DNA of 64,000 nucleotides. It comes from Scenedesmus sp. ARA3. Taxonomy: Eukaryota; Chlorophyta; Chlorophyceae; Sphaeropleales; Scenedesmaceae. The stretch covers positions 23,787-87,786 of the forward strand of contig RWJK01001434.1 in assembly GCA_004335835.1 (NCBI GenBank), given 5' to 3'. Below the pieces are notes generated by a model. That model did no database searches. It was not told where the DNA came from and saw nothing but the letters and a program-made list of their open reading frames with translations. The position numbers and the translations under genes were made by a program. Of this stretch, positions 1 through 64,000 are shown in pieces (positions within the stretch are counted from its first letter, which is position 1; every line of letters starts with the position of its first letter).

Positions 1-85
1 CAACTGCTGCGCTCCTTGTACTGCTGCCGCGACATCATACATCCGCGTGACGCAAGCATGCTTGTCTCGCCACCTGACAACCCTG

Positions 86-414
86 CTATTTTGTAACGCC
101 ACACGCGCCGCACCTCTCACTCTGTGCCGCCTGCTGCTGCCTGCGCACTTTGTCAGGGTTCACCTTCAGGCTAATACCCAGCGGCACACCCCTGCTGGTC
201 ATCAGCATGCCCAGCGGGTCACGCATGGCAATGCGTGCCACATGCGCCGGCAGCATTGAGGCTTCCCGTGCATGCTGCCCCGCCTGCCATGACTCTGTCG
301 CCTGCTCAAGGGCTTCCTTCAGGGCCTTGAACTGCTCTGTGGCTTGAAAGCTGCTGCTGCTGCTGCTGCTGCTACTTTGATCCTCAGTGCTGCTGCCCTT
401 GGGCGCTGCGCCAT

Positions 415-445
<31 letters not shown>

Positions 446-928
446 GTCCTCGTCGTCCCTGCTGCCGTGGTACGAGTGCGATCTGGCAGCAGCAGTGCCT
501 GCAGCAGGGCTGTGCATCCAGGCCTGCTGGGCCTGCAGCCGCAGCGCAGTGCATGCAGCAGCACCCAGCTGCAGCGCCTCCTGCGATGGGGCAAGTGCAG
601 GTGGCAGCAGCGCATGCATGAGTGCAAGCGAGTGTGAGTGGCGCAGGATGCAGCGGTGCAAGTGTGAGCAAGACAACGGAACCCTGGTTGCAAGGCTGCA
701 CATAGAACGCATGGAGCATACCTGTATACTCAACACAAGGCAGATGCAGGTACAAGCACCCATGAGTCCCCCAGGCATGCTTAGCCACAACACATTGCTG
801 CAGCTGCTGCTGTTGCTGCTGTTTGAGCTGCTGCTGCTGGGGCTTACCTGCTGCAGAGGAGCAGCAACCCCGGCTGCCAGCAGTTGTTTGCTTATGCCTC
901 GCATGGAATGGCTTAACAGTCGGACCAT
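86..928 (-). CDS. Small probable mitochondrial protein, function unknown
   Basis: Two-exon minus-strand model: exon 1 928-848, exon 2 580-86, joined across a GT-AG intron (CAG/GTAAGC to ATCGCAG/GAGG) in phase 0, giving 191 aa. The N-terminus (MVRLLSHSMRGISKQLLAAG) is rich in Arg, Ser, Leu and Ala and lacks acidic residues, like a mitochondrial presequence; the composition turns acidic after ARSHSYHGSRDDED. Two poly-Ser runs follow (encoded by CTG/GCT tracts on the plus strand), then a charged helical segment (FKALKEALEQATESWQAG) and a conserved-looking block (DPLGMLMTSRGVPLG). I recognise no family. An in-frame upstream ATG at 1060 would add 44 residues. A possible donor after NPDK (AAA/GTGCGC) means the true C-terminus could lie beyond the left edge. 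It faces away from XPD, with a shared upstream region. Confidence 0.5.
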
Positions 929-1477
929 GCCGAGTGCTGATGGCCTGATCTTAGCGAGTGTGGTTGTGGGCGTGCCGCGCCCAGCAGCACTTGAGCAAAG
1001 CCGCAGGGCAACTACAGTATGGTTTGGAAGCAGTCCACTGCTCGTTGCCGTATCACACACTCTTCAGGGACAGGTCTGGCGCGCGCCGGTCTCGAGGTGA
1101 CACAACTGTGTCAACAGTACAATGTTATCACTAGGGCACAGGTGTTTTTGCTGCAGCCAAACGATCTATTCATTTTCAGCCTTGTCTTACTCAAAAGCCT
1201 CAAAGCCTCAAAACCAGCGCATTACACGTACGACCCATAGCTCTCATCTCTGTTTGCAGTGGTGTTCTTGCCACAGCACACACAGCACCTGTTGCTCATT
1301 CACCCCGTCGTGATCCGACAATGTGCTTGCAGATGAACCGTCGATTCATGTGACTCATGAGTCGTTGCTACGCTCTTCAGAGCTGGCAGCACCCACCCCG
1401 CCAAGTGCCGCACCAAATTCAGCTGCTGCTGCTGCTGCTGCTGCTGCTGCTACCTGGTCTACTGCTGACAAGCAGCC
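929..1477. promoter_or_regulatory. Shared upstream region between two divergent genes
   Basis: About 550 bp separates the start of the minus-strand gene ending at 86 from the XPD start codon, so it should hold both promoters and 5' UTRs. A (CTG)n run at about 1420-1451 lies close upstream of the XPD ATG. No clear TATA box or other known element was identified. Confidence 0.4.
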
Positions 1478-2383
1478 ATGAAGTTCATTCTAGATGGCCT
1501 CACAGTGTACTTCCCCTATGAGTTCATCTACCCAGAGCAGTACCGCTACATGCTGGAGCTCAAGCGGGCGCTGGACGCACATGGGCACTGCCTGCTGGAG
1601 GTGTGCTGCGCGCATGGACGCGGTTTGGCTTCTGCACGTGGCATGGCGTATGCTGTGGTTCTTCTAGCAGCTGGAACGACTGATCAACAACAGCCCACAC
1701 ATTGCTGTGCAGCTATTGAGAGTTCGTTTCTGCATTTGCCCATGGCATTTGCAGTAGCATCAGCAGTAGTGGCAGCAGCAGCAGCTGCATCGGCAGCAGC
1801 AGGAGCGGCAGTGGCCTATCAGAGACAAGACTGTCGTGCACGTCCCCTGCGCATGGTGTACTTCGGGTTTGCCTGCATCGTATGTTTTTTTTTTTGCCTC
1901 GCCGTCATCACTTTGCTCGCCTGGTAAGCAAGGAAAACAGCCGGTTGTAAGCGCTCATTTGCCTGGTCTGCCCACTTGCAGATGCCCACGGGCACAGGCA
2001 AGACCATCACGCTGCTGTCGCTCATCACCAGCTACCAGCTGGCACACCCTGAGGTTGGGCGCGGTCCTGGAGCCTGCTACAGCAACAGCATGCAGTGCTG
2101 GACATGCCATGACGACACTGCTCCCTGCAGTCGCTGTCTGGCAGAACAGGGAAACAGACAGCACTGGGAGGGAAATGGAATAAGCAAACGCTGCAGTGAC
2201 AGACATAACTGCTATGGCAGCGGTAGAAGCAGCAGCTGAGCTTGTTGGCTCTGGCACAGAGTCATCAGGTGTGACAGGCCACCAGCAACAGCATGTCGAT
2301 AGAAGTTCAGCCAGCGCGGCAGCAGCTCTGTCACCAGCACGTTTTGTGACTTGGCTCGTGGTTTGCTGCTGCTGCTCCTGCTG

Positions 2384-2418
<35 letters not shown>

Positions 2419-5400
2419 TGGGCAAGCTGGTGTACTGCACGCGCACCGTGCCTGAGATGGAGAAGGTGCTGGCTGAGCTGCAGGTGGGGACGGCTGGCGC
2501 AGCACATGCTTCATCGCCAAGGAACACAACTTGCTGCAGCTGTCGCTGTTGCTGTTATGCACAGTGTGGGCTAATGAGTGTAGGTGCAATGCGAAGAAGC
2601 CCTGCAGGTGTAGAGGGGTAGGGCACAGGAGGGGAGCGGCTCTGCTCTACACAACCTGACGTGCGGTCCCCGCAGCAGGGCTGTAGCATAGCCTGGTGTT
2701 GCCTGTTTCGTTTTGCCATTGCTGCCGCCAACAGCAGCTGTCAGCTTGATTTTTGACCGCTCGCAGTCATATGTCTTGCCTGCTGTGCTTACTGGCCTTG
2801 GGTCACCTGTGCTGCAGGAGCTGATGGAGTACCGCAACAAGTACCTGGGCCCCAACCCGCCCCCCATCATGGCGCTGGGGCTCAGCTCACGCAAAAACCT
2901 GTGCATACACCCGCAGGTGGCAGGTGCGGGGCATCAGCGGGCAGCGGCGGGCGTAACATTGCGGCACACAGAACATATGCTGCGTGTGTATATGGTGCAC
3001 ATTTGGCTGTGACTTTTGCAGTGTGTGATGATGTTTTGTGTGAAGTTCAAAGCTGCTGCCAGTTGCAGCACATGGGCTGTTTGGTGGGTTACATGACATG
3101 CAGCACACAGGAATGTCTTTGACAACAGGCCTGCAGGTACATGCATGCATTACATGCTGCATCTCACCCGACCTGACCTGACCTGACCTGCTGCTGCCTG
3201 CTGGCGTCAGAGGAGGGTTCGCGTGAGAGCGTGGACGCGGGCTGCAGGCGGCTGACCGCTAGCTGGGTGCGCGAGGCGGCGCTGAAAAGCCCCGACATTG
3301 ACACCTGCAGCTTCTTCGACGCGCACGAGAAGGCAGGCCAGGAGGCGCTGCTGCCACCAGGTGAGGCCGGGAGCAGCATGCATGGTACATTGTGCATGGT
3401 ACATTGTTGCCGCCAACTGATTCCTGGTGATTTCTCAGCAGCACTTGCTGGCATCCCCAACGGCTTCTGCACCGCTTCATCAATGGCATGTGGTACAAAC
3501 TACGCGGCGCATGTCTTTGTGCTGCTGCTGCTGCTGCTGCTGCTTGGCGCGGGCCAGGCGTGTACACGCTGCACGACCTGCGCGTGTTTGGGCGCAAGCA
3601 GGGCTGGTGCCCCTACTTCCTGGCGCGCCACATGATGAGCTTCGCCAACGTGGTGGTCTACAACTACCAGTACATGATAGACCCCAAGGTCTCACAGGTG
3701 AGGCTCCACTTCAACTGAAAACCTTGTTCTATTATCCACAGGGCGGCTCTCATGTGCCGCTGCGCTGCAACTGCACACTAGTTGTGCTCTCAACCACCAG
3801 CACATGATCAAACCAAAATTTCCCAGATGATGATGCCTTCACGGGAACATGTTACGCTCATGGGTGCTCTTGCTGCTGCTGCACACGGGGTGTCCGCAGC
3901 TGCTGGCACAGTGCTGGCCTAGGGCTTGCCGGGAGCACACCGCAGGAAGAACAGGCAGCAGGTACACTTCAGCAGTCACAGCGCGGTGCTGGGTACTCCC
4001 CCTGCTAACATACTTTTGCCATGGCCTCAGTGTGCTTTTTGCACAGTTCCACATGACAGGCTTGCGACTACTGCCGCTGCTGCTGCTGCTGCTGCTGCTA
4101 TGACCAGATGGTGTCTCGTGAGCTTGAGAAGGAGTGTGTGGTGGTGTTTGACGAGGCGCACAACATCGACAACGTGTGCATCGAGGCGCTCAGCGTCAGC
4201 CTGCGCCAGCAGACGCTCAACGCCGCTCGCCGCAACATCACCAAGCTCGAAGGGGTGAGGGGCTGTCGGGGTTTAAGGGCTGACGTGTGGTTTTGATGTC
4301 CAAGGACAACAGCAGGCGACCCACTGTGGAGCTTGTTGCATGCTAGCGGTTGGTCTGCAAGTATGTCACAGCATATGCTGCAGTGCCGATGTGATTGCAG
4401 GCAGAACAACATCGCATCAGTGATGCGGCATCATGCAAGCTTTCGTCAGTACTGAACAGTGCTGATGCTTTCAGGTTGCCAATCAACCAATTGTGCGGTC
4501 GACTAACCTGATTGTACAAGCACACGCCTTGCGCGCCAGAATGTCGTGCAAGAGGTGCGCAAGGCAGGCCACCAACAGCCGTCGGCTTCAAGATCAGTCG
4601 TTGGCTGCATGTCTGACTGTGCAACGTCATGCCTTGCAGGAGGTGCGCAAGGCGCAGGCTGCCAACCGTGCGCGGCTTGATGAAGTGTAAGCTCTTGCTG
4701 CATGTCTCATGCTGGACCTGTGCATGTCTGCGCCTGTTGTCTCACTGGAGGTGCGCAAGGCGCAGGCGGCCAACCGTGCGCGGCTTGATGAGGAGCAGGC
4801 AGACTTGCCATATAGTAACTCTGACCTGTAGGACCTGTGCGTTTCTGCACTTACTGCATTGCAGGAGGTGCGCAAGGCGCAGGCAGCCAACCGTGCGCGG
4901 CTTGACGAGGAGCAGGCAGACTTGCCCTATAGTAACTCTGACCTGTAGGACCTGTGCGTTTCTGCACTTCCTGCATTGCAGGAGGTGCGCAAGGCGCAGG
5001 CAGCCAACCGTGCGCGGCTTGACGAGGAGCAGGCAGACTTGCCTTATTGCAACTCTGACCTGTATGACCTGTGCATTTCTGCACTTACTGTTTCACAGGA
5101 GGTGCGCAAGGCGCAGGCGGCCAACCGTGCGCGGCTCGACGAGGAGTACCGGCGGCTGGTGGGCAACCTGGTGGAGGCGCAGCAGCTGCGGGGCGGCGAG
5201 GAGTGGCTGGCCAACCCAGCACTGCCCGAGGACATCGTGAGGGAGAGCATGCCGGGTGCGGCGCGTTGCATACACCTGCCAACGGCCTGCTTGAGTTGTC
5301 TTTGTTTGTGTGCTTCGCGGCGCTGAGCCTAGTTGCGGAGCAGCTCGCACCTGCTGGGCGGGCTCAAAGCCAGCGTGGCTGTTGTGACTTGATGCTCTTG

Positions 5401-8171
5401 CCAAGTTGCTGGCTTGCCTTAGTTCGCGCCCTGCTGCTGGCAGGTGCCACAGCGCAGCCAACTGTTGTCTCTCTTTGCATGCTTGCCACACGATGACGTC
5501 CTGCAGGTGCCGTCACATTTGCCAAGCACACGTATAGAGCACCTTGTGCACAACACATCCTCCAAACGCCAATTCTTTGCTCACCCTTCCCTCCCGCGCA
5601 CCTCACGCGTACACATGCTTGCAGGCAACATCAGGCGCGCAGAGCACTTTATTGGCTTCCTGCGGCGTTTTGTGGCGCACTTGTACGAGCGCATGCGCAC
5701 GCCCGCGGTGGTGGCGGAGGGGCCCGCAAGCTTCCTGGGGGGCGTGCAGGCAGCAGTGGCAGTGGACGCAAAGACGCTACGGTGCGCGCTGGGCGGAGGT
5801 TACGTGAGGCTTAAAACCTGCTTATACCTATGCACAGATTGCTGCTGCTACTGGTACTGCAGAACAACTGCTGGTACTTCTGCAGCTGCCTGCCTTTCTG
5901 GCTCCCCCCATCAGCGCTACAGCGTGCTTGCACCCTGGGTACCCAACCTCACCACCCGGCATCTCTTCATCTGACTTGCCGCTCAGGTTCTGCTACGACC
6001 GGCTGTCGTCGCTGATGAAGACGCTGGAGATCACCAACACCGACGACTTTGGGGCCATCCAGATGGTGGCGGACTTTGGCACGCTGCTGGGCACATACAG
6101 CAGGGGCTTTGCTGTCATCATCGAGCCGTATGACGAGCGCTTGCCCCACATACCAGACCCAGTGCTGCAGCTTAGGTGCGTGCTGACATGGCTCTGAGTG
6201 TACAATTTGTTGATGTGTGCTAGAATGTTGGGGTTTGGGTCCTGCACGTCCTGCAGCTGCAGCTGTGCGCCAGAGACACCTGCGTGGGCTGTGCAGCTGC
6301 ACCATGCATGTCACATGCATGTGCGCTTCTGCCACCCCTCCGCCCCCCTTGTGCTTCTGCCTCACTCCAGCCCTGCCATCGTTGCGCCGCTGCTACTCAC
6401 ACACATATGCTTCCTTCTACATGCTCACCTCATGACTTGCCTCATCTGCTGCTGCCGCTGCAGCTGCCTGGACGCGAGCCTGGCGATGCGGCCTGTGTTC
6501 AGCCGCTTCCAGAGCGTGGTCATCACCAGCGGCACGCTGTCCCCCCTTAACCTGTACCCGCGCATCCTGGACTTCCACCCGGTCAGCATCGCCAGCCTCA
6601 ACATGACGCTCACGCGCGACTGCCTCTGCCCGGTGGTGCTCACACGAGGCACAGACCAGGTGCGGCTGGCAGAGTGGTGGGNNNNNNNNNNNNGGGGGCA
6701 GGACGGACGGGAGGAGTTGGTTTTGTGTTGATTGTCGTGTAGGGCACAGAGTGATGATACTGACATGGGGTATAAGGGCAGAGCTTGTCAGGTTGCAGCA
6801 AGGCAGCAGCAGTAGGTTGACGCTGAGGACAGCCGCCATCTTAGCTCGCAGTATATGCGCTTGTGCATGAGCAGCATATGCGCAGTTGCACAATGTGCGC
6901 AGGTCATGCGCAGCATTCCTAGAGGAGGCCATTGCGTGCTCTACCTGCACCAGATGCACCTGTCGACGAGATGCTGTTCAGCTGGCCATGATTCTCATGT
7001 AACTACAACTACATCATGATTCACATAGCTTATTTTCTGCAGGTGTCTGTGTCCACGCGCTACGAGCAGCGCCTGGACGAGGGCAACCTGCGCAACTACG
7101 GGCGGCTGGTGGTGGAGCTGGCCACTGCCGTGCCTGACGGGCTGGTGGTGTTCTTCGTGAGCTACAGCTACATGGACTACGTGATCGCGCGCTGGCACGA
7201 GGACGGCATCCTGGCCGACCTCATGGAGCACAAGCTCATCTTCATAGAGACGCAGGTGCGGCGTGACAGCGAGTGTCCAGAGCCGGATGCAGTGCGGCAT
7301 GGCACTGTGTGCCATCGCATATTGTGTGGCGCGTTCCTGTGGTCGAGTGCAGCACAGCGTCGCAAGACCTGCCCAGGTGTTGTTGACATGTTGTGTGGGC
7401 ATGCTAGCAGCTTCATTGAACCGGAGCGCACATGTGTCCCGCAGCATGCTGCCATCTCAGCATTCATGTGCAGCACACACCTGTTATAACACAGGGTGCA
7501 GCACCTGGTGCTCTCCTCCGTTGACTGTGCATACAGCCACAACTGTTAGCGTCAACCCCAATTATCTCTGCCTGCAGGACGTCATGGAGACCACACTCGC
7601 GCTGGACAACTTCAGGCGCGCCTGCGACGCGGGCCGTGGCGCAGTGTTCTTCAGCGTGGCGCGCGGCAAGGTGGCTGAGGGCATCGACTTTGACAGGCAC
7701 TACGGCCGGGCTGTGGTCATGATCGGAGTGCCTTATCAGTACACGCTGTCGCGCGTGCTGCGTGCGCGGCTGGACTACCTGCGGGAGACATTCCAGATCA
7801 AGGAGAGTGATTACCTGGCATTTGACGCGATCCGGCAGGCAGCGCAGTGCGTTGGGCGCGTGATTCGCAGCAAGGCGGATTACGGGCTGATGGTGTTTGC
7901 TGACAGGCGGTACCAGCGGCACGACAAGCGTGACAAGCTGCCGAAGTGGATCACCAGCAACCTGAAGGAGGCGCACATGAACCTCAGCACGGACATGCTG
8001 ATGGTTGTGACGCGGGAGTTCATGCGCAGCATGGCGCAGCCTGTGGACAGGGCGGCAGCAGGCAAGGGGCTGCTGAGCCAGGAGGCTGTGAATGCTATCT
8101 GGGAGCAGCAGCAGCAGCAGGCGAAGCAGGCGGGGTTGGGTGGCGGCAGCGTGGCAATGGAGGTGGGATGA
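1478..8171 (+). CDS. XPD: XPD/RAD3 (ERCC2) DNA helicase, TFIIH subunit
   Basis: Superfamily 2 Fe-S helicase that opens DNA in nucleotide excision repair and is part of the TFIIH transcription factor. Exons: 1478-1600, 1982-2053, 2418-2483, 2818-2923, 3211-3360, 3558-3697, 4108-4254, 5099-5255, 5625-5781, 5987-6175, 6464-6659, 7043-7255, 7578-8171; all phases close, giving 769 aa (human 760). The start reads [20 protein letters not shown]. Walker A MPTGTGKT is at residues 42-49, the four Fe-S cysteines are at 116, 134, 155 and 190 (human numbering), and the DEAH box FDEAHNIDN begins near 233. Motif V ([12 protein letters not shown]) and motif VI ([11 protein letters not shown]) are in the last exon. 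Nothing essential is missing. Intron 7 carries repeated copies of the exon 8 start, and intron 11 has a 12-N gap that does not touch coding sequence. The C-terminus has a short Gln run (QQQQQ) not typical of XPD. Confidence 0.97.
4552..5146 (+). repeat. Tandem partial copies of XPD exon 8 start
   Basis: The first ~48 bp of exon 8 (GAGGTGCGCAAGGCGCAGGC...) recur at 4552 (decayed), 4640, 4748, 4865 and 4982 before the true exon at 5099. The last three intervals are exactly 117 bp (39 codons), so exon start plus part of the flanking intron was duplicated as a unit. Copies at 4640, 4865 and 4982 keep an AG acceptor; the one at 4748 has lost it. The unit from 4865 has an in-frame TAG; the unit from 4982 has none and is open into the true exon. 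Confidence 0.95.
6682..6693. other. Assembly gap, 12 N, in XPD intron 11
   Basis: Twelve unresolved bases inside intron 11. Flanking exons join in phase, so no coding sequence appears lost. Confidence 1.
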
Positions 8172-8861
8172 GGTTGATGATTTATTGGTTGATGGTTGTG
8201 CGTGTGCAAGCTGCTTGGGCGTTGTACTTGCGTTGATGCAGTTGTCTCGAGCCTGAGCTGCACAGCACAGAAAGCTTGCCTTTGGTGCGTGCTGCATGTT
8301 GTGACTTGCTGCCAGTGCATGAAAGGCCTGTGTGCATGAGTGTTGCAGTGACACGTCAATTGCACATCTAGTCAACTGGTCACGTGTTGTTGGCGGCGGT
8401 GGTGGTGGTATCCCCAACAACCACACTAGTCTGGCTGTGCGTTACCGCAGCTGCCTGCATGCAGGCTGCGCGGCCAGCTGGTGTTCATGTGGCCACTGCG
8501 CAGCCCATATGCTCGTCTGGCAACGCCTTATTTGCATCACCCACAAAGATCGTGTTGCAGTGTTGTGGTTTGTGCCATGCGTGCTGAGAGATTGCACGCG
8601 GATTCATGACTGTGTTACAGGCCAACCAACTAGGGTTTTGTATCGAGGCCACTCTTGCAGTGCACGTGTATCTGTAATTGAATCAAAAACTGCTAGTTTG
8701 GTTCCTTACTTTAAGTGCTGCCGTGTTGGCGGTACGAAGCTTCTGCGCTGTTTGGTCAATCTCCAATCGACATCGCCTTGACTTGCACGATAGTCGCTCA
8801 TATTATCACCAGTGACAAATATTTCTGTTTTGAAACGGCTGTTTAGATACAAGCCGCGAAC
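8172..8861. other. XPD 3' region and upstream region of SLC44-like gene
   Basis: No open frame here looks like protein. The XPD 3' UTR with a TGTAA signal occupies the left part. The right part (about 8700-8861) is more AT-rich than its surroundings and should contain the promoter of the downstream transporter gene. Confidence 0.5.
8673..8677 (+). terminator. Probable poly(A) signal of XPD (TGTAA)
   Basis: TGTAA lies about 500 bp after the XPD stop codon. TGTAA replaces AATAAA as the common poly(A) signal in chlorophycean algae; the assignment is by position and motif only. Confidence 0.5.
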
Positions 8862-11800
8862 ATGGGCTGCTGTGGGGGCGAAGAGCCGGAGAAGCAGGTG
8901 ATTGCACTCTGTCGCCAGGCTGCAGCAGCAATGTAGAGGACGGGCGATGCAACAAACCCATTTATGCTATGAAATTACTTGTAGTTTTTGTGTGGTAGCT
9001 GCTACAGATGTCAGCTCGGCAAGCAGTACTGTACAGCATGTCAGCATGTGCTGGCTGCCACCCTTGGTGCCACTGTGCACGTTGCCTTGCACCCATGTAC
9101 ATCAAGGCAGCACTGAGCAAACATGCACTGTAACGCTCTTGTTCCATGCAACATGTTTGCTTCAGGGAATGGTGGAGAACCGCAGATGCAGGGATGTCCT
9201 GTTCCTGCTGTTGTTTGTGGCCTACTGGGTGGGCATGTTCATTGTCTGTGGCATTGCTTTCCAGTCAGGTGAGAAGCCACTGCTTGCTTGCATTGCATGT
9301 GTGAGGCACAGCAGCTGCATGCAACGAGATGAAATTAGATATCAGCTGTATAACGCAGCTGCCGCCCTTGAATGTCCCCTTGCGTGATTGCTGCCATGCC
9401 AATGACTGGCGTGCGCTGTTTCTGGCGCGTTTGCTGCTGCAGGCGATCCAAACAGGCTCATCTATGCCATCGACTCACGTGGTATGCTGTGTGGGTCAGT
9501 CAACACGTACGAGAACACCACCATCGACCTGACAGACAAGCCAAACCTGTACTATCTGAATGCACTGGACCTGCTCAAGGTCAGCAACCTGATGTACGCC
9601 AAGACCATCTGCGTCAGCAGCTGTCCTACGGTGCAGGAGCTGTGCAGCATTGGGCAGCTGCCATGTACCAGTAACGATCAGTACATGTAAGTAGCAGAGC
9701 ACAGACAGCGCTGCGGTCCCGATCATCTGCAGCCACTTGAGATGCAGCAGCAGACCAGCGTGTGCATGCTGTTGGCGGCATGTCTTTCCCATAGCCTATG
9801 CGCTGCATGGTGTTCATGACGCAGTTTTACAGCAGCCTATGCATCTGCGGCAGCTGCACAGCTGTGGCCTGTGCAAGGCAGCTGACGCCAAGAGCAGTAC
9901 ATCATTGCAGACGGCTGTTGCTCTCCTTCTGTCCTCAGGTGCCCCTACTACCGCTTTGCTGAGGACAACCTGTATGGCAAGCTCAGCAGCGTCAACTCCA
10001 CCGCAGCAGTGAACTACTGGGACCAGCTGCCAACAGCGCAGCTTGACAGCTGCGACGGCTCCTTCCTGCAAGTGAGCAAGCAGCAAGTGCGCCCTGCGAC
10101 AGCAACAGGCAGTAGCACAGCTCAAACACAGCAAGCGGCATTGGATCCTCCTGCCAGAAACGAGTGGCTGACCGGTGCTTCTTCATACACATACAGCAGC
10201 TGGCTGTCACATACATTCTGATGCCTGCTGTGGTAATCCCTTTTCATAATTCCTGCTGTCGCTGTTGTGGCACTTGACAGGCTGCCCAAAGCACCGCAGG
10301 CCTGGACCTATCAGCGCTGGGCGTGAACGTGAGCATGTGCGACGTGGCGGCAGGCAGCAGCATTGGCGGCAAGTACCTGCAGGCACAGAGTCAGTTCCCA
10401 GGCAAGGGCCCCTGCTACCCTGTATGGGCATCAACAGTGCCCTATTTCAACAGGTGCGTTGCTTGCAGCTGTGTTGTCATCCGCGCTATGCACCTTCCTG
10501 TGGCTGTTGGACTGCACTGCGTGCACTGTCAGTCATTCAAAACAGTGGTACCCAATGCAGGCGTTGTGTACATTGCTGTCGCAATGCGTCATAAAACAGC
10601 AAGCATGCTCCCAGCTCCATGCCATAATAATACCTGCTTGCTGCTGCTGCAGGTGCTTCCCCAAGTTCCCTGAGAACTTCACCAGCAGCGTGTACTCCAT
10701 GATGGACACCACCAGCGGGGTGCTGCAGAGCGCGACCGGCACACTCAAGAATGCATTCAGCGCCACTGGACCGCAGTTCAGCCAGCATGTCGCTGATATC
10801 AGCAAGGGCGTGCTTATCATTGTGATAGGCGGCCTGGCATGCGGGGTGCTGCTGTCGCTGGTGAGTGTTGTAGCAGCGGCCCTGCAGAGAAACCATCAGG
10901 GGCAGGGTGCAGGAGTTGCAGAGTCAGGTGCACAGCAAGCTGTTGGCGAATCGCGCCAGCTAGCGGCGCAACACTTGCAAGAGGCCAGGTGTATGTTGTT
11001 TGTACCTACTGCAATGTCTGTCAGCAAGCCAGCTGAGAAACACCGTGTCTGCTGCACTGTGCGTGCAGTTCTGGATGCTGGTCCTGCGCTACTTTGCCGG
11101 CTTCATGGTGTGGGCCACCATAGCTGTGGTGAACGCTGGCCTGGTGGGCTGCACCCTGTTTGCCTACAACACAGCAGGCATGCTGACACAAGCTGGGCAG
11201 TGGGGCGCAGCCATCTCAGCACAGTTGCCACCGATGTCAGACCCAACAGGTGCGCAGCGGGCTGGACAGCATGACAGGGTAACCTAGTATGCTGCAGCCA
11301 TCTCGGCACGCACATGGTGCCCAGCAACAAGGCATGTTGAACATTACATGAAATGGAAAGCAGCATATTTACCTGATGCAGCAGTGTAACATAATTGCAT
11401 TCGTTGTGCTGCTGCTGTGCAGGCATGACCAGAGAGAACTGGAGCTACATCGCCTACGCCTTGACAGCTGTAGCCGCGCTGGTGTTCTTGCTGACGTTGG
11501 TCATGCTCAGCCGAGTGAAGGTGGCGATTGCATGCATCAAGGTACGTGCAGCATGCTGCTTCAGCACAGGGACAGGCAGATACAGCACACACATCAAACA
11601 GGAGCTTGCAGGAAACCTGAAATCGTTGAGCAGTTGTCCGGCGGCCGCAATCACTGCTTGCCTCTTGCGCTCACAGCACGATGGAGCTAGCAAGCACCAC
11701 GCGTTAATCTAACGCTGTGCTGTGCTGTATGCTGCTGTGTGCTTGGCACGCACCAATTGCTGTGCAGGTTGCCAGCCAGGCCGTGTCCACCATGCCCTCC

Positions 11801-13843
11801 ATCATGCTCTTCCCGCTGCTGCCCTTCATCCTGGAGGTGGGCCTCATCATCTACTGGGTGGCAGTCACGGCCGTGCTGTACAGCGCAGGCACACCGACAG
11901 ACCACTGGCGGCCCGCCACGCAGGACCTGCAGCCGCTCAGCCTCAAGGAGCTCATGCTCACCAACAGCAGCCAGCCCGCGCCACCAGCAACGCTGAAGCC
12001 TGACACCACCAACATGACCAGGACGGTGAGCCATAGCAAGTGCAGCATCTGAGGCAAGCATCCGAAGCATAGTATCTTGTCAACAGGCGTCGCTGGTCAA
12101 TCAGTAGATTCCCCAAGATGTTACTGCAGCACTGCTTTGCAGCATACAAGATGGCTTGTGCCTGCAACCTGGCAGTGTATGGGGCTCAAAACTGCACAAA
12201 TAATCACCAGAGACACTACCCCTGCTGGCTTACAATCATGTGCTGCCTTGCTGCTGCTGCGGCTGCTGCTGTCGCTGCTTCATGCGTGCAGGAAGTGATG
12301 GACCTGTGTGCCAACTCCCCTGACTGCTACATCAGCTACGACTGGGACAACAGGCTGATGTACGCCTTCATCTACCACCTGTTTGGCCTGCTGTGGACCA
12401 ACCAGTTCATTGTTGGTTTCTGCAGTGTGGTGGTGGCGGGCGCAGTGGCAAACTACTACTGGGCACGCGGCGACTCAAGGAAGTGAGCATGCTGGCTGGC
12501 CATTGCAGCAGCTAGCTAGGACATACTGCGACAGGGCTGGTTTGCTGCAGGCGCTCATTTTTTTTTTGCAATAGTGGAGTACGCCAAGTTCTTGCACGGC
12601 TTGCCAGGAGCATTTGCACAAACCTGGCTGGCTTATGCATTCATGCTTCCTTCCTCTTGCCACCAGTGCCACCATGTGTGCATGCTGTGCTCAGCATGAG
12701 TGTCCGCAAACATCTGTTGTGCTTGTCGCCCTGCAGCCAGCCCACCTTCCCTGTGCTCAAGGCCATGCGCAACACGGTCATCTTCCACCTGGGCAGCATT
12801 GCCCTGGGCGCCTTCATCATCGCTGTCATCCAGTTCATCCGGCTGGTGCTGGAGTACGTGGACAAGAAAACGCGCAACCTGCAGCAGCAGAACAAGATTG
12901 CGCAGTGGCTGATGTGCATCGTGAAGTGCCTCATGTGGTGCCTGGAGAAGATCGTGGCTTTCATCAACAGGAACGCATTCATCCTGGTGGCAGGTGCGCG
13001 TGCTGACTAGCAACTGCTGAACAGATGCATGCATGAGCTGCAAGCAGAACTTGCTGGCCCATGTCCTGCAAGCAATATCCAATTCACTCAGGGTGACAAG
13101 CTCCTGCCAGTGTATGCGTTGCCTTTCTAACACTGCTGCTGCTGCTGCTGCTGTTGCCCACGCCTGCAGTCAAGGGCGGCAACTACTGCTCCAGTGCTGC
13201 CCGTGCAGTACAGCTCATCGTGGCGAACGCGCTGCGCCTGGCTGCCGTGAACGTGGTTGGCGACGCGCTGCTGTTCCTGGGCAAGCTGGGCGTGGCTGCC
13301 TGCTGCGGTGTGGTGGCGTTTGCCATCAGCAACCTGGAGTACTACAACAACCAGGACAAGTACCCTGCAACCTACCTGTCCAGCGGCATCATGCCTATTG
13401 CAGTGGCAGTGCTGGCAGGGTACATCGTGGCACAGGTACGGGCGGAGGTTGCATACAGTGGCATTATGTGATCAGCGATCCGCTGTGCTGTACTTGCGTG
13501 CTGCAGCAGGGGGATTGTGGTGAAAATGCTGGTAACCAGCATAACACTGTACATGTGGCATTCAGCTGTGATGAAGCTGTGAATGGCAGCCGCCTAGCTG
13601 CCTGCCAACGCTGCTACAATGCACCCAGCCACAAGCATACACACTGCTGCCCTGCAGATTTTCTTTTCCGTGTATGAGATGGCCATCGACACAGTGCTGC
13701 TGTCCTTCTGTGAGGACTGCGAGAGCAACAACGGCCACCCCAAGTGTGCGCCGCCTCTGCTGCTTGAGGCGCTAGGCGAGAAGGCGCCTGTGGAGGCAGG
13801 GCAGGACGCCCACCACCCACAAAAGCCTCAGCGACACAGGTAG
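8862..13843 (+). CDS. SLC44 / choline-transporter-like (CTL) membrane protein
   Basis: Ten-helix membrane protein of the SLC44 family, members of which carry choline or related organic cations across plasma and organelle membranes. Exons: 8862-8897, 9166-9268, 9443-9686, 9939-10071, 10281-10453, 10653-10860, 11069-11249, 11423-11541, 11768-12025, 12292-12482, 12737-12993, 13170-13435, 13658-13843; phases close to give 784 aa. It starts MGCC, as human CTL1 does: Gly2 could be myristoylated and Cys3/4 palmitoylated. The first helix (VLFLLLFVAYWVGMFIVCGI) is followed by a long Cys-rich loop, then nine more helices packed in exons 6-13. The C-terminal IFFSVYEMAIDTVLLSFCED is a family hallmark. 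The actual substrate cannot be read from sequence. Unlike several neighbours, I saw no duplicated exon ends in its introns. Confidence 0.93.
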
Positions 13844-15316
13844 AAAAAGCTGATTGTGGTGAAGGCTTAGGAGGCGGGCATGAGATGCGCGTGCCTGCAA
13901 AGGCAAAAGTGTTGCCTGGAGATCGTAGGCACCTTTGCAGTGCAGAATGTACCTGTGAGCAGCGGCTGGCCTACTAGTACTGGCAATGGTACGGTGGACA
14001 CTGGTTTTCATTCATACTGAATCCGTATGCATGGTTGGGATCATTGCAGACGCCTGTAGTGGCAGTTCCTGCTATTTTATAGCGAGGCCGGCTGTCATGG
14101 CAACTGTGCCCTGCCATAGGGTTTCCCTTCGATGCAAGTCCGCCAGAGCATGGATGCAATGGGCATGCAATAAAAATGCAACTACGATGCAACGATAAAC
14201 AGAATCTTGAGGAATCTAGGGGTAAACACCCCCTGCGAGCCCGAAAAAAGCCCGGATTCGGGTTTTGCATGTTCTAATATTATGAATACCTTTGTTCCTT
14301 CAGTTTCGCGGCCAGGCGCCCAGTAAATTGCGAGAAATTCACGATCGAATCTTGATTGCAATGCAATTGCAACGTGCGTGCAACGCTTGCCATTCGCGGT
14401 GGCGAAATTGCATCGAAAGGAAACCCTATGCTAAGTCAGGCCCTGAGGCTCAGCACGGTATGCTGGGCCTATGCAAGACTTTTTTGAAACCGCTTACTCC
14501 AGCAGCGTTGCATGTCAGTGCCTTCTTTTCGCATGCTGCAGGCTAGCTAACAGGTGAAATTCGGCCGACTGCACCAAGTGTGGTGTGCATGACGGCGCTG
14601 AGGAGAAGGAGCAGTACATCAGTGCAAATCTTTCTGTGGCTGGTGCAGCCATTGGCATGGGTGGAGTTTTTAGAAGCAAGGGGCGGCACTGCTTTTATCG
14701 TTCATTGATTGAGATGCATATGGTACATTCAAACAGTACTTGTCATTTGCTAGGGTTGTTTGATTTGAATCGAACAAGTGTTCTCCGACCCACGAGCACA
14801 TGGCAGGCATGCCGGTAGGCGAGTTATACAATTTAAACTAATGATTGGACTGAGGCCTGCATGGGATTTCAAAACCAACAGGACGCTCGTGTGACGCCTC
14901 CGAGTGCAGCACTTGCTGTAGATAAGCATAGTTAGACCGATAACACAGATCAAAACGACGATGAAGACAAATGAACCACATGACCACGGGTTGGAGGGGT
15001 TGCGATACTACAGAAGTGTGCTGCAGGTGCCTTTCAAAGCTGCACAGCTGCAGGAGGGGGCCCAGCTGCAGAGTGGAGCAGCTCTTGAGCATGCAAACAA
15101 TGTCAATTTGGTTTGCTTGCAGACGTACGCAGGCAAACAACCGTCTGAGGCCAATCTAGGTAGAGGACCTGCTTCAGGGTGAGCTGTAGGACGCAGTGTA
15201 TTCAAATCAGTGGTTACTGCTGTTGCCGCAGCTGCTGCTGGTGCTGCTCATGTCTCAAAACCTCAGCAACGCTGTGCTGTTACAGCAGGACAAGACCACA
15301 TCATGCAAGAAAGTGA
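13844..15316. other. Intergenic stretch without a supportable gene
   Basis: About 1.5 kb follows the SLC44-like stop. Short open frames here have no recognisable sequence or splice context. A short hairpin (CCCGAA at 14240-14245 pairing with TTCGGG at 14257-14262) lies about 400 bp after the stop. Unrecognised 5' exons or the promoter of the MSH6 gene may lie in the right part. Confidence 0.4.
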
Positions 15317-16615
15317 ATGCTGACGCATCGTCGCGCTCTCTGCTGTAGGTGTTTCCTGCAAACACAGGGGGCTGGGCATCTTGCAGGAGCACCAAGGCTG
15401 GCACAGGCACAGCTGCAGCAAGGTGGCCGCCTTGGCCGTGCAAACGGTGCCACTTCAGAGCAGCATCATGCTGGTCAACAGTGGCTTGTGCGGCAGCAGC
15501 AGCAGCAGCAGCAGGGACATCGCCTGGCAGAGCCGAGTTTGCTGACGGCTTATCCCGGCCAGCCTGTTGCTCACCAAGCACAGCTGCAGACAAGCCCAGA
15601 GCCCTGGCAAGCTCACCAGCAGCAACAGCAGCAGAACAGGCAGCAGCACCGCCAGCAGCATGTGCGACAGCATCAGCAGCTGCTGTCATCAAGTAGTTCA
15701 GCCTCGCAGGACATCAGCAACCAACAGCAGCAGCAGCAGCAGCAGGCAACAGCCAAGGGCAGCTGGGCATCAGGTAGGCCAGCAGAGGAGCAGCTCCTGC
15801 AAAGTCACCCAGCAGCTTGGCAGCAGCAAAGGCAGCAGAGTTGCCAGCAACATTATCAGCAGCAGCAGCAACAGCAGCAGTGGCAACAACAAGGGACTGC
15901 TTGGGGCCATCCGCCACCCTCAAGAGCATTGGGCTCGGGCAGCAGCTGCTGTCCTGCAAGCAATGCTGGTGGCACAGCTGTTACTGACAGCACTGAGGCA
16001 GCAGCCCCGCTTGCAGGAAAGGGCGGCAAATGTAATGATCATGAGCTGGATTATGAGAGCTTGTTGGCGGACGATTGGAGCCAGGAACAGGACCAGCAAC
16101 AGCCTCACCAGCAACAGCAGCAGCTGCTGCAGCAGGCACGTCCAACCCAGCAGCACCAGCAGCAGCAGCCACTGCAGAGAGCTGCACCTGAAACGGGGTC
16201 AATTGCCGCAGGTAGCCATGGACCTGTTAGCCTTGGACAGCTGCTGCCTGGCATGATCAATCATGCACAGCAGCGGCAGCAGCAGGGGCAGCAGCAGCGG
16301 GACCAGCAGCAGCGCGGGCAGCAGCAGCAGGGGCAGCAGCAGGCGCAGCAGTGGCAGCAAAGGCAGCAGGCACACTCTAGCAGCTGGGAGCAGCAAGCCA
16401 ACCTGCAGCATGGCAACCAGGCACAAATGATGCCTGAGCAGCACAACACGAGACAACTGCAGCAGCAGCAGCCTTCAAGGTATGCACAAGCAAGGCAGGG
16501 GCTCCACAATGCCACTCCCAGGCCCGCTGCTGGCACAGGACATCCTGTGCTTGTGCCGCCAGAACAGCTGCAGCAGCAGCAGCAGCAGCAGCAGAGCCAA
16601 TACCAGTACGAGCCC

Positions 16616-16653
<38 letters not shown>

Positions 16654-19600
16654 CACACCCATCAACTGCCATGCTGTGCGTGCCAGGTGTGCACAGCTGC
16701 TGCACAAGCTGTCTCGCTTTGCAGCAGGAGATGATGACGTGCTGGAGCAGCAGGCACCAGCTGGCACTGGCAACAGCTCCAGGCTTGCTGGTAACAGCAG
16801 GAGTGCAGGTGCTGCAGGCACAGCAGCAGCAGCAGGGCCTGCAGGAGGGGCCAGCAGCAAGCGCTGGCCATGGCTGGCTGCTGAGCGCAGAGATGCAGAA
16901 GGCAGGACACCAGGTGACTGAGTTGTTCGATTAGGCGGCTTCATGGGCGGCTTGCACTGGCCTGCGCCTCATAGTATTCATGACACACCTGCAACTTGCT
17001 TGTTCAACATCGGGAGCTTTTTAACACTTCTGCTGCTGCTGCTGCTGCTGCTTCCCCTGATGATCTGCGTGCCCTGCGCACCTGCAGGCAGCCCCGGTTA
17101 CGATCCCAGCACCCTGCTCATCCCGCCTGCTGCGCTGGCCTCCATGAGCGAGTTCATGCGCCAGTTCTGGGGCCTCAAGGCGCGCGCCATGGACATCGTG
17201 CTGTTCGTGAGGCACGGCAGGTGAGGTCGGAGGTGCATGCGTGGATGCCTGCCATTGTATGAGCTGTGCGGGACCTGAAACTGTTGTTTGGACAGCGGCG
17301 CGCCTGATTTGCACCACGCGGTCCTGTATCGCGCCTTGCTTGGCCGCTTGCTTTGCCTTTGTTGTGCACGTGGTCGTTGCAGTCAGGGCACGGCACTTGG
17401 GCAGTACTTCGGGCCATGACGCATAGTGTCCCCAGGCCGGCCACCCAGCCACATATGCTTTCCTGTCGCTGCCTTCCCTTCTCTTACTAACTTCATCTGC
17501 CTGCTCCCCTGCTGCAACACTGTTTGTTGGCGTTGGCCCGTCCTGCACTTACTTTACCAATCTGCCGCTGAACCGCTGCGCCAGCTTCTACAACCTGTTT
17601 GACGTGGACGCTGACGTGGGGCTGCGCATCGGGCTCAACCTGAGCGGCCCGCCAGCAGCCAACTTCTGGAAGGTCAGCCAGCACACCACCAAAGTAGCGC
17701 TTGATAGGATAAGATAGGGCATGTGCAGCAGCGCCGTGACAGCTGATGGCCATTCAGCAGTTGCATTGGTGCTGTCGCCACAGCGTATTCACTATAGTGG
17801 CGCACATCTGGTGGTGATGACGATGTGTGTGTGCAAGTCTGGGGTGCAGCGTGGCACTATGCACGGCTCTGCAGTCAAGTTGCCTCAAATTTCCTGTGGT
17901 GTGGCTGGCTGTGCTTGCAGGTGGGCTGCCACAAGGACTACTTTGCAACCTGGTGTGCCAAGGTGAGCAACAGCACTGCAGCAAGCCAGCGCTGCATGCA
18001 GCCATCTGCCAACTGCTAATCAGCGGCAGCACATGCACAAATTACACATCTGCCGGGACATCCAAGTACGGCTCTAAAGCATAGTAGGGGTGCTGCTCTG
18101 GGCTGCTGCCTGTCCACTACCGCTGCTGCAATGAACCAATAGATACAACCAAACACAATCGTACGGAACGCAAATCAATGGTTTCCTGCAGGTGCTGGCG
18201 CAGGGCTACAGTGTGGGCCGTGTGGAGGAGATGCCAGCAGCAGCAGGCCGCGCCAGGGGCGGCAGGCTGCTGGAGCGGCGGCTGGTGCGCATCTACAGCC
18301 CTGGCACTGCAGTGGAGGGGCTGCTGGCGGTGAGTGGCGCTGGTGGTGATGATGTGAATGTATTCAGAGGGCACATTTGTTATCATTTGTGTGGGGCATG
18401 GGTTTGTGGGAAGGTGCCTGCATGCGTGCTGTGTTGCAGCATCAGCAAGGACTTGCAGCATCTGCTGGGCGCGATCTTCTCGGGGTGTCTGTCTGTTGCT
18501 GGCAGTAGTCAGTGGTGACCTGCATGTGCCTGCTGCTTGCTGCTGCAGGATGACTTGGACCACAGAGTACAACCCATCCTGTGCATTGTGGAGCTGCCAA
18601 TAAACAGCAGCAGCGACACCACAAACCAACCGCAGCATCAGCAGCAGCAGCGCAAGGCTGGACACAGCATGTGGGGAGCGCCAAAGTGTGCCCCAGCAGT
18701 AGCACCGCCACTAGCAGTCGCAGAATCAAGTGGGACTGTCATTGGCCTGTGCCTGCTGGATGTTGCGTCAGGGCAGTGCCATGTGGGCAGCTTCAGCACT
18801 GCAGCTGGTGACTCCCGAGCAGCGCTTGCTACTGCGCTGCTCATGCATGACCCTGTGGAATGCATTGCGCTGCGTAACAACCTGCATGGCGCCACAGCCA
18901 CACTCGTCACACGGCATTGTGAGCTCAAGGGCTGCTCAGCACCTGGTGCAGCGATCGGTGGCAGCAGTGGGGCTGCAGGAAAGCACGTGCCAGGCCTGTC
19001 ATGGCTTCCTGCAAGCGCTGCTGCAGCAGTGCTGGGCAGTCCAATGCAGCTGCTGGCAGAGCACCTGCCTCCGCAGGCTGCGCAGCAGCTGCAGGCGCTG
19101 CTGTCAGGCCCCAGCAGCGGCGCAGCTGCTGCTGCCGCTGCCGGGGCGTTGGCTGTGTGTGTGCGGCAGCTGCAGCGCTGCAGCCTGGCGGCTGATGTGC
19201 TGCCTACGCTGCAGCTGGCTGGGCTTGACGGCATGGCCACAGCAGCAGCGGCGGCACAGGGGCCAGGTAGGTTGATGTGCTGCTGCTCAGCAGTGTGTGC
19301 TGTTGCATTGCATGAAGAACTGCAGTGTGCACTGTGCCAGCAGCTGCAATCTGCCAGCGCTGTGTTTGACGAGCTCCGTGTGCATATGCAACCTGATCAT
19401 GTGTTGCACAACACCTTGCGTTGTCGTGACATGATGTGCAGATATCGCTGCTGCTATCAGCCTGTAGCAAAAGCCAGATCCTGCCCTCTATGCACCACAT
19501 GGCTTGCCTGCAACATGCTGCCAACATACCTGATGGCAGCAGCACACACAACAGGTAGTATGTGTGTCACCCTAGTAGCTCAGGCTTGTTCTCATGCTGC

Positions 19601-22497
19601 TGCGGCGTCCATCCTGCCACCTTGCACTGCTTGCAGCACCAATGCTGCTTGATGAGAAGGCTATCCTCACACTGGACCTGCTGGCTCCCAGCAGCAGCGG
19701 CGCAGGTGCTGCTGCAGTGGGCAGCAGCAGCAGCAGTGGTGCAGAGACGCTGCTGCAGCTGCTGGACCGCGCAGCGAGCCCGGCAGGCAGGCGACTTTTG
19801 CGGCAGTGGATCTCCAGGTAAGCAGGGGACCTGGGTATACGCGTAGGTGCTGGTTATGAACCTTCCTTGTCTTGCCAGAAGTGCAGTGCTTTGTTGGGCG
19901 TCTTCGTGCCCTTGTCTTCAGATATAAGTTAGGCTATTGACGACCGTAATTGCAGCGGCCTGCACACAGCACCTCATGCCTGTCTGTTTCTTAGCTCTGC
20001 TGCTTTTGCCGCTCATGGCCTGCAGACCACTGACAGTGGTGTCAGCCATTGAAGAGCGGCTGGATGTGGTTGACACCTTCCTGGCACACCCTGCGCCAGC
20101 AGCCACGCTGCAGCAGCACCTGGCAGGCCTGCCTGATGCTGACAGGCTGCTGCCTAAGGCCGCAGCAGCCCTACGTGCCCTGCAGCAGCAGCAGCAGCCT
20201 GAGCAGCAGCAAGGCGGCCACATGCAGTTGCAGCAGCAGCAGCCGCTGTTTGACCCTAATGACACGTGTGCTGTTGAGGCGAAGAGGGCAGCTTGGAAGG
20301 CTCTGATAGCACTGCCAGCCTGCTTGATGGGGTGGGTGGCTGCACACGCCAGCTGTAGCAGCGCGTAGAAATGAGCTGCATGTGTAAGCACACCAAGTGA
20401 TGTTCCACATTGTGTCAGAACTGTGCATGCACCATGTGGAAACAACACAGCCCAACCATGCGTGTTTGGTGGTATGCTGGTGATCCACTGACGCCTGCTC
20501 TGCCGCTGCTGCTGCTGTGCGGGCTTGCATCTTCCAACACCTTCCAATGCTCAGGTTTGTTGAGGCTGTTGCTCTGATGAACAGGCAGCTCAGCCAGCAG
20601 GGAGTGGCCACTAAGAAGCTGCCGCTGCTGCACAAGGCAGCGCTGGCAGCAGCAAAGGCAGCCATACCTGCACAGCGCATCTTCCAGGTGCTGAATGGTG
20701 CCCAGTGGGCTAAAGCAGGAGGGGCTGCGGGTGCCAGCAAAGACCCTGCTGGCATGGGCGCTCCAGGAGTGGCAGGCAGGCAACCACGCAACAATGCAGG
20801 AGATAGCAGCAGCAGCAGCAGCAATGATGGCGGCTTTGGGCATGTGCAGCTTGCGCCGGGTGCTGATGAAGCAGTTGATGCAGCTGCAGGAGCTGCGCAG
20901 CAGCAGCAGGCAGAGTTTGATGCAGCCGTTGCAGATGTGCTGGCAGCGTACGGCAGCAACCCAGGCTGCGGCGGTACAACAGCAACAGCACGCGGCTTTG
21001 CATCCCACCAGCTGCAGCGGGGCACTGCGCTGGGTGCTGCTGTGCACCGTGCCTTTCTTGGTGATGCACAGCAAGGCGTGCTGTGCCTAGTGGTGCGGCC
21101 GCCACCAGGTACCAATGCTGCGGCAGCTGCAGCGTCTCGAGACTTCCAAGGCTATGGGAGCGTGCAACAACAGCAGCACCAGATAGGAGCTCATATCTGG
21201 GTGCAGCAGCTGCTGCTGCCTGGACATGTGCTGCTGAAGCTGGAACCTGTGGCAGGATCAGGAGTAGCTGCTGCTGCTGCAGGACCAACTGCAGCTGGCA
21301 GAGGTAGGGGCAGGGGTTCCAGGGGCGGTAGGGGCAAAGGCCGCAACGCAGCAGCAGCGGAAGTGTGTGATGAGGACGGCTTGCTGCTGCTGCAGCTGGA
21401 GGTGCCAGAGCTTGCATGCCTTGCTGAGGAGCTGCAGCAGGCTCAGCAGCAGCTGGCTGCTGCTGCTGCAGCTGCAGTTGGCAGGGCGGCGGCTGCCTTC
21501 TTGGGCAGTTATGGCATGTTTAAAGCCATGGTGGCAGCAGCAGCAGAGCTGGATGTGCTTGCTGGCTTTGCTGCCTTAGCTGGAAATGCAGCGGCAGGCT
21601 CATTCAGCAGGCCGCGCTTTGCAGCAGCTGGCACAGCGCAGGCTGCAGCAGCAGCAGGTGCTGGCGCAGCTGCAGGCAGTGGAGGCTCCTCGCCTGTGCT
21701 GCAGTTTGATGGGCTGTGGCATCCGCTGATGGGCCAGTCTGCTGCGGGTGGCAGCGGGGGCTGTGTGGTGCCGAATGATGTGCAGCTGGGCGGTGACAGG
21801 CCGACAGCAATGCTGCTGACAGGTGAGAGGGTTGCAGCTATTCTACAGCATAATGCTGCGTGGTGTATGTGACAGTGGCAGCCTGGTTTTGGCAGATGGT
21901 GGCAGCAGGTATGAAAATACAAGCAACGGGCCTGGTGTATTTCAGGCGTTGGCGTACCCTGCTGGGTGGGCGCTTGTTTGCCAGAATCCAGCTGGCATCA
22001 AACTTCCACCAGCAGACCACCATTTGCAACAAGCTGTGACTACTCATATGCACCACACTGCTTGTGTGCTGTAACTTCTGCCTGCGCTCAAGCCGTAATG
22101 CTTGCTTGCTGTGCCCGACCCCGCTGCTCTTACAGGTGCCAACATGGGTGGCAAGTCCACGCTGCTGCGTGCCGTGTGTCTGGCTGTGATCATGGCGCAG
22201 TGCGGCTGCCACGTGCCTGCAGCTGCCTGCTGCCTGAGCCCGGTGGACGCAACCTACACTCGGCTTGGTGAGGGGCTGCCTGTAGATTACGATATCATGT
22301 TGTTTAGGGTCCACACATTCTGATGCCCAGCAGAGGCTTCCGCTTCATGTGGCTGCGGAAGCACCCCTGTAGTTAGAGATGCCAGAGTGACCTGTAGGTA
22401 GCATTGCTGGTAATGTTTCCACTAACCATGTCGTCTGCCTATGCTGGTGCAGACCTGTAGTCCCGCCATCAAGACGATGATACTCATCTGCTCGTGG

Positions 22498-22535
<38 letters not shown>

Positions 22536-23085
22536 GCCTGCAGGCGCGTCTGACGCCATCATGTGTGGCCACAGCACATTCATGGTGGAGATGAGTGAGA
22601 CTGCCGCATGCCTGGCAGCAGCAACGCCAGCCTCACTCATTGTATTGGACGAGTTGGGGCGAGGCACCAGCACACACGACGGCTATGCAATCGCATTTGC
22701 AGTCCTGCAGCGGCTGGCCTGCCCCGAGCAGCAGCAGCAGATGCAGATGCAGCACATGCGACAGGACCACGCCTGGCCCAGCAGCAGCAGCAGTAGCAGC
22801 GCGGCGAGGCCCCGGCTGCTGTTTGCCACGCACTACCACCGCCTCAACAGTGAGCCGGAGTTGAAAGGCCACGTGCAGTGCTGCCACATGGCCACAGCGT
22901 ATGACAAGGCATGCGGGCGGCTGGTGCACCTGTACAAGCTGAAGCCTGGGGCAGCACCTGCAGGCTCCAGTGGCATAGAGGTGGCTGCACTGGCTGGCCT
23001 GCCGCAGAGCTTGGTGCACAGGGCAGCGGCAGTTGCTGCTGCTATGGAGGCGCAGTATGAGCATCCACCCGTGCGGCATGTGTAG
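15317..23085 (+). CDS. MSH6: MSH6-type DNA mismatch-repair ATPase
   Basis: MutS homologue; MSH6 pairs with MSH2 (MutS-alpha) to recognise mispaired bases. Exons: 15317-16913 (start uncertain), 17088-17220, 17585-17672, 17921-17962, 18192-18329, 18549-19266, 19637-19817, 20026-20331, 20555-21822, 22136-22267, 22544-23085, giving about 1714 aa versus 1360 in human. Exon 1 is a ~530-residue Gln-rich region with no PIP box or PWWP domain that I could find. MSH6 begins at [10 protein letters not shown]. Walker A (GANMGGKST), the [11 protein letters not shown] loop, Walker B ([16 protein letters not shown]) and ATHYHRL are intact. The mismatch wedge reads [14 protein letters not shown]: Phe is present but the usual Glu (F-x-E) is Asn. 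The lever/clamp part in exon 9 is diluted by Ala/Gln/Ser runs and an [15 protein letters not shown] basic patch. MSH7 is an alternative, but I favour MSH6. The first exon may start upstream or be spliced. Confidence 0.9.
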
Positions 23086-23447
23086 AGCGAAAAATTATCC
23101 AGGTTCAAGCATGCAGGGTGCATGCACGACAGTCATGTCTGCGGCTAGTGGCAAGTGCCTTTGTGGTTTTGGGGTCGCTGTGGCTGTGGCTGCGACACAC
23201 AGCTGGGTTAGTTGCCAAATGACATGCAGGTCAAAAGGCCAGCAGTGATATGGAGGACCCGTGACGAGTCTCCAGCACTTTCAGCTTGCATGGTGGTTAG
23301 AGACTGTTTTGCGCTTTTGGTCAGGTCACGTTTGCAACAGCATCACGCGCGAGACTGATGTCAGATGACATCTGACATGTCATGACGAACCAGTCTTGCT
23401 GACTGATGTCACCTGCCGGTGCTGACAAGGAGATAGTGAGACAAGCT

Positions 23448-23531
23448 TGACTCTGGCGGGAATTGAACCCACCACCTGGTGCACATGCACTTGCATGCGT
23501 GTGCGCAGGGCTCAGACCACTGAGCAGAGCC
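23448..23531 (-). tRNA. tRNA-like element (probable tRNA pseudogene or tRNA-derived element)
   Basis: Read on the minus strand, a 7-bp acceptor stem (GGCTCTG at the 5' end with CAGAGTC at the 3' end, one G-U pair) and a T-arm (GTGGG-TTCAATT-CCCGC) are clear; GGTTCAATTCC matches the Pol III B box, and TGCTCAGTGGTC resembles an A box. The two usual bases between acceptor and D-stem are missing. The middle holds a long GCATGCA/TGCATGT hairpin instead of a normal anticodon arm, so no anticodon can be assigned. It may be a decayed tRNA, a class II tRNA with a rearranged arm, or part of a SINE. Confidence 0.5.
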
Positions 23532-23772
23532 GGTGCTGTCGTGTTGTTCGAGCTTTGTGGCCAGGCCCCGTAGCAGGTCGATGCCGTCTAACGCAACCCG
23601 CAAAGGAGAGGTGCGACACGCCTGATTAGGGTTTCTTAGACACCACGCCACCCTAACAACAACCGAGCATGTATTTTTTTGTTTTGTTGCGAAATAAATG
23701 TGGATGACAAGGTCGCCAGGCGTCGGGGGATGATCAGGGCTTGCCTGCAGGCAGCATGAAAAGCAGGCGAGT

Positions 23773-23777
23773 TGTAA
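23773..23777 (+). terminator. Possible poly(A) signal of MSH6 (TGTAA)
   Basis: First TGTAA noticed after the MSH6 stop, about 690 bp downstream. Assigned by motif and position only. Confidence 0.3.
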
Positions 23778-25095
23778 GCAGCAAGCTCAGTGTGCACATT
23801 CAAGGCAGCAGCGCAGCGCATTGCTGCACAGCTCAAGACATTCAACAGTGCACAATGGTAGAAAAGCCAGCTACAGCAGGATACGTGATCATTTCCTAGA
23901 CTGCGGCAGCGCCAACACCGGGATTGCATGGGCATGCGTGCAGTGCTATCTCGGCCATGCAATGCCAGCCAGCAAATGATCCTTGCACACCTGTCTTGCG
24001 ATAGCCGGGAGTAGAGACGCATCTTCACTTCACTCTGTTGACCATGACATCTGTGCAGGATGAAAACATGCGGAGAGTAAGACGGAGGGTTTCTTTCAAG
24101 TACTAGTTGGGGCGACAGACAAAGCTGTTGATGCTGGCTAAGGGCTGAGCTGCTGCTGTTGCTGCCAAGCTGCTGCTGCTGTACTGCCGCTGCCACTCTT
24201 GCTGTGCTGCTGCTGCTGCCGCTGCTGGCTGTGGTGCTCAAACTGACGACTGCCCTGCTGCTAGAGACAAACATCATGTGCGTGTACTTACCTCGGGTGT
24301 TGTGGTACTCTTTGGTGTGCGTGTGTGGCGAGTCTGTTGACCATGATGTGCCTGCGTAGGATAAAAGCACATGCAGAGAGTCAGACGGGTGTTTGTCTCA
24401 AGCAGATGTGGGGGCGACAGACATAGCAGGTGATGCAGGCTAAGGACTGAGCTGCTGCTGCTGTTGCTGCCAAGCTGTTGCTGCTGTACTGCGGCTGCCA
24501 CTAGTGCTGCTTGTATGCTGCGTCTGTGCTGCTGCTGCTGCTGCTGCTGCTTGTGCTGACGACTGCCCTGCTGCTGATGACAAACATCCACGTGTGTGTA
24601 CTTAGCTCGGATGTTGTGGTACTCTTTGGTGTGCGTGTGTGGCGAGTCTGTTGACCATGATGTGCCTGCGCAGGATAAAAGCACATGCAGAGAGTAAGAC
24701 GGGGAGTTGTCTCAAGCAGATGTGAGGGCGACAGACGTAGCAGATAATGCGGGCTAAGGGCTGAGCTGCTGCTGTTGCTGCCAAGCTATTGCTACTGTAC
24801 TGCGGCTGCCACTAGTGCTGCGCCTGTGCTGCTGCTGCTGCTGCTGCTGCTGCTGGCTGTGGTGCTGAAGCTGACAACTGCCCTGCTGCTGATGACAAAC
24901 CATCCCCGTGTGTGTACTTAGCTCAGGTGTTGTGGTACTCTTTGGTGTGCTTGTGTGGGCAGTCTGTTGACCATGATGTGCCTGCGCAGGATGAAGAACG
25001 TGCAGAGAGTCAGACGGGTGTTTGTCTCAAGCAGATGGGGGGGCGACACAGACATAGCAGGTAGTGCGGGCTAAGGGCTGAGCTGCTGCTGTTGC

Positions 25096-25267
25096 ATACA
25101 TTACATTACATTACATTACATGCTCCACTCAACGAGGAGTGGGAATCCCAGTCAGGAGCCAACGAGAGGCTCATAGGGGGAGGAAACATCGAAGAACAAC
25201 TCATCATCGTCCAAACCGTCAGACGAAAACGCAGAAAAAAACTCATCAGCATCATCAATACTACCAA
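25096..25267 (-). mobile_element. 5'-truncated non-LTR retrotransposon 3' end
   Basis: A 172-bp segment splits one unit of the ~310-bp array and differs from it in base use. On the minus strand it opens with a coding tail of about 37 residues (acidic: DDADEFF, LDDDELFF, ending SSPYEPLVGS) that stops at 25152. A short hairpin-forming 3' UTR (GGGATTCCCACTCCTC) follows, then a tail of four to five TGTAA/ATGTA pentamers (25096-25120). GCTGTTGC flanks both sides (25088-25095 and 25268-25275), consistent with an 8-bp target-site duplication. Truncated coding end, simple-sequence tail and duplication are typical of LINE-type insertion. The family is not identified. Confidence 0.65.
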
Positions 25268-25323
25268 GCTGTTGCTACCAAGCTGTTGCTGCTGTACTGC
25301 GGCTGCCACTAGTGCTGCATCTG

Positions 25324-25356
<33 letters not shown>

Positions 25357-25488
25357 CTGTGGTGCTGAAGCTGACGACTGCCCTGCTGCTGATGACAAAC
25401 CATCCACGTGTGTGTACTTAGCTCGGGTGTTGTGGTACTCTTTGGTGTGCTTGTGTGGGCAGTCTGTTGACCATGATGTGCCTGCGCA

Positions 25489-25538
25489 NNNNNNNNNNNN
25501 NNNNNNNNNNNNNNNNNNNNNNNNNNNNNNNNNNNNNN
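25489..25538. other. Assembly gap, 50 N, in the ~310-bp array
   Basis: Fifty unresolved bases within the tandem array, where collapse of repeat units during assembly is likely; the true array may be longer. Confidence 1.
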
Positions 25539-25953
25539 GATGTGCCTGCGCAGGATGAAGAACGTGCAGAGAGTCAGACGGGTGTTTGTCTCAAGCAGAT
25601 GTGGGGGCGACAGACATAGCAGGTAATGCGGGCTAAGGGCTGAGCTGCTGCTGTTGCTGCCAAGCTGTTGCTGCTGTACTGCGGCTGCCACTAGTGCTGC
25701 TTCTATGCTGCGTCTGTGCTGCTGCTGCTGCTGCTGCTGCTGGCTGTTGTGCTGAAGCTGACGACTGCCCTGCTGATGCTGATGTACATGAAGTTGGGGC
25801 TAGCTTGGCTGAGCTGCTGCTGCTGCTGTCCTGCTTCTGCGGGTATTGCTGCTGCTTTGCTGTTGTTAGTGTGCTGAAACTTGCGGCTGCTATGGCTGTG
25901 ACGGCTGTGGCGGCTGTGAGGACGGTGCAAGTCAAATCTTTGAAGCTCAGGGC

Positions 25954-26036
25954 GGGTCAGGTCGGGTCAGGTCAGGTCAGGTCAGGTCAGGTCAGGTCAG
26001 GTCAGGTCAGGTCAGGTCAGGTCAGGTCAAGGGTCA
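25954..26036. repeat. (GGTCA)n pentanucleotide array
   Basis: About sixteen consecutive GGTCA units with a few GGTCG variants at the left end. The same pentamer in the opposite orientation, (ACCTG)n with four units, sits in XPD intron 4 at about 3170-3190. Confidence 0.95.
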
Positions 26037-26334
26037 AGCGGGGCAGGGTAGGGCGGCCCTGCAGGAAGCACAAGATGTGTCACAGGGTGTGAAATTAGAA
26101 GTGGCTGCAGATGAAGCTCTTCAACACTGCAGGTATGCTTTGCACAAGCAGCGTACAACACAGCATGCAAGGAGGCTGGCTGGCAGGCACAGCAAGTCAG
26201 GCTGTTCAGCATACATGCATACAATACATTCACATAACACGCACGCACGCATGCACGCACTCACGCACGCATGCACCAACGCATCCAACAACGGGTGTTG
26301 CCTCACCCTGCCACAATCTATGGATGTAGCTTGC

Positions 26335-29208
26335 TTAGACGGACTTGGGCAGACGTGCAGCGATCATTTCCTTGCCGTGTTCCAAAAAGATGTCGAGCTC
26401 TTCCAGCAGCGCTTGCGTGCTGTTGACAGACTTGCCGCTGCTGTTGCTGCTCCTGCTGTCTGTTGCACTGCTTGTGTTGTTGTGTGCCTTGCGTGCCGCA
26501 GTGCGCTTGCTGTAGTCAGTAAGGTACTCGTTCGCCCTCTCTACCAGTGCCTTGGGCAAAGTGGCCTGTGCGTTCTTCTGTGTGGTGGCCCTGTGGTGGA
26601 TCAAACAAGGCAGGGGGCAACACAAATAACACAACAAACAGTAAAGCCGCCGCGATTTAAGAACCATGGGCCAGCTGGTTCAAGGCTGAGCTCCAGCATG
26701 CAGGCCTGTACAGGTCAGCATCAGTGAAACACAGCAACGCGCAGCACCCATCAGGCCAGCTCACCCGTTTGCTGGCGTGGTGCTGCTGCCTTGCTGGTCC
26801 TCCTCGTGCCCCGGCTGCAGGTCATCCGATGGGCGCATGGCGATGATGGGCTTGCTGTTGGTGTTGGTGTTGGTGTTGGTGATGGTGTTCTTGGTGTTGG
26901 TGTTGGTGTTGGTGTTGGTGATGGTGTTCTTGGTGTTTATGATAGTGTTCTTGATGTTGGTGACGGTGGTGTTCACAGTTGGGGTGGTGGTGGGCCTGGT
27001 GTTGGTTGTTGTGGTGGTGTTCTTGTTGGTGGCGGTGGTGGTGGTGGTGGCGTCAATGGGGGTGGTGGTAGAGTTGGCGTTGGTCCTGTGTGCTGGAACA
27101 CGGCAGCAGCCATTGTGCAGCAGCGGGAATGCAGCAGCATATTCAGCTAAATGTTTGGCAGGGTGTGCAACAACCTTTCTGACAAAGGGCAGCCATTGAT
27201 CGTGGCGCATACGACTGCAGTGCATTTATTGTACATGCAGGTGTGCGGTTACCTCAGAGCAGCAGCAGCCGCAGCAGCAGCAGCAGCAGCCGGCACTCAC
27301 CCGGGGCCCTCGTCAACGGTGATGTCATCAGACGAAATGTATCTGCCCTTGCGGTTGTTGTAAGCTGTCTTGTTGCTGTATGCTGCCTGGTTGAGCTCAA
27401 AGTTCATGGTCAAACTCTCCCTGCATACCACAGCAGCAGAGCACAGAAGCCCAGCATTGAAACAGTTTCAACAGAAGCCTGCAGTGCACACTACATCACA
27501 TCCCACTGCAGTAATCCTTTCCAGGTCAGTCAGGGGATTGCAGCAAAGATGGCTGGAATGCTGCAGGCTGGCAGCAAAGCTGCTTGCGGTCTGTGCATAT
27601 ATATGCGACCTGGCAGACAGAAGTCGAGCAGCGCTATGGGCAAGTGTAATGTATTGCTGGGCTGCCAGTGGGACACACAAATAATAACAGCACAGAGCAG
27701 AGTGTTGCTGCTGTGTACAACAACAGTGACGCTGCTGCACAGCTTGGCACAACTGCACAGCTGGACGTGTGGCTGTGTGATATTGTGATTGTGAACTCAC
27801 ATCAAGCTTGTCTTGCCGCTGTTGATGCTGCCAATGACTGTCAGGTGCGTGTTGCGTGTGTGGGCCACAGCAGAGGTGCTGCTCTCGCCGCCAGTCCTCA
27901 GGGATGCCGTTGGTGCGCCACATGCCGTGGATGTTGCGTTGTTCTGGGCGCTCAGCTTGGCATCAGAGGTGCTGGCGGCACTGCAGGTGAGAAGCAGTGA
28001 GCCAGTGATGCAGCAGGCATGAGATTGACAGATGTTGCTGCAAATGACAGGCAGCACTGCACAGCACGCCTGCAACTACACCTATGATGATGATGCGCCA
28101 GGCCACTGCGCATACAGCTGTGTTAGGGGGTGTGCTTGTAGCGTACAAGCAGGTGTCGCTGAGCATCTAAGCAGCTCTGCAGTGCCTTGTCTCGAAGCTG
28201 GCATCTAAGCAGCTCTGCAGTGCCTTGTCGCTGAGCTGGCGAACATCTGTTGGGTGGTGTTTGCTGTGCTGGGACTTGGCAGGCAGTGCCAGCATCTCAC
28301 ACACCTGGCAGACGTGCTGCAGAAAGGGCTGGACTTGCGGCTCGGGGTGTCAATGGTGGTGGTGGTGGTGGTGGTGGTGGTGGTGGGGGCCTTCGCGGCA
28401 GTTGCTGTTGATTCGACAGGTGTGTGGGTGCCCTTGAGCAGTACACCGTACCACCTGCAGAGCAACAGGACAAATCACTCAGCAAGGGCCATCAATGATT
28501 GGATGGCTTGTCAAGCACAACATATGCAAGCTAGGTTGTTGTTGGTTGCCAGAGTTCAGAGCCATTGCTGGACCTGCCAGGCTGCTACTGCTACTGCTAC
28601 TGCTGCAGCCTGGACATCAACTGGTGGCACTGACGAGCAGCACTGCCACGCCATATCAAACAAGAAGCTGCATCTATGCTTCTTGCGTTTGGATTGGCTA
28701 TTACTCACTCGGTGCAAGCCGAACGGATGCCGCTGAAGCCTGCTGATGCCAATCCAGTAATGTACAGCAGCACGAGTGCGAGCTGCTGCAGAAGAGCCTT
28801 GGAGGCAGTGGTCATGCTGTAGGCGTAGCGGATAAAGCGCGTCATCACGCCCACAGCTGCCCCATTGGGCCTCCGGAATGCACGGGACGCCACGTTGCAA
28901 ACTGCCAGAGCTCTTGGCACCACGGAAGTGCGTCCTGCAATCCTGCCACAGCCACGCACTAGTGCCAAACCTGCAGCAATGTACAAGTAGACTCCAAGCA
29001 GAATCCAAGCCAGCCCAAACCAGCTTGAAGACAAGGTTAGCACGAACGAACAGCTGCCCAACATCACAGTCACCGGCTTGTCAGACGTCCAGGAGCCCCG
29101 CGCGAGCTTATGCGTGAGCTTAAGGCATGCAGTGAAACCAGCCGTGTAAATTGCAAGCAGGAGTGCGAGAGTGTTCAGCACAGTAGAGTCCAAATTGATG
29201 TGGAAGGC
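26335..29208 (-). CDS. Membrane protein with P-loop-like motif and Thr/Asn repeats, unknown
   Basis: Minus-strand exons: 29208-28709, 28454-28305, 27980-27801, 27420-27301, 27085-26765, 26590-26335. Every intron is phase 2, and the frame closes at a TAA, giving 508 aa plus an unresolved first exon. Residues near the start hold two or three hydrophobic spans (VLNTLALLLAIYTAGFTACL; FGLAWILLGVYLYIAAGLAL; LLQQLALVLLYITGLASAGF). A poly-Thr linker follows, then VIGSINSGKTSLM, which fits a P-loop GxxxxGK(S/T). No DxxG or NKxD motif was seen. A Thr/Asn-rich repeat region (TNTNTNTN) comes next, and the C-terminus is charged (LLEELDIFLEHGKEM). I recognise no family; the P-loop may be coincidental. The start codon is not fixed: ATG at 29308 needs an extra splice to reach this frame. 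Confidence 0.6.
26855..27070. repeat. GGTGTT-type minisatellite encoding Thr/Asn repeats
   Basis: GGTGTTGGTGTTGGTGAT-like units, including a roughly 36-bp unit present twice, form exon 5 of the minus-strand gene and translate as alternating Thr-Asn. A second (GGT)n run at about 28352-28385 encodes the poly-Thr linker in the same protein. Confidence 0.85.
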
Positions 29209-29951
29209 CTGAAAAGCAGCAGTTTGCCAAGAGTGACTGGTTGCAGATTGTAGACGTAGCAAAACGAGTTGTGCAGAAATTGAGCGGCGTTGAGAAAGTC
29301 TGGAGCATCTAGCTAAGCAGTTCTTAGTATGCGTAGCTCATGACAACCTAACCGTGTTTTTGCTCAGCTTTGCCACGAATACCCCTCCATAGCCGACAAC
29401 AATTCAATTAAATAAATGTAACTCAGCTAATACATACATGCACAACTCCACAGACTGCACTTGAAAAAGATGGTACGCTTGTTGTCTTGGCACTGCCAGG
29501 CCTGGCAGCAGAGCTAGACAGCAGCACATACGATCTACCGCCAAAGTTGGACTAATACAAGCGCTGCGGTTGAACAAAGCCAAACATATCCGACCAATAT
29601 ACCGGAAGCAGCTGCAATTGTAAGCAACACAACAGCTCAGTGGCAACTGGCCCAACATTGCCCAGCAACCGTCGTGACAGTGCTTGATGCTGCAGCCAGC
29701 AGCCTAAGCAGAAAGGAGCAAGCTGCCTGTGCAGACGTTCTTGACACTTGCAGACTGTACGTGTATCAAGCACGCTTCACCTTCAAGCATGTTGTGCAAA
29801 CCACATCACACCAAAGTCGCAGCAGCTGCTGCTGACCCGCAGCTGCTGTTGTGGGACACATCTTGTGCTATCCCTCACCCAACAGCCCACCGAATTCAAA
29901 CAAAGTGAACACACAAGCTGCTACAGCTACAGCATGCACTGCCGAGCCCTG
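29209..29951. other. Upstream region of the P-loop-like gene; nothing else recognised
   Basis: Likely contains the first exon and promoter of the minus-strand gene ending at 26335 and the 3' UTR of the minus-strand exons ending at 29952. Open frames on either strand lack recognisable content. Confidence 0.35.
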
Positions 29952-31217
29952 CTACTGCCGCTTGTCGCTCAGCATTGGCTGCTGGCTGCTGTAGCCTGCA
30001 AACAAAATGCATGCGCCGATGGTCAGCAGCACCAGCAGCGCCACCACCACCAGCAGCTCAAAGCTAAAGTACGACTGCAGCGATCGAAGTGCAGCACAGG
30101 GCTGATGTGGCTGAAGACGGCGTCGGTGCCGCTGCACAGCACCAGCGCAGTGAACTCCAGCACAGTGGGCGACACGCTGACAGTGGGCGACACACACGCA
30201 GCCCAAGCACCTGCAGCACCTGCAGCAGCAGCAGCAGCAGCACCGGCAGCGCCAGTCGCATGAGTATCTGTTAACGGGGAGTTCGCAGAGTTTCGATGAT
30301 GTAATGCAGAGGTGATAGCAGAAAAGAGAGGAGCTGGCAGACGAGCTATGCACACAGGTAGAAGCAGTCAGCCGTATGCGTAATGCTTCTAGCGATGCAT
30401 GCGGCACCGATTTCCTACTGGTGGCTGCGTGCCACCTGCTTGCCTGCCCTGCTTGCCAGCCCTCGCATCACGCCGCGCACCTCCTCGCTGATCGTGCTGA
30501 CCAGCAGCTGCTTTGTGGTGATGCCCTCAGCGCACAAACCACCCAGTTCTGGGACATCACCGCATGCACAGAGCCCGCGCAGCTGCACAGCACAGCATGC
30601 CGCCTGTCACCGTGTTGAGCAGCGTGAACTGACGCCTGCTGCTGCTATGCAGGCACGTTTGCTGTGTTGGCTGCAATGTGCAGGATGCCACGAACAGCAG
30701 ATTCGATAGTCCATGGGGCTGGGGTTGCCCAGAACCTGCGGTTGGCACAATGGAAACACCATGGAAAGTGTTAGAGGGTGAGATGAGATGAGCAACTGGG
30801 CAGGATCCTGCGGATGCAAGTGCAAGTAGACGCGCACTCATGCCAGCGTGTTTGTGCGCAGGCAGTTGGATGCACACGTTTGCTGCCCTAGCCAACGGTG
30901 CAGGCTCACACAAACCGTGCAGGCATTGCACATTGCCCTGTGCATGCCGTCTTTGCATTGGTGCTCTCTCTGCTGCCGCAGCATTGAGCTGGTCAAGGCA
31001 TCTGATGCCTGTTCCATCATTGACATGCCAGGCAGCCCGGTCGTGGGGCTTTTTATTCCAAGGTCCACTCTCGACCTGGAAGGCCTGTTGCCTGTTGTCA
31101 CAGGACAAAGGGTCAAGCCATCTGCATGTCGCCTGACCATCAGGCTGGTATCAGCAGCGACATGCAGATGACAGGCTTGATCCTTTGCACCCTCCAGCAG
31201 CAGCTTTTGCATACATT
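29952..31217 (-). CDS. Probable membrane protein, incompletely resolved exons
   Basis: Several minus-strand blocks look coding but could not be joined with confidence. They are: a block near 31180-30985 ending in an AG-rich stretch; a block at about 30733-30650 after an AG acceptor (reads WATPAPWTIESAVRG then ILHIAANTAN); a block at about 30560-30420 (EGITTKQLLVSTISEEVRG); a block at about 30170-30085 (VFSHISPVLHFDR); and a terminal block 30074-29952 with one membrane helix (FELLVVVALLVLLTIGACIL) and a short tail. The last two blocks abut but are in different frames, as if one base were missing near 30080. No family was recognised. It is probably a single-pass membrane protein with a short cytosolic tail; gene limits are approximate. 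Confidence 0.35.
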
Positions 31218-31648
31218 GCAGGTCCCCATACTTGTTACATGGCTTCATTGTATGCCAAGTGAGCAGCAGCAGGCCCAGGGGCAGCAATCAGCAGGGTGAA
31301 TCCCGTCGAGGCTGCTGGCCCGAGCAGTACTGCCTGTACACAGCAAGCTTCAGCAACGTTGCACATGCATGTCAGCGACCATCGCACGCGGCCTGTCAAG
31401 GCGTCGACTGCATATTGCGAACAACTTCGCAACTGACCTGGCATATGACGTGCGTACAACAGCAGCATCACCTGGTATTACGTCTGGCTGAACGCATCGC
31501 AAGTAAGGATTGGGCAGAAACACGTTTAATTATCGATTCAGTCGTTGTTAAACATTGTCTTACGTTGACGTTTAAAAGGTCTGCTGTCGCATCAAGCAAG
31601 CACTTCTGTACACTCGCAAGTGCCTCTGCCTGATCAGTGCTTGATTCA
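31218..31648. promoter_or_regulatory. Upstream region between divergent genes, before tafazzin
   Basis: About 430 bp between the minus-strand gene block and the tafazzin start codon. The part from about 31500 is AT-rich for this genome (AATTATCGATTC, TTTAAAAGG). Presumed to carry the tafazzin promoter; no specific element identified. Confidence 0.35.
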
Positions 31649-34600
31649 ATGGATAGTCTGCTAGACTTCGATCAGGAGTACCTAGAGCCTCCTTGGGGCC
31701 CTTACGGTCGGGACCTGACCCTAGGCATCGTCTCAATGGCCAGCAAATTCATCCTGCAAGTGCTAAACAGCACAAAGGTGATCAACCATGAAACATACAA
31801 GGAGCTAGTGCACAACCGCCCAGAGGGAGTGGGACTGCTGACCATCAGCAATCACACCAGGTGCGTCACAGGCTGCAGTACCTGCTGTGCTGCTACTGCT
31901 GTCATCCAGCAATCTACTATGCAAGGCGACGGCTGTGCTGCTCTTGGCATGCTTGATGAAGTAAGAGTATGTAAGCTGTCCGCATAAGCCGTAGGGGTAG
32001 GCAGCAGCGTGCCAGGCGCAGCAGTATGCAGCCAAGAGCCACTCCCAGCACTGCCCTGCCATGGCCCTCTTGTACTGTGCATGTGCAGCATATGAGCCTC
32101 TGCTGCAAGGAGCACCGCAGTATGTGTGAAGGCCGACTACTTGTAGCAGCTGCTCAGCAGTGTCTGGTCACCCCTTATGATGCTCCTCATCACTAAGCGG
32201 CTGCCTGCAGGGTTGCAGGCTGCGCCACAGCCAGTCAGCGTGTACTGCTGCATTCGAATCAAAACAGCCACCAAGTCAACTGCGCCAGGCAGTCCGCACA
32301 TCTGCTCCTACCACCGGCTGAGCGACGATGCTCTGTTGAGTTACCTTTGCGCATCTGCATCTGTGATTCACATGTGCTGCTGCTGCTGCTGCTGCTGGGC
32401 TGCAGCACGTTTGATGACCCTGGGCTGCCGTGTGCGATGCTGCCGTGGCACTTCTTCTGGACGGAGCACAGCCACTGCAAGAACCGCTGGACCATGTGCG
32501 CCAGCGACATCTGCTTCACCAACGAGGTCTTCAGGTGCGGCGCTTGGGGAGGGGGCCGGGTGAAAGCACAAGCAGTGGACAGCAGCGTGCAGCAGTGTGT
32601 AAGTGCAGCTGCTTCACCAACGAGGTCTTCATGTGCGGCACTGCGACGATCAAGGTCCCACTGCAATGTACAGCAACCTGCAGCAGTGCCTACGTGGCTA
32701 GTGACTGGACATGTAGCACAGCAATGCTCAGCAGCACAGTGTACGGCAGTGCCTGCATCTAGCTGCTTTCACCAGCGAGGTCTTCCAGTCCGGCGCTGGC
32801 AGGGATGGACAGCACAGCAATGTACAGCAGTGTACAGGAATGTACAGCAATGTACAGAATTAGCGTTACATACAGCGCTGTACAGCAGTTTGCCTGCTGA
32901 GTTGCTGCAGCTGTTACTCAGCAGTGCAAGCAGAGTCGAGCAGCAGTGGTGCAAGCATACGTCAGACAGCAGTGAGCAGGCAGTGCTCAGCTGGCGGCAG
33001 CAGCGGCTGCAGCGAGTGACACTATTGTAGACGTACATACCGACACCAGCGATACGTGCTGCCTTGGCTGCCCAGCCGCCATGCAGGCTGCTGCAATGTG
33101 CAATTGCTGTGTCTCTAAACCCTATTCAAGTATTCATCATCCTCCTTGCTGACACTTGCGTACTACATAATCCATTGCAGGCAGTTCTTCCTCAATGGCA
33201 AGACGCTGCCAGTGGAGCGGGGTGCAGGCGTAGGCCAGCGCATCATGGGCGTGGCTGCACGGGCGCTGGCGCAGGGCGAGTGGCTGCACATCTTCCCTGA
33301 GGGCCGCGTCACGCCTGACGGGCGCGTGGGCCCCTTCAGGCAGGGCATTGGGCGGCTGGTGTGTGACGCCAAGGCGGCAGCAGGCGGCAGGTGGGTGACT
33401 CTGAAACAGGCAGTTGTGGCGCAGGACGCTGCCTGCTTTGTGGTTGTGTCACATGTCATGCGTGCAGCAGCAGAGTATAGGCTTGTTTTCCTGCACAAGT
33501 GCCGCATGCGGTAAGCTCAGGGGCAGTGGCTGCACATCTTCCCTGAGGGGCGCGTGAGGCCTGATGGGCGGGTGGGGCCCTTCAGGCAGGGCATAGGGCG
33601 GCTGGTGTGTGACGCCAAGGCAGCAGCAGGCGGCAGGTGGGGGCAACAGGGAGCTTGGGGCCTGGCTGTGCATCGCAAGGTGGCGCCTGCTGTGTGTGCG
33701 ACGCTATGTGCGCGGTGGCAAAGTGCACAGATGGCCATTGTCGCAAAGGCACCTGAACCTGTTTGTGTGTCGCATCTGCATCGCATCTGTTTGCGTTGCA
33801 GATGGCGATGCGCTCGCCATTCCTGGCATTGTTTTCCGACATCTGCCATAAATCAGGTCTTTGGGTGCTGCTAGTGCCTGCGCTGCACAAATCATCACAT
33901 GCATTTTGCTGGACAATGTACGCATTCTGCTGTAGCTGTTCATACATGTGTGACAAGTTTGTACTGCGTGTGTAACACCTCTCTGCAGGGACCCAGTCAT
34001 CCTGCCCTTCTTCCACAGCCACATGTCCCGCGTGATGCCCTTCAAGTCGGCAGTCCCCCGTGCGGGACACACCGTGACGGTGGCTGTGGGCCAGCCGCTG
34101 GAGCTGGGACACATCACATGCAGGTGCAACCAGCCAGGTGAGCAGCCAGGGTGCAGGTTAAGGTTGTGGATGACTTGCCGCACCAGAACAGGCCAGCCTC
34201 AGCCGCTGGCTCCGGGACACGACACCTGCAGGTACAACCAGCCAGGTGAGCAGCCAGGTCGCTTGGTGCAGGTGTTGGTCTGGTTTTCATCACTGGCATG
34301 CAGTGCGGCTTGGCTGCTGAGCTGGCCTGCCGCAGCTGTTGAGCTGCTGAGCAGGGGTCTCACCACAGGCAGGTGGGCAGGCAGCACAGCTGGCTGTTCT
34401 CTGTTGCCGCATGGTATGTGTGCTGGTATTAATCCAGCTGCTGCTGCTGCTGTGTCGGACACGTGACTTACAGGTAGCCTCCTGCTACTCTGTATGCTGT
34501 GAGGTTCTTGGCCTGGGAATGCATAGTAAGACCAGTGCATTTCGTCAGTGCCCAGATGTGGTGCTGTGGTAGCAGTGCAACTGCTGCTGGTTGTCGCCGT

Positions 34601-34901
34601 GGCTGTGTGCGCCTCTGACGAGATTTTTTCCTGCCGGGGGCGTTGCTGCGCATGCAGGCGAGGACCAGCAGCAGGTGTGGCGCGACATTGCAGCAGCAAT
34701 GCAGCACGCGGTGCAGCAGCTAGAACCGCAGGTGCCGCCAAACCCTAACCAGGTGGAGGAGCGGGCGGATGTGCGGGAGTGGGAGGAGCGGTATCAGGAG
34801 CGGCTGCGGCAGCGGCGGCAGCAGCAGCTGCCTGAAGCAGTGCTGATGCAGCAGCACCCTGTGGCTGGTGCTGCAGCAGCAGCGCCAGGCAACGGCTGGC
34901 T

Positions 34902-35000
<99 letters not shown>

Positions 35001-35229
35001 CAGAGGTGCTGTGTTACTTCCTGGGTGGCAGCAGATACAGCAGCTGCAGCGGCCTGAGGTAGAAGAGGGTGAAGAGCAGCTCACAGTCGCCTCCATTGGC
35101 AGCAGTGCAGTAGTGCAGCTGAGCCGGCGGCAGCACCGGCTGGGAGCTGACTGGGTGTGGTGGCGGTTGCTGACAGCAGGCTTTGCCCAGCAGCAGCAAC
35201 AGCAACTAGAGCAGAAGCAAGTCCTTTAA
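31649..35229 (+). CDS. TAZ: Tafazzin-type phospholipid transacylase with polyQ C-terminus
   Basis: PlsC-type acyltransferase of the tafazzin family, which remodels cardiolipin acyl chains in mitochondria. Exons: 31649-31860, 32406-32534, 33181-33390, 33989-34137, 34658-35229; phases close to give 423 aa (human isoforms 262-292). The catalytic HX4D motif is SNHTSTFDDPGLP, formed across the first intron. ASDICFTNEVF, the glycerol-phosphate binding FPEGRV and GIGRLV follow in the expected order, then VILPFFHSHM. Start MDSLLDFDQEYLEPPWGP is the first in-frame ATG. The last exon adds a low-complexity tail with 31 consecutive Gln, not normal for tafazzin. Introns 2, 3 and 4 contain partial copies of the preceding exon ends. 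Confidence 0.93.
32608..32798 (+). repeat. Two ghost copies of tafazzin exon 2 end
   Basis: The 3' end of exon 2 (TGCTTCACCAACGAGGTCTT plus the donor) recurs at 32610-32641 and, more decayed, at 32764-32798 within intron 2. The first copy has AT in place of the AG that precedes the true donor. Confidence 0.85.
33517..33645 (+). repeat. Ghost copy of the second half of tafazzin exon 3
   Basis: About 130 bp closely match 33271-33398 of the true exon, from TGGCTGCACATCTTCCCTGA through the GGCGGCAG/GTGGG donor. It includes the FPEGRV motif but lacks the 5' half, so it cannot replace exon 3. Confidence 0.92.
34208..34255 (+). repeat. Ghost copy of tafazzin exon 4 end
   Basis: GGGACACGACACCTGCAGGT followed by ACAACCAGCCAGGTGAGCAG repeats the exon 4 end and donor region found at about 34106-34150. 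Confidence 0.8.
34906..34998 (+). repeat. (CAG)31 tract encoding poly-Gln in tafazzin
   Basis: Uninterrupted CAG for 93 bp, in frame in the last exon of the tafazzin gene. It is the longest pure trinucleotide run seen in the window. Confidence 0.97.
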
Positions 35230-35872
35230 TACTCGCTCAGTGCTGACTTTAACGTTTGAAAGCGAAAGGGCCGTGCCGTGTTTGGCAGTACAAGCCCCCG
35301 GGTGACAAGGGTGACTAGGCCATTGGACATGAGCCCGATACCCTACTACGAACAGGTTGTGCGCTGACAGTGATGAGTTGATGTCACTACTTTCAGTACT
35401 CAGACCCCCTGTCAGCGTGCGGATGCGACAGTCATCCTCATAACCATCATCGCTTGCTTGGGTTGTAGTCGTACCCGCATGTGTGGTGCTGTTGCACGGT
35501 TGAGATGATCATTGTTGCATTGATTTCCTGAATATGCGCTTTTGAGCAGTTTTTGTACACCGGCCTGTGAAGGAGAGCTTGGCTAATATGGGGGCCGTGA
35601 ATGCAGTGGCTGTGCTGGCGAATCATGCTGATAATACTTCGACCTTGCACCTATGACAAACAATGCTTCGCCCAAGGCGTGCCGAGAGCGCGTACTAAAG
35701 GAGCTGCTGCACAGCAGCTACAATTCTGAAGCAGCCAATAGCCACAGCTCCTGTGGCAGCAGGGACAAATAGAAGCAGCACATACGCCACGCAGTAACTC
35801 TGCGCCATCCGCTCAGCAGCTCAGCAGGAGCAGCAACAATCCTGGCAACCCTGTAGCAGCAGCAGCAACGCT
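35230..35872. other. Intergenic between tafazzin and histidine kinase
   Basis: Holds the 3' region of tafazzin and the presumed promoter of the kinase gene. No coding frame or named element was recognised. Confidence 0.4.
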
Positions 35873-36507
35873 ATGGAGCTAGAGATGAACCCATTCAGCC
35901 TGGCCTTCAGGTCACCACAAGTGGAGGGCGAATTCCTGCAGGTGATTCCTAAATGAGCAGCAACTGTGCATCACCAACATGCGTCAGCCAGTTTGCAGTT
36001 GGCGCAAGCAGCTGGTGTGAAGGCAGCAGGGCATCACAGCAGCGTGCGCAGCATTCGCGTTGCATGGTCACGCATGCGCCATTAATTTCACACTGGTTTG
36101 GAATTCAGAGGTTGTGCAGACCTTGGTGCTGCACCTGATGTGTATGAGTGCATCGTGCTGAGGGCAGCACGGCGCATGCATGGCATGGGCCTTGATAGCC
36201 ACATGCAAAGGGCGCTAAACAGTTGCTTCTTGCGCACACCAGGGCGTCAACTTGCGGCGTCGCTGCAAACCGTCTGCGTGAGCAGCCTGCCAAACTTTTG
36301 TTCTGCTGCTGCTTCTGCCACTGCCGCTGCTGCTGGTGCCTGCAGGAAGTGGCGAACAGGCGCTGGCCGGTGCTGATGTGGGTGTTTGCCTTTGACGTGT
36401 TCTGCTTCATGTTCCGCTTCATTGCGAAGCTCACCGTGGCAGCAGACCAAGGTGCGTAGCAGGCAGGCCAGGAAACAGCAGAGTTGCAGCAGCAGCAACA
36501 GTAGCAG

Positions 36508-36566
<59 letters not shown>

Positions 36567-39500
36567 TCTAGCTCTGTGTCGCGTGCTAGCTCAACCGCTG
36601 CTGGACTTACAGCAGCGACGGCAGCATGGCGATGTGTGGTGCTCCTTTAAGTGCACAGCAGCAGGGCGCCATGCTGTGCTTTTAGTGCCGGTTGTTGCAA
36701 CACACTTGAAAGTGGAAGGTGAAACAGTGTGATGGCTATGGCAAGTTCACAGCTGCATACATGTGTTGGTCTGCATTGCACCCGCTGCGTACACCCTGGC
36801 TGTTGCCGCAGCAGCAGATACAGGTGCAGGCTTGGTGATTCCAGCAGCTGCACCTTCCAACCATGTATTTGACAAGCTCTACACATTTGTTACATTGTTG
36901 GCTGTGCATTTTGCGCTGCAGCGGCTCTTGCGGGAGGCAGCAGCGGCCGCCCTTTTGAGGTGGTGCAGGAGATGGGCCACCAGCTGGCCAACATGGCCAT
37001 GCTGTACGTGCTGATCGGCCTGCTCAACAAGCGCGCCAGGACGGCAGGCAACAACGCAGCGCGGCAGGTGCGGGGACAAGCTCGGGGCAGCAGGGGCGCT
37101 GTGCGCGAAAGACGCGGCAGCAGAGCTGGCGGCAGCAGCAGTGGCAGCAGCAGAGGCAGGTAGCTGGCGGCAGGTGGCGGTGAATGGGCTGCTGGGTGAC
37201 TGCAGTTGCTGGGGACGTGCTGAGCTCTCTGCATTATTAAAGTGCAAGTGCAGGGATGTTGGCGGCAACAGCGTGCAGCAGATGCAGTGCTATGTCCATC
37301 TGCATGGGCCTGGCCATTGAAGATTGTTGTGCTCTGCTGCCGCCGCCGCTGCTGCTGCTCTTCCTGCTGCTGCTGTGCTGCAGGAGGAGGTGTTGCTGTC
37401 CATCTGCATGGGCCTGGCCATCTGCAACCTGCTGGCCAGCCTGCGCACAGACAACGCGCAGGACTACGTGTACGTCTCGTTCTTCCTCATCTGTGAGTGG
37501 ACGCTGACGCCAGCTGTGCAGCTCGCTGGGGCAGTAGCAGCAGCAGCCGCAGCAGGGGCAGCAGAGACATTCAATTGCAGCAAAGGCAGCACGAGCAGCA
37601 AAGGCAGCAGCATCAATCGCAGCAGCAACAGCAGCAGTGGCCCCTTATATGCAAAATCTGCTGTAGGCGCCAGCACCCTGTTCAAGATCTGCTGTGGGTT
37701 TGAGAAACGGCAGCATTCATTCATACTATAACCTGTTTCGTGATTCTGCAGCGCCGCAGGCACCAGCACCTTCCTCAACATCCGCTGGTGGGTGGGCACG
37801 GGGCTGCTGGCCACTGGGTTGCATACACACCACAACACAGTTTTAAATCCACTAACCTTAAACACATATCATACTTACAAACCTGCCGCAGGCACCAGCA
37901 CCTTCCTCAAGATCCGCTGGTGGGTGGGCACGGGGCTGCTGGCCACGCCCATGGTGGCGGTGCAGTGCTGGTACGCGAGCCCGGCGCCCTCAGCGCTGCT
38001 GCCGCCTGATGCGCTGGTGCACATTTTTGTGGCGTGGGCGGTGGGCGGGCTCATGGCATACCTGTCAGACTGGTACCGCAGGTGGGCCTTGTGTAGGGAG
38101 GAAAACACTCGTGTGTTTGGTTTTGACGGAGATGTGGTGTGCTTGGTGGTTTGTGTGATGCTTGGATGCATCGTGCCTGGTATGTGTTGCGTGCGTGCTC
38201 TTGGGGTTGCTGTTGCTGCAGTGCCATGCAGTGAGTGGTGGGCTCATGGCGTATCTAGTTGGACTGGTACCCCCTCTAGCACATCTCATCTCACGTGCGC
38301 GCATATCCTCCACTCCGCGCCCGCAGGCAGATGTATGCGAATGCGCGCCTGTGTCTGGCTATGTCACTCTGTTTCCTGTGTGTGACAGCATACCCCTAGT
38401 GTCCTCGAATCTTACGCCTTCTTTCAACGCGCACACATCCTTCGCCCCGCGCCCGCAGGCAGATGTATGCGAATGCGCGCCTGGCGTGTGCCGCTCACGA
38501 GAAGGAGATGATGGAGGCGACAGCACGCATCCAGGTGAGCCGCATGAGCGGCAACCAAACTTCAACTGAACCTTCCTTTCTGAACTGTTCATATGCCGAA
38601 ATCCACCCAGCCAAGCAATGAAAGCGCTTGGAAATGCACTGATGAAGGGCAAGATCAGCGCGATTCAGTTGCCTGACAACGATCGGCACGCCAGCCAGCA
38701 CAGCAGTAAGCAGTAAGCGTTGAGATGTGCAGCGCCGCAGCAGGCGCCAGTCCATCACGCTCACCAACATACTTCTGTTTGCAAATGTTTCTGGTTGCAC
38801 ACTGCAGGCGCAGCGGGAGCTGGCGGCAGCGCAGGCGCAGGCGGCGCAGCGCGCGCTGACCGTGGCACGGGAGAAGGCGGCGCACGAGGTGCGGCTGGGC
38901 GGTGTTAATCACAGGCCGGTTCACGGCTGGCTAAAGGCGTTACGGGTTGTATCAAGCGTTGTCAGGGGTTGTCTCAGGCTTCAGGGGTTGTCTTAGGTGT
39001 GTTTGTGCAGCTGGCGCGCTTGCCGCAAGGCACAGACGTTGCCGGGCGCCCGTGCAGTCCATGGCCAGTGGCCTGTGCAGCTCTGTCTGGCCGGGACTGT
39101 GCCCAAATGCAGACCTGAGGCGGTGCGTCATTCATCACCTGGGTGTTGCTGCGCCTGCAGGCCAAGAGCGAGTTCATGAGCCTGTTGTGCCGCTGACACT
39201 CTACCAAGCGCTGACATTCTGCTGCTTCTTGCCTCGCTGCGCTTCTGCTGCGTGTGCCTGCAGGCCAAGAGTGAGTTCATGAGCCTGATGTGCCACGAGG
39301 TGCGCACCCCGCTCAACGGCTGCCTGGCCAGCGCTGAGATGCTGCTGGAGACACCCCTCAAGGTGCGGTGTCAAGGCGTGCGTGCATGGGTTCACCCTGT
39401 TGTGGCTCATATCATCTCATCTAAGCTGGTGCTAGGACCCACATGCAATCTTCCTTTTTCACATGCTTGCTTGTGTATCTGCTGTCATTGCTTGCCGCTG

Positions 39501-40196
39501 CCATTACAAAATTTGCCGATCAGTTGCTAGGGTGTTGTTGTTTGCTTGGTTAGCTAGGGTTGAAGTATGTTTGAAATGGTGGCAGGACAGCCAACCACAG
39601 CACAATAAAGGAAGCTTTGTAGTCAGCTTACACCTGACCTGGTTATGCTGTGCTGCTGCGCTGTGCTGCTGCCTCTGTCGTCTGCTGCCGCAGGAGGAGC
39701 AGCGTGAGCTGGCCAACACCATCCGCGTGTCAGGCTCCATCCTGCTGTCAACAGTCAGCAACTTCCTGGACTTCTTCAAGTGAGGCTGACGCAGCTACGG
39801 TTGTAACATGTTATGAAACGTCATATCATATGTCAGTTGTGTAGCAGCAGCATGCTTGGTAGTTTGGGCTGGCGCATTACCAAGACACCACACTCATGTA
39901 TGCCTGCTCAAGCTAAGAATGGCGGCTGTACCTGGCTTGCGTGGCGCATAGGCAACACAGATCTGCATGCAACCTCCTTACCCTGCATTTTAACTTCGGA
40001 CGCGCTTGTTGTGCCCGCTCTGCCTGCAGGCTGGAGGCGGGCAAGCGGCTGGACATTGTGCGCAGCGAGGTGGTGCCGGCGCACCTGGTGGGCGACGTGC
40101 ACTGCATCATTGAGGCCATGATCGGCAAGGGTGGGCCTGTGGCACTGCAGCCCCCACAGCTGGCGGGTGTGCCTGAGGTGAGGGGGCCTACAGTGG

Positions 40197-40234
<38 letters not shown>

Positions 40235-40465
40235 AGGGCTGCGATGGCAGCTTGATTGGACAGCGATTGCATGAGGTAGAAGACGGGATGGGAGCAGAGT
40301 GCAGGGTGGGGTGTAAGTTGTAAAGCAGCAGCTGCAGCTGGGGTAAGGGTGGCCACAGCGGCTGCGTGCAGAGATGTGCACTGCATCATTGAGGCCATGA
40401 TCGGCAAGGGTGGGCTGGTGGCGCTGCAGCCGCCACAGCTGGCCGGCGTGCCCGAGGTGGGTGGG

Positions 40466-40502
<37 letters not shown>

Positions 40503-42122
40503 GTATGTGTCAGCAGCTGTGTTGGGTTGCACAGCGCGTGTTTGCGGATGATTTTGGAGCTTGCTTTGCAGCTGCAGCGTAACACATGTGTTCTTGTCCT
40601 GATCACTGCACTCCTGCTGTTGTGCTGCATCCTGTGGCACCCTGCTCAACCTGTACACCGCCCCGTTGCTGCCGCCGCCGCCGCCGTCGCCGCTGCTGCT
40701 GCTGCAGTACGTCTTCTGCGACCCGGACCGCCTGCGCGGCATCCTGCTCAACCTGTACACCAACGCAGCCAAGTTCACCAAGCGCGGCCACATCGTGCTG
40801 CGCGCGCGCTGCGTGGCGCGGGACTACACGCCGCCTGCGCCAGCCGGCTACAGTGCCATCATGTTACAGCCCAGCTACCACCCCAGCAGCAGCAGCCACA
40901 GGTGAGCCTTGAACAGCAGAAAGACCCTCTGCATGTTGGCTGGTGTACATCTGCATTCCGGTGTGTATGTGTAGCAGTGTGTCGGGGGTCACGTGCTTTG
41001 AAACTGATGTGTGTTGCTGCAGCACGGTGCAACCGCTGGAGTTGTGTGTAGCTGTTTGGTTTGTGCATTTGGCTGCTGATCATGTTATGAGTGGCGCTGA
41101 CAGCTGGTCGGCTACAGTGCCATCATGCTGCAGCCCAGTTGGCAGCCCAGCAGCAGCAGCGCCAGGTGAGAGCTGGTCAAGGATTGATCAAGCCAAGCAA
41201 GTTGATGCAGGCTGCAAGGTAAGATAAGGTTTCCCGCGAAGCAGGGATTAGGAGACAGCGAGGCAGCTTTGTCAAGGTGGCGGGTGTACGTGTGCATTCC
41301 AATGTGTGGGTGTAGCAGTGTGCTAGTCTGTCAGAAATGCTGCTGCACTGCGGTGTGTTGCTGAACACCCCGCCTGCGCCGGCCGGCTGTAGCGCCATCA
41401 TGCTGCAGCCCAGTTAGCACCCCAGCAGCAGCAGCCACAGGTGGGTGTCTTCTAGTTGAGCTGCGGCTCAAATTAGCGATTGTATGTCTTGTTGGCGCGC
41501 CAACTGTCATGCTAGTGGGCGGACTTGATGGTGCTAGCAACTCAATGGCAGCAGTACAACAGCAGCAGTAGCTGTCATGGCTGTGGCCGCACGATGCCCA
41601 TTGGAGCGCATGCATTCCTATTACGACTGGAAGCAGCAGCCCATGGCGCTGCCTGCTGCTGTCTGCTGTTGTTTCTGCAGGAGCATGGACATGTCCAGCT
41701 GTGTGGTGCTGACGCCGCCTGCTGCTGATCAGCCGCAAGGCAGCATGAGCCGCGCGGAAGTGCTGCAGACAGCGGCAGCGCCCGTCGCAGCTTCTCCTGC
41801 TGCTGCAGATGACTCAGACAGCAGCAACCTGGAGCCACCACAGCAGCAGCGACAGCAGCAGCAGTTTGAAGGTGCGGACAAGGATAGCCAGCAGCAGCAG
41901 CAGCAGCAGCAGCAGCCGTTCTGGCAGCAAGCGTCGCAGTGGGCCCTCAACCTGCTGCCTGGTGAGCTTGCAGGCAGTCAGCTGCCTTCTGCTGCCGCTG
42001 CTGCTGCTGCTGCCGCTGCAGCAGCAGCAGCGTGCAAACACGATGGGCTGAGCGGCTGTGCAAAAGCAGCTCAGTTTGATGTGCATGCAATGAGCGGCCT
42101 GAAAGACGGCCTGCAGGATCCC

Positions 42123-42154
<32 letters not shown>

Positions 42155-44504
42155 AGACCCCGCAGCCGCAAAACCACCACCAGCAGCAGCAGCAGCGGCA
42201 GCAGCGCCGGCTGGCGCGAGTAAGAGCAGCCTAAGCGGCAGCGGCGGCAGGCGCAACAGCATGAGTGGCAGCGGCAGCGATGTGTCTTGCTGGCTGCTGT
42301 TTGAAGTGGAAGACACAGGGGTGGGCATCACCCGGGATGGCCTGGCCACGCTGTTTAGGGAGTATGTGCAGGGCACAGACGATGAGATGTGCAAGCCACG
42401 CACCAGAGGCGGCACCGGCCTGGGGCTGAGCATCTGCAGCAAGCAGGTGAGGCATAGTGTTATACGTTGGATTTGATGAGTGGATGTGATGCACTGCATG
42501 CGTGGGAGTGTCCTGGGGCTGAGCATCTGCAGCAAGCAGGCGAGGCGCTGCATCTTTGGCACTGCATCTAAGGTGCTGGTTGTGGGGCACTGCATGCGTG
42601 GCACTGGCCTGGGGCTGAGCATAATCTGCAGCAAGCAGGTGAGGCGCTGCATTCAAGGTTGTGGCTGGTGCAGGCGCCGCGCCAGGCATTGCGCTTCATC
42701 TCAATGAAGCCCCTGCGCATGTGTCGGGCAGCGCCAGAAGGCAGCTACGCACTTGTCTCCCACGCCACCACCTGCTCCTGATGTTGCTGCTGGCGTGTTT
42801 GCAATGCACCTTTGCTTTTCTGCTCTTGCGCAGGTGGGTGTGCTGGGTGGCGTGATTGGGGCCCACTCCTGCAGGGGCCATGGCTCCACCTTCTGGTTCA
42901 AGATCCCCACCTACATGCGCCCCTCCAGGAGCAACAGCAGCAGCCTGGGCAAGCAGCAGCAGCAGCAGCAAGAGCAGGTGCAGCAGCACCCGCGGCAGTC
43001 ACTGGAGCGGCGGCGGAGAAGTGTGTCAGCAGATGCATTGCGGTCGTCAGGGCAGCAGCAGCAGCAGGAGGAGTCTGACTTGGCACGAAGCAGCAGCAGC
43101 AACTCGAATACAGGCACCTACACTGTGATACACAGCGGGCTGTACCACCCTAGCCAACCCCTGCCCAAAAGGTCAGACGAAGCAGCAGCAGGCCAGCAGC
43201 AGCAGCAGCAGCAGTCGGCATCATTGCCAGAAGGTTCTGTAGCAACAGCCGGCGGCAGCAGCAGCAGTGTAGCAGCAGCAGCAGCAGCAGCGCCAGCTGC
43301 TCATGGCGGCACCAGCAGTAGCAGTAGTAGTCAGCAAGCTGCAGCATCAGCCGATGCATGTGCAGATGGCAGCAAGCCAAGCTCTGGCATGTCAGCTGAC
43401 TCTGCTGCAGCAGCAGCAGCAGCAGCAGCAGCGCCGTCTGCCCTCAAGCCACCCCAGCCACGCGGCGCTGCGTCAACTGCAGCTGCCGCCGCTGCCAGTG
43501 CATCAGCTGCAGCAGCCTCATCTGCTGCTGCTGCTGCTGCTGCTGCGCCTGCTGCAGGCGGCCGCAGTGCCGCGGGTGGTGCAGCTGCTGTGCCTGTGCG
43601 TGCGCGGCAGTCGCTGAGCCTTGACGGGCGGGCGCCTCCTGCGCTGGACACTGCGCGGCTGGTGGGCAGGCGGGTGCTGCTGGCTGAGGACAACCTCATC
43701 AACCAGGTGCGGGCGCAGCACCTTACTCACCTCACTTATGCCGTATGTATGTGGTTTCGCAGGCACTTGTAGCCAGGTGTGCTGAGGCTAACGTCACCAA
43801 TTAGGTGCGGCTTCCTCAAATGCATTCACAGTTTCCGCCGTATGTTCGTACCCTCGCTGCACTGCCAGTGCAGCCGCACACACATCACCTTCGGCAGACA
43901 CCTCCGGCAACGCTGCGTCTTGCTCCTCGCCTGCAGACCGTGGCGCGCAAGATGCTGAGCAGCCTGGGCATAACAATAAACACATTGTATCTATTTGCAC
44001 ATAATAACAATTAACTAACCTTTGGTGTTCGACTTGGTTACTGTCCTGCCTGCAGACCGTGGCGCGCAAGATGCTGAGCAGCCTGGGCATGCACGTGGAG
44101 GTGGCAGTCAACGGCCTGGAGGCACTGCACGCGGTGCAGCGCACAGCGGCACAACAGCAGCAGCAGCAGCTAACCCCTGCCACCAGCAGCAGCAGCAGCA
44201 CGGACGACAACACCAGCAACAACAAGCCCGACAGCAGCGGTGCAGCAGCTAGCACTCCTGCGGAGCAGCCGTTTTCCATTGTGCTGATGGACATGGCAAT
44301 GCCGGTTATGGGTGGTGTGGAGTCCACGCAGCAGATCCGATCTCAAGGCTTCAACTTGCCGATTGTGGCCATGACGGCCAATGCGAGTGACAAAGACAGG
44401 GACGAGTGTGCGGCAGCAGGCATGAACGGCTTCCTGAGTAAGCCGGTGCTGAGGGACCAGCTGGCCCGGGCGCTGCTGGCGGCGCTGGAGGACTATGATG
44501 GGAC

Positions 44505-44544
<40 letters not shown>

Positions 44545-44556
44545 AGTGAGCAGTAG
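35873..44556 (+). CDS. Membrane-bound hybrid sensor histidine kinase
   Basis: Two-component kinase with its own receiver domain; signal unknown. Exons: 35873-35941, 36346-36451, 36937-37067, 37384-37492, 37892-38081, 38459-38534, 38808-38888, 39264-39362, 39694-39779, 40030-40177, 40708-40901, 41681-42446, 42834-43706, 44056-44556; phases close, 1142 aa. Residues 1-200 hold about six membrane helices (such as VLMWVFAFDVFCFMFRFIA). A coiled coil (202-254) precedes the HisKA domain with MCHEVRTPLNG, phospho-acceptor His265. The N box (ILLNLYTNAAKF) starts near 377; G1 (DTGVGI) and G2 (GGTGLGLSIC) close the ATPase domain. A ~220-residue Ala/Ser/Gln linker leads to the receiver: LLAEDN, acceptor Asp1055 (IVLMDMAMPVMGG) and SKPV. 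About 40 Gln/Ser-rich residues interrupt the receiver before Asp1055. The protein ends in poly-Gln. Exon 3's acceptor is the least certain junction. Confidence 0.92.
37754..37817 (+). repeat. Ghost copy of histidine kinase exon 5 start
   Basis: CCGCAGGCACCAGCACCTTC and about 40 more bases match the acceptor and start of exon 5 at 37886-37945, with one substitution changing Lys to Asn. Confidence 0.92.
38318..38352 (+). repeat. Ghost copy of histidine kinase exon 6 start
   Basis: GCGCCCGCAGGCAGATGTAT and following bases match the acceptor and first codons of exon 6 at about 38449-38485. Confidence 0.9.
39153..39186 (+). repeat. Ghost copy of histidine kinase exon 8 start
   Basis: GCCTGCAGGCCAAGAGCGAG TTCATGAGCCTG repeats the exon 8 acceptor and first eight codons (39256-39287); it breaks off before the H box. 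Confidence 0.9.
40374..40458 (+). repeat. Ghost copy of histidine kinase exon 10 end
   Basis: About 85 bp match the 3' part of exon 10 (40098-40180), from the GTGCACTGCATCATTGAGGC stretch to the GAG/GTG donor. Differences are mostly silent, suggesting recent duplication or past selection. Confidence 0.92.
41104..41445 (+). repeat. Two ghost copies of histidine kinase exon 11 end
   Basis: The exon 11 end (GGCTACAGTGCCATCATG through the poly-Ser codons and donor) is repeated at 41104-41172 and 41380-41445 in intron 11. The second copy contains TAG. Confidence 0.9.
42512..42645 (+). repeat. Two ghost copies of histidine kinase exon 12 end
   Basis: The G2-box codons CTGGGGCTGAGCATCTGCAG and donor are repeated at about 42512-42545 and 42597-42645, each with the preceding CACTGCATGCGTGG block, making a short tandem array in intron 12. 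Confidence 0.88.
43929..43971 (+). repeat. Ghost copy of histidine kinase exon 14 start
   Basis: GCCTGCAGACCGTGGCGCGC AAGATGCTGAGCAGCCTGGG repeats the acceptor and start of exon 14 at 44048-44089. Confidence 0.93.
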
Positions 44557-44586
44557 TACTGGCGGTGCTGCGGCACCAGCTGCGGT

Positions 44587-44760
44587 GCTGCAGGACCAGC
44601 TGGCGGGGGCGCTGCTGGTGATAATGCAGGACTATGACGGCCTGCAGCAGCAGCAGCAGCAGGGCGAGCAGTAGTCGCGGTCCTTGCAGCTGCTGGCGGC
44701 GTTGAAAGACTATGATGGCCTGCAGCAGCAGCAGCAGCAGCAGCAGCAAAGTGGGCAGTG
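44587..44760 (+). repeat. Two copies of the kinase C-terminal coding end in the 3' flank
   Basis: The last ~100 bp of the coding region (GGACCAGCTGGC..GCGCTGCTGG..GACTATGATGG, CAG run, stop) is repeated at 44587-44674 and 44683-44760, downstream of the true stop codon. Confidence 0.88.
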
Positions 44761-46629
44761 GTACTGCTGACGCTGCAGGGCTGCGATGGTCTGCAGCGGT
44801 ACGAGCAACAGCTGCAATTCGAGTCGAGGGCCTGCCATAGCTGGCATGCTGCAGTTGTAGGGTGGCGTTATGCACGCAGCGCAATGAGCATGCTGCGCAC
44901 TGCGTCATGATCTGCACCAGCAGCAAGTCCTACGTGCATCTGACGCAAGCCTGAAATCGATGGTTTGCAAACGTGGCTGCCTATGAGACCACCAATCGTG
45001 TGTCGTGTAGCGTGCAGCGCAAGCTGGCATGCATGTTTGGCGGTACTGACAGTGCGCAGCTGCTGTGCTGCTTGCAGTGCGCAACAGCTGTGCTGCTTGC
45101 AGTGCGCAGGCCCTATGCTTCTCGTGCGCTGTGCATTGCTGGCTTGACACTGCACATCAGATTGTGTAGCTGTGTCTAGACGTGGGCGTTTGCCGGCATC
45201 AGAGCAGCCTCACAAGCAGTTGGCATAGCACCGCCATCAGCCTGCAGGTGCTCTGCTTGTCTATCATCTGGACATGCACGCATGCATGGTGCAGGTGGTT
45301 TGTGTGGCGCGTCCATACAGCAGCTGCCCCATTTAATTGCCACCTCACACACTTGCTGCCAGGTAGCTTATGGTCAGCATGGTGAATGAGTGCAGAAAGA
45401 AATTCTGTCACTTTGAATTGCAGTTGTGACGGTCTTGAGAGGACCGCACACCTACCATTGCCGTTTTGCATGACCTGATTGTCGGAGTGGTGCAGTTGTC
45501 CCTTGAATGTTGGGTACTTGCCACTTTAAGTGTGCGGTGTGATGGATGGTGACTGGGCTGAGATGCAAGCCAGGGTCACCCCAAACCGGTATCATCACGT
45601 GTGCTGTAGCGCAATGCCAACTAGCCTTGCACGCGGAGGTTAGTCAACCTAAGCAGATCTGCAAGAGATCTGCTAGATCTGCTAGAGATCTAGTAGATCC
45701 CAGCTGCTGATGTGTGATCGTGCACTCTGGCGCAGCTACATGACTGCATTGCGTCTTTCTGGCAGCACCTGTCACGGAGGAGCTTGCACAGCTGCTGCGG
45801 ACTTGGCAGTGTATATTGCATGGTGCCACGATTTGTGTGTTACACAGGGGCACAGTGCCAATGCATAGCTTCAAGATGATGATCATGATGGTGTTGTTGA
45901 TGCAATTGGTATTGGATACCCTGCCTGTAAGCATGCTGTCAGGCACGCCTGCCAGCCGGCATGTTGCTGCATAGCTTTCAGCAATGGCTACGGCGCACAG
46001 GTTGTTGGCTGGCAGCAGTGGGTGCGCATGCTGGGCGGTATCATCTGCTCATGTGGCGGCAGCTGCCGCGGCTGTAACGGCTGGCAATTGCAACGACATC
46101 ACATACACCGACATCTCTCACCGTCCAGACATTTGGCGTCGACGTTACGTAAACAATTCAAATAAAATGCAGCAAATGGTGCTTGTCGAAGGGGAGGCAA
46201 CCTAGGTTACCTGGCCTGCTACGCCGGCACACATTGCGGCACTGCTGAGTGTGCAGGATGCACTGTCCTTGCAATATCATGAGTTGCAGTACTTACATCG
46301 CAGTGAAGCATAACGCAACACAAGGCGTTCTCACATGGCAAGGGCTGCAGGTGCAGTGCCAAGCTCGTGCCTAGAAACTCAGTGCTCGGACGTGCGTATA
46401 CCATAGGTACAGGCCGGCCCAAATCTCAAACGCAAGCTCATGCATTGTGATAATGCAAATGATGCTGAAGAATGTGATGATGACAATGTTGCAAACCCAT
46501 GCGACAACCCTCCCACCACCCACAAATCAATGGCAGCACCCGTGAGCAGCGGCACACACTGCCCCAATCAAATCAAACTGCACAATTACACACCACAAGA
46601 GGGTTTGCATTGTGCTGCTCGTTTGCTGC
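44761..46629. other. Gene-free stretch between kinase and FAS1 gene
   Basis: No coding region is supported. A cluster of AGATCT palindromes (AGATCTGC, AGATCTGCTAG repeated four or five times) lies at about 45655-45700. TGTAA at 46073-46077 is a possible distant poly(A) signal for the kinase. The right end is the 3' UTR side of the minus-strand FAS1 gene. Confidence 0.4.
46586..46590 (-). terminator. Possible poly(A) signal (TGTAA) of FAS1 gene A
   Basis: TGTAA on the minus strand about 40 bp after the stop codon of the FAS1 gene; close spacing, assigned by motif. Confidence 0.35.
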
Positions 46630-48951
46630 CTACGCCCACAGCGCCACTGCAGCAGCGACAGCCACAGCAGCACCAGCAAAGCCCACAGCCCCCCTGCCGC
46701 CGCCTGCTGCACTCTTTGCCGCTGCTGGCGGCGCCGCACTGCTCGGCGCCGCAGCAGCAGCAGTGGCCTCTGCTGCCGGCGCTGCCTTAGCTGTTGCCGC
46801 TGCTGCTGCTGCTGCTGTTGCTGCTGTTGCATTTGCAGGCAGCTCAAGCCCCACGCCCTTCTCCTGCAGGTCGATCATGTCTTGGTGCATTGGTACTTGC
46901 ACCTTGCCCCACTCGGAGCGTGGCCCGGGTGGTGGCAGCGCCTTGTTTTCAATGAGCCATTCATTGACCATGGGGATGGCACTAGGGGGCACCAGCGCCT
47001 GCGCAGCAAGTGGTGGACACCAGTTGGTTATGCATTCACCTCGGATCTTCAAATCCAGGAGCCGTATAAATGTGACTTTCAACAACAGGGCGATGTTTCT
47101 TGAGTGAGCTTTGCACCAGGTCGCGCTGCTATGCTGCTGCTGATCTAACGCAACAGCCCATCGCGCGCCTGCCTAAGCAACAGCACGACCACTCGCCCGC
47201 AAACGCTCCTGCAGAACCCTACACAGCGCAGCCAGCAGCAGCACACAGCAGCAGCACACAGCAGCAGCCAGCAGCAGCAGCACACAGCAGCAGCAGCCAG
47301 CAGCAGCAGCACACAGCAGCAGCACTCCTGCCGCTAGCTCTGTACACTGTCACTCACTGTGTTCATGATGTGCACGATGCAGCCGCCGGCCTTGATGTCT
47401 GCTCCTTCCAGCGGCACCGGGTAGTCTGGCCTGCTGTACACCTTGGGCGCGCCCCTGCAGCGCCACAGCAGGGACATGCAGCGCATATGCATGTTGAGAT
47501 TCATGACACTGCAGCTGAAGGGCCACTGAATGAGATACACCGCGCAAACCACATCTGTCATGCCAATTATCTGCCGTTTTCACAAAACAGTAGTTGCTCT
47601 TTGTGTCTTGCAGCTGACAGGGCCGCCGAAAAGAAACACTGCAGTACAGCCAACTTGTCGCATTGAAGCCCACGCCAGCTGTGCGCAGTCTGCAGCCCAC
47701 CACATGCCCGTCATGCCATGACAGCCTGCAACCTGCATGCAGCGCCTGCGCTCCTGCTGCTGCTGCTGCTGCTTCTGTTCAGGTTCGCAGCAAGTGCTTG
47801 CCTCACCGCACCAGCATAGAGCTGCCAGTTAGTGAATTGCTGTTGCACTGCCAGGCTGCACATGCTGCATCCAGTGCTGTGGCCGTGCACGTAGCGTGCT
47901 GCTGCTGTTGCTCACTTGCGGTGCAGCACCCACAGCGTCTCCTTGGCGCGTGTATTCAGGGAGTCCAGCTTCATCAGGTCAGCACTGGTCAGAGCCTTGC
48001 CAGGGATGACTGCAAGCAGCAGCAAGCAGCAGCAGCAGCAGAGGCGAATGGAAGTTGACGAAGACGCACACATATGATTATCAAAGCGCTTGTCAAGTGC
48101 CGCAGGCGGTGTGTTGCTGATGGTGTCACCGGCATGCGCCTCTGTCCATTCTTCAGGCTATAACAGTTGTAAGGGTGCCATGGTGTCAACTGCGTGTCAG
48201 CTAGTCAGCCACTGCAACAGCAGTTCAGATTCTTGCTCACCATGGTAGTTGAAGGTGGCTGACTGCAGGCTGTCATTCTGTGCTGCGATGCCTGCATACT
48301 TGCCCAGCCTGCTGATGCTCTCCGTCATGGCTGAGTCACTCGGGGCAAAGAAGGTGCAGACTGTCTTGGGGTTTGACAGGTAAGCTGCCAGGTCTTCATT
48401 GGTGGCGTTGATGAGGCTGAGCCCTTGCGATATGTTGGTGTAACTGTCTGCTAGGGCCATGACACTTGGGGCAGCTGGGGCTGCAGCAGAGCTGCATCCT
48501 GCAAAGCCTGCAGTAGTGTGTTGGGAAGAAGCGGTGTGTGTTTTGGTTAAGGTCAGCGTAACCGTATGAGCAATAAACCCATGGGAGGATGTTGTGAGAT
48601 GCACGGCATAAGCAGTGTTCGTTTACTTGTGGGCTCAGCCAAGCCAGCTGCTGGTTTAACACGCATGCATGCGTGGCTTCCGGTCTGTGGTGGCGTACGC
48701 CGCAGGAACACACCATGTAACCCCTCTATTTATCATGTGTGGTTTGCAGGTGGGTGGTACCGCTGTGGCAGCAGCAGACAGGTGATTGCGAAAAGCTAGT
48801 GCAGGGGCGCAGAGCATGGTGCTGCCGTTGCTGTATAACCTAGGTAAACAATCAAACCATTCAAAGCCGCGCACTGGCATGGATCAGCACTACTATCCCT
48901 GCTGCACTTCTCACCTGCCAAGAGCACTGCCAGCAACAGTGCACTCTGCAT
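46630..48951 (-). CDS. FAS1 (fasciclin) domain surface protein A, probably GPI-anchored
   Basis: Secreted adhesion-type protein of the FAS1 family. Exons on the minus strand: 48951-48915, 48507-48241, 48009-47916, 47454-47358, 46998-46630; phases close, 287 aa. Exon 1 starts a signal peptide (MQSALLLAVLLAG). One FAS1 domain follows: the H1-like box is TVCTFFAPSDSAM and the H2-like box is GGCIVHIMNTALVPP. After the domain comes an Ala/Pro/Thr-rich stalk and a C-terminal hydrophobic end (VGFAGAAVAVAAAVALWA) preceded by small residues, as in GPI signals. Six to seven cysteines suggest disulphides. It shares layout and several intron positions with the next gene (50545-53585), so the two are paralogues in tandem. 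Confidence 0.85.
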
Positions 48952-50544
48952 CCTGGTGACACTGCAGGTGACCAAGCACAACACCGCGGACAAACCGATT
49001 AGTAACTATCAACAGAGCGACCTGACGATCTGAGCAACGCAGGTGCTTCGCTGCACAGCTGCACCTTGTCAACGGTAAAGCACCAAACACAGCTGCAAAG
49101 GCCGAGTTCTGCCACCGAACTGAAAGATTAATTGAAAAGCTAGAAACAGCAGTTTGTGTGCGTCCTACCTTGCAGGCAGCAACTCGCAGATCAACCAGCA
49201 AGAGGGCAAGTGCGAAGTGATGCAGCAGCCCACGGACCAGGACGACTTTCACCGTTACGATGAGGTATCGAAGACTATGTATTTCGACGTGGCTGGAAGA
49301 TGGGGGTTCCACGGTTTTGCCGCTGCCAAGCAGTAACTTGTAAGTAACACCATGACAAGCTTTGGACAGCGTCCCCAGGACAGTGTCCTACTGGCCTGTG
49401 ATGCGGCAGATGTTCAAAACCACGTGCTGTACCACGTAACGCCAGAGTTGCAAGAAGCTTTAAGCCGGACAAGGGTCTTGAAGCAAGCCAGTCATCTGCA
49501 ACAAGTTGGCTCCATGCTGGTTCCCTTGTGCGGCTGCCAGTATCATTGATCAGCCTGTATAAAGAATTGCAGGGAAGACAATACAGCCTGGCTTATGTGC
49601 ATGCCGGGACATCACACACCATGCTTACATGCTATATGCAAACTCTCTGTGAACACCACTGCCATTACAGCTTGTGCACACGTGCATCACATGCTGTTGA
49701 TCGCTGTCATGATGTGCACGTCACAGGTGTCACCACTGGTGGACTTTTTAGTCACTCGGCAGCTGAGCTGCAGACACAACCTAATGCAATCACTCCGTCA
49801 AACCTCTACGACAATGTCTGGTGCGGCACAGGCACAGCAACAGCACACTGGCCGCATGCCAGGGGCGGTGCGTGACCATGCCAAGGCGAGCAGTGCATGC
49901 TGGCAATTCAGCGCCGCGTAACAGGCAGCAGCACTTCAAATAGAGCACAAAAACCTGTGGCCGCTTTCCACCAGGCTCCTTGATCAAAGCACACTTGTCT
50001 CATTCAGGCCACTCCGCATGCCGATGCATGTGACAAGCAGCTGCAGGCATTGGGTTTGCAGCAAGACCTGCCTGCCAAAACACACTGGTCAAACCTGCAA
50101 AAGCTGCTTGAGGAAACACGCCGATACAGACCATAAAACATACAACAGCTTTAATTTACGTTGTAATCCCAGCACACCAAGGGTGCCGCAGTAGAACGCG
50201 CAGGTCATTTGACGTCAAAATTAAAAATGCCCGATGGCTGTGCCATCACAGGTGGGGTGAGCTGTACACAGACTTAGCAGCTGCAAGCACCCACTCAAAC
50301 CAACACATGCAGCACCTGGTGAAATCACTCATGGTTTATCCAATTAGATTCTCTTCAATATATCCTCCAACGATGCACATCAGGGCTCCAACATGTACAT
50401 GCTGCAATAAGCTGGCAACTCTGCAGTTTGAATGAGTTCTCAACCAGTTGGGAAGCTGCTCCTCCGCAATTTGCTGTGACAACCCTGCATGCATGCACAT
50501 GCCGCTGGCATTAGATCCCTATAAGAAATTGCCTGCAAGCCCCG
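48952..50544. other. Region between the two FAS1 genes
   Basis: Mostly upstream DNA of gene A and 3' flank of gene B. One plus-strand open stretch stands out (see entry at 49220). The rest shows no recognisable gene. Confidence 0.4.
49220..49336 (+). CDS. Possible short coding exon or small ORF, unknown
   Basis: From ATG at 49220 to TAA at 49336, 38 aa (MQQPTDQDDFHRYDEVSK then TMYFDVAGRWGFHGFAAAKQ). The frame stays open upstream to an AG acceptor (TACCTTGCAG) at about 49175, and TGTAA follows at 49339. Composition looks protein-like (many Asp, Phe, Gly, few low-complexity runs), but no partner exon or family was found. Confidence 0.25.
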   Translation: MQQPTDQDDFHRYDEVSKTMYFDVAGRWGFHGFAAAKQ

Positions 50545-53500
50545 CTACAAAGCAAGCAGAAGCGCAGCAGCCGCAGCAGCAGCAACAATGCACCTGCCCG
50601 CTGCTGCGCTGCTTGCTCCAGATGTCGGCTTGCTGGCAGCCTCCTTTGTGGCAGCAGCAGCAGCAGGTGCGTCTGCTGCTGCTGCAGGGGCCTTTGCAGC
50701 CTCTTTTGCTGTGGCGGCACTTGGCAGGTCAGCCACCCAGGCAGATTTCGGTGAGTTGAGTGAGCCTGGCTTGCCTGCCTTCTGCTGCCAGTCCTCAAAG
50801 GTAGACAGCAGGCTGGGAGGAATGAGCGTCTGCATTTGGCACATAAAACATGATGCAGAAGTGTTACGAAGACAGTTGCTGTAATGCTCTGTGACGCATA
50901 GAAGGAGGCCTGCTGCTGAAGGGCGGGGTGGTGTGTCTCCTTATGCTGCAGTCACCACACTATCAAAGCTTGCCAGCCTTGGGCTTGCAAGGTACATGCA
51001 TGCCAGCAGCTTCCGCGCATGCCAGTCATGCAGCAGCAGGCGTCCTGATCAGGTCAACCCCATACCCATGCCAGCATGACACCAAGCGGGCACAAGATGT
51101 GCGTTGCCCAACATGGGGTGTGTATGAGCTATGGCTGCACCGGCTATCATGCCGTGTCAGTGGCGTCCGAGCGAGGCAGTTTAGGGCAGCAGCAGTGCTG
51201 GGCAGCTCTCCCGAAGACTGCATGAGACCAGCCAACATGAGGTGTGATTGAGCCATGGCCGCACCTGTTCATCAATGATGTGCAGCACGCACTTGTTGCG
51301 CTTGTTGGGGATGTCAGCAATCTGCACACGTTGCAGCCAAAGCACAGCAGCCATATCAGTTCTGATCAGCTGCGCAGTTGGTGAGCTGCAGCACAACATC
51401 ATCAACTCTTATATTTCAGAGAGGTTTTGTATCTGTGCCTTTCTCACCCAAACAGCTGTGGAGTGAGCACAGACGTGCCTAAGTCAAGGTCGCAACACCC
51501 CGTGCCTTGCTGCCAGGCTGTGCTGCCCTGTTTCTTTGCAAACTTTTGCACATGCAAAGCCAGGATCAACTGTAACAAGTGATGCCCTACTTTGCCTCCA
51601 AGCTTCACTTTTGTGGTCATACAAACATCCAACACCCACCAGGACATACATATACGTTTTGCAATGCAAGATGTTGTCACACCGCGCATACACACCTGGA
51701 CAGGCACCACATACTTCTCCCCAAACGCCACGTAGGGCTGACCACTGCAGAGGCAGCAGCAGGGCAGCAAGTCAGGCAGCTTCAGATGCAGTCAAATGAC
51801 AGTGCACTGCAACCAGCAGACGCTCTGTTCCCAACGTCCCTTGTGAACCAGCATGCGCCAGCTGCTCGCAGGTTGCGGCAGCAGCACATGCGCTGCCACA
51901 TTACGGTGCTGCATCCTCCTGCCGCGCCCTCCTGCAACAGCAATCACACGCGTGCTGCCCAGCACACTCACTTGCGCTGCAGCAGCCAGATGGTCTGGTT
52001 AGCGCGAGTGGTGTATGGCACTGCCTTGCTGCCGTCCCCGAAGCCTGCTGCCTTGACGATGCTGCCAGGAATGACGTGGTGGTTCAGCACCAGCTCCTGC
52101 ATGGTCTGGTTCTGCAGGAACAACCCTGCACCGCACGGGACACACAGTAAACACATGCATCTGGGTTTAACAGAGTGTGGATTGCCTGGCTGCCATATAA
52201 CAAGAGAGAGGTTAAGCACCAGCCCCTCTGGATCAATAGGAACAGCCCTGCGCAGCACGGAACGCATCAAGATGCATGCAACTGTTTGTAAGATGATTTC
52301 AAGACTAAGATATTTGTTGACGCTGCATGGTCGGGTGCTGCCGACATACCCCTGCCCAGCGCGAGACACACCAAAGGTGTACGTGAGCAACAGCACGCAG
52401 TTTCAACTAAATTGATTGATTGACCAACCAGAGCGGTGTCTAGGTCTACATGTCACTTGCCGTTTGTCAGACATGCCCTGCTAGTGGCATGGCTGCACAA
52501 CCACAGCAAGACTTTGAGTTGACTGGCTATTAGCTTGCCGTGCTGAGTTTGTGTGCATGCCATGATCACTGTGCTGTCTGCTGCTTTGCTTGCAAGCTGT
52601 GCTATGCCAGCTATGGGTGGGCTGGCAAATGTGCTGCTGCAGCATGCACTGTCTGCTGTTTACACTGCCTATCGCCTGCTGCAACAGCTGTCACTCACCC
52701 ACATATGAACCCAGGCCTGTCATGGTCTTCTGGATCGCCTGCAAGCACAAAAGAACACGTCGGCTCAAATATCTGCAAACATCAGTGTGCAGGTCACAGC
52801 TGCGTGGCGGGTGCAGGTCAGCCTGCAAGAGCGGCTTGGTCCTGCTCTGCTGAGCAAGCAAAGAGACTCACCCAGCTGCACGCCCTGGCTGTTCTTCTAC
52901 CAGCTAGCTGGCGTATGAGCCTCCAGCGACAACTTCAAGCAATGGCAAACATACATGATGCAAGTGCAGGGTTGTGGTGTGCCAGGGCTGCGTTGCAGCT
53001 GTAGCAGTGTGGAGCTCAAGATTTTGTTTTTGAGATACCAGACACAGGCACTGATGCCAGCCAGCTGAATCCTGGCCATGCTAAGAGCTACCTACACGCA
53101 TATACTGCTGCATTGTCTTCCAGTTGCAAAAGCAAGCGAGCGGGCTTGGCAGGCGTCCTCACCGTGTTGTCAGGTGCAAACATGGTGCAATCCGAGTCTG
53201 CCGCGTCTACATACTTGGCCATCTCTGTGGCGAAGAGGTTGACGTATCTGATCTCCTGAGACAGCTGAGGGAAAGTCTTGTCGGCTGTCATTGCTGTGGC
53301 GATGGTCTCCTTGTCTGTGGCCAGCCTGACAGCATGCACCAGGCTGCAGCCTGATACACACCAAACAGCAGCAACAGCAGCAGCAGGCTTGACACCAAAT
53401 GCGCGGGCGCATGCAAGGCAGTACTAGCCTCAGCTTTAGCACGAATGAAAACGAAACTATAGCGGTGCTCAAATGCGCCATACGCCTCGCAGAGACGATT

Positions 53501-53585
53501 CGCAACATAATCAGCACTTGAGTCACTCACCGCATACTGCCAGCACGGACAGCAGCAGTCCGGATCTGAAACTTTTTCTCGCCAT
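50545..53585 (-). CDS. FAS1 (fasciclin) domain surface protein B, probably GPI-anchored
   Basis: Minus-strand exons: 53585-53531, 53350-53163, 52738-52699, 52125-51972, 51744-51696, 51321-51265, 50829-50545; phases close to 275 aa. Signal peptide MARKSFRSGLLLSVLAVCG. The FAS1 domain has DCTMFAPDNTAIQKTM as the H1-like box and NKCVLHIIDEQTLIPPSL as the H2-like box; VLNHHVIPGSI is the usual central motif. A Pro/Ala-rich stalk and hydrophobic end (CIVAAAAAAALLLAL) match a GPI-anchoring signal. Compared with paralogue A it has two more introns; those after the signal peptide (phase 1), after the QRK/HRK block (phase 2) and before the stalk exon (phase 0) match. Probably a wall or extracellular-matrix protein; ligand unknown. 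Confidence 0.87.
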
Positions 53586-54714
53586 TTTAGAGAAGCTAAC
53601 CAGTTAGGCGACAGCGGCAACCGCACACACAAGCAACAGACCAGGACAGCCCAGGCGGGCTCCTCCGACAGCTGATGTGCCAGATATCAGCAGCAAGCCG
53701 ACAGCCTTTTGGTAGAACAAACATAAAAGTAGTCAAGCAGCTGGTTGTTGCCTCCGAATAGGCCCAAACCTCAGTCGTCCAACGCAGGTAGCACACAATA
53801 ACATCGCTTTACGTTTGGTCGGCAGTTGCTTTGCATTGCACAAGTACAGCTGTAGGACGTCTTCAATTGTTTGAGTTTGCACCGTTAATCAGCTAAAATG
53901 CACGCAGGGACGCCCGAGGAACTCAGAATCACAGCTGGCGCCAAGTTGCGGTCAGCTTGCTGTGCAGCGACCGCCGCTGCTATACGCAATGTCCACAATG
54001 TCCAAAGTAACAGCGCATCCGCAGCACGATCCATATGCCTTGCAGCAGCTGGCACGCCTGCCGCTATCAACATCCCAGGGGTGGGATGACAGCACACAGC
54101 ACGCCTGCCCTGACTCACCTGCAACATGACGCAGCATACACGAGTGCCTGCAACAGCTGCTGATAAGCCTGCTCGCCACGTACGTAGCACACTACATGCC
54201 ACGCCACATGAGGCGCACTGCACATAAACTACACACACGTAGGCAGCAGCAGCCGCAGCAGTGCAACAGCCGCAGAGACTCCACAGAGCCGAGTTGCATT
54301 CTGCCTTGCACATGCGCAGCATTGAGCCACAATGTCAACCACCACATGCTGCTGTGCTTGTGCGCTTGCTGCAGCCGATTGCACACAGATAAAACTGTCG
54401 CAGCAGCTGCTGCATTGCACACCAATATGCGCCATCATCCGCGCGTCCCGAAATCACTAAGCAGGCCAACCCCTGCTTCTATGTTCCACATGCAGCTGTG
54501 CATCGTGCGTATAAGAACTTGATTGCACGCACAAGACAACAAATACGACTGCAGCGTATCCTGCAGCATGCTGCTGCTCTGCGCCCACAGCCCAGATAAA
54601 CACAGACAGCCCTACTGCGGTAGGGGTTGTGACGCTGACGATGCTGCATGCTACAGCAATATCCGCACAGCCATGCACAAGGTACGTATGTCAGATGGGG
54701 TGGAGCTGATTAGC
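53586..54714. other. Upstream region of FAS1 gene B; no gene recognised
   Basis: About 1.1 kb upstream of the FAS1 gene B start and beyond the 3' end of the ubiquitin protease. Short open frames lack any recognisable content. Confidence 0.4.
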
Positions 54715-54831
54715 TATAACCAGGTGTTACAGTCAGGTATTATAACCAGGTGTTACAACCAGGTGTTATAACCAGGTGTTATAACCAGGTGTTATAACCA
54801 GGTGTTATAACCAGGTGTTATAACCAGGTGT
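54715..54831. repeat. 15-bp palindromic minisatellite at the USP stop codon
   Basis: Seven to eight units of ATAACCAGGTGTTAT, whose ends (ATAAC/GTTAT) are inverted repeats, run up to within a few bases of the stop codon of the minus-strand ubiquitin protease at 54834-54832. Two distal variant units (GTTACA) give TGTAA on the minus strand at 54731-54727 and 54757-54753, so the array may also supply the poly(A) signal. Confidence 0.9.
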
Positions 54832-57800
54832 CTACCGCTTCTTCTTGCCCTTGCTGCCCTTTTTGCTGCTGCTGCCCTTCTTGCTGCCGGCCTGCTTTAC
54901 ACCCCCACCAGCTACCACACTGCCACCCCCACCACCTGCTGTTGCTGAATCCCCCAGCTCTACCCCATCCTGCCCTGCTGCTGCTGCTGCTGCTGCTGCT
55001 TCACCCTGCTGCTGCTGCTGCCTGCCATGCCGCAGGCCCTGCATGGCCTGCTGCCCCGCACTGCTGTGCCGGCCAAAGAAGCTGTTCAGATCCATCTCAC
55101 TCATGACAGCCCTCATGCTGCGCATTGGCACCAGCACAAGGCTGCTGTCGCTCTCGCTGCCGCTGCTGCTGGCTACATCCGGCCCACTGTCGGTTGAGTG
55201 CCAGTGCACTGTGCTGTCGGCAGCGTTGCTGCTGCTGCCGCTGCTGCCGCTGCTGCTGCCAGCTGCAGCTAGGTGCAGCTTCAAGCTGAGGACCTGCCGC
55301 CGCCTATACAGCTTGCCGCTCACAGCAGCAACAACCTGTGCGCCTGCTGCTGCTGCTGCTGCTGTGCTATCTAGGGCAGCTGAAGCATCACTAGCAGCAG
55401 CACTGCCTGATCCAGCAGCAGCAGCTGCAGAGCCAGCTCCAAGCACAGGCAGCAGCGGCACCTCCAGGGCAGCAAACCTGCCAGGCACTTTGAGCAACAG
55501 CCGCTGCAGCTGCGGGCCAGCATTGACCACATCCACACACACCTGAGAAGCTTGCTGCACGCCCGGCAGGTGTGCACGCAGCTGCAGCAGCTCGGGCCCG
55601 ACACGCTTGAGGCTGTACACCACTGCTGGCAAGATGCTGCTGCCATTTACTGCTGCTCCTGTTACTGATTCTGCTGCTGCAGAGCCATCCTGCTGCTGCT
55701 GCTGCTGCTGTTGTGTGTCGGCGGCTTTCCGTAATGAGCCGCTGCTGTCTGCGCTACTACCGATGCGTGAGTCATCCTGCTGCCGCTGCTCTGGGCTTTG
55801 TTGCTGCTGAGGTGTAGCTGCTGCCCCCGCTGCTGCTGCTGCTGCTGCTGCTGCTGCAGCCGAAGGCGTGGAGCAGCCCGAGCTGCCTGCACCAGCTGCT
55901 GCTACCCCAGATGAGGATGACGTCAGCGACGCTGCCAGCTCCTCCTCATCTTTGCTGCTGCTGCTGGCAAGCTCATCCGCCATCCTCACAAGCGCTGCTG
56001 GCGCAGTTGACACCCGCGCCAAATGCTCTGACGCCAGCGGCTGCTGCTGCTGCTGCATTGCTGCCTCCTCCGCTACTCCATTGACAGCAGCAGCGTCCTG
56101 CTGCTGCTGGTGCGGAGCTGCTGCTGCGGGTGTAAGTGGCCGTTGCCGCTTGTAGCCCGGCTGCGGGGCGGGCTTTGGCGTGTCACGCGTGTAGAACAGC
56201 ATGTATGCATTCTGGCTGAGCACGCGTGAGGGGCTGGTGGGGGCCACTCGCGCATCATCGCAGATGTACCAACGCCCGTCCGCTGTGCGCACAAAGCAGA
56301 TGTAGTGCCCGAAGCTGGTGGAGTTCATCTGCGCAGCAGCAGCAGCAAACACGCAGCAGGGTCAGCACAGGCTGCAACAATGAAAACTGCTGGTGTTTGA
56401 GTGAGTTAGTAGGCAGGACCCACAATCAACACATCTCTCGTTTCAGCCTAGAAGCAAAATATTGACTAGGAAGGCCGCACCTAGTCCAGGTGCACGATCA
56501 CACCCGACAATGTTCAAATGACCGGCAGAGCAACAGATGTGAAGATGCAGTACACCGCAGAAGCAGGCAAACCCCTCCTCACCTGGTCCAGGTGCCGACG
56601 GTCACGCCTGTCAGCTGCCAGCCGACAACCCGGACCACCTCTTGACCCCGCCTCAACACAAAACCATTACCGTGCATGCCATCAAGCCACCAACTCCAAA
56701 GCCAGCTGGCAGTCACGCTCACGATTCTATCAAATGAGTGGAAAAGGTGGCCGCACCTGGTCCAGGTGCACGATCACGCCGCTCAGCGTGTAAGTGACTG
56801 GGCCCTCGTCCATGGCCTGCTGCGCCATGAAGGGAGACAGGTCCAGCGCCTCGCCATACACCAGCACCTGCAGAGCCAGAAGACACAGCACCCAGCACGG
56901 CGCGTGGATCATCTGTGCAGACATAAACCCGAAGTGTTACGTTTGCTGACACTTGTCGCCTGACAGATGCCGGAGTTCAGCTAGACAACATAACAAGTTG
57001 ACTTACGCCAGCCCACTTGTGATCGAAGCAGACAGCTGCTCACACCCGCCAGCACTTGCATTCCTAACAACAATAACATACAGAAATGACAACAAAGTAA
57101 CACCAAAGTAACAACAGCGCCCCGCACCTTGTTGATCTTGCCGAAGCGGCCCGTGCCGAAGCGCTTGAGGCACAGCACCAGGCTGTTGGGCGCCACCTCA
57201 AAGCGCGTGGAGCGGCACGCGCGGCAGCGCCGCCCGCAGCCGTCACACGCGTAGCGGTTGTCCCCGTCCAGAACCTCCTCTGCGGGGGTGCAGCAGCAGC
57301 AGCAGCAGCAGCAAATCTGTTGAGACGCTTGTGGTGTTCTTGCAGCGTTGCCCGCAACATCACACGCAAAGCGGTTGTTCCCATTCAGCAGCCTCCCCAG
57401 TGGGTGGACGGTTGTAACATAGTAACAGCAAGGATCGGCAGCGTAGAGACAACGTACGTCATGCAGGTGGTGGTGATGAGGCGCAATGGTGACATGCCAC
57501 GGTAAGTAAGTAGGATTCCAGTCCCTACCTGCAGTGTGCCGCGCAAGTGCCAGCTGCGGGTCTGGCCATCACCCAGACACCGCCCATTACTAAACCTAAA
57601 CACTTACACCCACCTGCGGTGTGCCGCGCGAGTGCGTCCTCCAAGCGGTCCACCCCCCCCGGTCACCTCCAGCTGCAGGTCTGGCCACCACCCAGACACC
57701 AACCATTACTGAACCTGAATCCTAAACACTAACACCTACCTGCGGTGTGCGGCGCGAGTGCATCTTCAAGCCGGTCCACGCCCCCAGGCACCTCCAGCTG

Positions 57801-60800
57801 CAGGTCTGGCCATCGCTCAGACACCTAGTTTTGCAGGATGCTGCACTCCACCACCACAACAACACCCATCTGCACAGCGCCAGCGCCAGCGCATCCTCCA
57901 GCCTGTCCTTGGCCGCAGGCAACATGCTTTATGCCGCATGCTTTAAACCCTTGGGTAAAGACACATAACTTGTTTCAGATACAACCAATTGAAACTATCT
58001 TAACCACCCACCTGCGGTGTGGCGCGCGAGTGCGTCCTCCAGGCGGTCCACGCCCCCAGGCACCTCCAGCTGCAGGTCCAGGCACGCCTCATAGCGGCGG
58101 CTGGCAGCGCCGCAGCCGCCACACACCACCTGCAGCACAATGGCAGTACAACAACAGAGCATGAGGCAAATGCTTTGCTTGGTAACAAGGCAGCAGTGTG
58201 GCCCTGTTATGAGCTGCAGGTCAAAGCACGCCTCGTGCAGCCTGCTGGCGGCGCCGCAGCCGCCACACACCACCTGCAGCAGGCGGCATACAAAAGCACA
58301 CGCAATCAACAGCCATCCGGCGGAAAGCGGCACAAACCGACACCGGGAGGACCGTGAAAACGTATCAAAACATTGGCAGCGGAGCAGCAATCTGGTCATA
58401 TGATGCAGCAGGCAGTTGTACAGCCACTGCAACAGTTGGGGCGGGAATAGTGGTGTTGGCACTTTGTTGTATGGTGGGCAGCAGATGCTGCCTGCAGAGT
58501 GCAGCACGCACAACATGCGTCACAGCTGACCAGTTGCTGAGAATGTGCTATGCACCGTTGCTGGTGCCTGCCGCTGCTGCTGCCGCTGCGCACCTGGCTG
58601 CGCAGGTAGCCTCCAAACACGTGGTGCACCAGCGTAGTCTCCTGCGTGCTGCAGCAGCACACAAACACACAAGCACGCACCACAGTAGCAGCAGCAGTAC
58701 ACAACACGTTGACAATGGTCATTGAGGTAAGTCCCACAAAGGGCCGGGATGAGCCAGCAGAAGAAGCAGGCTGAACCATCTGAACATAGCAGTCCCAGCC
58801 TTACTGCATGTCGCACCGCTCCTTGCTGCCATACTCAATCAGCGACTTGTTGACTCAGGCTTCCAATCCCACCCCCACAACGCATATCGACACGCTCCTT
58901 TCAGCCATAGCTTGAGCAGTCTTTCTTACAAAAGGTGAAAACAGAGCTAAGCCTCCGCTGCCCCCTCACCGCATGTCAAAGCGCTCCTTGCCGCCGTAGT
59001 TGGTCAGCTGGATGGCCTCCAGCGTGTTGAGCAGGCTGTAGAAGAACTCGTGCGCGTCCTCCTGCCGCCCCAGGCTGAGCGTCTTGGCAAAGCGCCGCAG
59101 GTGGCTCAGCAGCGGCCGCACCGACACCTCCGAGCCAACAGGAGCCTCCGCCATGCGCTTGCACAGCACCTGCACACATGTTTGAGTGTGAATGGATTTG
59201 TCATGACGTGTTATGATGTTATGGTGCGAGTTGGGTGACATCAGCAGGCAGGTTGCATGTTTGGGCCATATGCTTGCATAGTGCGCGGGCTCTTACAACA
59301 CTGCTACAGAGGCCATGACAGCGGGTGCTGGCCGCTGATGCACCCTGCTGTGTTTATTCGCGCTACAGCCACAGCTGGCCGACGCCGCTGCTGCTGCTGC
59401 TGCTGCTCACACCACTAAGCCCCTTGCTGCATCCACCCGGCTCAGCACACAGCTCAAGGGATACACATAACAGCCCACCACACAGCCCCGCTTGCTGCCT
59501 GCTTGGCCGCTGCCAGCCCTACACTGCTGGCCCTCCCAGTGCTGCTGCTGCCACTGCTTTCCTGCATGTCACTGTGCAGGCCACTGCTCCCCTTCGCGAT
59601 GATAGCCACACACACCTGCAGCTGGCACAGTAGGCACCACTCGTTGCCGGGCTTGTTGCAGTCCCTACTGTGCAGCCCCTGGTCCAGATAAGCACGCAGC
59701 GGCCGGCTAGCCAGCAGGCACTGCAGCGCCGAGTTTGCATAGCAGTTGTTGCCGTGGTTGGTAAGCCCAATCGGCGGCCGCCTGCAGCTGGTCCTGTTGT
59801 GGCAGAGCTGCAGGTAGTGCTGGTAGGAGAACAGCACCTGCCGCGGCACTGGCGCATCCTCATTTGGGTCGAGGGGTGGCGGCTTGCTGAGGCTGCCGTT
59901 GCTTGCAGGATGGCCGCTGCTGCTGCCCAGTGCGGCTGCTGCAGTCTGCGCAGCAGCCTGCTTCTGCAGGTTGTCGCATTCAAACTTGTGGTTGGAGCCC
60001 CAGTCCTTGCGCTGGCATGCTATCGAGCTGCGAGGCGAGTTGGCAGCAGCAGCAGAGCCATAGCCAAAGACAGCAGGGGCAGGCGCAGAGAGAGGCAGGG
60101 TGAGCAGCGATACAGCAACAGGAGGCAGTATACATGATGCAGGTGCGTAATGTACCGTGCACCAGAACCTGCAGCCATTACTAATAAGTTATGGGCAGTA
60201 TGTGCTGAGCAAGGCCCTGCTGCCCTTGTTGCGTCATCTTGGCTTCGACGCCTGCTGCCCTCACTGTGCGTTCGATACATCAGTGGCGCTACTTCATCCC
60301 AGCAGGGAGTGCGCGCTGCTGTTGCACGCACAGCTGCTGGTGCTGTAGCTGAAAGATGTATGGTGTTGAGAACGCTGAGTCAGACACATTGAGTGCCACG
60401 ACCGCTACTGCCTCTCCGCATGCCATGCTACTGCTTGCTGCCTTGCTACTGCTTGCTGCCTGCTGCGTGCTACAGCCCGGCATGGCTCCTGCAAGCAGCT
60501 CTCACCAGTACTTGACAGACTTGCATCTGCTGCAGTGCGTGGTGGTGGGCTTGCTGCAGACTCTGCACAGCCCCGCATCAATGGACATCCGTCTGGCGAT
60601 TGCTGAGCGCTCCCACCAAGGCTCCCCGTCTAACGAGGTCCGAGCAGCAAACACGTGCTGCCGCAGGTCCTGAGAGTCCCGCCACAAGCCCGCAATACTG
60701 CACCACAGTAAGATCACAGAGGCTTGAAGCTTCGACAGCGCAAACAGCAGCGCAAAGACAGCTGGAGGGCACTGCTGTGGTGGCAAGAGCTGCTAGTGTG

Positions 60801-61217
60801 CCTGATGATTGAGACGCAGCTGCGGCTCGACAGCCACGGCTGAGCTGCTGTTGCTGCGGCTGCCAGACTTATGAATTAGAATATGAAAGCCTCCGCATGC
60901 CATGTCATTCTGCTTGCGGCTCTTTGCTGTGGAGGTGTGCTACTGCTGTTGCTACTGCTGCTGATGCTGCTGCTACTGCTGATGCATGGTGCCAATACCT
61001 GGGCAGATCCTGGTGCTGGGAGTTACATGCAAACTGATTGATATGCACACAGACTTTGATTGCAAGGCAGACGCCACGGCCAATAGCTGATGCTCTCAGG
61101 CCGAGGCACCCAGGCAACACTGCCCAGCTGCTGGTGCAAATCGAACAATACCAACCTTGCGTAGATGAAAACAACGATGATAAGAACTCCAATGCCAGCC
61201 CCAACCAGATGGATCAT
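54832..61217 (-). CDS. MYND-finger ubiquitin-specific protease (UBP15-19 type)
   Basis: Cysteine protease that removes ubiquitin. Minus-strand exons: 61217-61156, 60697-60506, 60027-59616, 59169-58970, 58648-58594, 58129-58012, 57279-57128, 56867-56757, 56328-54832; phases close, 932 aa. An N-terminal membrane anchor (MIHLVGAGIGVLIIVVFIYA) precedes a MYND zinc finger (CRVCSKPTTTHCSRC, then CSIACQRKDWGSNHKFEC), the layout of plant UBP15-19. The Cys box is GLTNHGNNCYANSALQ (Cys180), GRQEDAHEFF follows, Zn-binding CxxC pairs sit in exons 6-7, LKRFGTGRFGKINK is in exon 7, and the His box is GHYICFVRTADGRWYICDD (His442). The ~430-residue C-terminal part is low complexity with one ordered block resembling a PIH1/Kintoun CS-like fold (HLPGVQQASQVCVDV; VPGRFAALEVPLLPV) and a Lys-rich end. 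Introns hold repeated exon ends. Confidence 0.92.
56470..56625 (-). repeat. Ghost copies of USP exon 8 end
   Basis: The CACCTGGTCCAGGTGC block that ends exon 8 (56757-56775) recurs in decayed form at about 56480-56500 and 56579-56610 in intron 8. Confidence 0.75.
57342..57410 (-). repeat. Ghost copy of USP exon 7 start
   Basis: TCACACGCAAAGCGGTTGTT and nearby bases parallel the exon 7 start at 57243-57290 (TCACACGCGTAGCGGTTGTC); on the minus strand both read as GACAACCGCTACGCGTGTGA-like coding sequence. Confidence 0.85.
57526..57920 (-). repeat. Tandem ghost copies of USP exon 6 end
   Basis: The last ~75 bp of exon 6 with its donor (true copy 58008-58090) recurs at about 57865-57917, 57735-57812, 57610-57700 and partially 57526-57575. 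Units near 126-142 bp also share the intron-derived block CTGGCCACCACCCAGACACC. Several retain a usable GCAGGT(G/A)GGTG donor. Confidence 0.9.
58205..58285 (-). repeat. Ghost copy of USP exon 6 start
   Basis: Acceptor and first ~60 bp of exon 6 (minus strand CTGCAGGTGGTGTGTGGCGG) occur at about 58220-58280 upstream of the true exon (58129), with an intact AG acceptor. So exon 6 is flanked by copies on both sides. Confidence 0.9.
58802..58845 (-). repeat. Ghost copy of USP exon 4 end
   Basis: TGCATGTCGCACCGCTCCTT GCTGCCATACTCAATCAG parallels the exon 4 end (GCATGTCAAAGCGCTCCTTG CCGCCGTAGTTGGTCAG at about 58971-59008), with more divergence than other copies. Confidence 0.75.
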
Positions 61218-62445
61218 TCAAAAGCTCTCCAGCTTCGGACTGCTGCTGCACAGGCCATCAACACAGACCCCTTATCCTCTCGCCTACTGCAGCCAAAGCA
61301 AACCAAATTATATGTAACACTGAGACAGCCTTTTCGTCGATACGCAGCTGGGAGTGCAGGCAGAATCCAAATCAAATGGTCGCACGTAAAACGAGTGCAC
61401 TGGGTCTTGCGATTTTGCGAGGTGCAAAGTCAACCTCTCAATATTACCAGCCGTCACCGGCACCGACGATCCTGCTGTGGGACATGCCATGTTGGCGCGA
61501 CGGTCAAGTTGCCAGTCAGGCTCGCTTGACTACAAGGGACCAGACACGGCAGGCTTCAGGTGGCTGGGATCGCAACAGAACCCGTACAGGCGTAAAAGAT
61601 AGGTTATTCACAGCGTAATGGTGTTACAAACAGGAAGGACCCATCAAGAGCTCAACGGACGAGCAAACCAGTCACTGGCATTGGCAGTGAGCGAGTGCAT
61701 CTTGCACATCAACATCAACCGCACTGCGCATCTGATCATCACCCCTCATGTGCCAAGCCTCGACAGGCGGAGTTCAGACCAACTGACAGAGCTGAAGCTC
61801 CTGCAAATAGACACATGCAAATAGTCAAACCAGTGCCAAACCGTGTGACGTGCAGTGTCGATCCCATTTGCCAGCCACTGTACACTGGATAGCCGTGTTA
61901 AGCCAGGCGCACACAGCCGAGCGTGTATCACACTATTACAGATAGCACGCAACCTGGCCTTGGAAGCAAGCTTCAAGACAGCTGTTGAGAGCAGCAATCA
62001 CAGGATTCACTCTCTGCAACAGGGCCCCTCCGCCGGGTAGACACCGTGCCTATGGTGTGCATGGCGACCATGCTGTCAAAGCAGTGCACAGTAATGAATC
62101 GCTGAATCATGCAGCAGCACAGCGGACAAAGAGCCATGCACACTCGTTCTCAGATACCAGCCATGCACAGGCTTGTTCAGCGTGCCAGGATGGAGCTCAG
62201 CTAGCTTGCTTCACGCCTGCTAGCTCTCCCTGCACTGAGCGTCGACAAGGGATGGCGCCCAAGGGACAAGAACGACGCCTAGGAACAACAGCAACAATGT
62301 GTTTGCAGCGCACAGGCACATGGCACACATCTCTGTGCGCCCGTTCGTGCAGCAGCAGTTGCAAGTCAGACTCAGAACCAAAAACCCAGGGCGAGGAGGG
62401 CCACCACCAGCGCCCAGGCATGTTGCGCTGATTGCAGCACCCTAC
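61218..62445. other. Upstream region of USP and 3' flank of secreted protein gene
   Basis: No coding region supported on either strand. TGTAA on the minus strand at 61940-61936 is a candidate poly(A) signal for the secreted protein gene about 500 bp after its stop. Confidence 0.4.
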
Positions 62446-63609
62446 TCATGGTTTCACCACACATTTCCCCAACACAGTCGGCTGCACATCCTGGAACCAC
62501 TCTCGCGCCACGTTGCACCAGTGCCCTGCTGTGCTGTACCCAGTATCCTTTGGCCACTTCAGCCCGTGTGCAGCACCGCACACCAGCGGTTGCAGCATCA
62601 CTTTCCCGCCATTCAGCTGTGGAAGCATTGCCTGGCAGGTGCCTGCGCCTGGCAGGTTCCGCAGGCAGGTTTTGCCGTTTGTTGACGCACACTCTGGATG
62701 GCCACCAAGGCCCATGCGCACAGGTACTGTTTCAAACAGCTTGGGCATTCCTGGGATGCACTTCCAGCTTGCTGCAGCTCCCCCTAGTGGGGTTAGCGCC
62801 TCCCTGGCCTTGCTGCTGCGGATTGGGCAGCGCAGGCAGCTGCTGCTGCTGGCAATGTTGGCCAGTGCAGGTACCTTGCCGCCGCACGCTACGCAGAACA
62901 CAGCTGCTGGGTCTGCTGCTGCTGCAGCAGCGTCCGCAGACACCTTCAGTGCGCAGCCTGCTGTAAGTGTCAGGGGCAGCTCTGCGGCCCAGGTGGTTAA
63001 GCTGCTGTCTGTATCTTGATATGTTGAGCGCTCCCGCACTATCCGCATGGTGAACTGCTGCTTGCCGTCCCTTGCTTTGCTGACAAACAGCTGCCATGTG
63101 TTGGTGAGGTCTGTGCAGTAGCCAGCGCCAGGAAAGCAGCTTGCAGGACGGGGCTTGAACACAGTCAGCAGCGCGCTGCTGCCGTCTGCAGCAAGTTCCA
63201 TACATGGCCCCATGGGAACGCCATCTGCTGGGTTGAATAGCATGGATTCAGGATCTGTGGCCTTTGGCGCATCTGCTGCTGGAGCTGGCTTGCCTGCTGC
63301 ACATGCTGCTGCTACTGGCGCCAGGGATCGCAAACAGAGGCGCGTCTTGGTGGATGGCGGCAAAGGAGGTCGTGTTTCTACATATATAGCCGAATCTGAC
63401 GGCCTGATTGGGCTCTGAGATCGTGCTGTGTTGTCACCAGGGCTGACAAATTGTGGCACTATGCTGTAGACTTCCTCCCTGAGGGTGATCGCCCAAGCAG
63501 CTCCAGGTAGCGGTTTAAGCAGACCTAGTCGACAATCGCAAGCAGCTGGCCATACATGCACTACGAGTGCGAGCAGCACCAATGCTGAAGCACACCGAAA
63601 GTGCTCCAT
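62446..63609 (-). CDS. Secreted cysteine-rich protein, intronless, unknown
   Basis: A single open frame of 387 aa, unlike the intron-rich neighbours. It starts with a clear signal peptide (MEHFRCASALVLLALVVHVW, then PAACDC) and has no further membrane span. A Pro/Thr-rich segment follows near residues 60-90, then about 17 cysteines spread over the rest, with VFCVACGGKVPALAN and CLRCPIRSS (two CxxC pairs) in the middle and GHPECASTNGKTCLRNLPG, CQAMLPQLNGGK and GHWCNVAREWF towards the end. The CxxC pairs could bind zinc, but in a secreted protein disulphides are more likely. I recognise no family; a wall or matrix role is only a guess. The ATG at 63609 is chosen because it begins the signal peptide. 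Confidence 0.75.
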   Translation of the reverse strand: MEHFRCASALVLLALVVHVWPAACDCRLGLLKPLPGAAWAITLREEVYSIVPQFVSPGDNTARSQSPIRPSDSAIYVETRPPLPPSTKTRLCLRSLAPVAAACAAGKPAPAADAPKATDPESMLFNPADGVPMGPCMELAADGSSALLTVFKPRPASCFPGAGYCTDLTNTWQLFVSKARDGKQQFTMRIVRERSTYQDTDSSLTTWAAELPLTLTAGCALKVSADAAAAAADPAAVFCVACGGKVPALANIASSSSCLRCPIRSSKAREALTPLGGAAASWKCIPGMPKLFETVPVRMGLGGHPECASTNGKTCLRNLPGAGTCQAMLPQLNGGKVMLQPLVCGAAHGLKWPKDTGYSTAGHWCNVAREWFQDVQPTVLGKCVVKP

Positions 63610-64000
63610 GCCACTACCAAGCTATGGTGTGATACAGACGCAATACATATGTTAAGCTATATTTGATGTTGTTTCGAATAAATCACTGTCGATTCCGTCC
63701 AGCAGAGGTTGCAGGAAGCTGTTCGTATAATAGCAGGCTATCACGGGGTTGATTATGAATTTGCGGCAGTTGAAGACCGTAATTAAGAACAGCTGTATGT
63801 GTTGTTCTTTTGTGCGAGCAATCCGTCTCCCAACATGTCTTGAACTGTGACATGACAGCAGCTGCCAGCTGCCAACATGAAGTGACCGAAGAAACCTCGT
63901 GGAGCCTGTGCACAGAGCTCATACGTAAAAAAAAAGCAATACAACTCCTGAACTGCCCTACCGTCGATCCCCCTGCCACCTTTCTGTTTGTTAGTCTGGT
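63610..64000. other. Upstream region of secreted protein gene, window end
   Basis: AT-rich for this window, likely promoter and 5' UTR of the minus-strand gene starting at 63609. A minus-strand open frame at 63683-63979 has no recognisable content. Confidence 0.35.

Follow-up and report, generated by a model that had tools for sequence, protein, structure and literature searches.

Short segments of exon ends were found copied, in direct orientation and at short range, into the adjoining introns or flanks of four genes in the window, i.e. the whole 64,000-nucleotide stretch analysed. The duplications that the initial annotation had described in XPD, tafazzin, a histidine kinase and a ubiquitin protease are real and extend beyond the window. 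Self-comparison of 282 kb, made up of the window and 24 further stretches of the same genome (close to Tetradesmus obliquus; a single assembly, without reads), returned 186 direct repeat pairs, 0 inverted pairs and 4 pairs between stretches at a threshold of at least 45 bits. The exon-derived and intron-derived halves of the copies have decayed unequally. With the balance about even for and against, we propose local duplication across splice junctions, after which the exonic half of a copy was re-templated from the living exon. What we infer from these patterns is this re-templating, the part played by selection and the molecular step underlying each process.

Exon-end copies in the window

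Gene identities were assigned from Pfam and PDB matches (UCH for the ubiquitin protease), and apart from XPD and the kinase the gene models are ab initio. In the closely inspected pairs the same exon end recurs, as a copy, inside an intron or flank. The features are as follows.

4541..5032, +: XPD intron array of partial copies of the acceptor and first ~48 bp of the exon, ~117 bp unit (TRF period 117; self-BLAST)
Near 4637-4689, 4747-4798, 4864-4915 and 4981-5032, +: clear XPD copies
5099..5255, +: real XPD exon; its 5' end, 5096-5148, is the copy source
32606-32642, +: tafazzin, intronic copy of exon 3' end 32508-32544 (exon 32406-32534; self-BLAST, alignment)
32763-32843, +: tafazzin, decayed third copy of exon end 32508-32544
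33515-33641, +: tafazzin, intronic copy of exon 3' end 33269-33395 (exon 33181-33394, Acyltransferase Pfam match); 91% over 127 bp
34200-34258, +: tafazzin, copy of exon 3' end 34092-34150 (exon 33989-34123)
37293-37317, +: kinase, copy of exonic 37397-37421 near an exon 5' end; 25/25
37753-37814, +: kinase, upstream copy of exon 5' end 37885-37946 (exon 37892-38081); 61/62 identical
38297-38351, +: kinase, copy of exon 5' end 38429-38483 (exon 38459-38534; tblastn 38454-38543)
39150-39191, +: kinase, copy of exon 5' end 39253-39294 (exon 39264-39362, HisKA; tblastn 39261-39362)
40373-40452, +: kinase, copy of exon 3' part 40094-40173 (exon 40030-40177)
41365-41402, +: kinase, distant copy of exonic 40826-40863 (exon 40708-40901)
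Within 42512-42652, +: kinase, two downstream copies of exon 3' end 42411-42453 (exon 42022-42446, HATPase)
43924-43971, +: kinase, upstream copy of exon 5' end 44044-44090 (exon 44056-44556, response regulator); 47/48 columns
44583-44618, +: kinase, copy of exonic 44444-44479, 3' part of the last predicted exon
56473-56504, -: protease, downstream copy of exon 3' end 56749-56780 (exon 56757-56867)
57733-57806 and 57607-57681, -: protease, copies of exon 3' end 58005-58078 (exon 58012-58129)
57550..58078, -: protease, region of the ~126-bp array holding 3'-end copies (TRF)
58212-58281, -: protease, upstream copy of 5' end 58068-58137 of exon 58012-58129

The count of about 17 places made initially was borne out, with 16 at 45 bits or more (XPD 1, tafazzin 3, kinase 9, protease 3) and 18 when two weaker protease pairs are included. 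Algal homologues more distant than T. obliquus served to check the kinase exons by tblastn; no T. obliquus histidine kinase is among the 120 homologues listed. Exon 37892-38081 was verified in this manner at 37894-38082 and exon 44056-44556 was matched at 44053-44490, as was the copy following exon 40030-40177 (40373-40465). A 70-bp spacer without similarity to the flank separates copy 37753-37814 from its exon, and an older copy near 37666-37704 was recognised by eye only. In the protease array one copy carries a one-base indel relative to the exon.

The real XPD exon aligns with human XPD (PDB) and with T. obliquus XPD, which contains the segment once and whose residues 269-284 match 4748-4795 and 4865-4912 (tblastn). 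Predicted exons at 4640-5032 were taken out by hand as decoys, and the mended prediction matched 762 of the 769 residues of the T. obliquus protein, with 41 extra predicted residues. The suggestion that introns are gained in this way was not upheld: the segment is single in T. obliquus XPD, the copies of the window sit in existing introns or flanks, and no copy-made intron was seen. In SLC44 and MSH6, which had initially seemed free of copies, none was found (0/10 and 0/7 exons in the alignment test), and no pair at 45 bits lies within 5.15-24.0 kb, which spans the remainder of XPD and these two genes. XPD itself scored 0/9 exons in the alignment test solely because the gene finder labels its decoys exons. 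An Rfam search gave no match and ARAGORN no tRNA.

Range, polarity and edges of the repeats

The offsets of the direct pairs were broadly spread, 159 of the 186 lying below 500 bp and 53 between 100 and 150 bp. The window holds 38 of these pairs, 14 of which constitute one intergenic array at 24.0-25.7 kb; self-BLAST of the window alone (low-entropy masking, E <=0.1) gave 47 same-strand pairs at most 3 kb apart and 6 more distant ones.

Runs of N occur in the assembly and the short offsets resemble read lengths, as they might if pieces of two haplotypes or strains had been joined at exon ends during assembly. One pair in stretch L023 (7046-7410/7578-7942) is a 365-bp, 100% duplication around a run of 135 N that looks scaffold-made, and it was left out of the exon-enrichment, frameshift, intron-length, stop and copy-vs-copy divergence counts. 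The spread of offsets and the graded identities, which are not 100%, speak against such an artefact. Moreover, 24 exons have 2 to 5 intronic copies (21 of them at least two on one side), stretch L023 contains a nested 104/133/503-bp structure, and no second allele was found for the three regions searched: the tafazzin and XPD regions match only themselves in the assembly, and the kinase region has two additional matches of 39 and 43 bp. A haplotype mosaic is disfavoured by these nested multi-copy arrays together with the lack of a second allele in the regions searched, and an assembly origin is considered very unlikely.

Of the 94 nonredundant pairs, 30 lay outside predicted genes and 4 were removed for offset or as artefacts, leaving 60 genic pairs. 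A coding exon was included in 49 of them, compared to 34±6% at random. The proportion was 40/51 once the 9 pairs that the gene finder calls exonic in both copies were removed, 40/52 (35±6% at random) after hand removal of the window decoys and 34/43 (32±6%) at a stricter exon score. Pairs with offsets outside 60-600 bp were left out of the exon-enrichment, both-ends-span and intron-side-similarity counts. Purely mutational targeting of exon ends is not needed in order to explain the enrichment if re-templating prolongs detection, but it may still play a part.

In an alignment test of 182 exons, copies of 5' ends lay upstream in 24 cases vs 2 and copies of 3' ends downstream in 20 vs 0, with 0 reverse-complement matches at equal threshold. 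The polarity noted initially is thereby confirmed; its value as a clue to mechanism is not, because short range and selection against insertion into exons account for it.

Exon-linked pairs comprised 48 single and 14 overlapping ones; some copies lie in tandem arrays (TRF), and an array in stretch L014 has a 127-bp unit similar over its whole length, although most exon-linked pairs are single. Four pairs in L014 lie wholly inside one predicted exon and are not exon-end copies. Both exon ends are covered in only 1/62 pairs. Among single pairs, the match had its intron-side edge no more than 15 nt from the splice junction in 29/48 and its exon-side edge in 1/48, and intron-side identity dropped over successive 4-nt bins from 0.75 to 0.59, 0.53 and 0.44. 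The intron side was nevertheless also similar in 36/62 pairs (p<0.02 vs random pairings). This was determined with a junction-anchored test with matched controls, as an earlier spacer-vs-flank comparison with low complexity unmasked was confounded by CTG tracts.

Coding status and unequal decay of the copies

Splice dinucleotides are retained in 43/49 copies with a canonical real site, in agreement with the decoy splice sites proposed initially. This retention, the conservation of exon-derived halves and the 9/60 genic pairs read as exonic in both copies are what would be expected of functional alternative exon ends under selection. Stops were however present in 5/60 copies, where 5.2±2.1 were expected, and net frameshifts in 11/60; T. 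obliquus XPD has a single copy and spanning of both exon ends is confined to the one pair above. The copies are thus not whole exons with both splice sites and an open frame, as in tandem or mutually exclusive exon duplication. They look like neutral decoys, and selection for function is regarded as highly improbable. The stop test takes its rate of change from codon positions 1 and 2, so that it addresses only constraint beyond that rate.

Differences between exon and copy amounted to 17.1% at codon position 3, as opposed to 6.3% and 4.1% at positions 1 and 2. This 3.3-fold excess exceeds the value of about 2 predicted for a neutral copy and a synonymously evolving exon; between copies the excess was about 2. 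Base composition fails to explain the bias. As proof of protein constraint it was rejected on account of the neutral stop rate, and it counts against the re-templating scheme. Totals of 84:43:194 from a further analysis bearing on this excess take in a probable tandem-paralogue pair in stretch L024.

Comparison of copies that are both intronic gave a divergence of 7.2% for exon-derived and 16.8% for intron-derived sequence, a ratio of 0.43. These values were obtained with the window decoys removed: 171/2371 exon-derived vs 486/2901 intron-derived positions differed, 14/16 exons showing the same direction (p 0.0013). With the XPD decoys still taken as exons the counts were 163/2143 vs 405/2506 (13/15 exons, p 0.0015), and at an exon score of at least 20 the direction was shared by 10/11 exons (p 0.014). 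Masked letters were kept out of these counts. Neutral simulation through the same pipeline resulted in ratios of 0.68-0.95, compared to 0.43-0.47 observed; each exon-derived half must match the exon, and the resulting bias is covered only as far as the simulation models it. As expected under concerted evolution by gene conversion, homologous parts are more alike than age predicts. Neutral stops and 11/60 net frameshifts mean that coding constraint does not account for the unequal decay. Two of the 16 exons run the opposite way, one of them being the youngest array, and in the youngest arrays the two halves are similarly low in divergence.

These results bear on a rival reading, namely that junction-spanning tandem duplications decay neutrally with one copy functional, exon-end enrichment then reflecting where duplications occur. 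The tandem, junction-spanning model proposed initially stood in so far as the repeats are direct, short-range and often similar on the intron side. Whole-unit similarity in tandem arrays (XPD 117 bp, L014 127 bp), the neutral stop frequency and the similar halves of the youngest arrays agree with it as well. Plain decay was not supported, as exon-derived halves show less than half the divergence of intron-derived ones, which the simulation fails to reproduce, and the pairs at 37753 and 43924 in the window and at 8203 in stretch L028 have exon parts 97-98% identical while their flanks are no closer than random pairings. Neutral decay alone appears unlikely. Tandem duplication with random ends was rejected as a full account, given that intron-side edges cluster at the splice site and the halves decay unequally.

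Unequal exchange between diverged homologous chromosomes would yield copies that differ like alleles at birth, similar in exons and dissimilar in introns. A third-position excess above the neutral expectation and a homology block ending near the splice site would suit such an origin. It predicts equal divergence of the halves among intronic copies of one array, though, which was not seen, and the assembly holds no second allele for the tafazzin, XPD and kinase regions searched; we judge it quite unlikely.

Under the preferred scheme of duplication and re-templating, short segments straddling a junction would undergo recurrent direct duplication at short range. Only duplications leaving the coding exon whole would survive, leaving 5'-end copies upstream and 3'-end copies downstream as unused intronic decoys. 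The intron-derived half of a decoy would decay freely, and the exon-derived half would be repeatedly re-templated from the adjacent exon by local recombination, whether short-tract gene conversion, unequal exchange or template switching; the exon, being under selection, would act as a constant master. Exon-end decoys would consequently stay recognisable, the homology block would seem to end at the splice site, exon-end pairs would outnumber intron-only pairs and single pairs could expand into A(BA)n arrays. Overall, introns would become longer and contain more decoy sites.

How closely a copy matches its exon gives no clean clock, because the exon-derived half stays more similar than duplication and decay predict, and it should not be read simply as age. 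The many ages and the active process seen initially are therefore weaker than they look, although similarity is indeed graded. If the scheme is true, exon-driven concerted evolution would make splice-junction tandem duplications long-lived.

Known systems and intron growth

Comparison was made with the available parts of several papers. Hellsten 2011, as described in PMC4974935, likewise involves short, direct, local duplication in genes with splice signals; in that case the copy of a duplicated exonic AGGT segment turns into a new intron, whereas the algal copies lie in existing introns or flanks. A single tandem duplication across an intron-exon boundary made a new intron in potato RdRp (PMC4974935), while the 282 kb of the alga contain tens of cases, involving 5' as well as 3' exon ends, with longer introns and unequal decay of halves. 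In Drosophila, tandem duplication and intron sliding (PMC2891723) similarly alter gene structure by regional duplication near proto-splice sites, but with new intron positions in coding sequence instead of decoys kept in old introns. For the repeated introns of Cryptococcus (PMC2395259) repeat expansion or gene conversion was proposed, through unequal exchange, conversion or slippage between local repeats inside the gene; these concern whole introns in the repeat region of one gene, in contrast to exon ends copied into introns of many genes. Introners (PMC9860276) are, like the present case, a mass process reshaping introns, across many eukaryotes. They copy themselves genome-wide, unlike the algal repeats, whose 4 inter-stretch pairs against 186 local ones do not amount to a dispersed multi-copy family. 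Dual-specific splice sites in tandem-repeat genes, as far as covered in PMC10809524, were judged less close. No report of exon-end copying was found among literature titles and abstract openings, a scope outside which most subscription papers fall and which makes this weak evidence of novelty.

Intron lengthening is hard to watch, and one genome here displays many stages side by side, ranging between near-identical arrays and faint traces. Each copy has next to it, in the intron-derived half, an internal neutral yardstick, so that rates of local duplication, of local conversion and of decoy splice-site tolerance become measurable. Exon-end copying with re-templating of one half may be one route of intron growth. 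More tentatively, and somewhat short of an even chance, exons could act as master templates overwriting decayed copies of their ends, in a distinct mode of intron growth affecting about a quarter of introns, and the decoys could in turn pass mutations back to exon ends. In the available part of PMC5966456 (Table 1), the mean intron of T. obliquus is 462 bp, compared to 230-302 bp in four other green algae, which fits, and does not prove, a lineage-specific lengthening process. Copies were present in 48/177 sampled introns, roughly a quarter, and the lengthening claimed initially is reflected in these introns, their median length being 456 vs 287.

Direct repeats at exon ends

Self-BLAST of the masked window returned 47 same-strand pairs no more than 3 kb apart and 6 pairs lying farther apart. 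The repetition of an exon end with its splice site and some intron inside the adjoining intron, as described in the initial annotation, is visible in the window alignments. Twenty-four further stretches sampled from the same genome (L009–L032) added more direct pairs, and the duplication is therefore not confined to the window, although some stretches, among them L011 and L032, hold no such duplicates. At a threshold of at least 45 bits, window and stretches together (282 kb) gave 186 direct pairs, no inverted pair and 4 pairs between stretches. The median offset was 226 bp, with 53/186 pairs at 100–150 bp and 159/186 below 500 bp. Exon-end duplication is real, local and strictly direct, and is broader than initially reported.

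Exons were called with a small, purpose-written, self-trained hidden Markov gene finder, which learned CAG|GTGNG as donor and CTGCAG|G as acceptor. For XPD (14 exons with decoys, the unused intronic copies, dropped) and for most exons of the hybrid histidine kinase, its calls are borne out by protein alignments, although the XPD model carries 41 extra residues. The gene finder labels some decoys as exons, for instance in XPD, which lowers the counts there. GC donors made up 16 of the 231 donors in these models (predicted introns, window and L009–L032), a fairly high share if real.

Sixty of the 94 nonredundant pairs lie within predicted genes at an offset of 60–600 bp. Of these 60, 49 include 12 or more coding bases, compared to 34±6% under random placement with the spacer and one copy held noncoding. 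In nine of the 49 both copies are exonic, a class this null excludes; without them the count is 40/51. Removing window decoys by hand gave 40/52 (35±6% random) and a stricter exon score 34/43 (32±6% random), while pairs at 95% identity or more were exonic in 10 of 10 cases (27% random).

Among 62 pairs linked to a single exon, 26 have a downstream copy spanning the donor and 18 an upstream copy spanning the acceptor; in 15 the source lies entirely inside the exon, and 3 are misfits. A separate alignment test of 182 exons placed copies of 5' ends upstream in 24 cases and downstream in 2, and copies of 3' ends downstream in 20 and upstream in none, with no reverse-complement copies at the same threshold. 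This polarity requires no special mechanism, since the repeats are short-range and insertions into coding sequence would be removed.

Unequal decay of the two halves

In 48 single pairs the intron-side match edge lies a median of 6 nt past the junction, whereas the exon side reaches 57.5 nt; edges within 15 nt of the junction number 29 and 1, respectively. In single pairs, intron-side identity falls off over roughly 15 nt, and in the 14 arrays less so. Weak yet significant intron-side similarity was nevertheless observed in 36/62 pairs, arrays included, indicating that the segment first duplicated ran across the splice junction. Judging from pair coordinates, several arrays read as A(BA)n, A being the exon end and B a piece of intron, as the first copy's match restarts near the splice site.

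Intronic copies were then compared only among themselves, which takes the coding exon out of the comparison. In a first clean version, which counted XPD decoys as exons, 163/2143 exon-derived sites differed versus 405/2506 intron-derived sites, with 13/15 exons in the same direction (Wilcoxon p 0.0015). With window decoys removed the values were 171/2371 (7.2%) and 486/2901 (16.8%), exon-derived divergence being lower in 14/16 exons (p 0.0013). Exon scores of 16 and 20 gave 13/15 and 10/11 exons (p 0.014 for the latter). Both halves are low in the five least diverged arrays (exon-derived 0–5%, intron-derived 0–7%); in the remainder the exon-derived half stays at or below 12% (one exon 16%) and the intron-derived half reaches 27%. 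The ratio of the halves was 0.43, versus 0.68 to 0.95 in artificial, neutrally evolved arrays put through the same pipeline. The tandem duplication model invoked initially is well supported as to duplication across splice junctions, but its plain version is insufficient for the junction edges and unequal halves; intron gain is not supported.

Two haplotypes strung together during assembly would likewise yield alike exons and unlike introns. Runs of N are present in the sequence, not all of them necessarily assembly gaps, and in stretch L023 365 bp (7046–7410 and 7578–7942) are duplicated at 100% on either side of a 135-N run; this pair resembles, and probably is, a scaffold-overlap artefact and was excluded from counts. 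As a general account such an artefact is unlikely, however, as 24 exons carry two to five intronic copies, copy identities are graded, and a search for second alleles of the kinase, tafazzin and XPD regions found none.

We consider re-templating by the living exon the best explanation, with an even chance of being correct. A short segment spanning a splice junction would be duplicated, leaving a decoy in the intron, and the living exon would repeatedly overwrite the part common to exon and decoys. The match edge would fall at the splice site because the exon-shared part alone is renewed, and intron-only pairs would fade, and hence be in short supply, because no constant master renews them. Stops occur in 5/60 intronic copies (5.2±2.1 expected at the change rate observed at codon positions 1 and 2) and net frameshifts in 11/60, and splice dinucleotides are retained in 43/49 copies with a canonical real site; the copies behave as neutral decoys. 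As they are not maintained as coding sequence, re-templating is the simplest account of the unequal halves.

Exon-versus-copy mismatches at codon positions 1, 2 and 3 were 6.3%, 4.1% and 17.1%, which does not fit the 1:1:2 expected if the copy were neutral and the exon changed synonymously; base-specific intronic mismatch rates did not predict the raised third-position rate. Two explanations would account for this: a faster rate of change at synonymous sites here than in the intronic copies, or inter-homologue exchange that made some copies allelic from the start.

Local duplication in genes is known in kind, from tandem-duplication cases in Drosophila (PMC2891723) and repeat expansion or conversion proposed in Cryptococcus (PMC2395259). 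No account of widespread exon-end decoys or exon-templated upkeep was found in the parts of the literature covered, most subscription papers lying outside them; the widespread decoys and the proposed upkeep, itself an evenly balanced proposition, would be what is new here.

Introns, genes and other repeats

Introns with a duplicate have a median length of 456 bp (n=48) versus 287 bp without (n=129; p 9e-5), but as longer introns also give more room for duplicates, the difference does not prove the direction of cause. Copies are spread unevenly among genes (permutation p 0.0024), occurring in 0/15 introns of L011 and 0/8 of L032 versus 8/13 in the kinase run, 4/5 in a run in L020 and 5/6 in a run in L023.

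The genome holding the window comprises 87.3 Mb in 1567 contigs. Its XPD prediction, with decoy exons excluded by hand, matches 762/769 residues of Tetradesmus obliquus XPD, which suggests that the source alga is T. obliquus or a very close relative; the published T. obliquus UTEX393 assembly is reported as larger, at 108 Mb (PMC5966456). An XPD-like prediction of 2070 aa from EukProt (P0001) has a C-terminal helicase segment that is repeated and joined to other sequence; this appears to be an error of gene modelling or assembly in its source. Pfam and PDB matches confirmed XPD, a choline-transporter (SLC44) protein, the hybrid histidine kinase and the ubiquitin protease in the window. They also identify a MutS protein and an acyltransferase, for which the names MSH6 and tafazzin are those of the initial annotation.

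CAG/CTG tracts are very frequent across the whole window, which also holds the following repeats:

24034–25095, continuing to 25638: intergenic tandem array of ~314-bp units (TRF 3.4 copies, plus more partial ones) that contains a 50-N run at 25489 and does not overlap a well-supported predicted exon
34904–34998: ~32 uninterrupted AGC units within a predicted exon
54715–54831: nine copies of the 13-bp unit TATAACCAGGTGT, close to the low-coordinate end of the ubiquitin protease region; every copy includes a donor-like CAGGTGT

In stretch L024, diverged coding-exon copies at 3156–3462 and 9146–9462, ~6 kb apart at 77% identity, are probably tandem paralogues.
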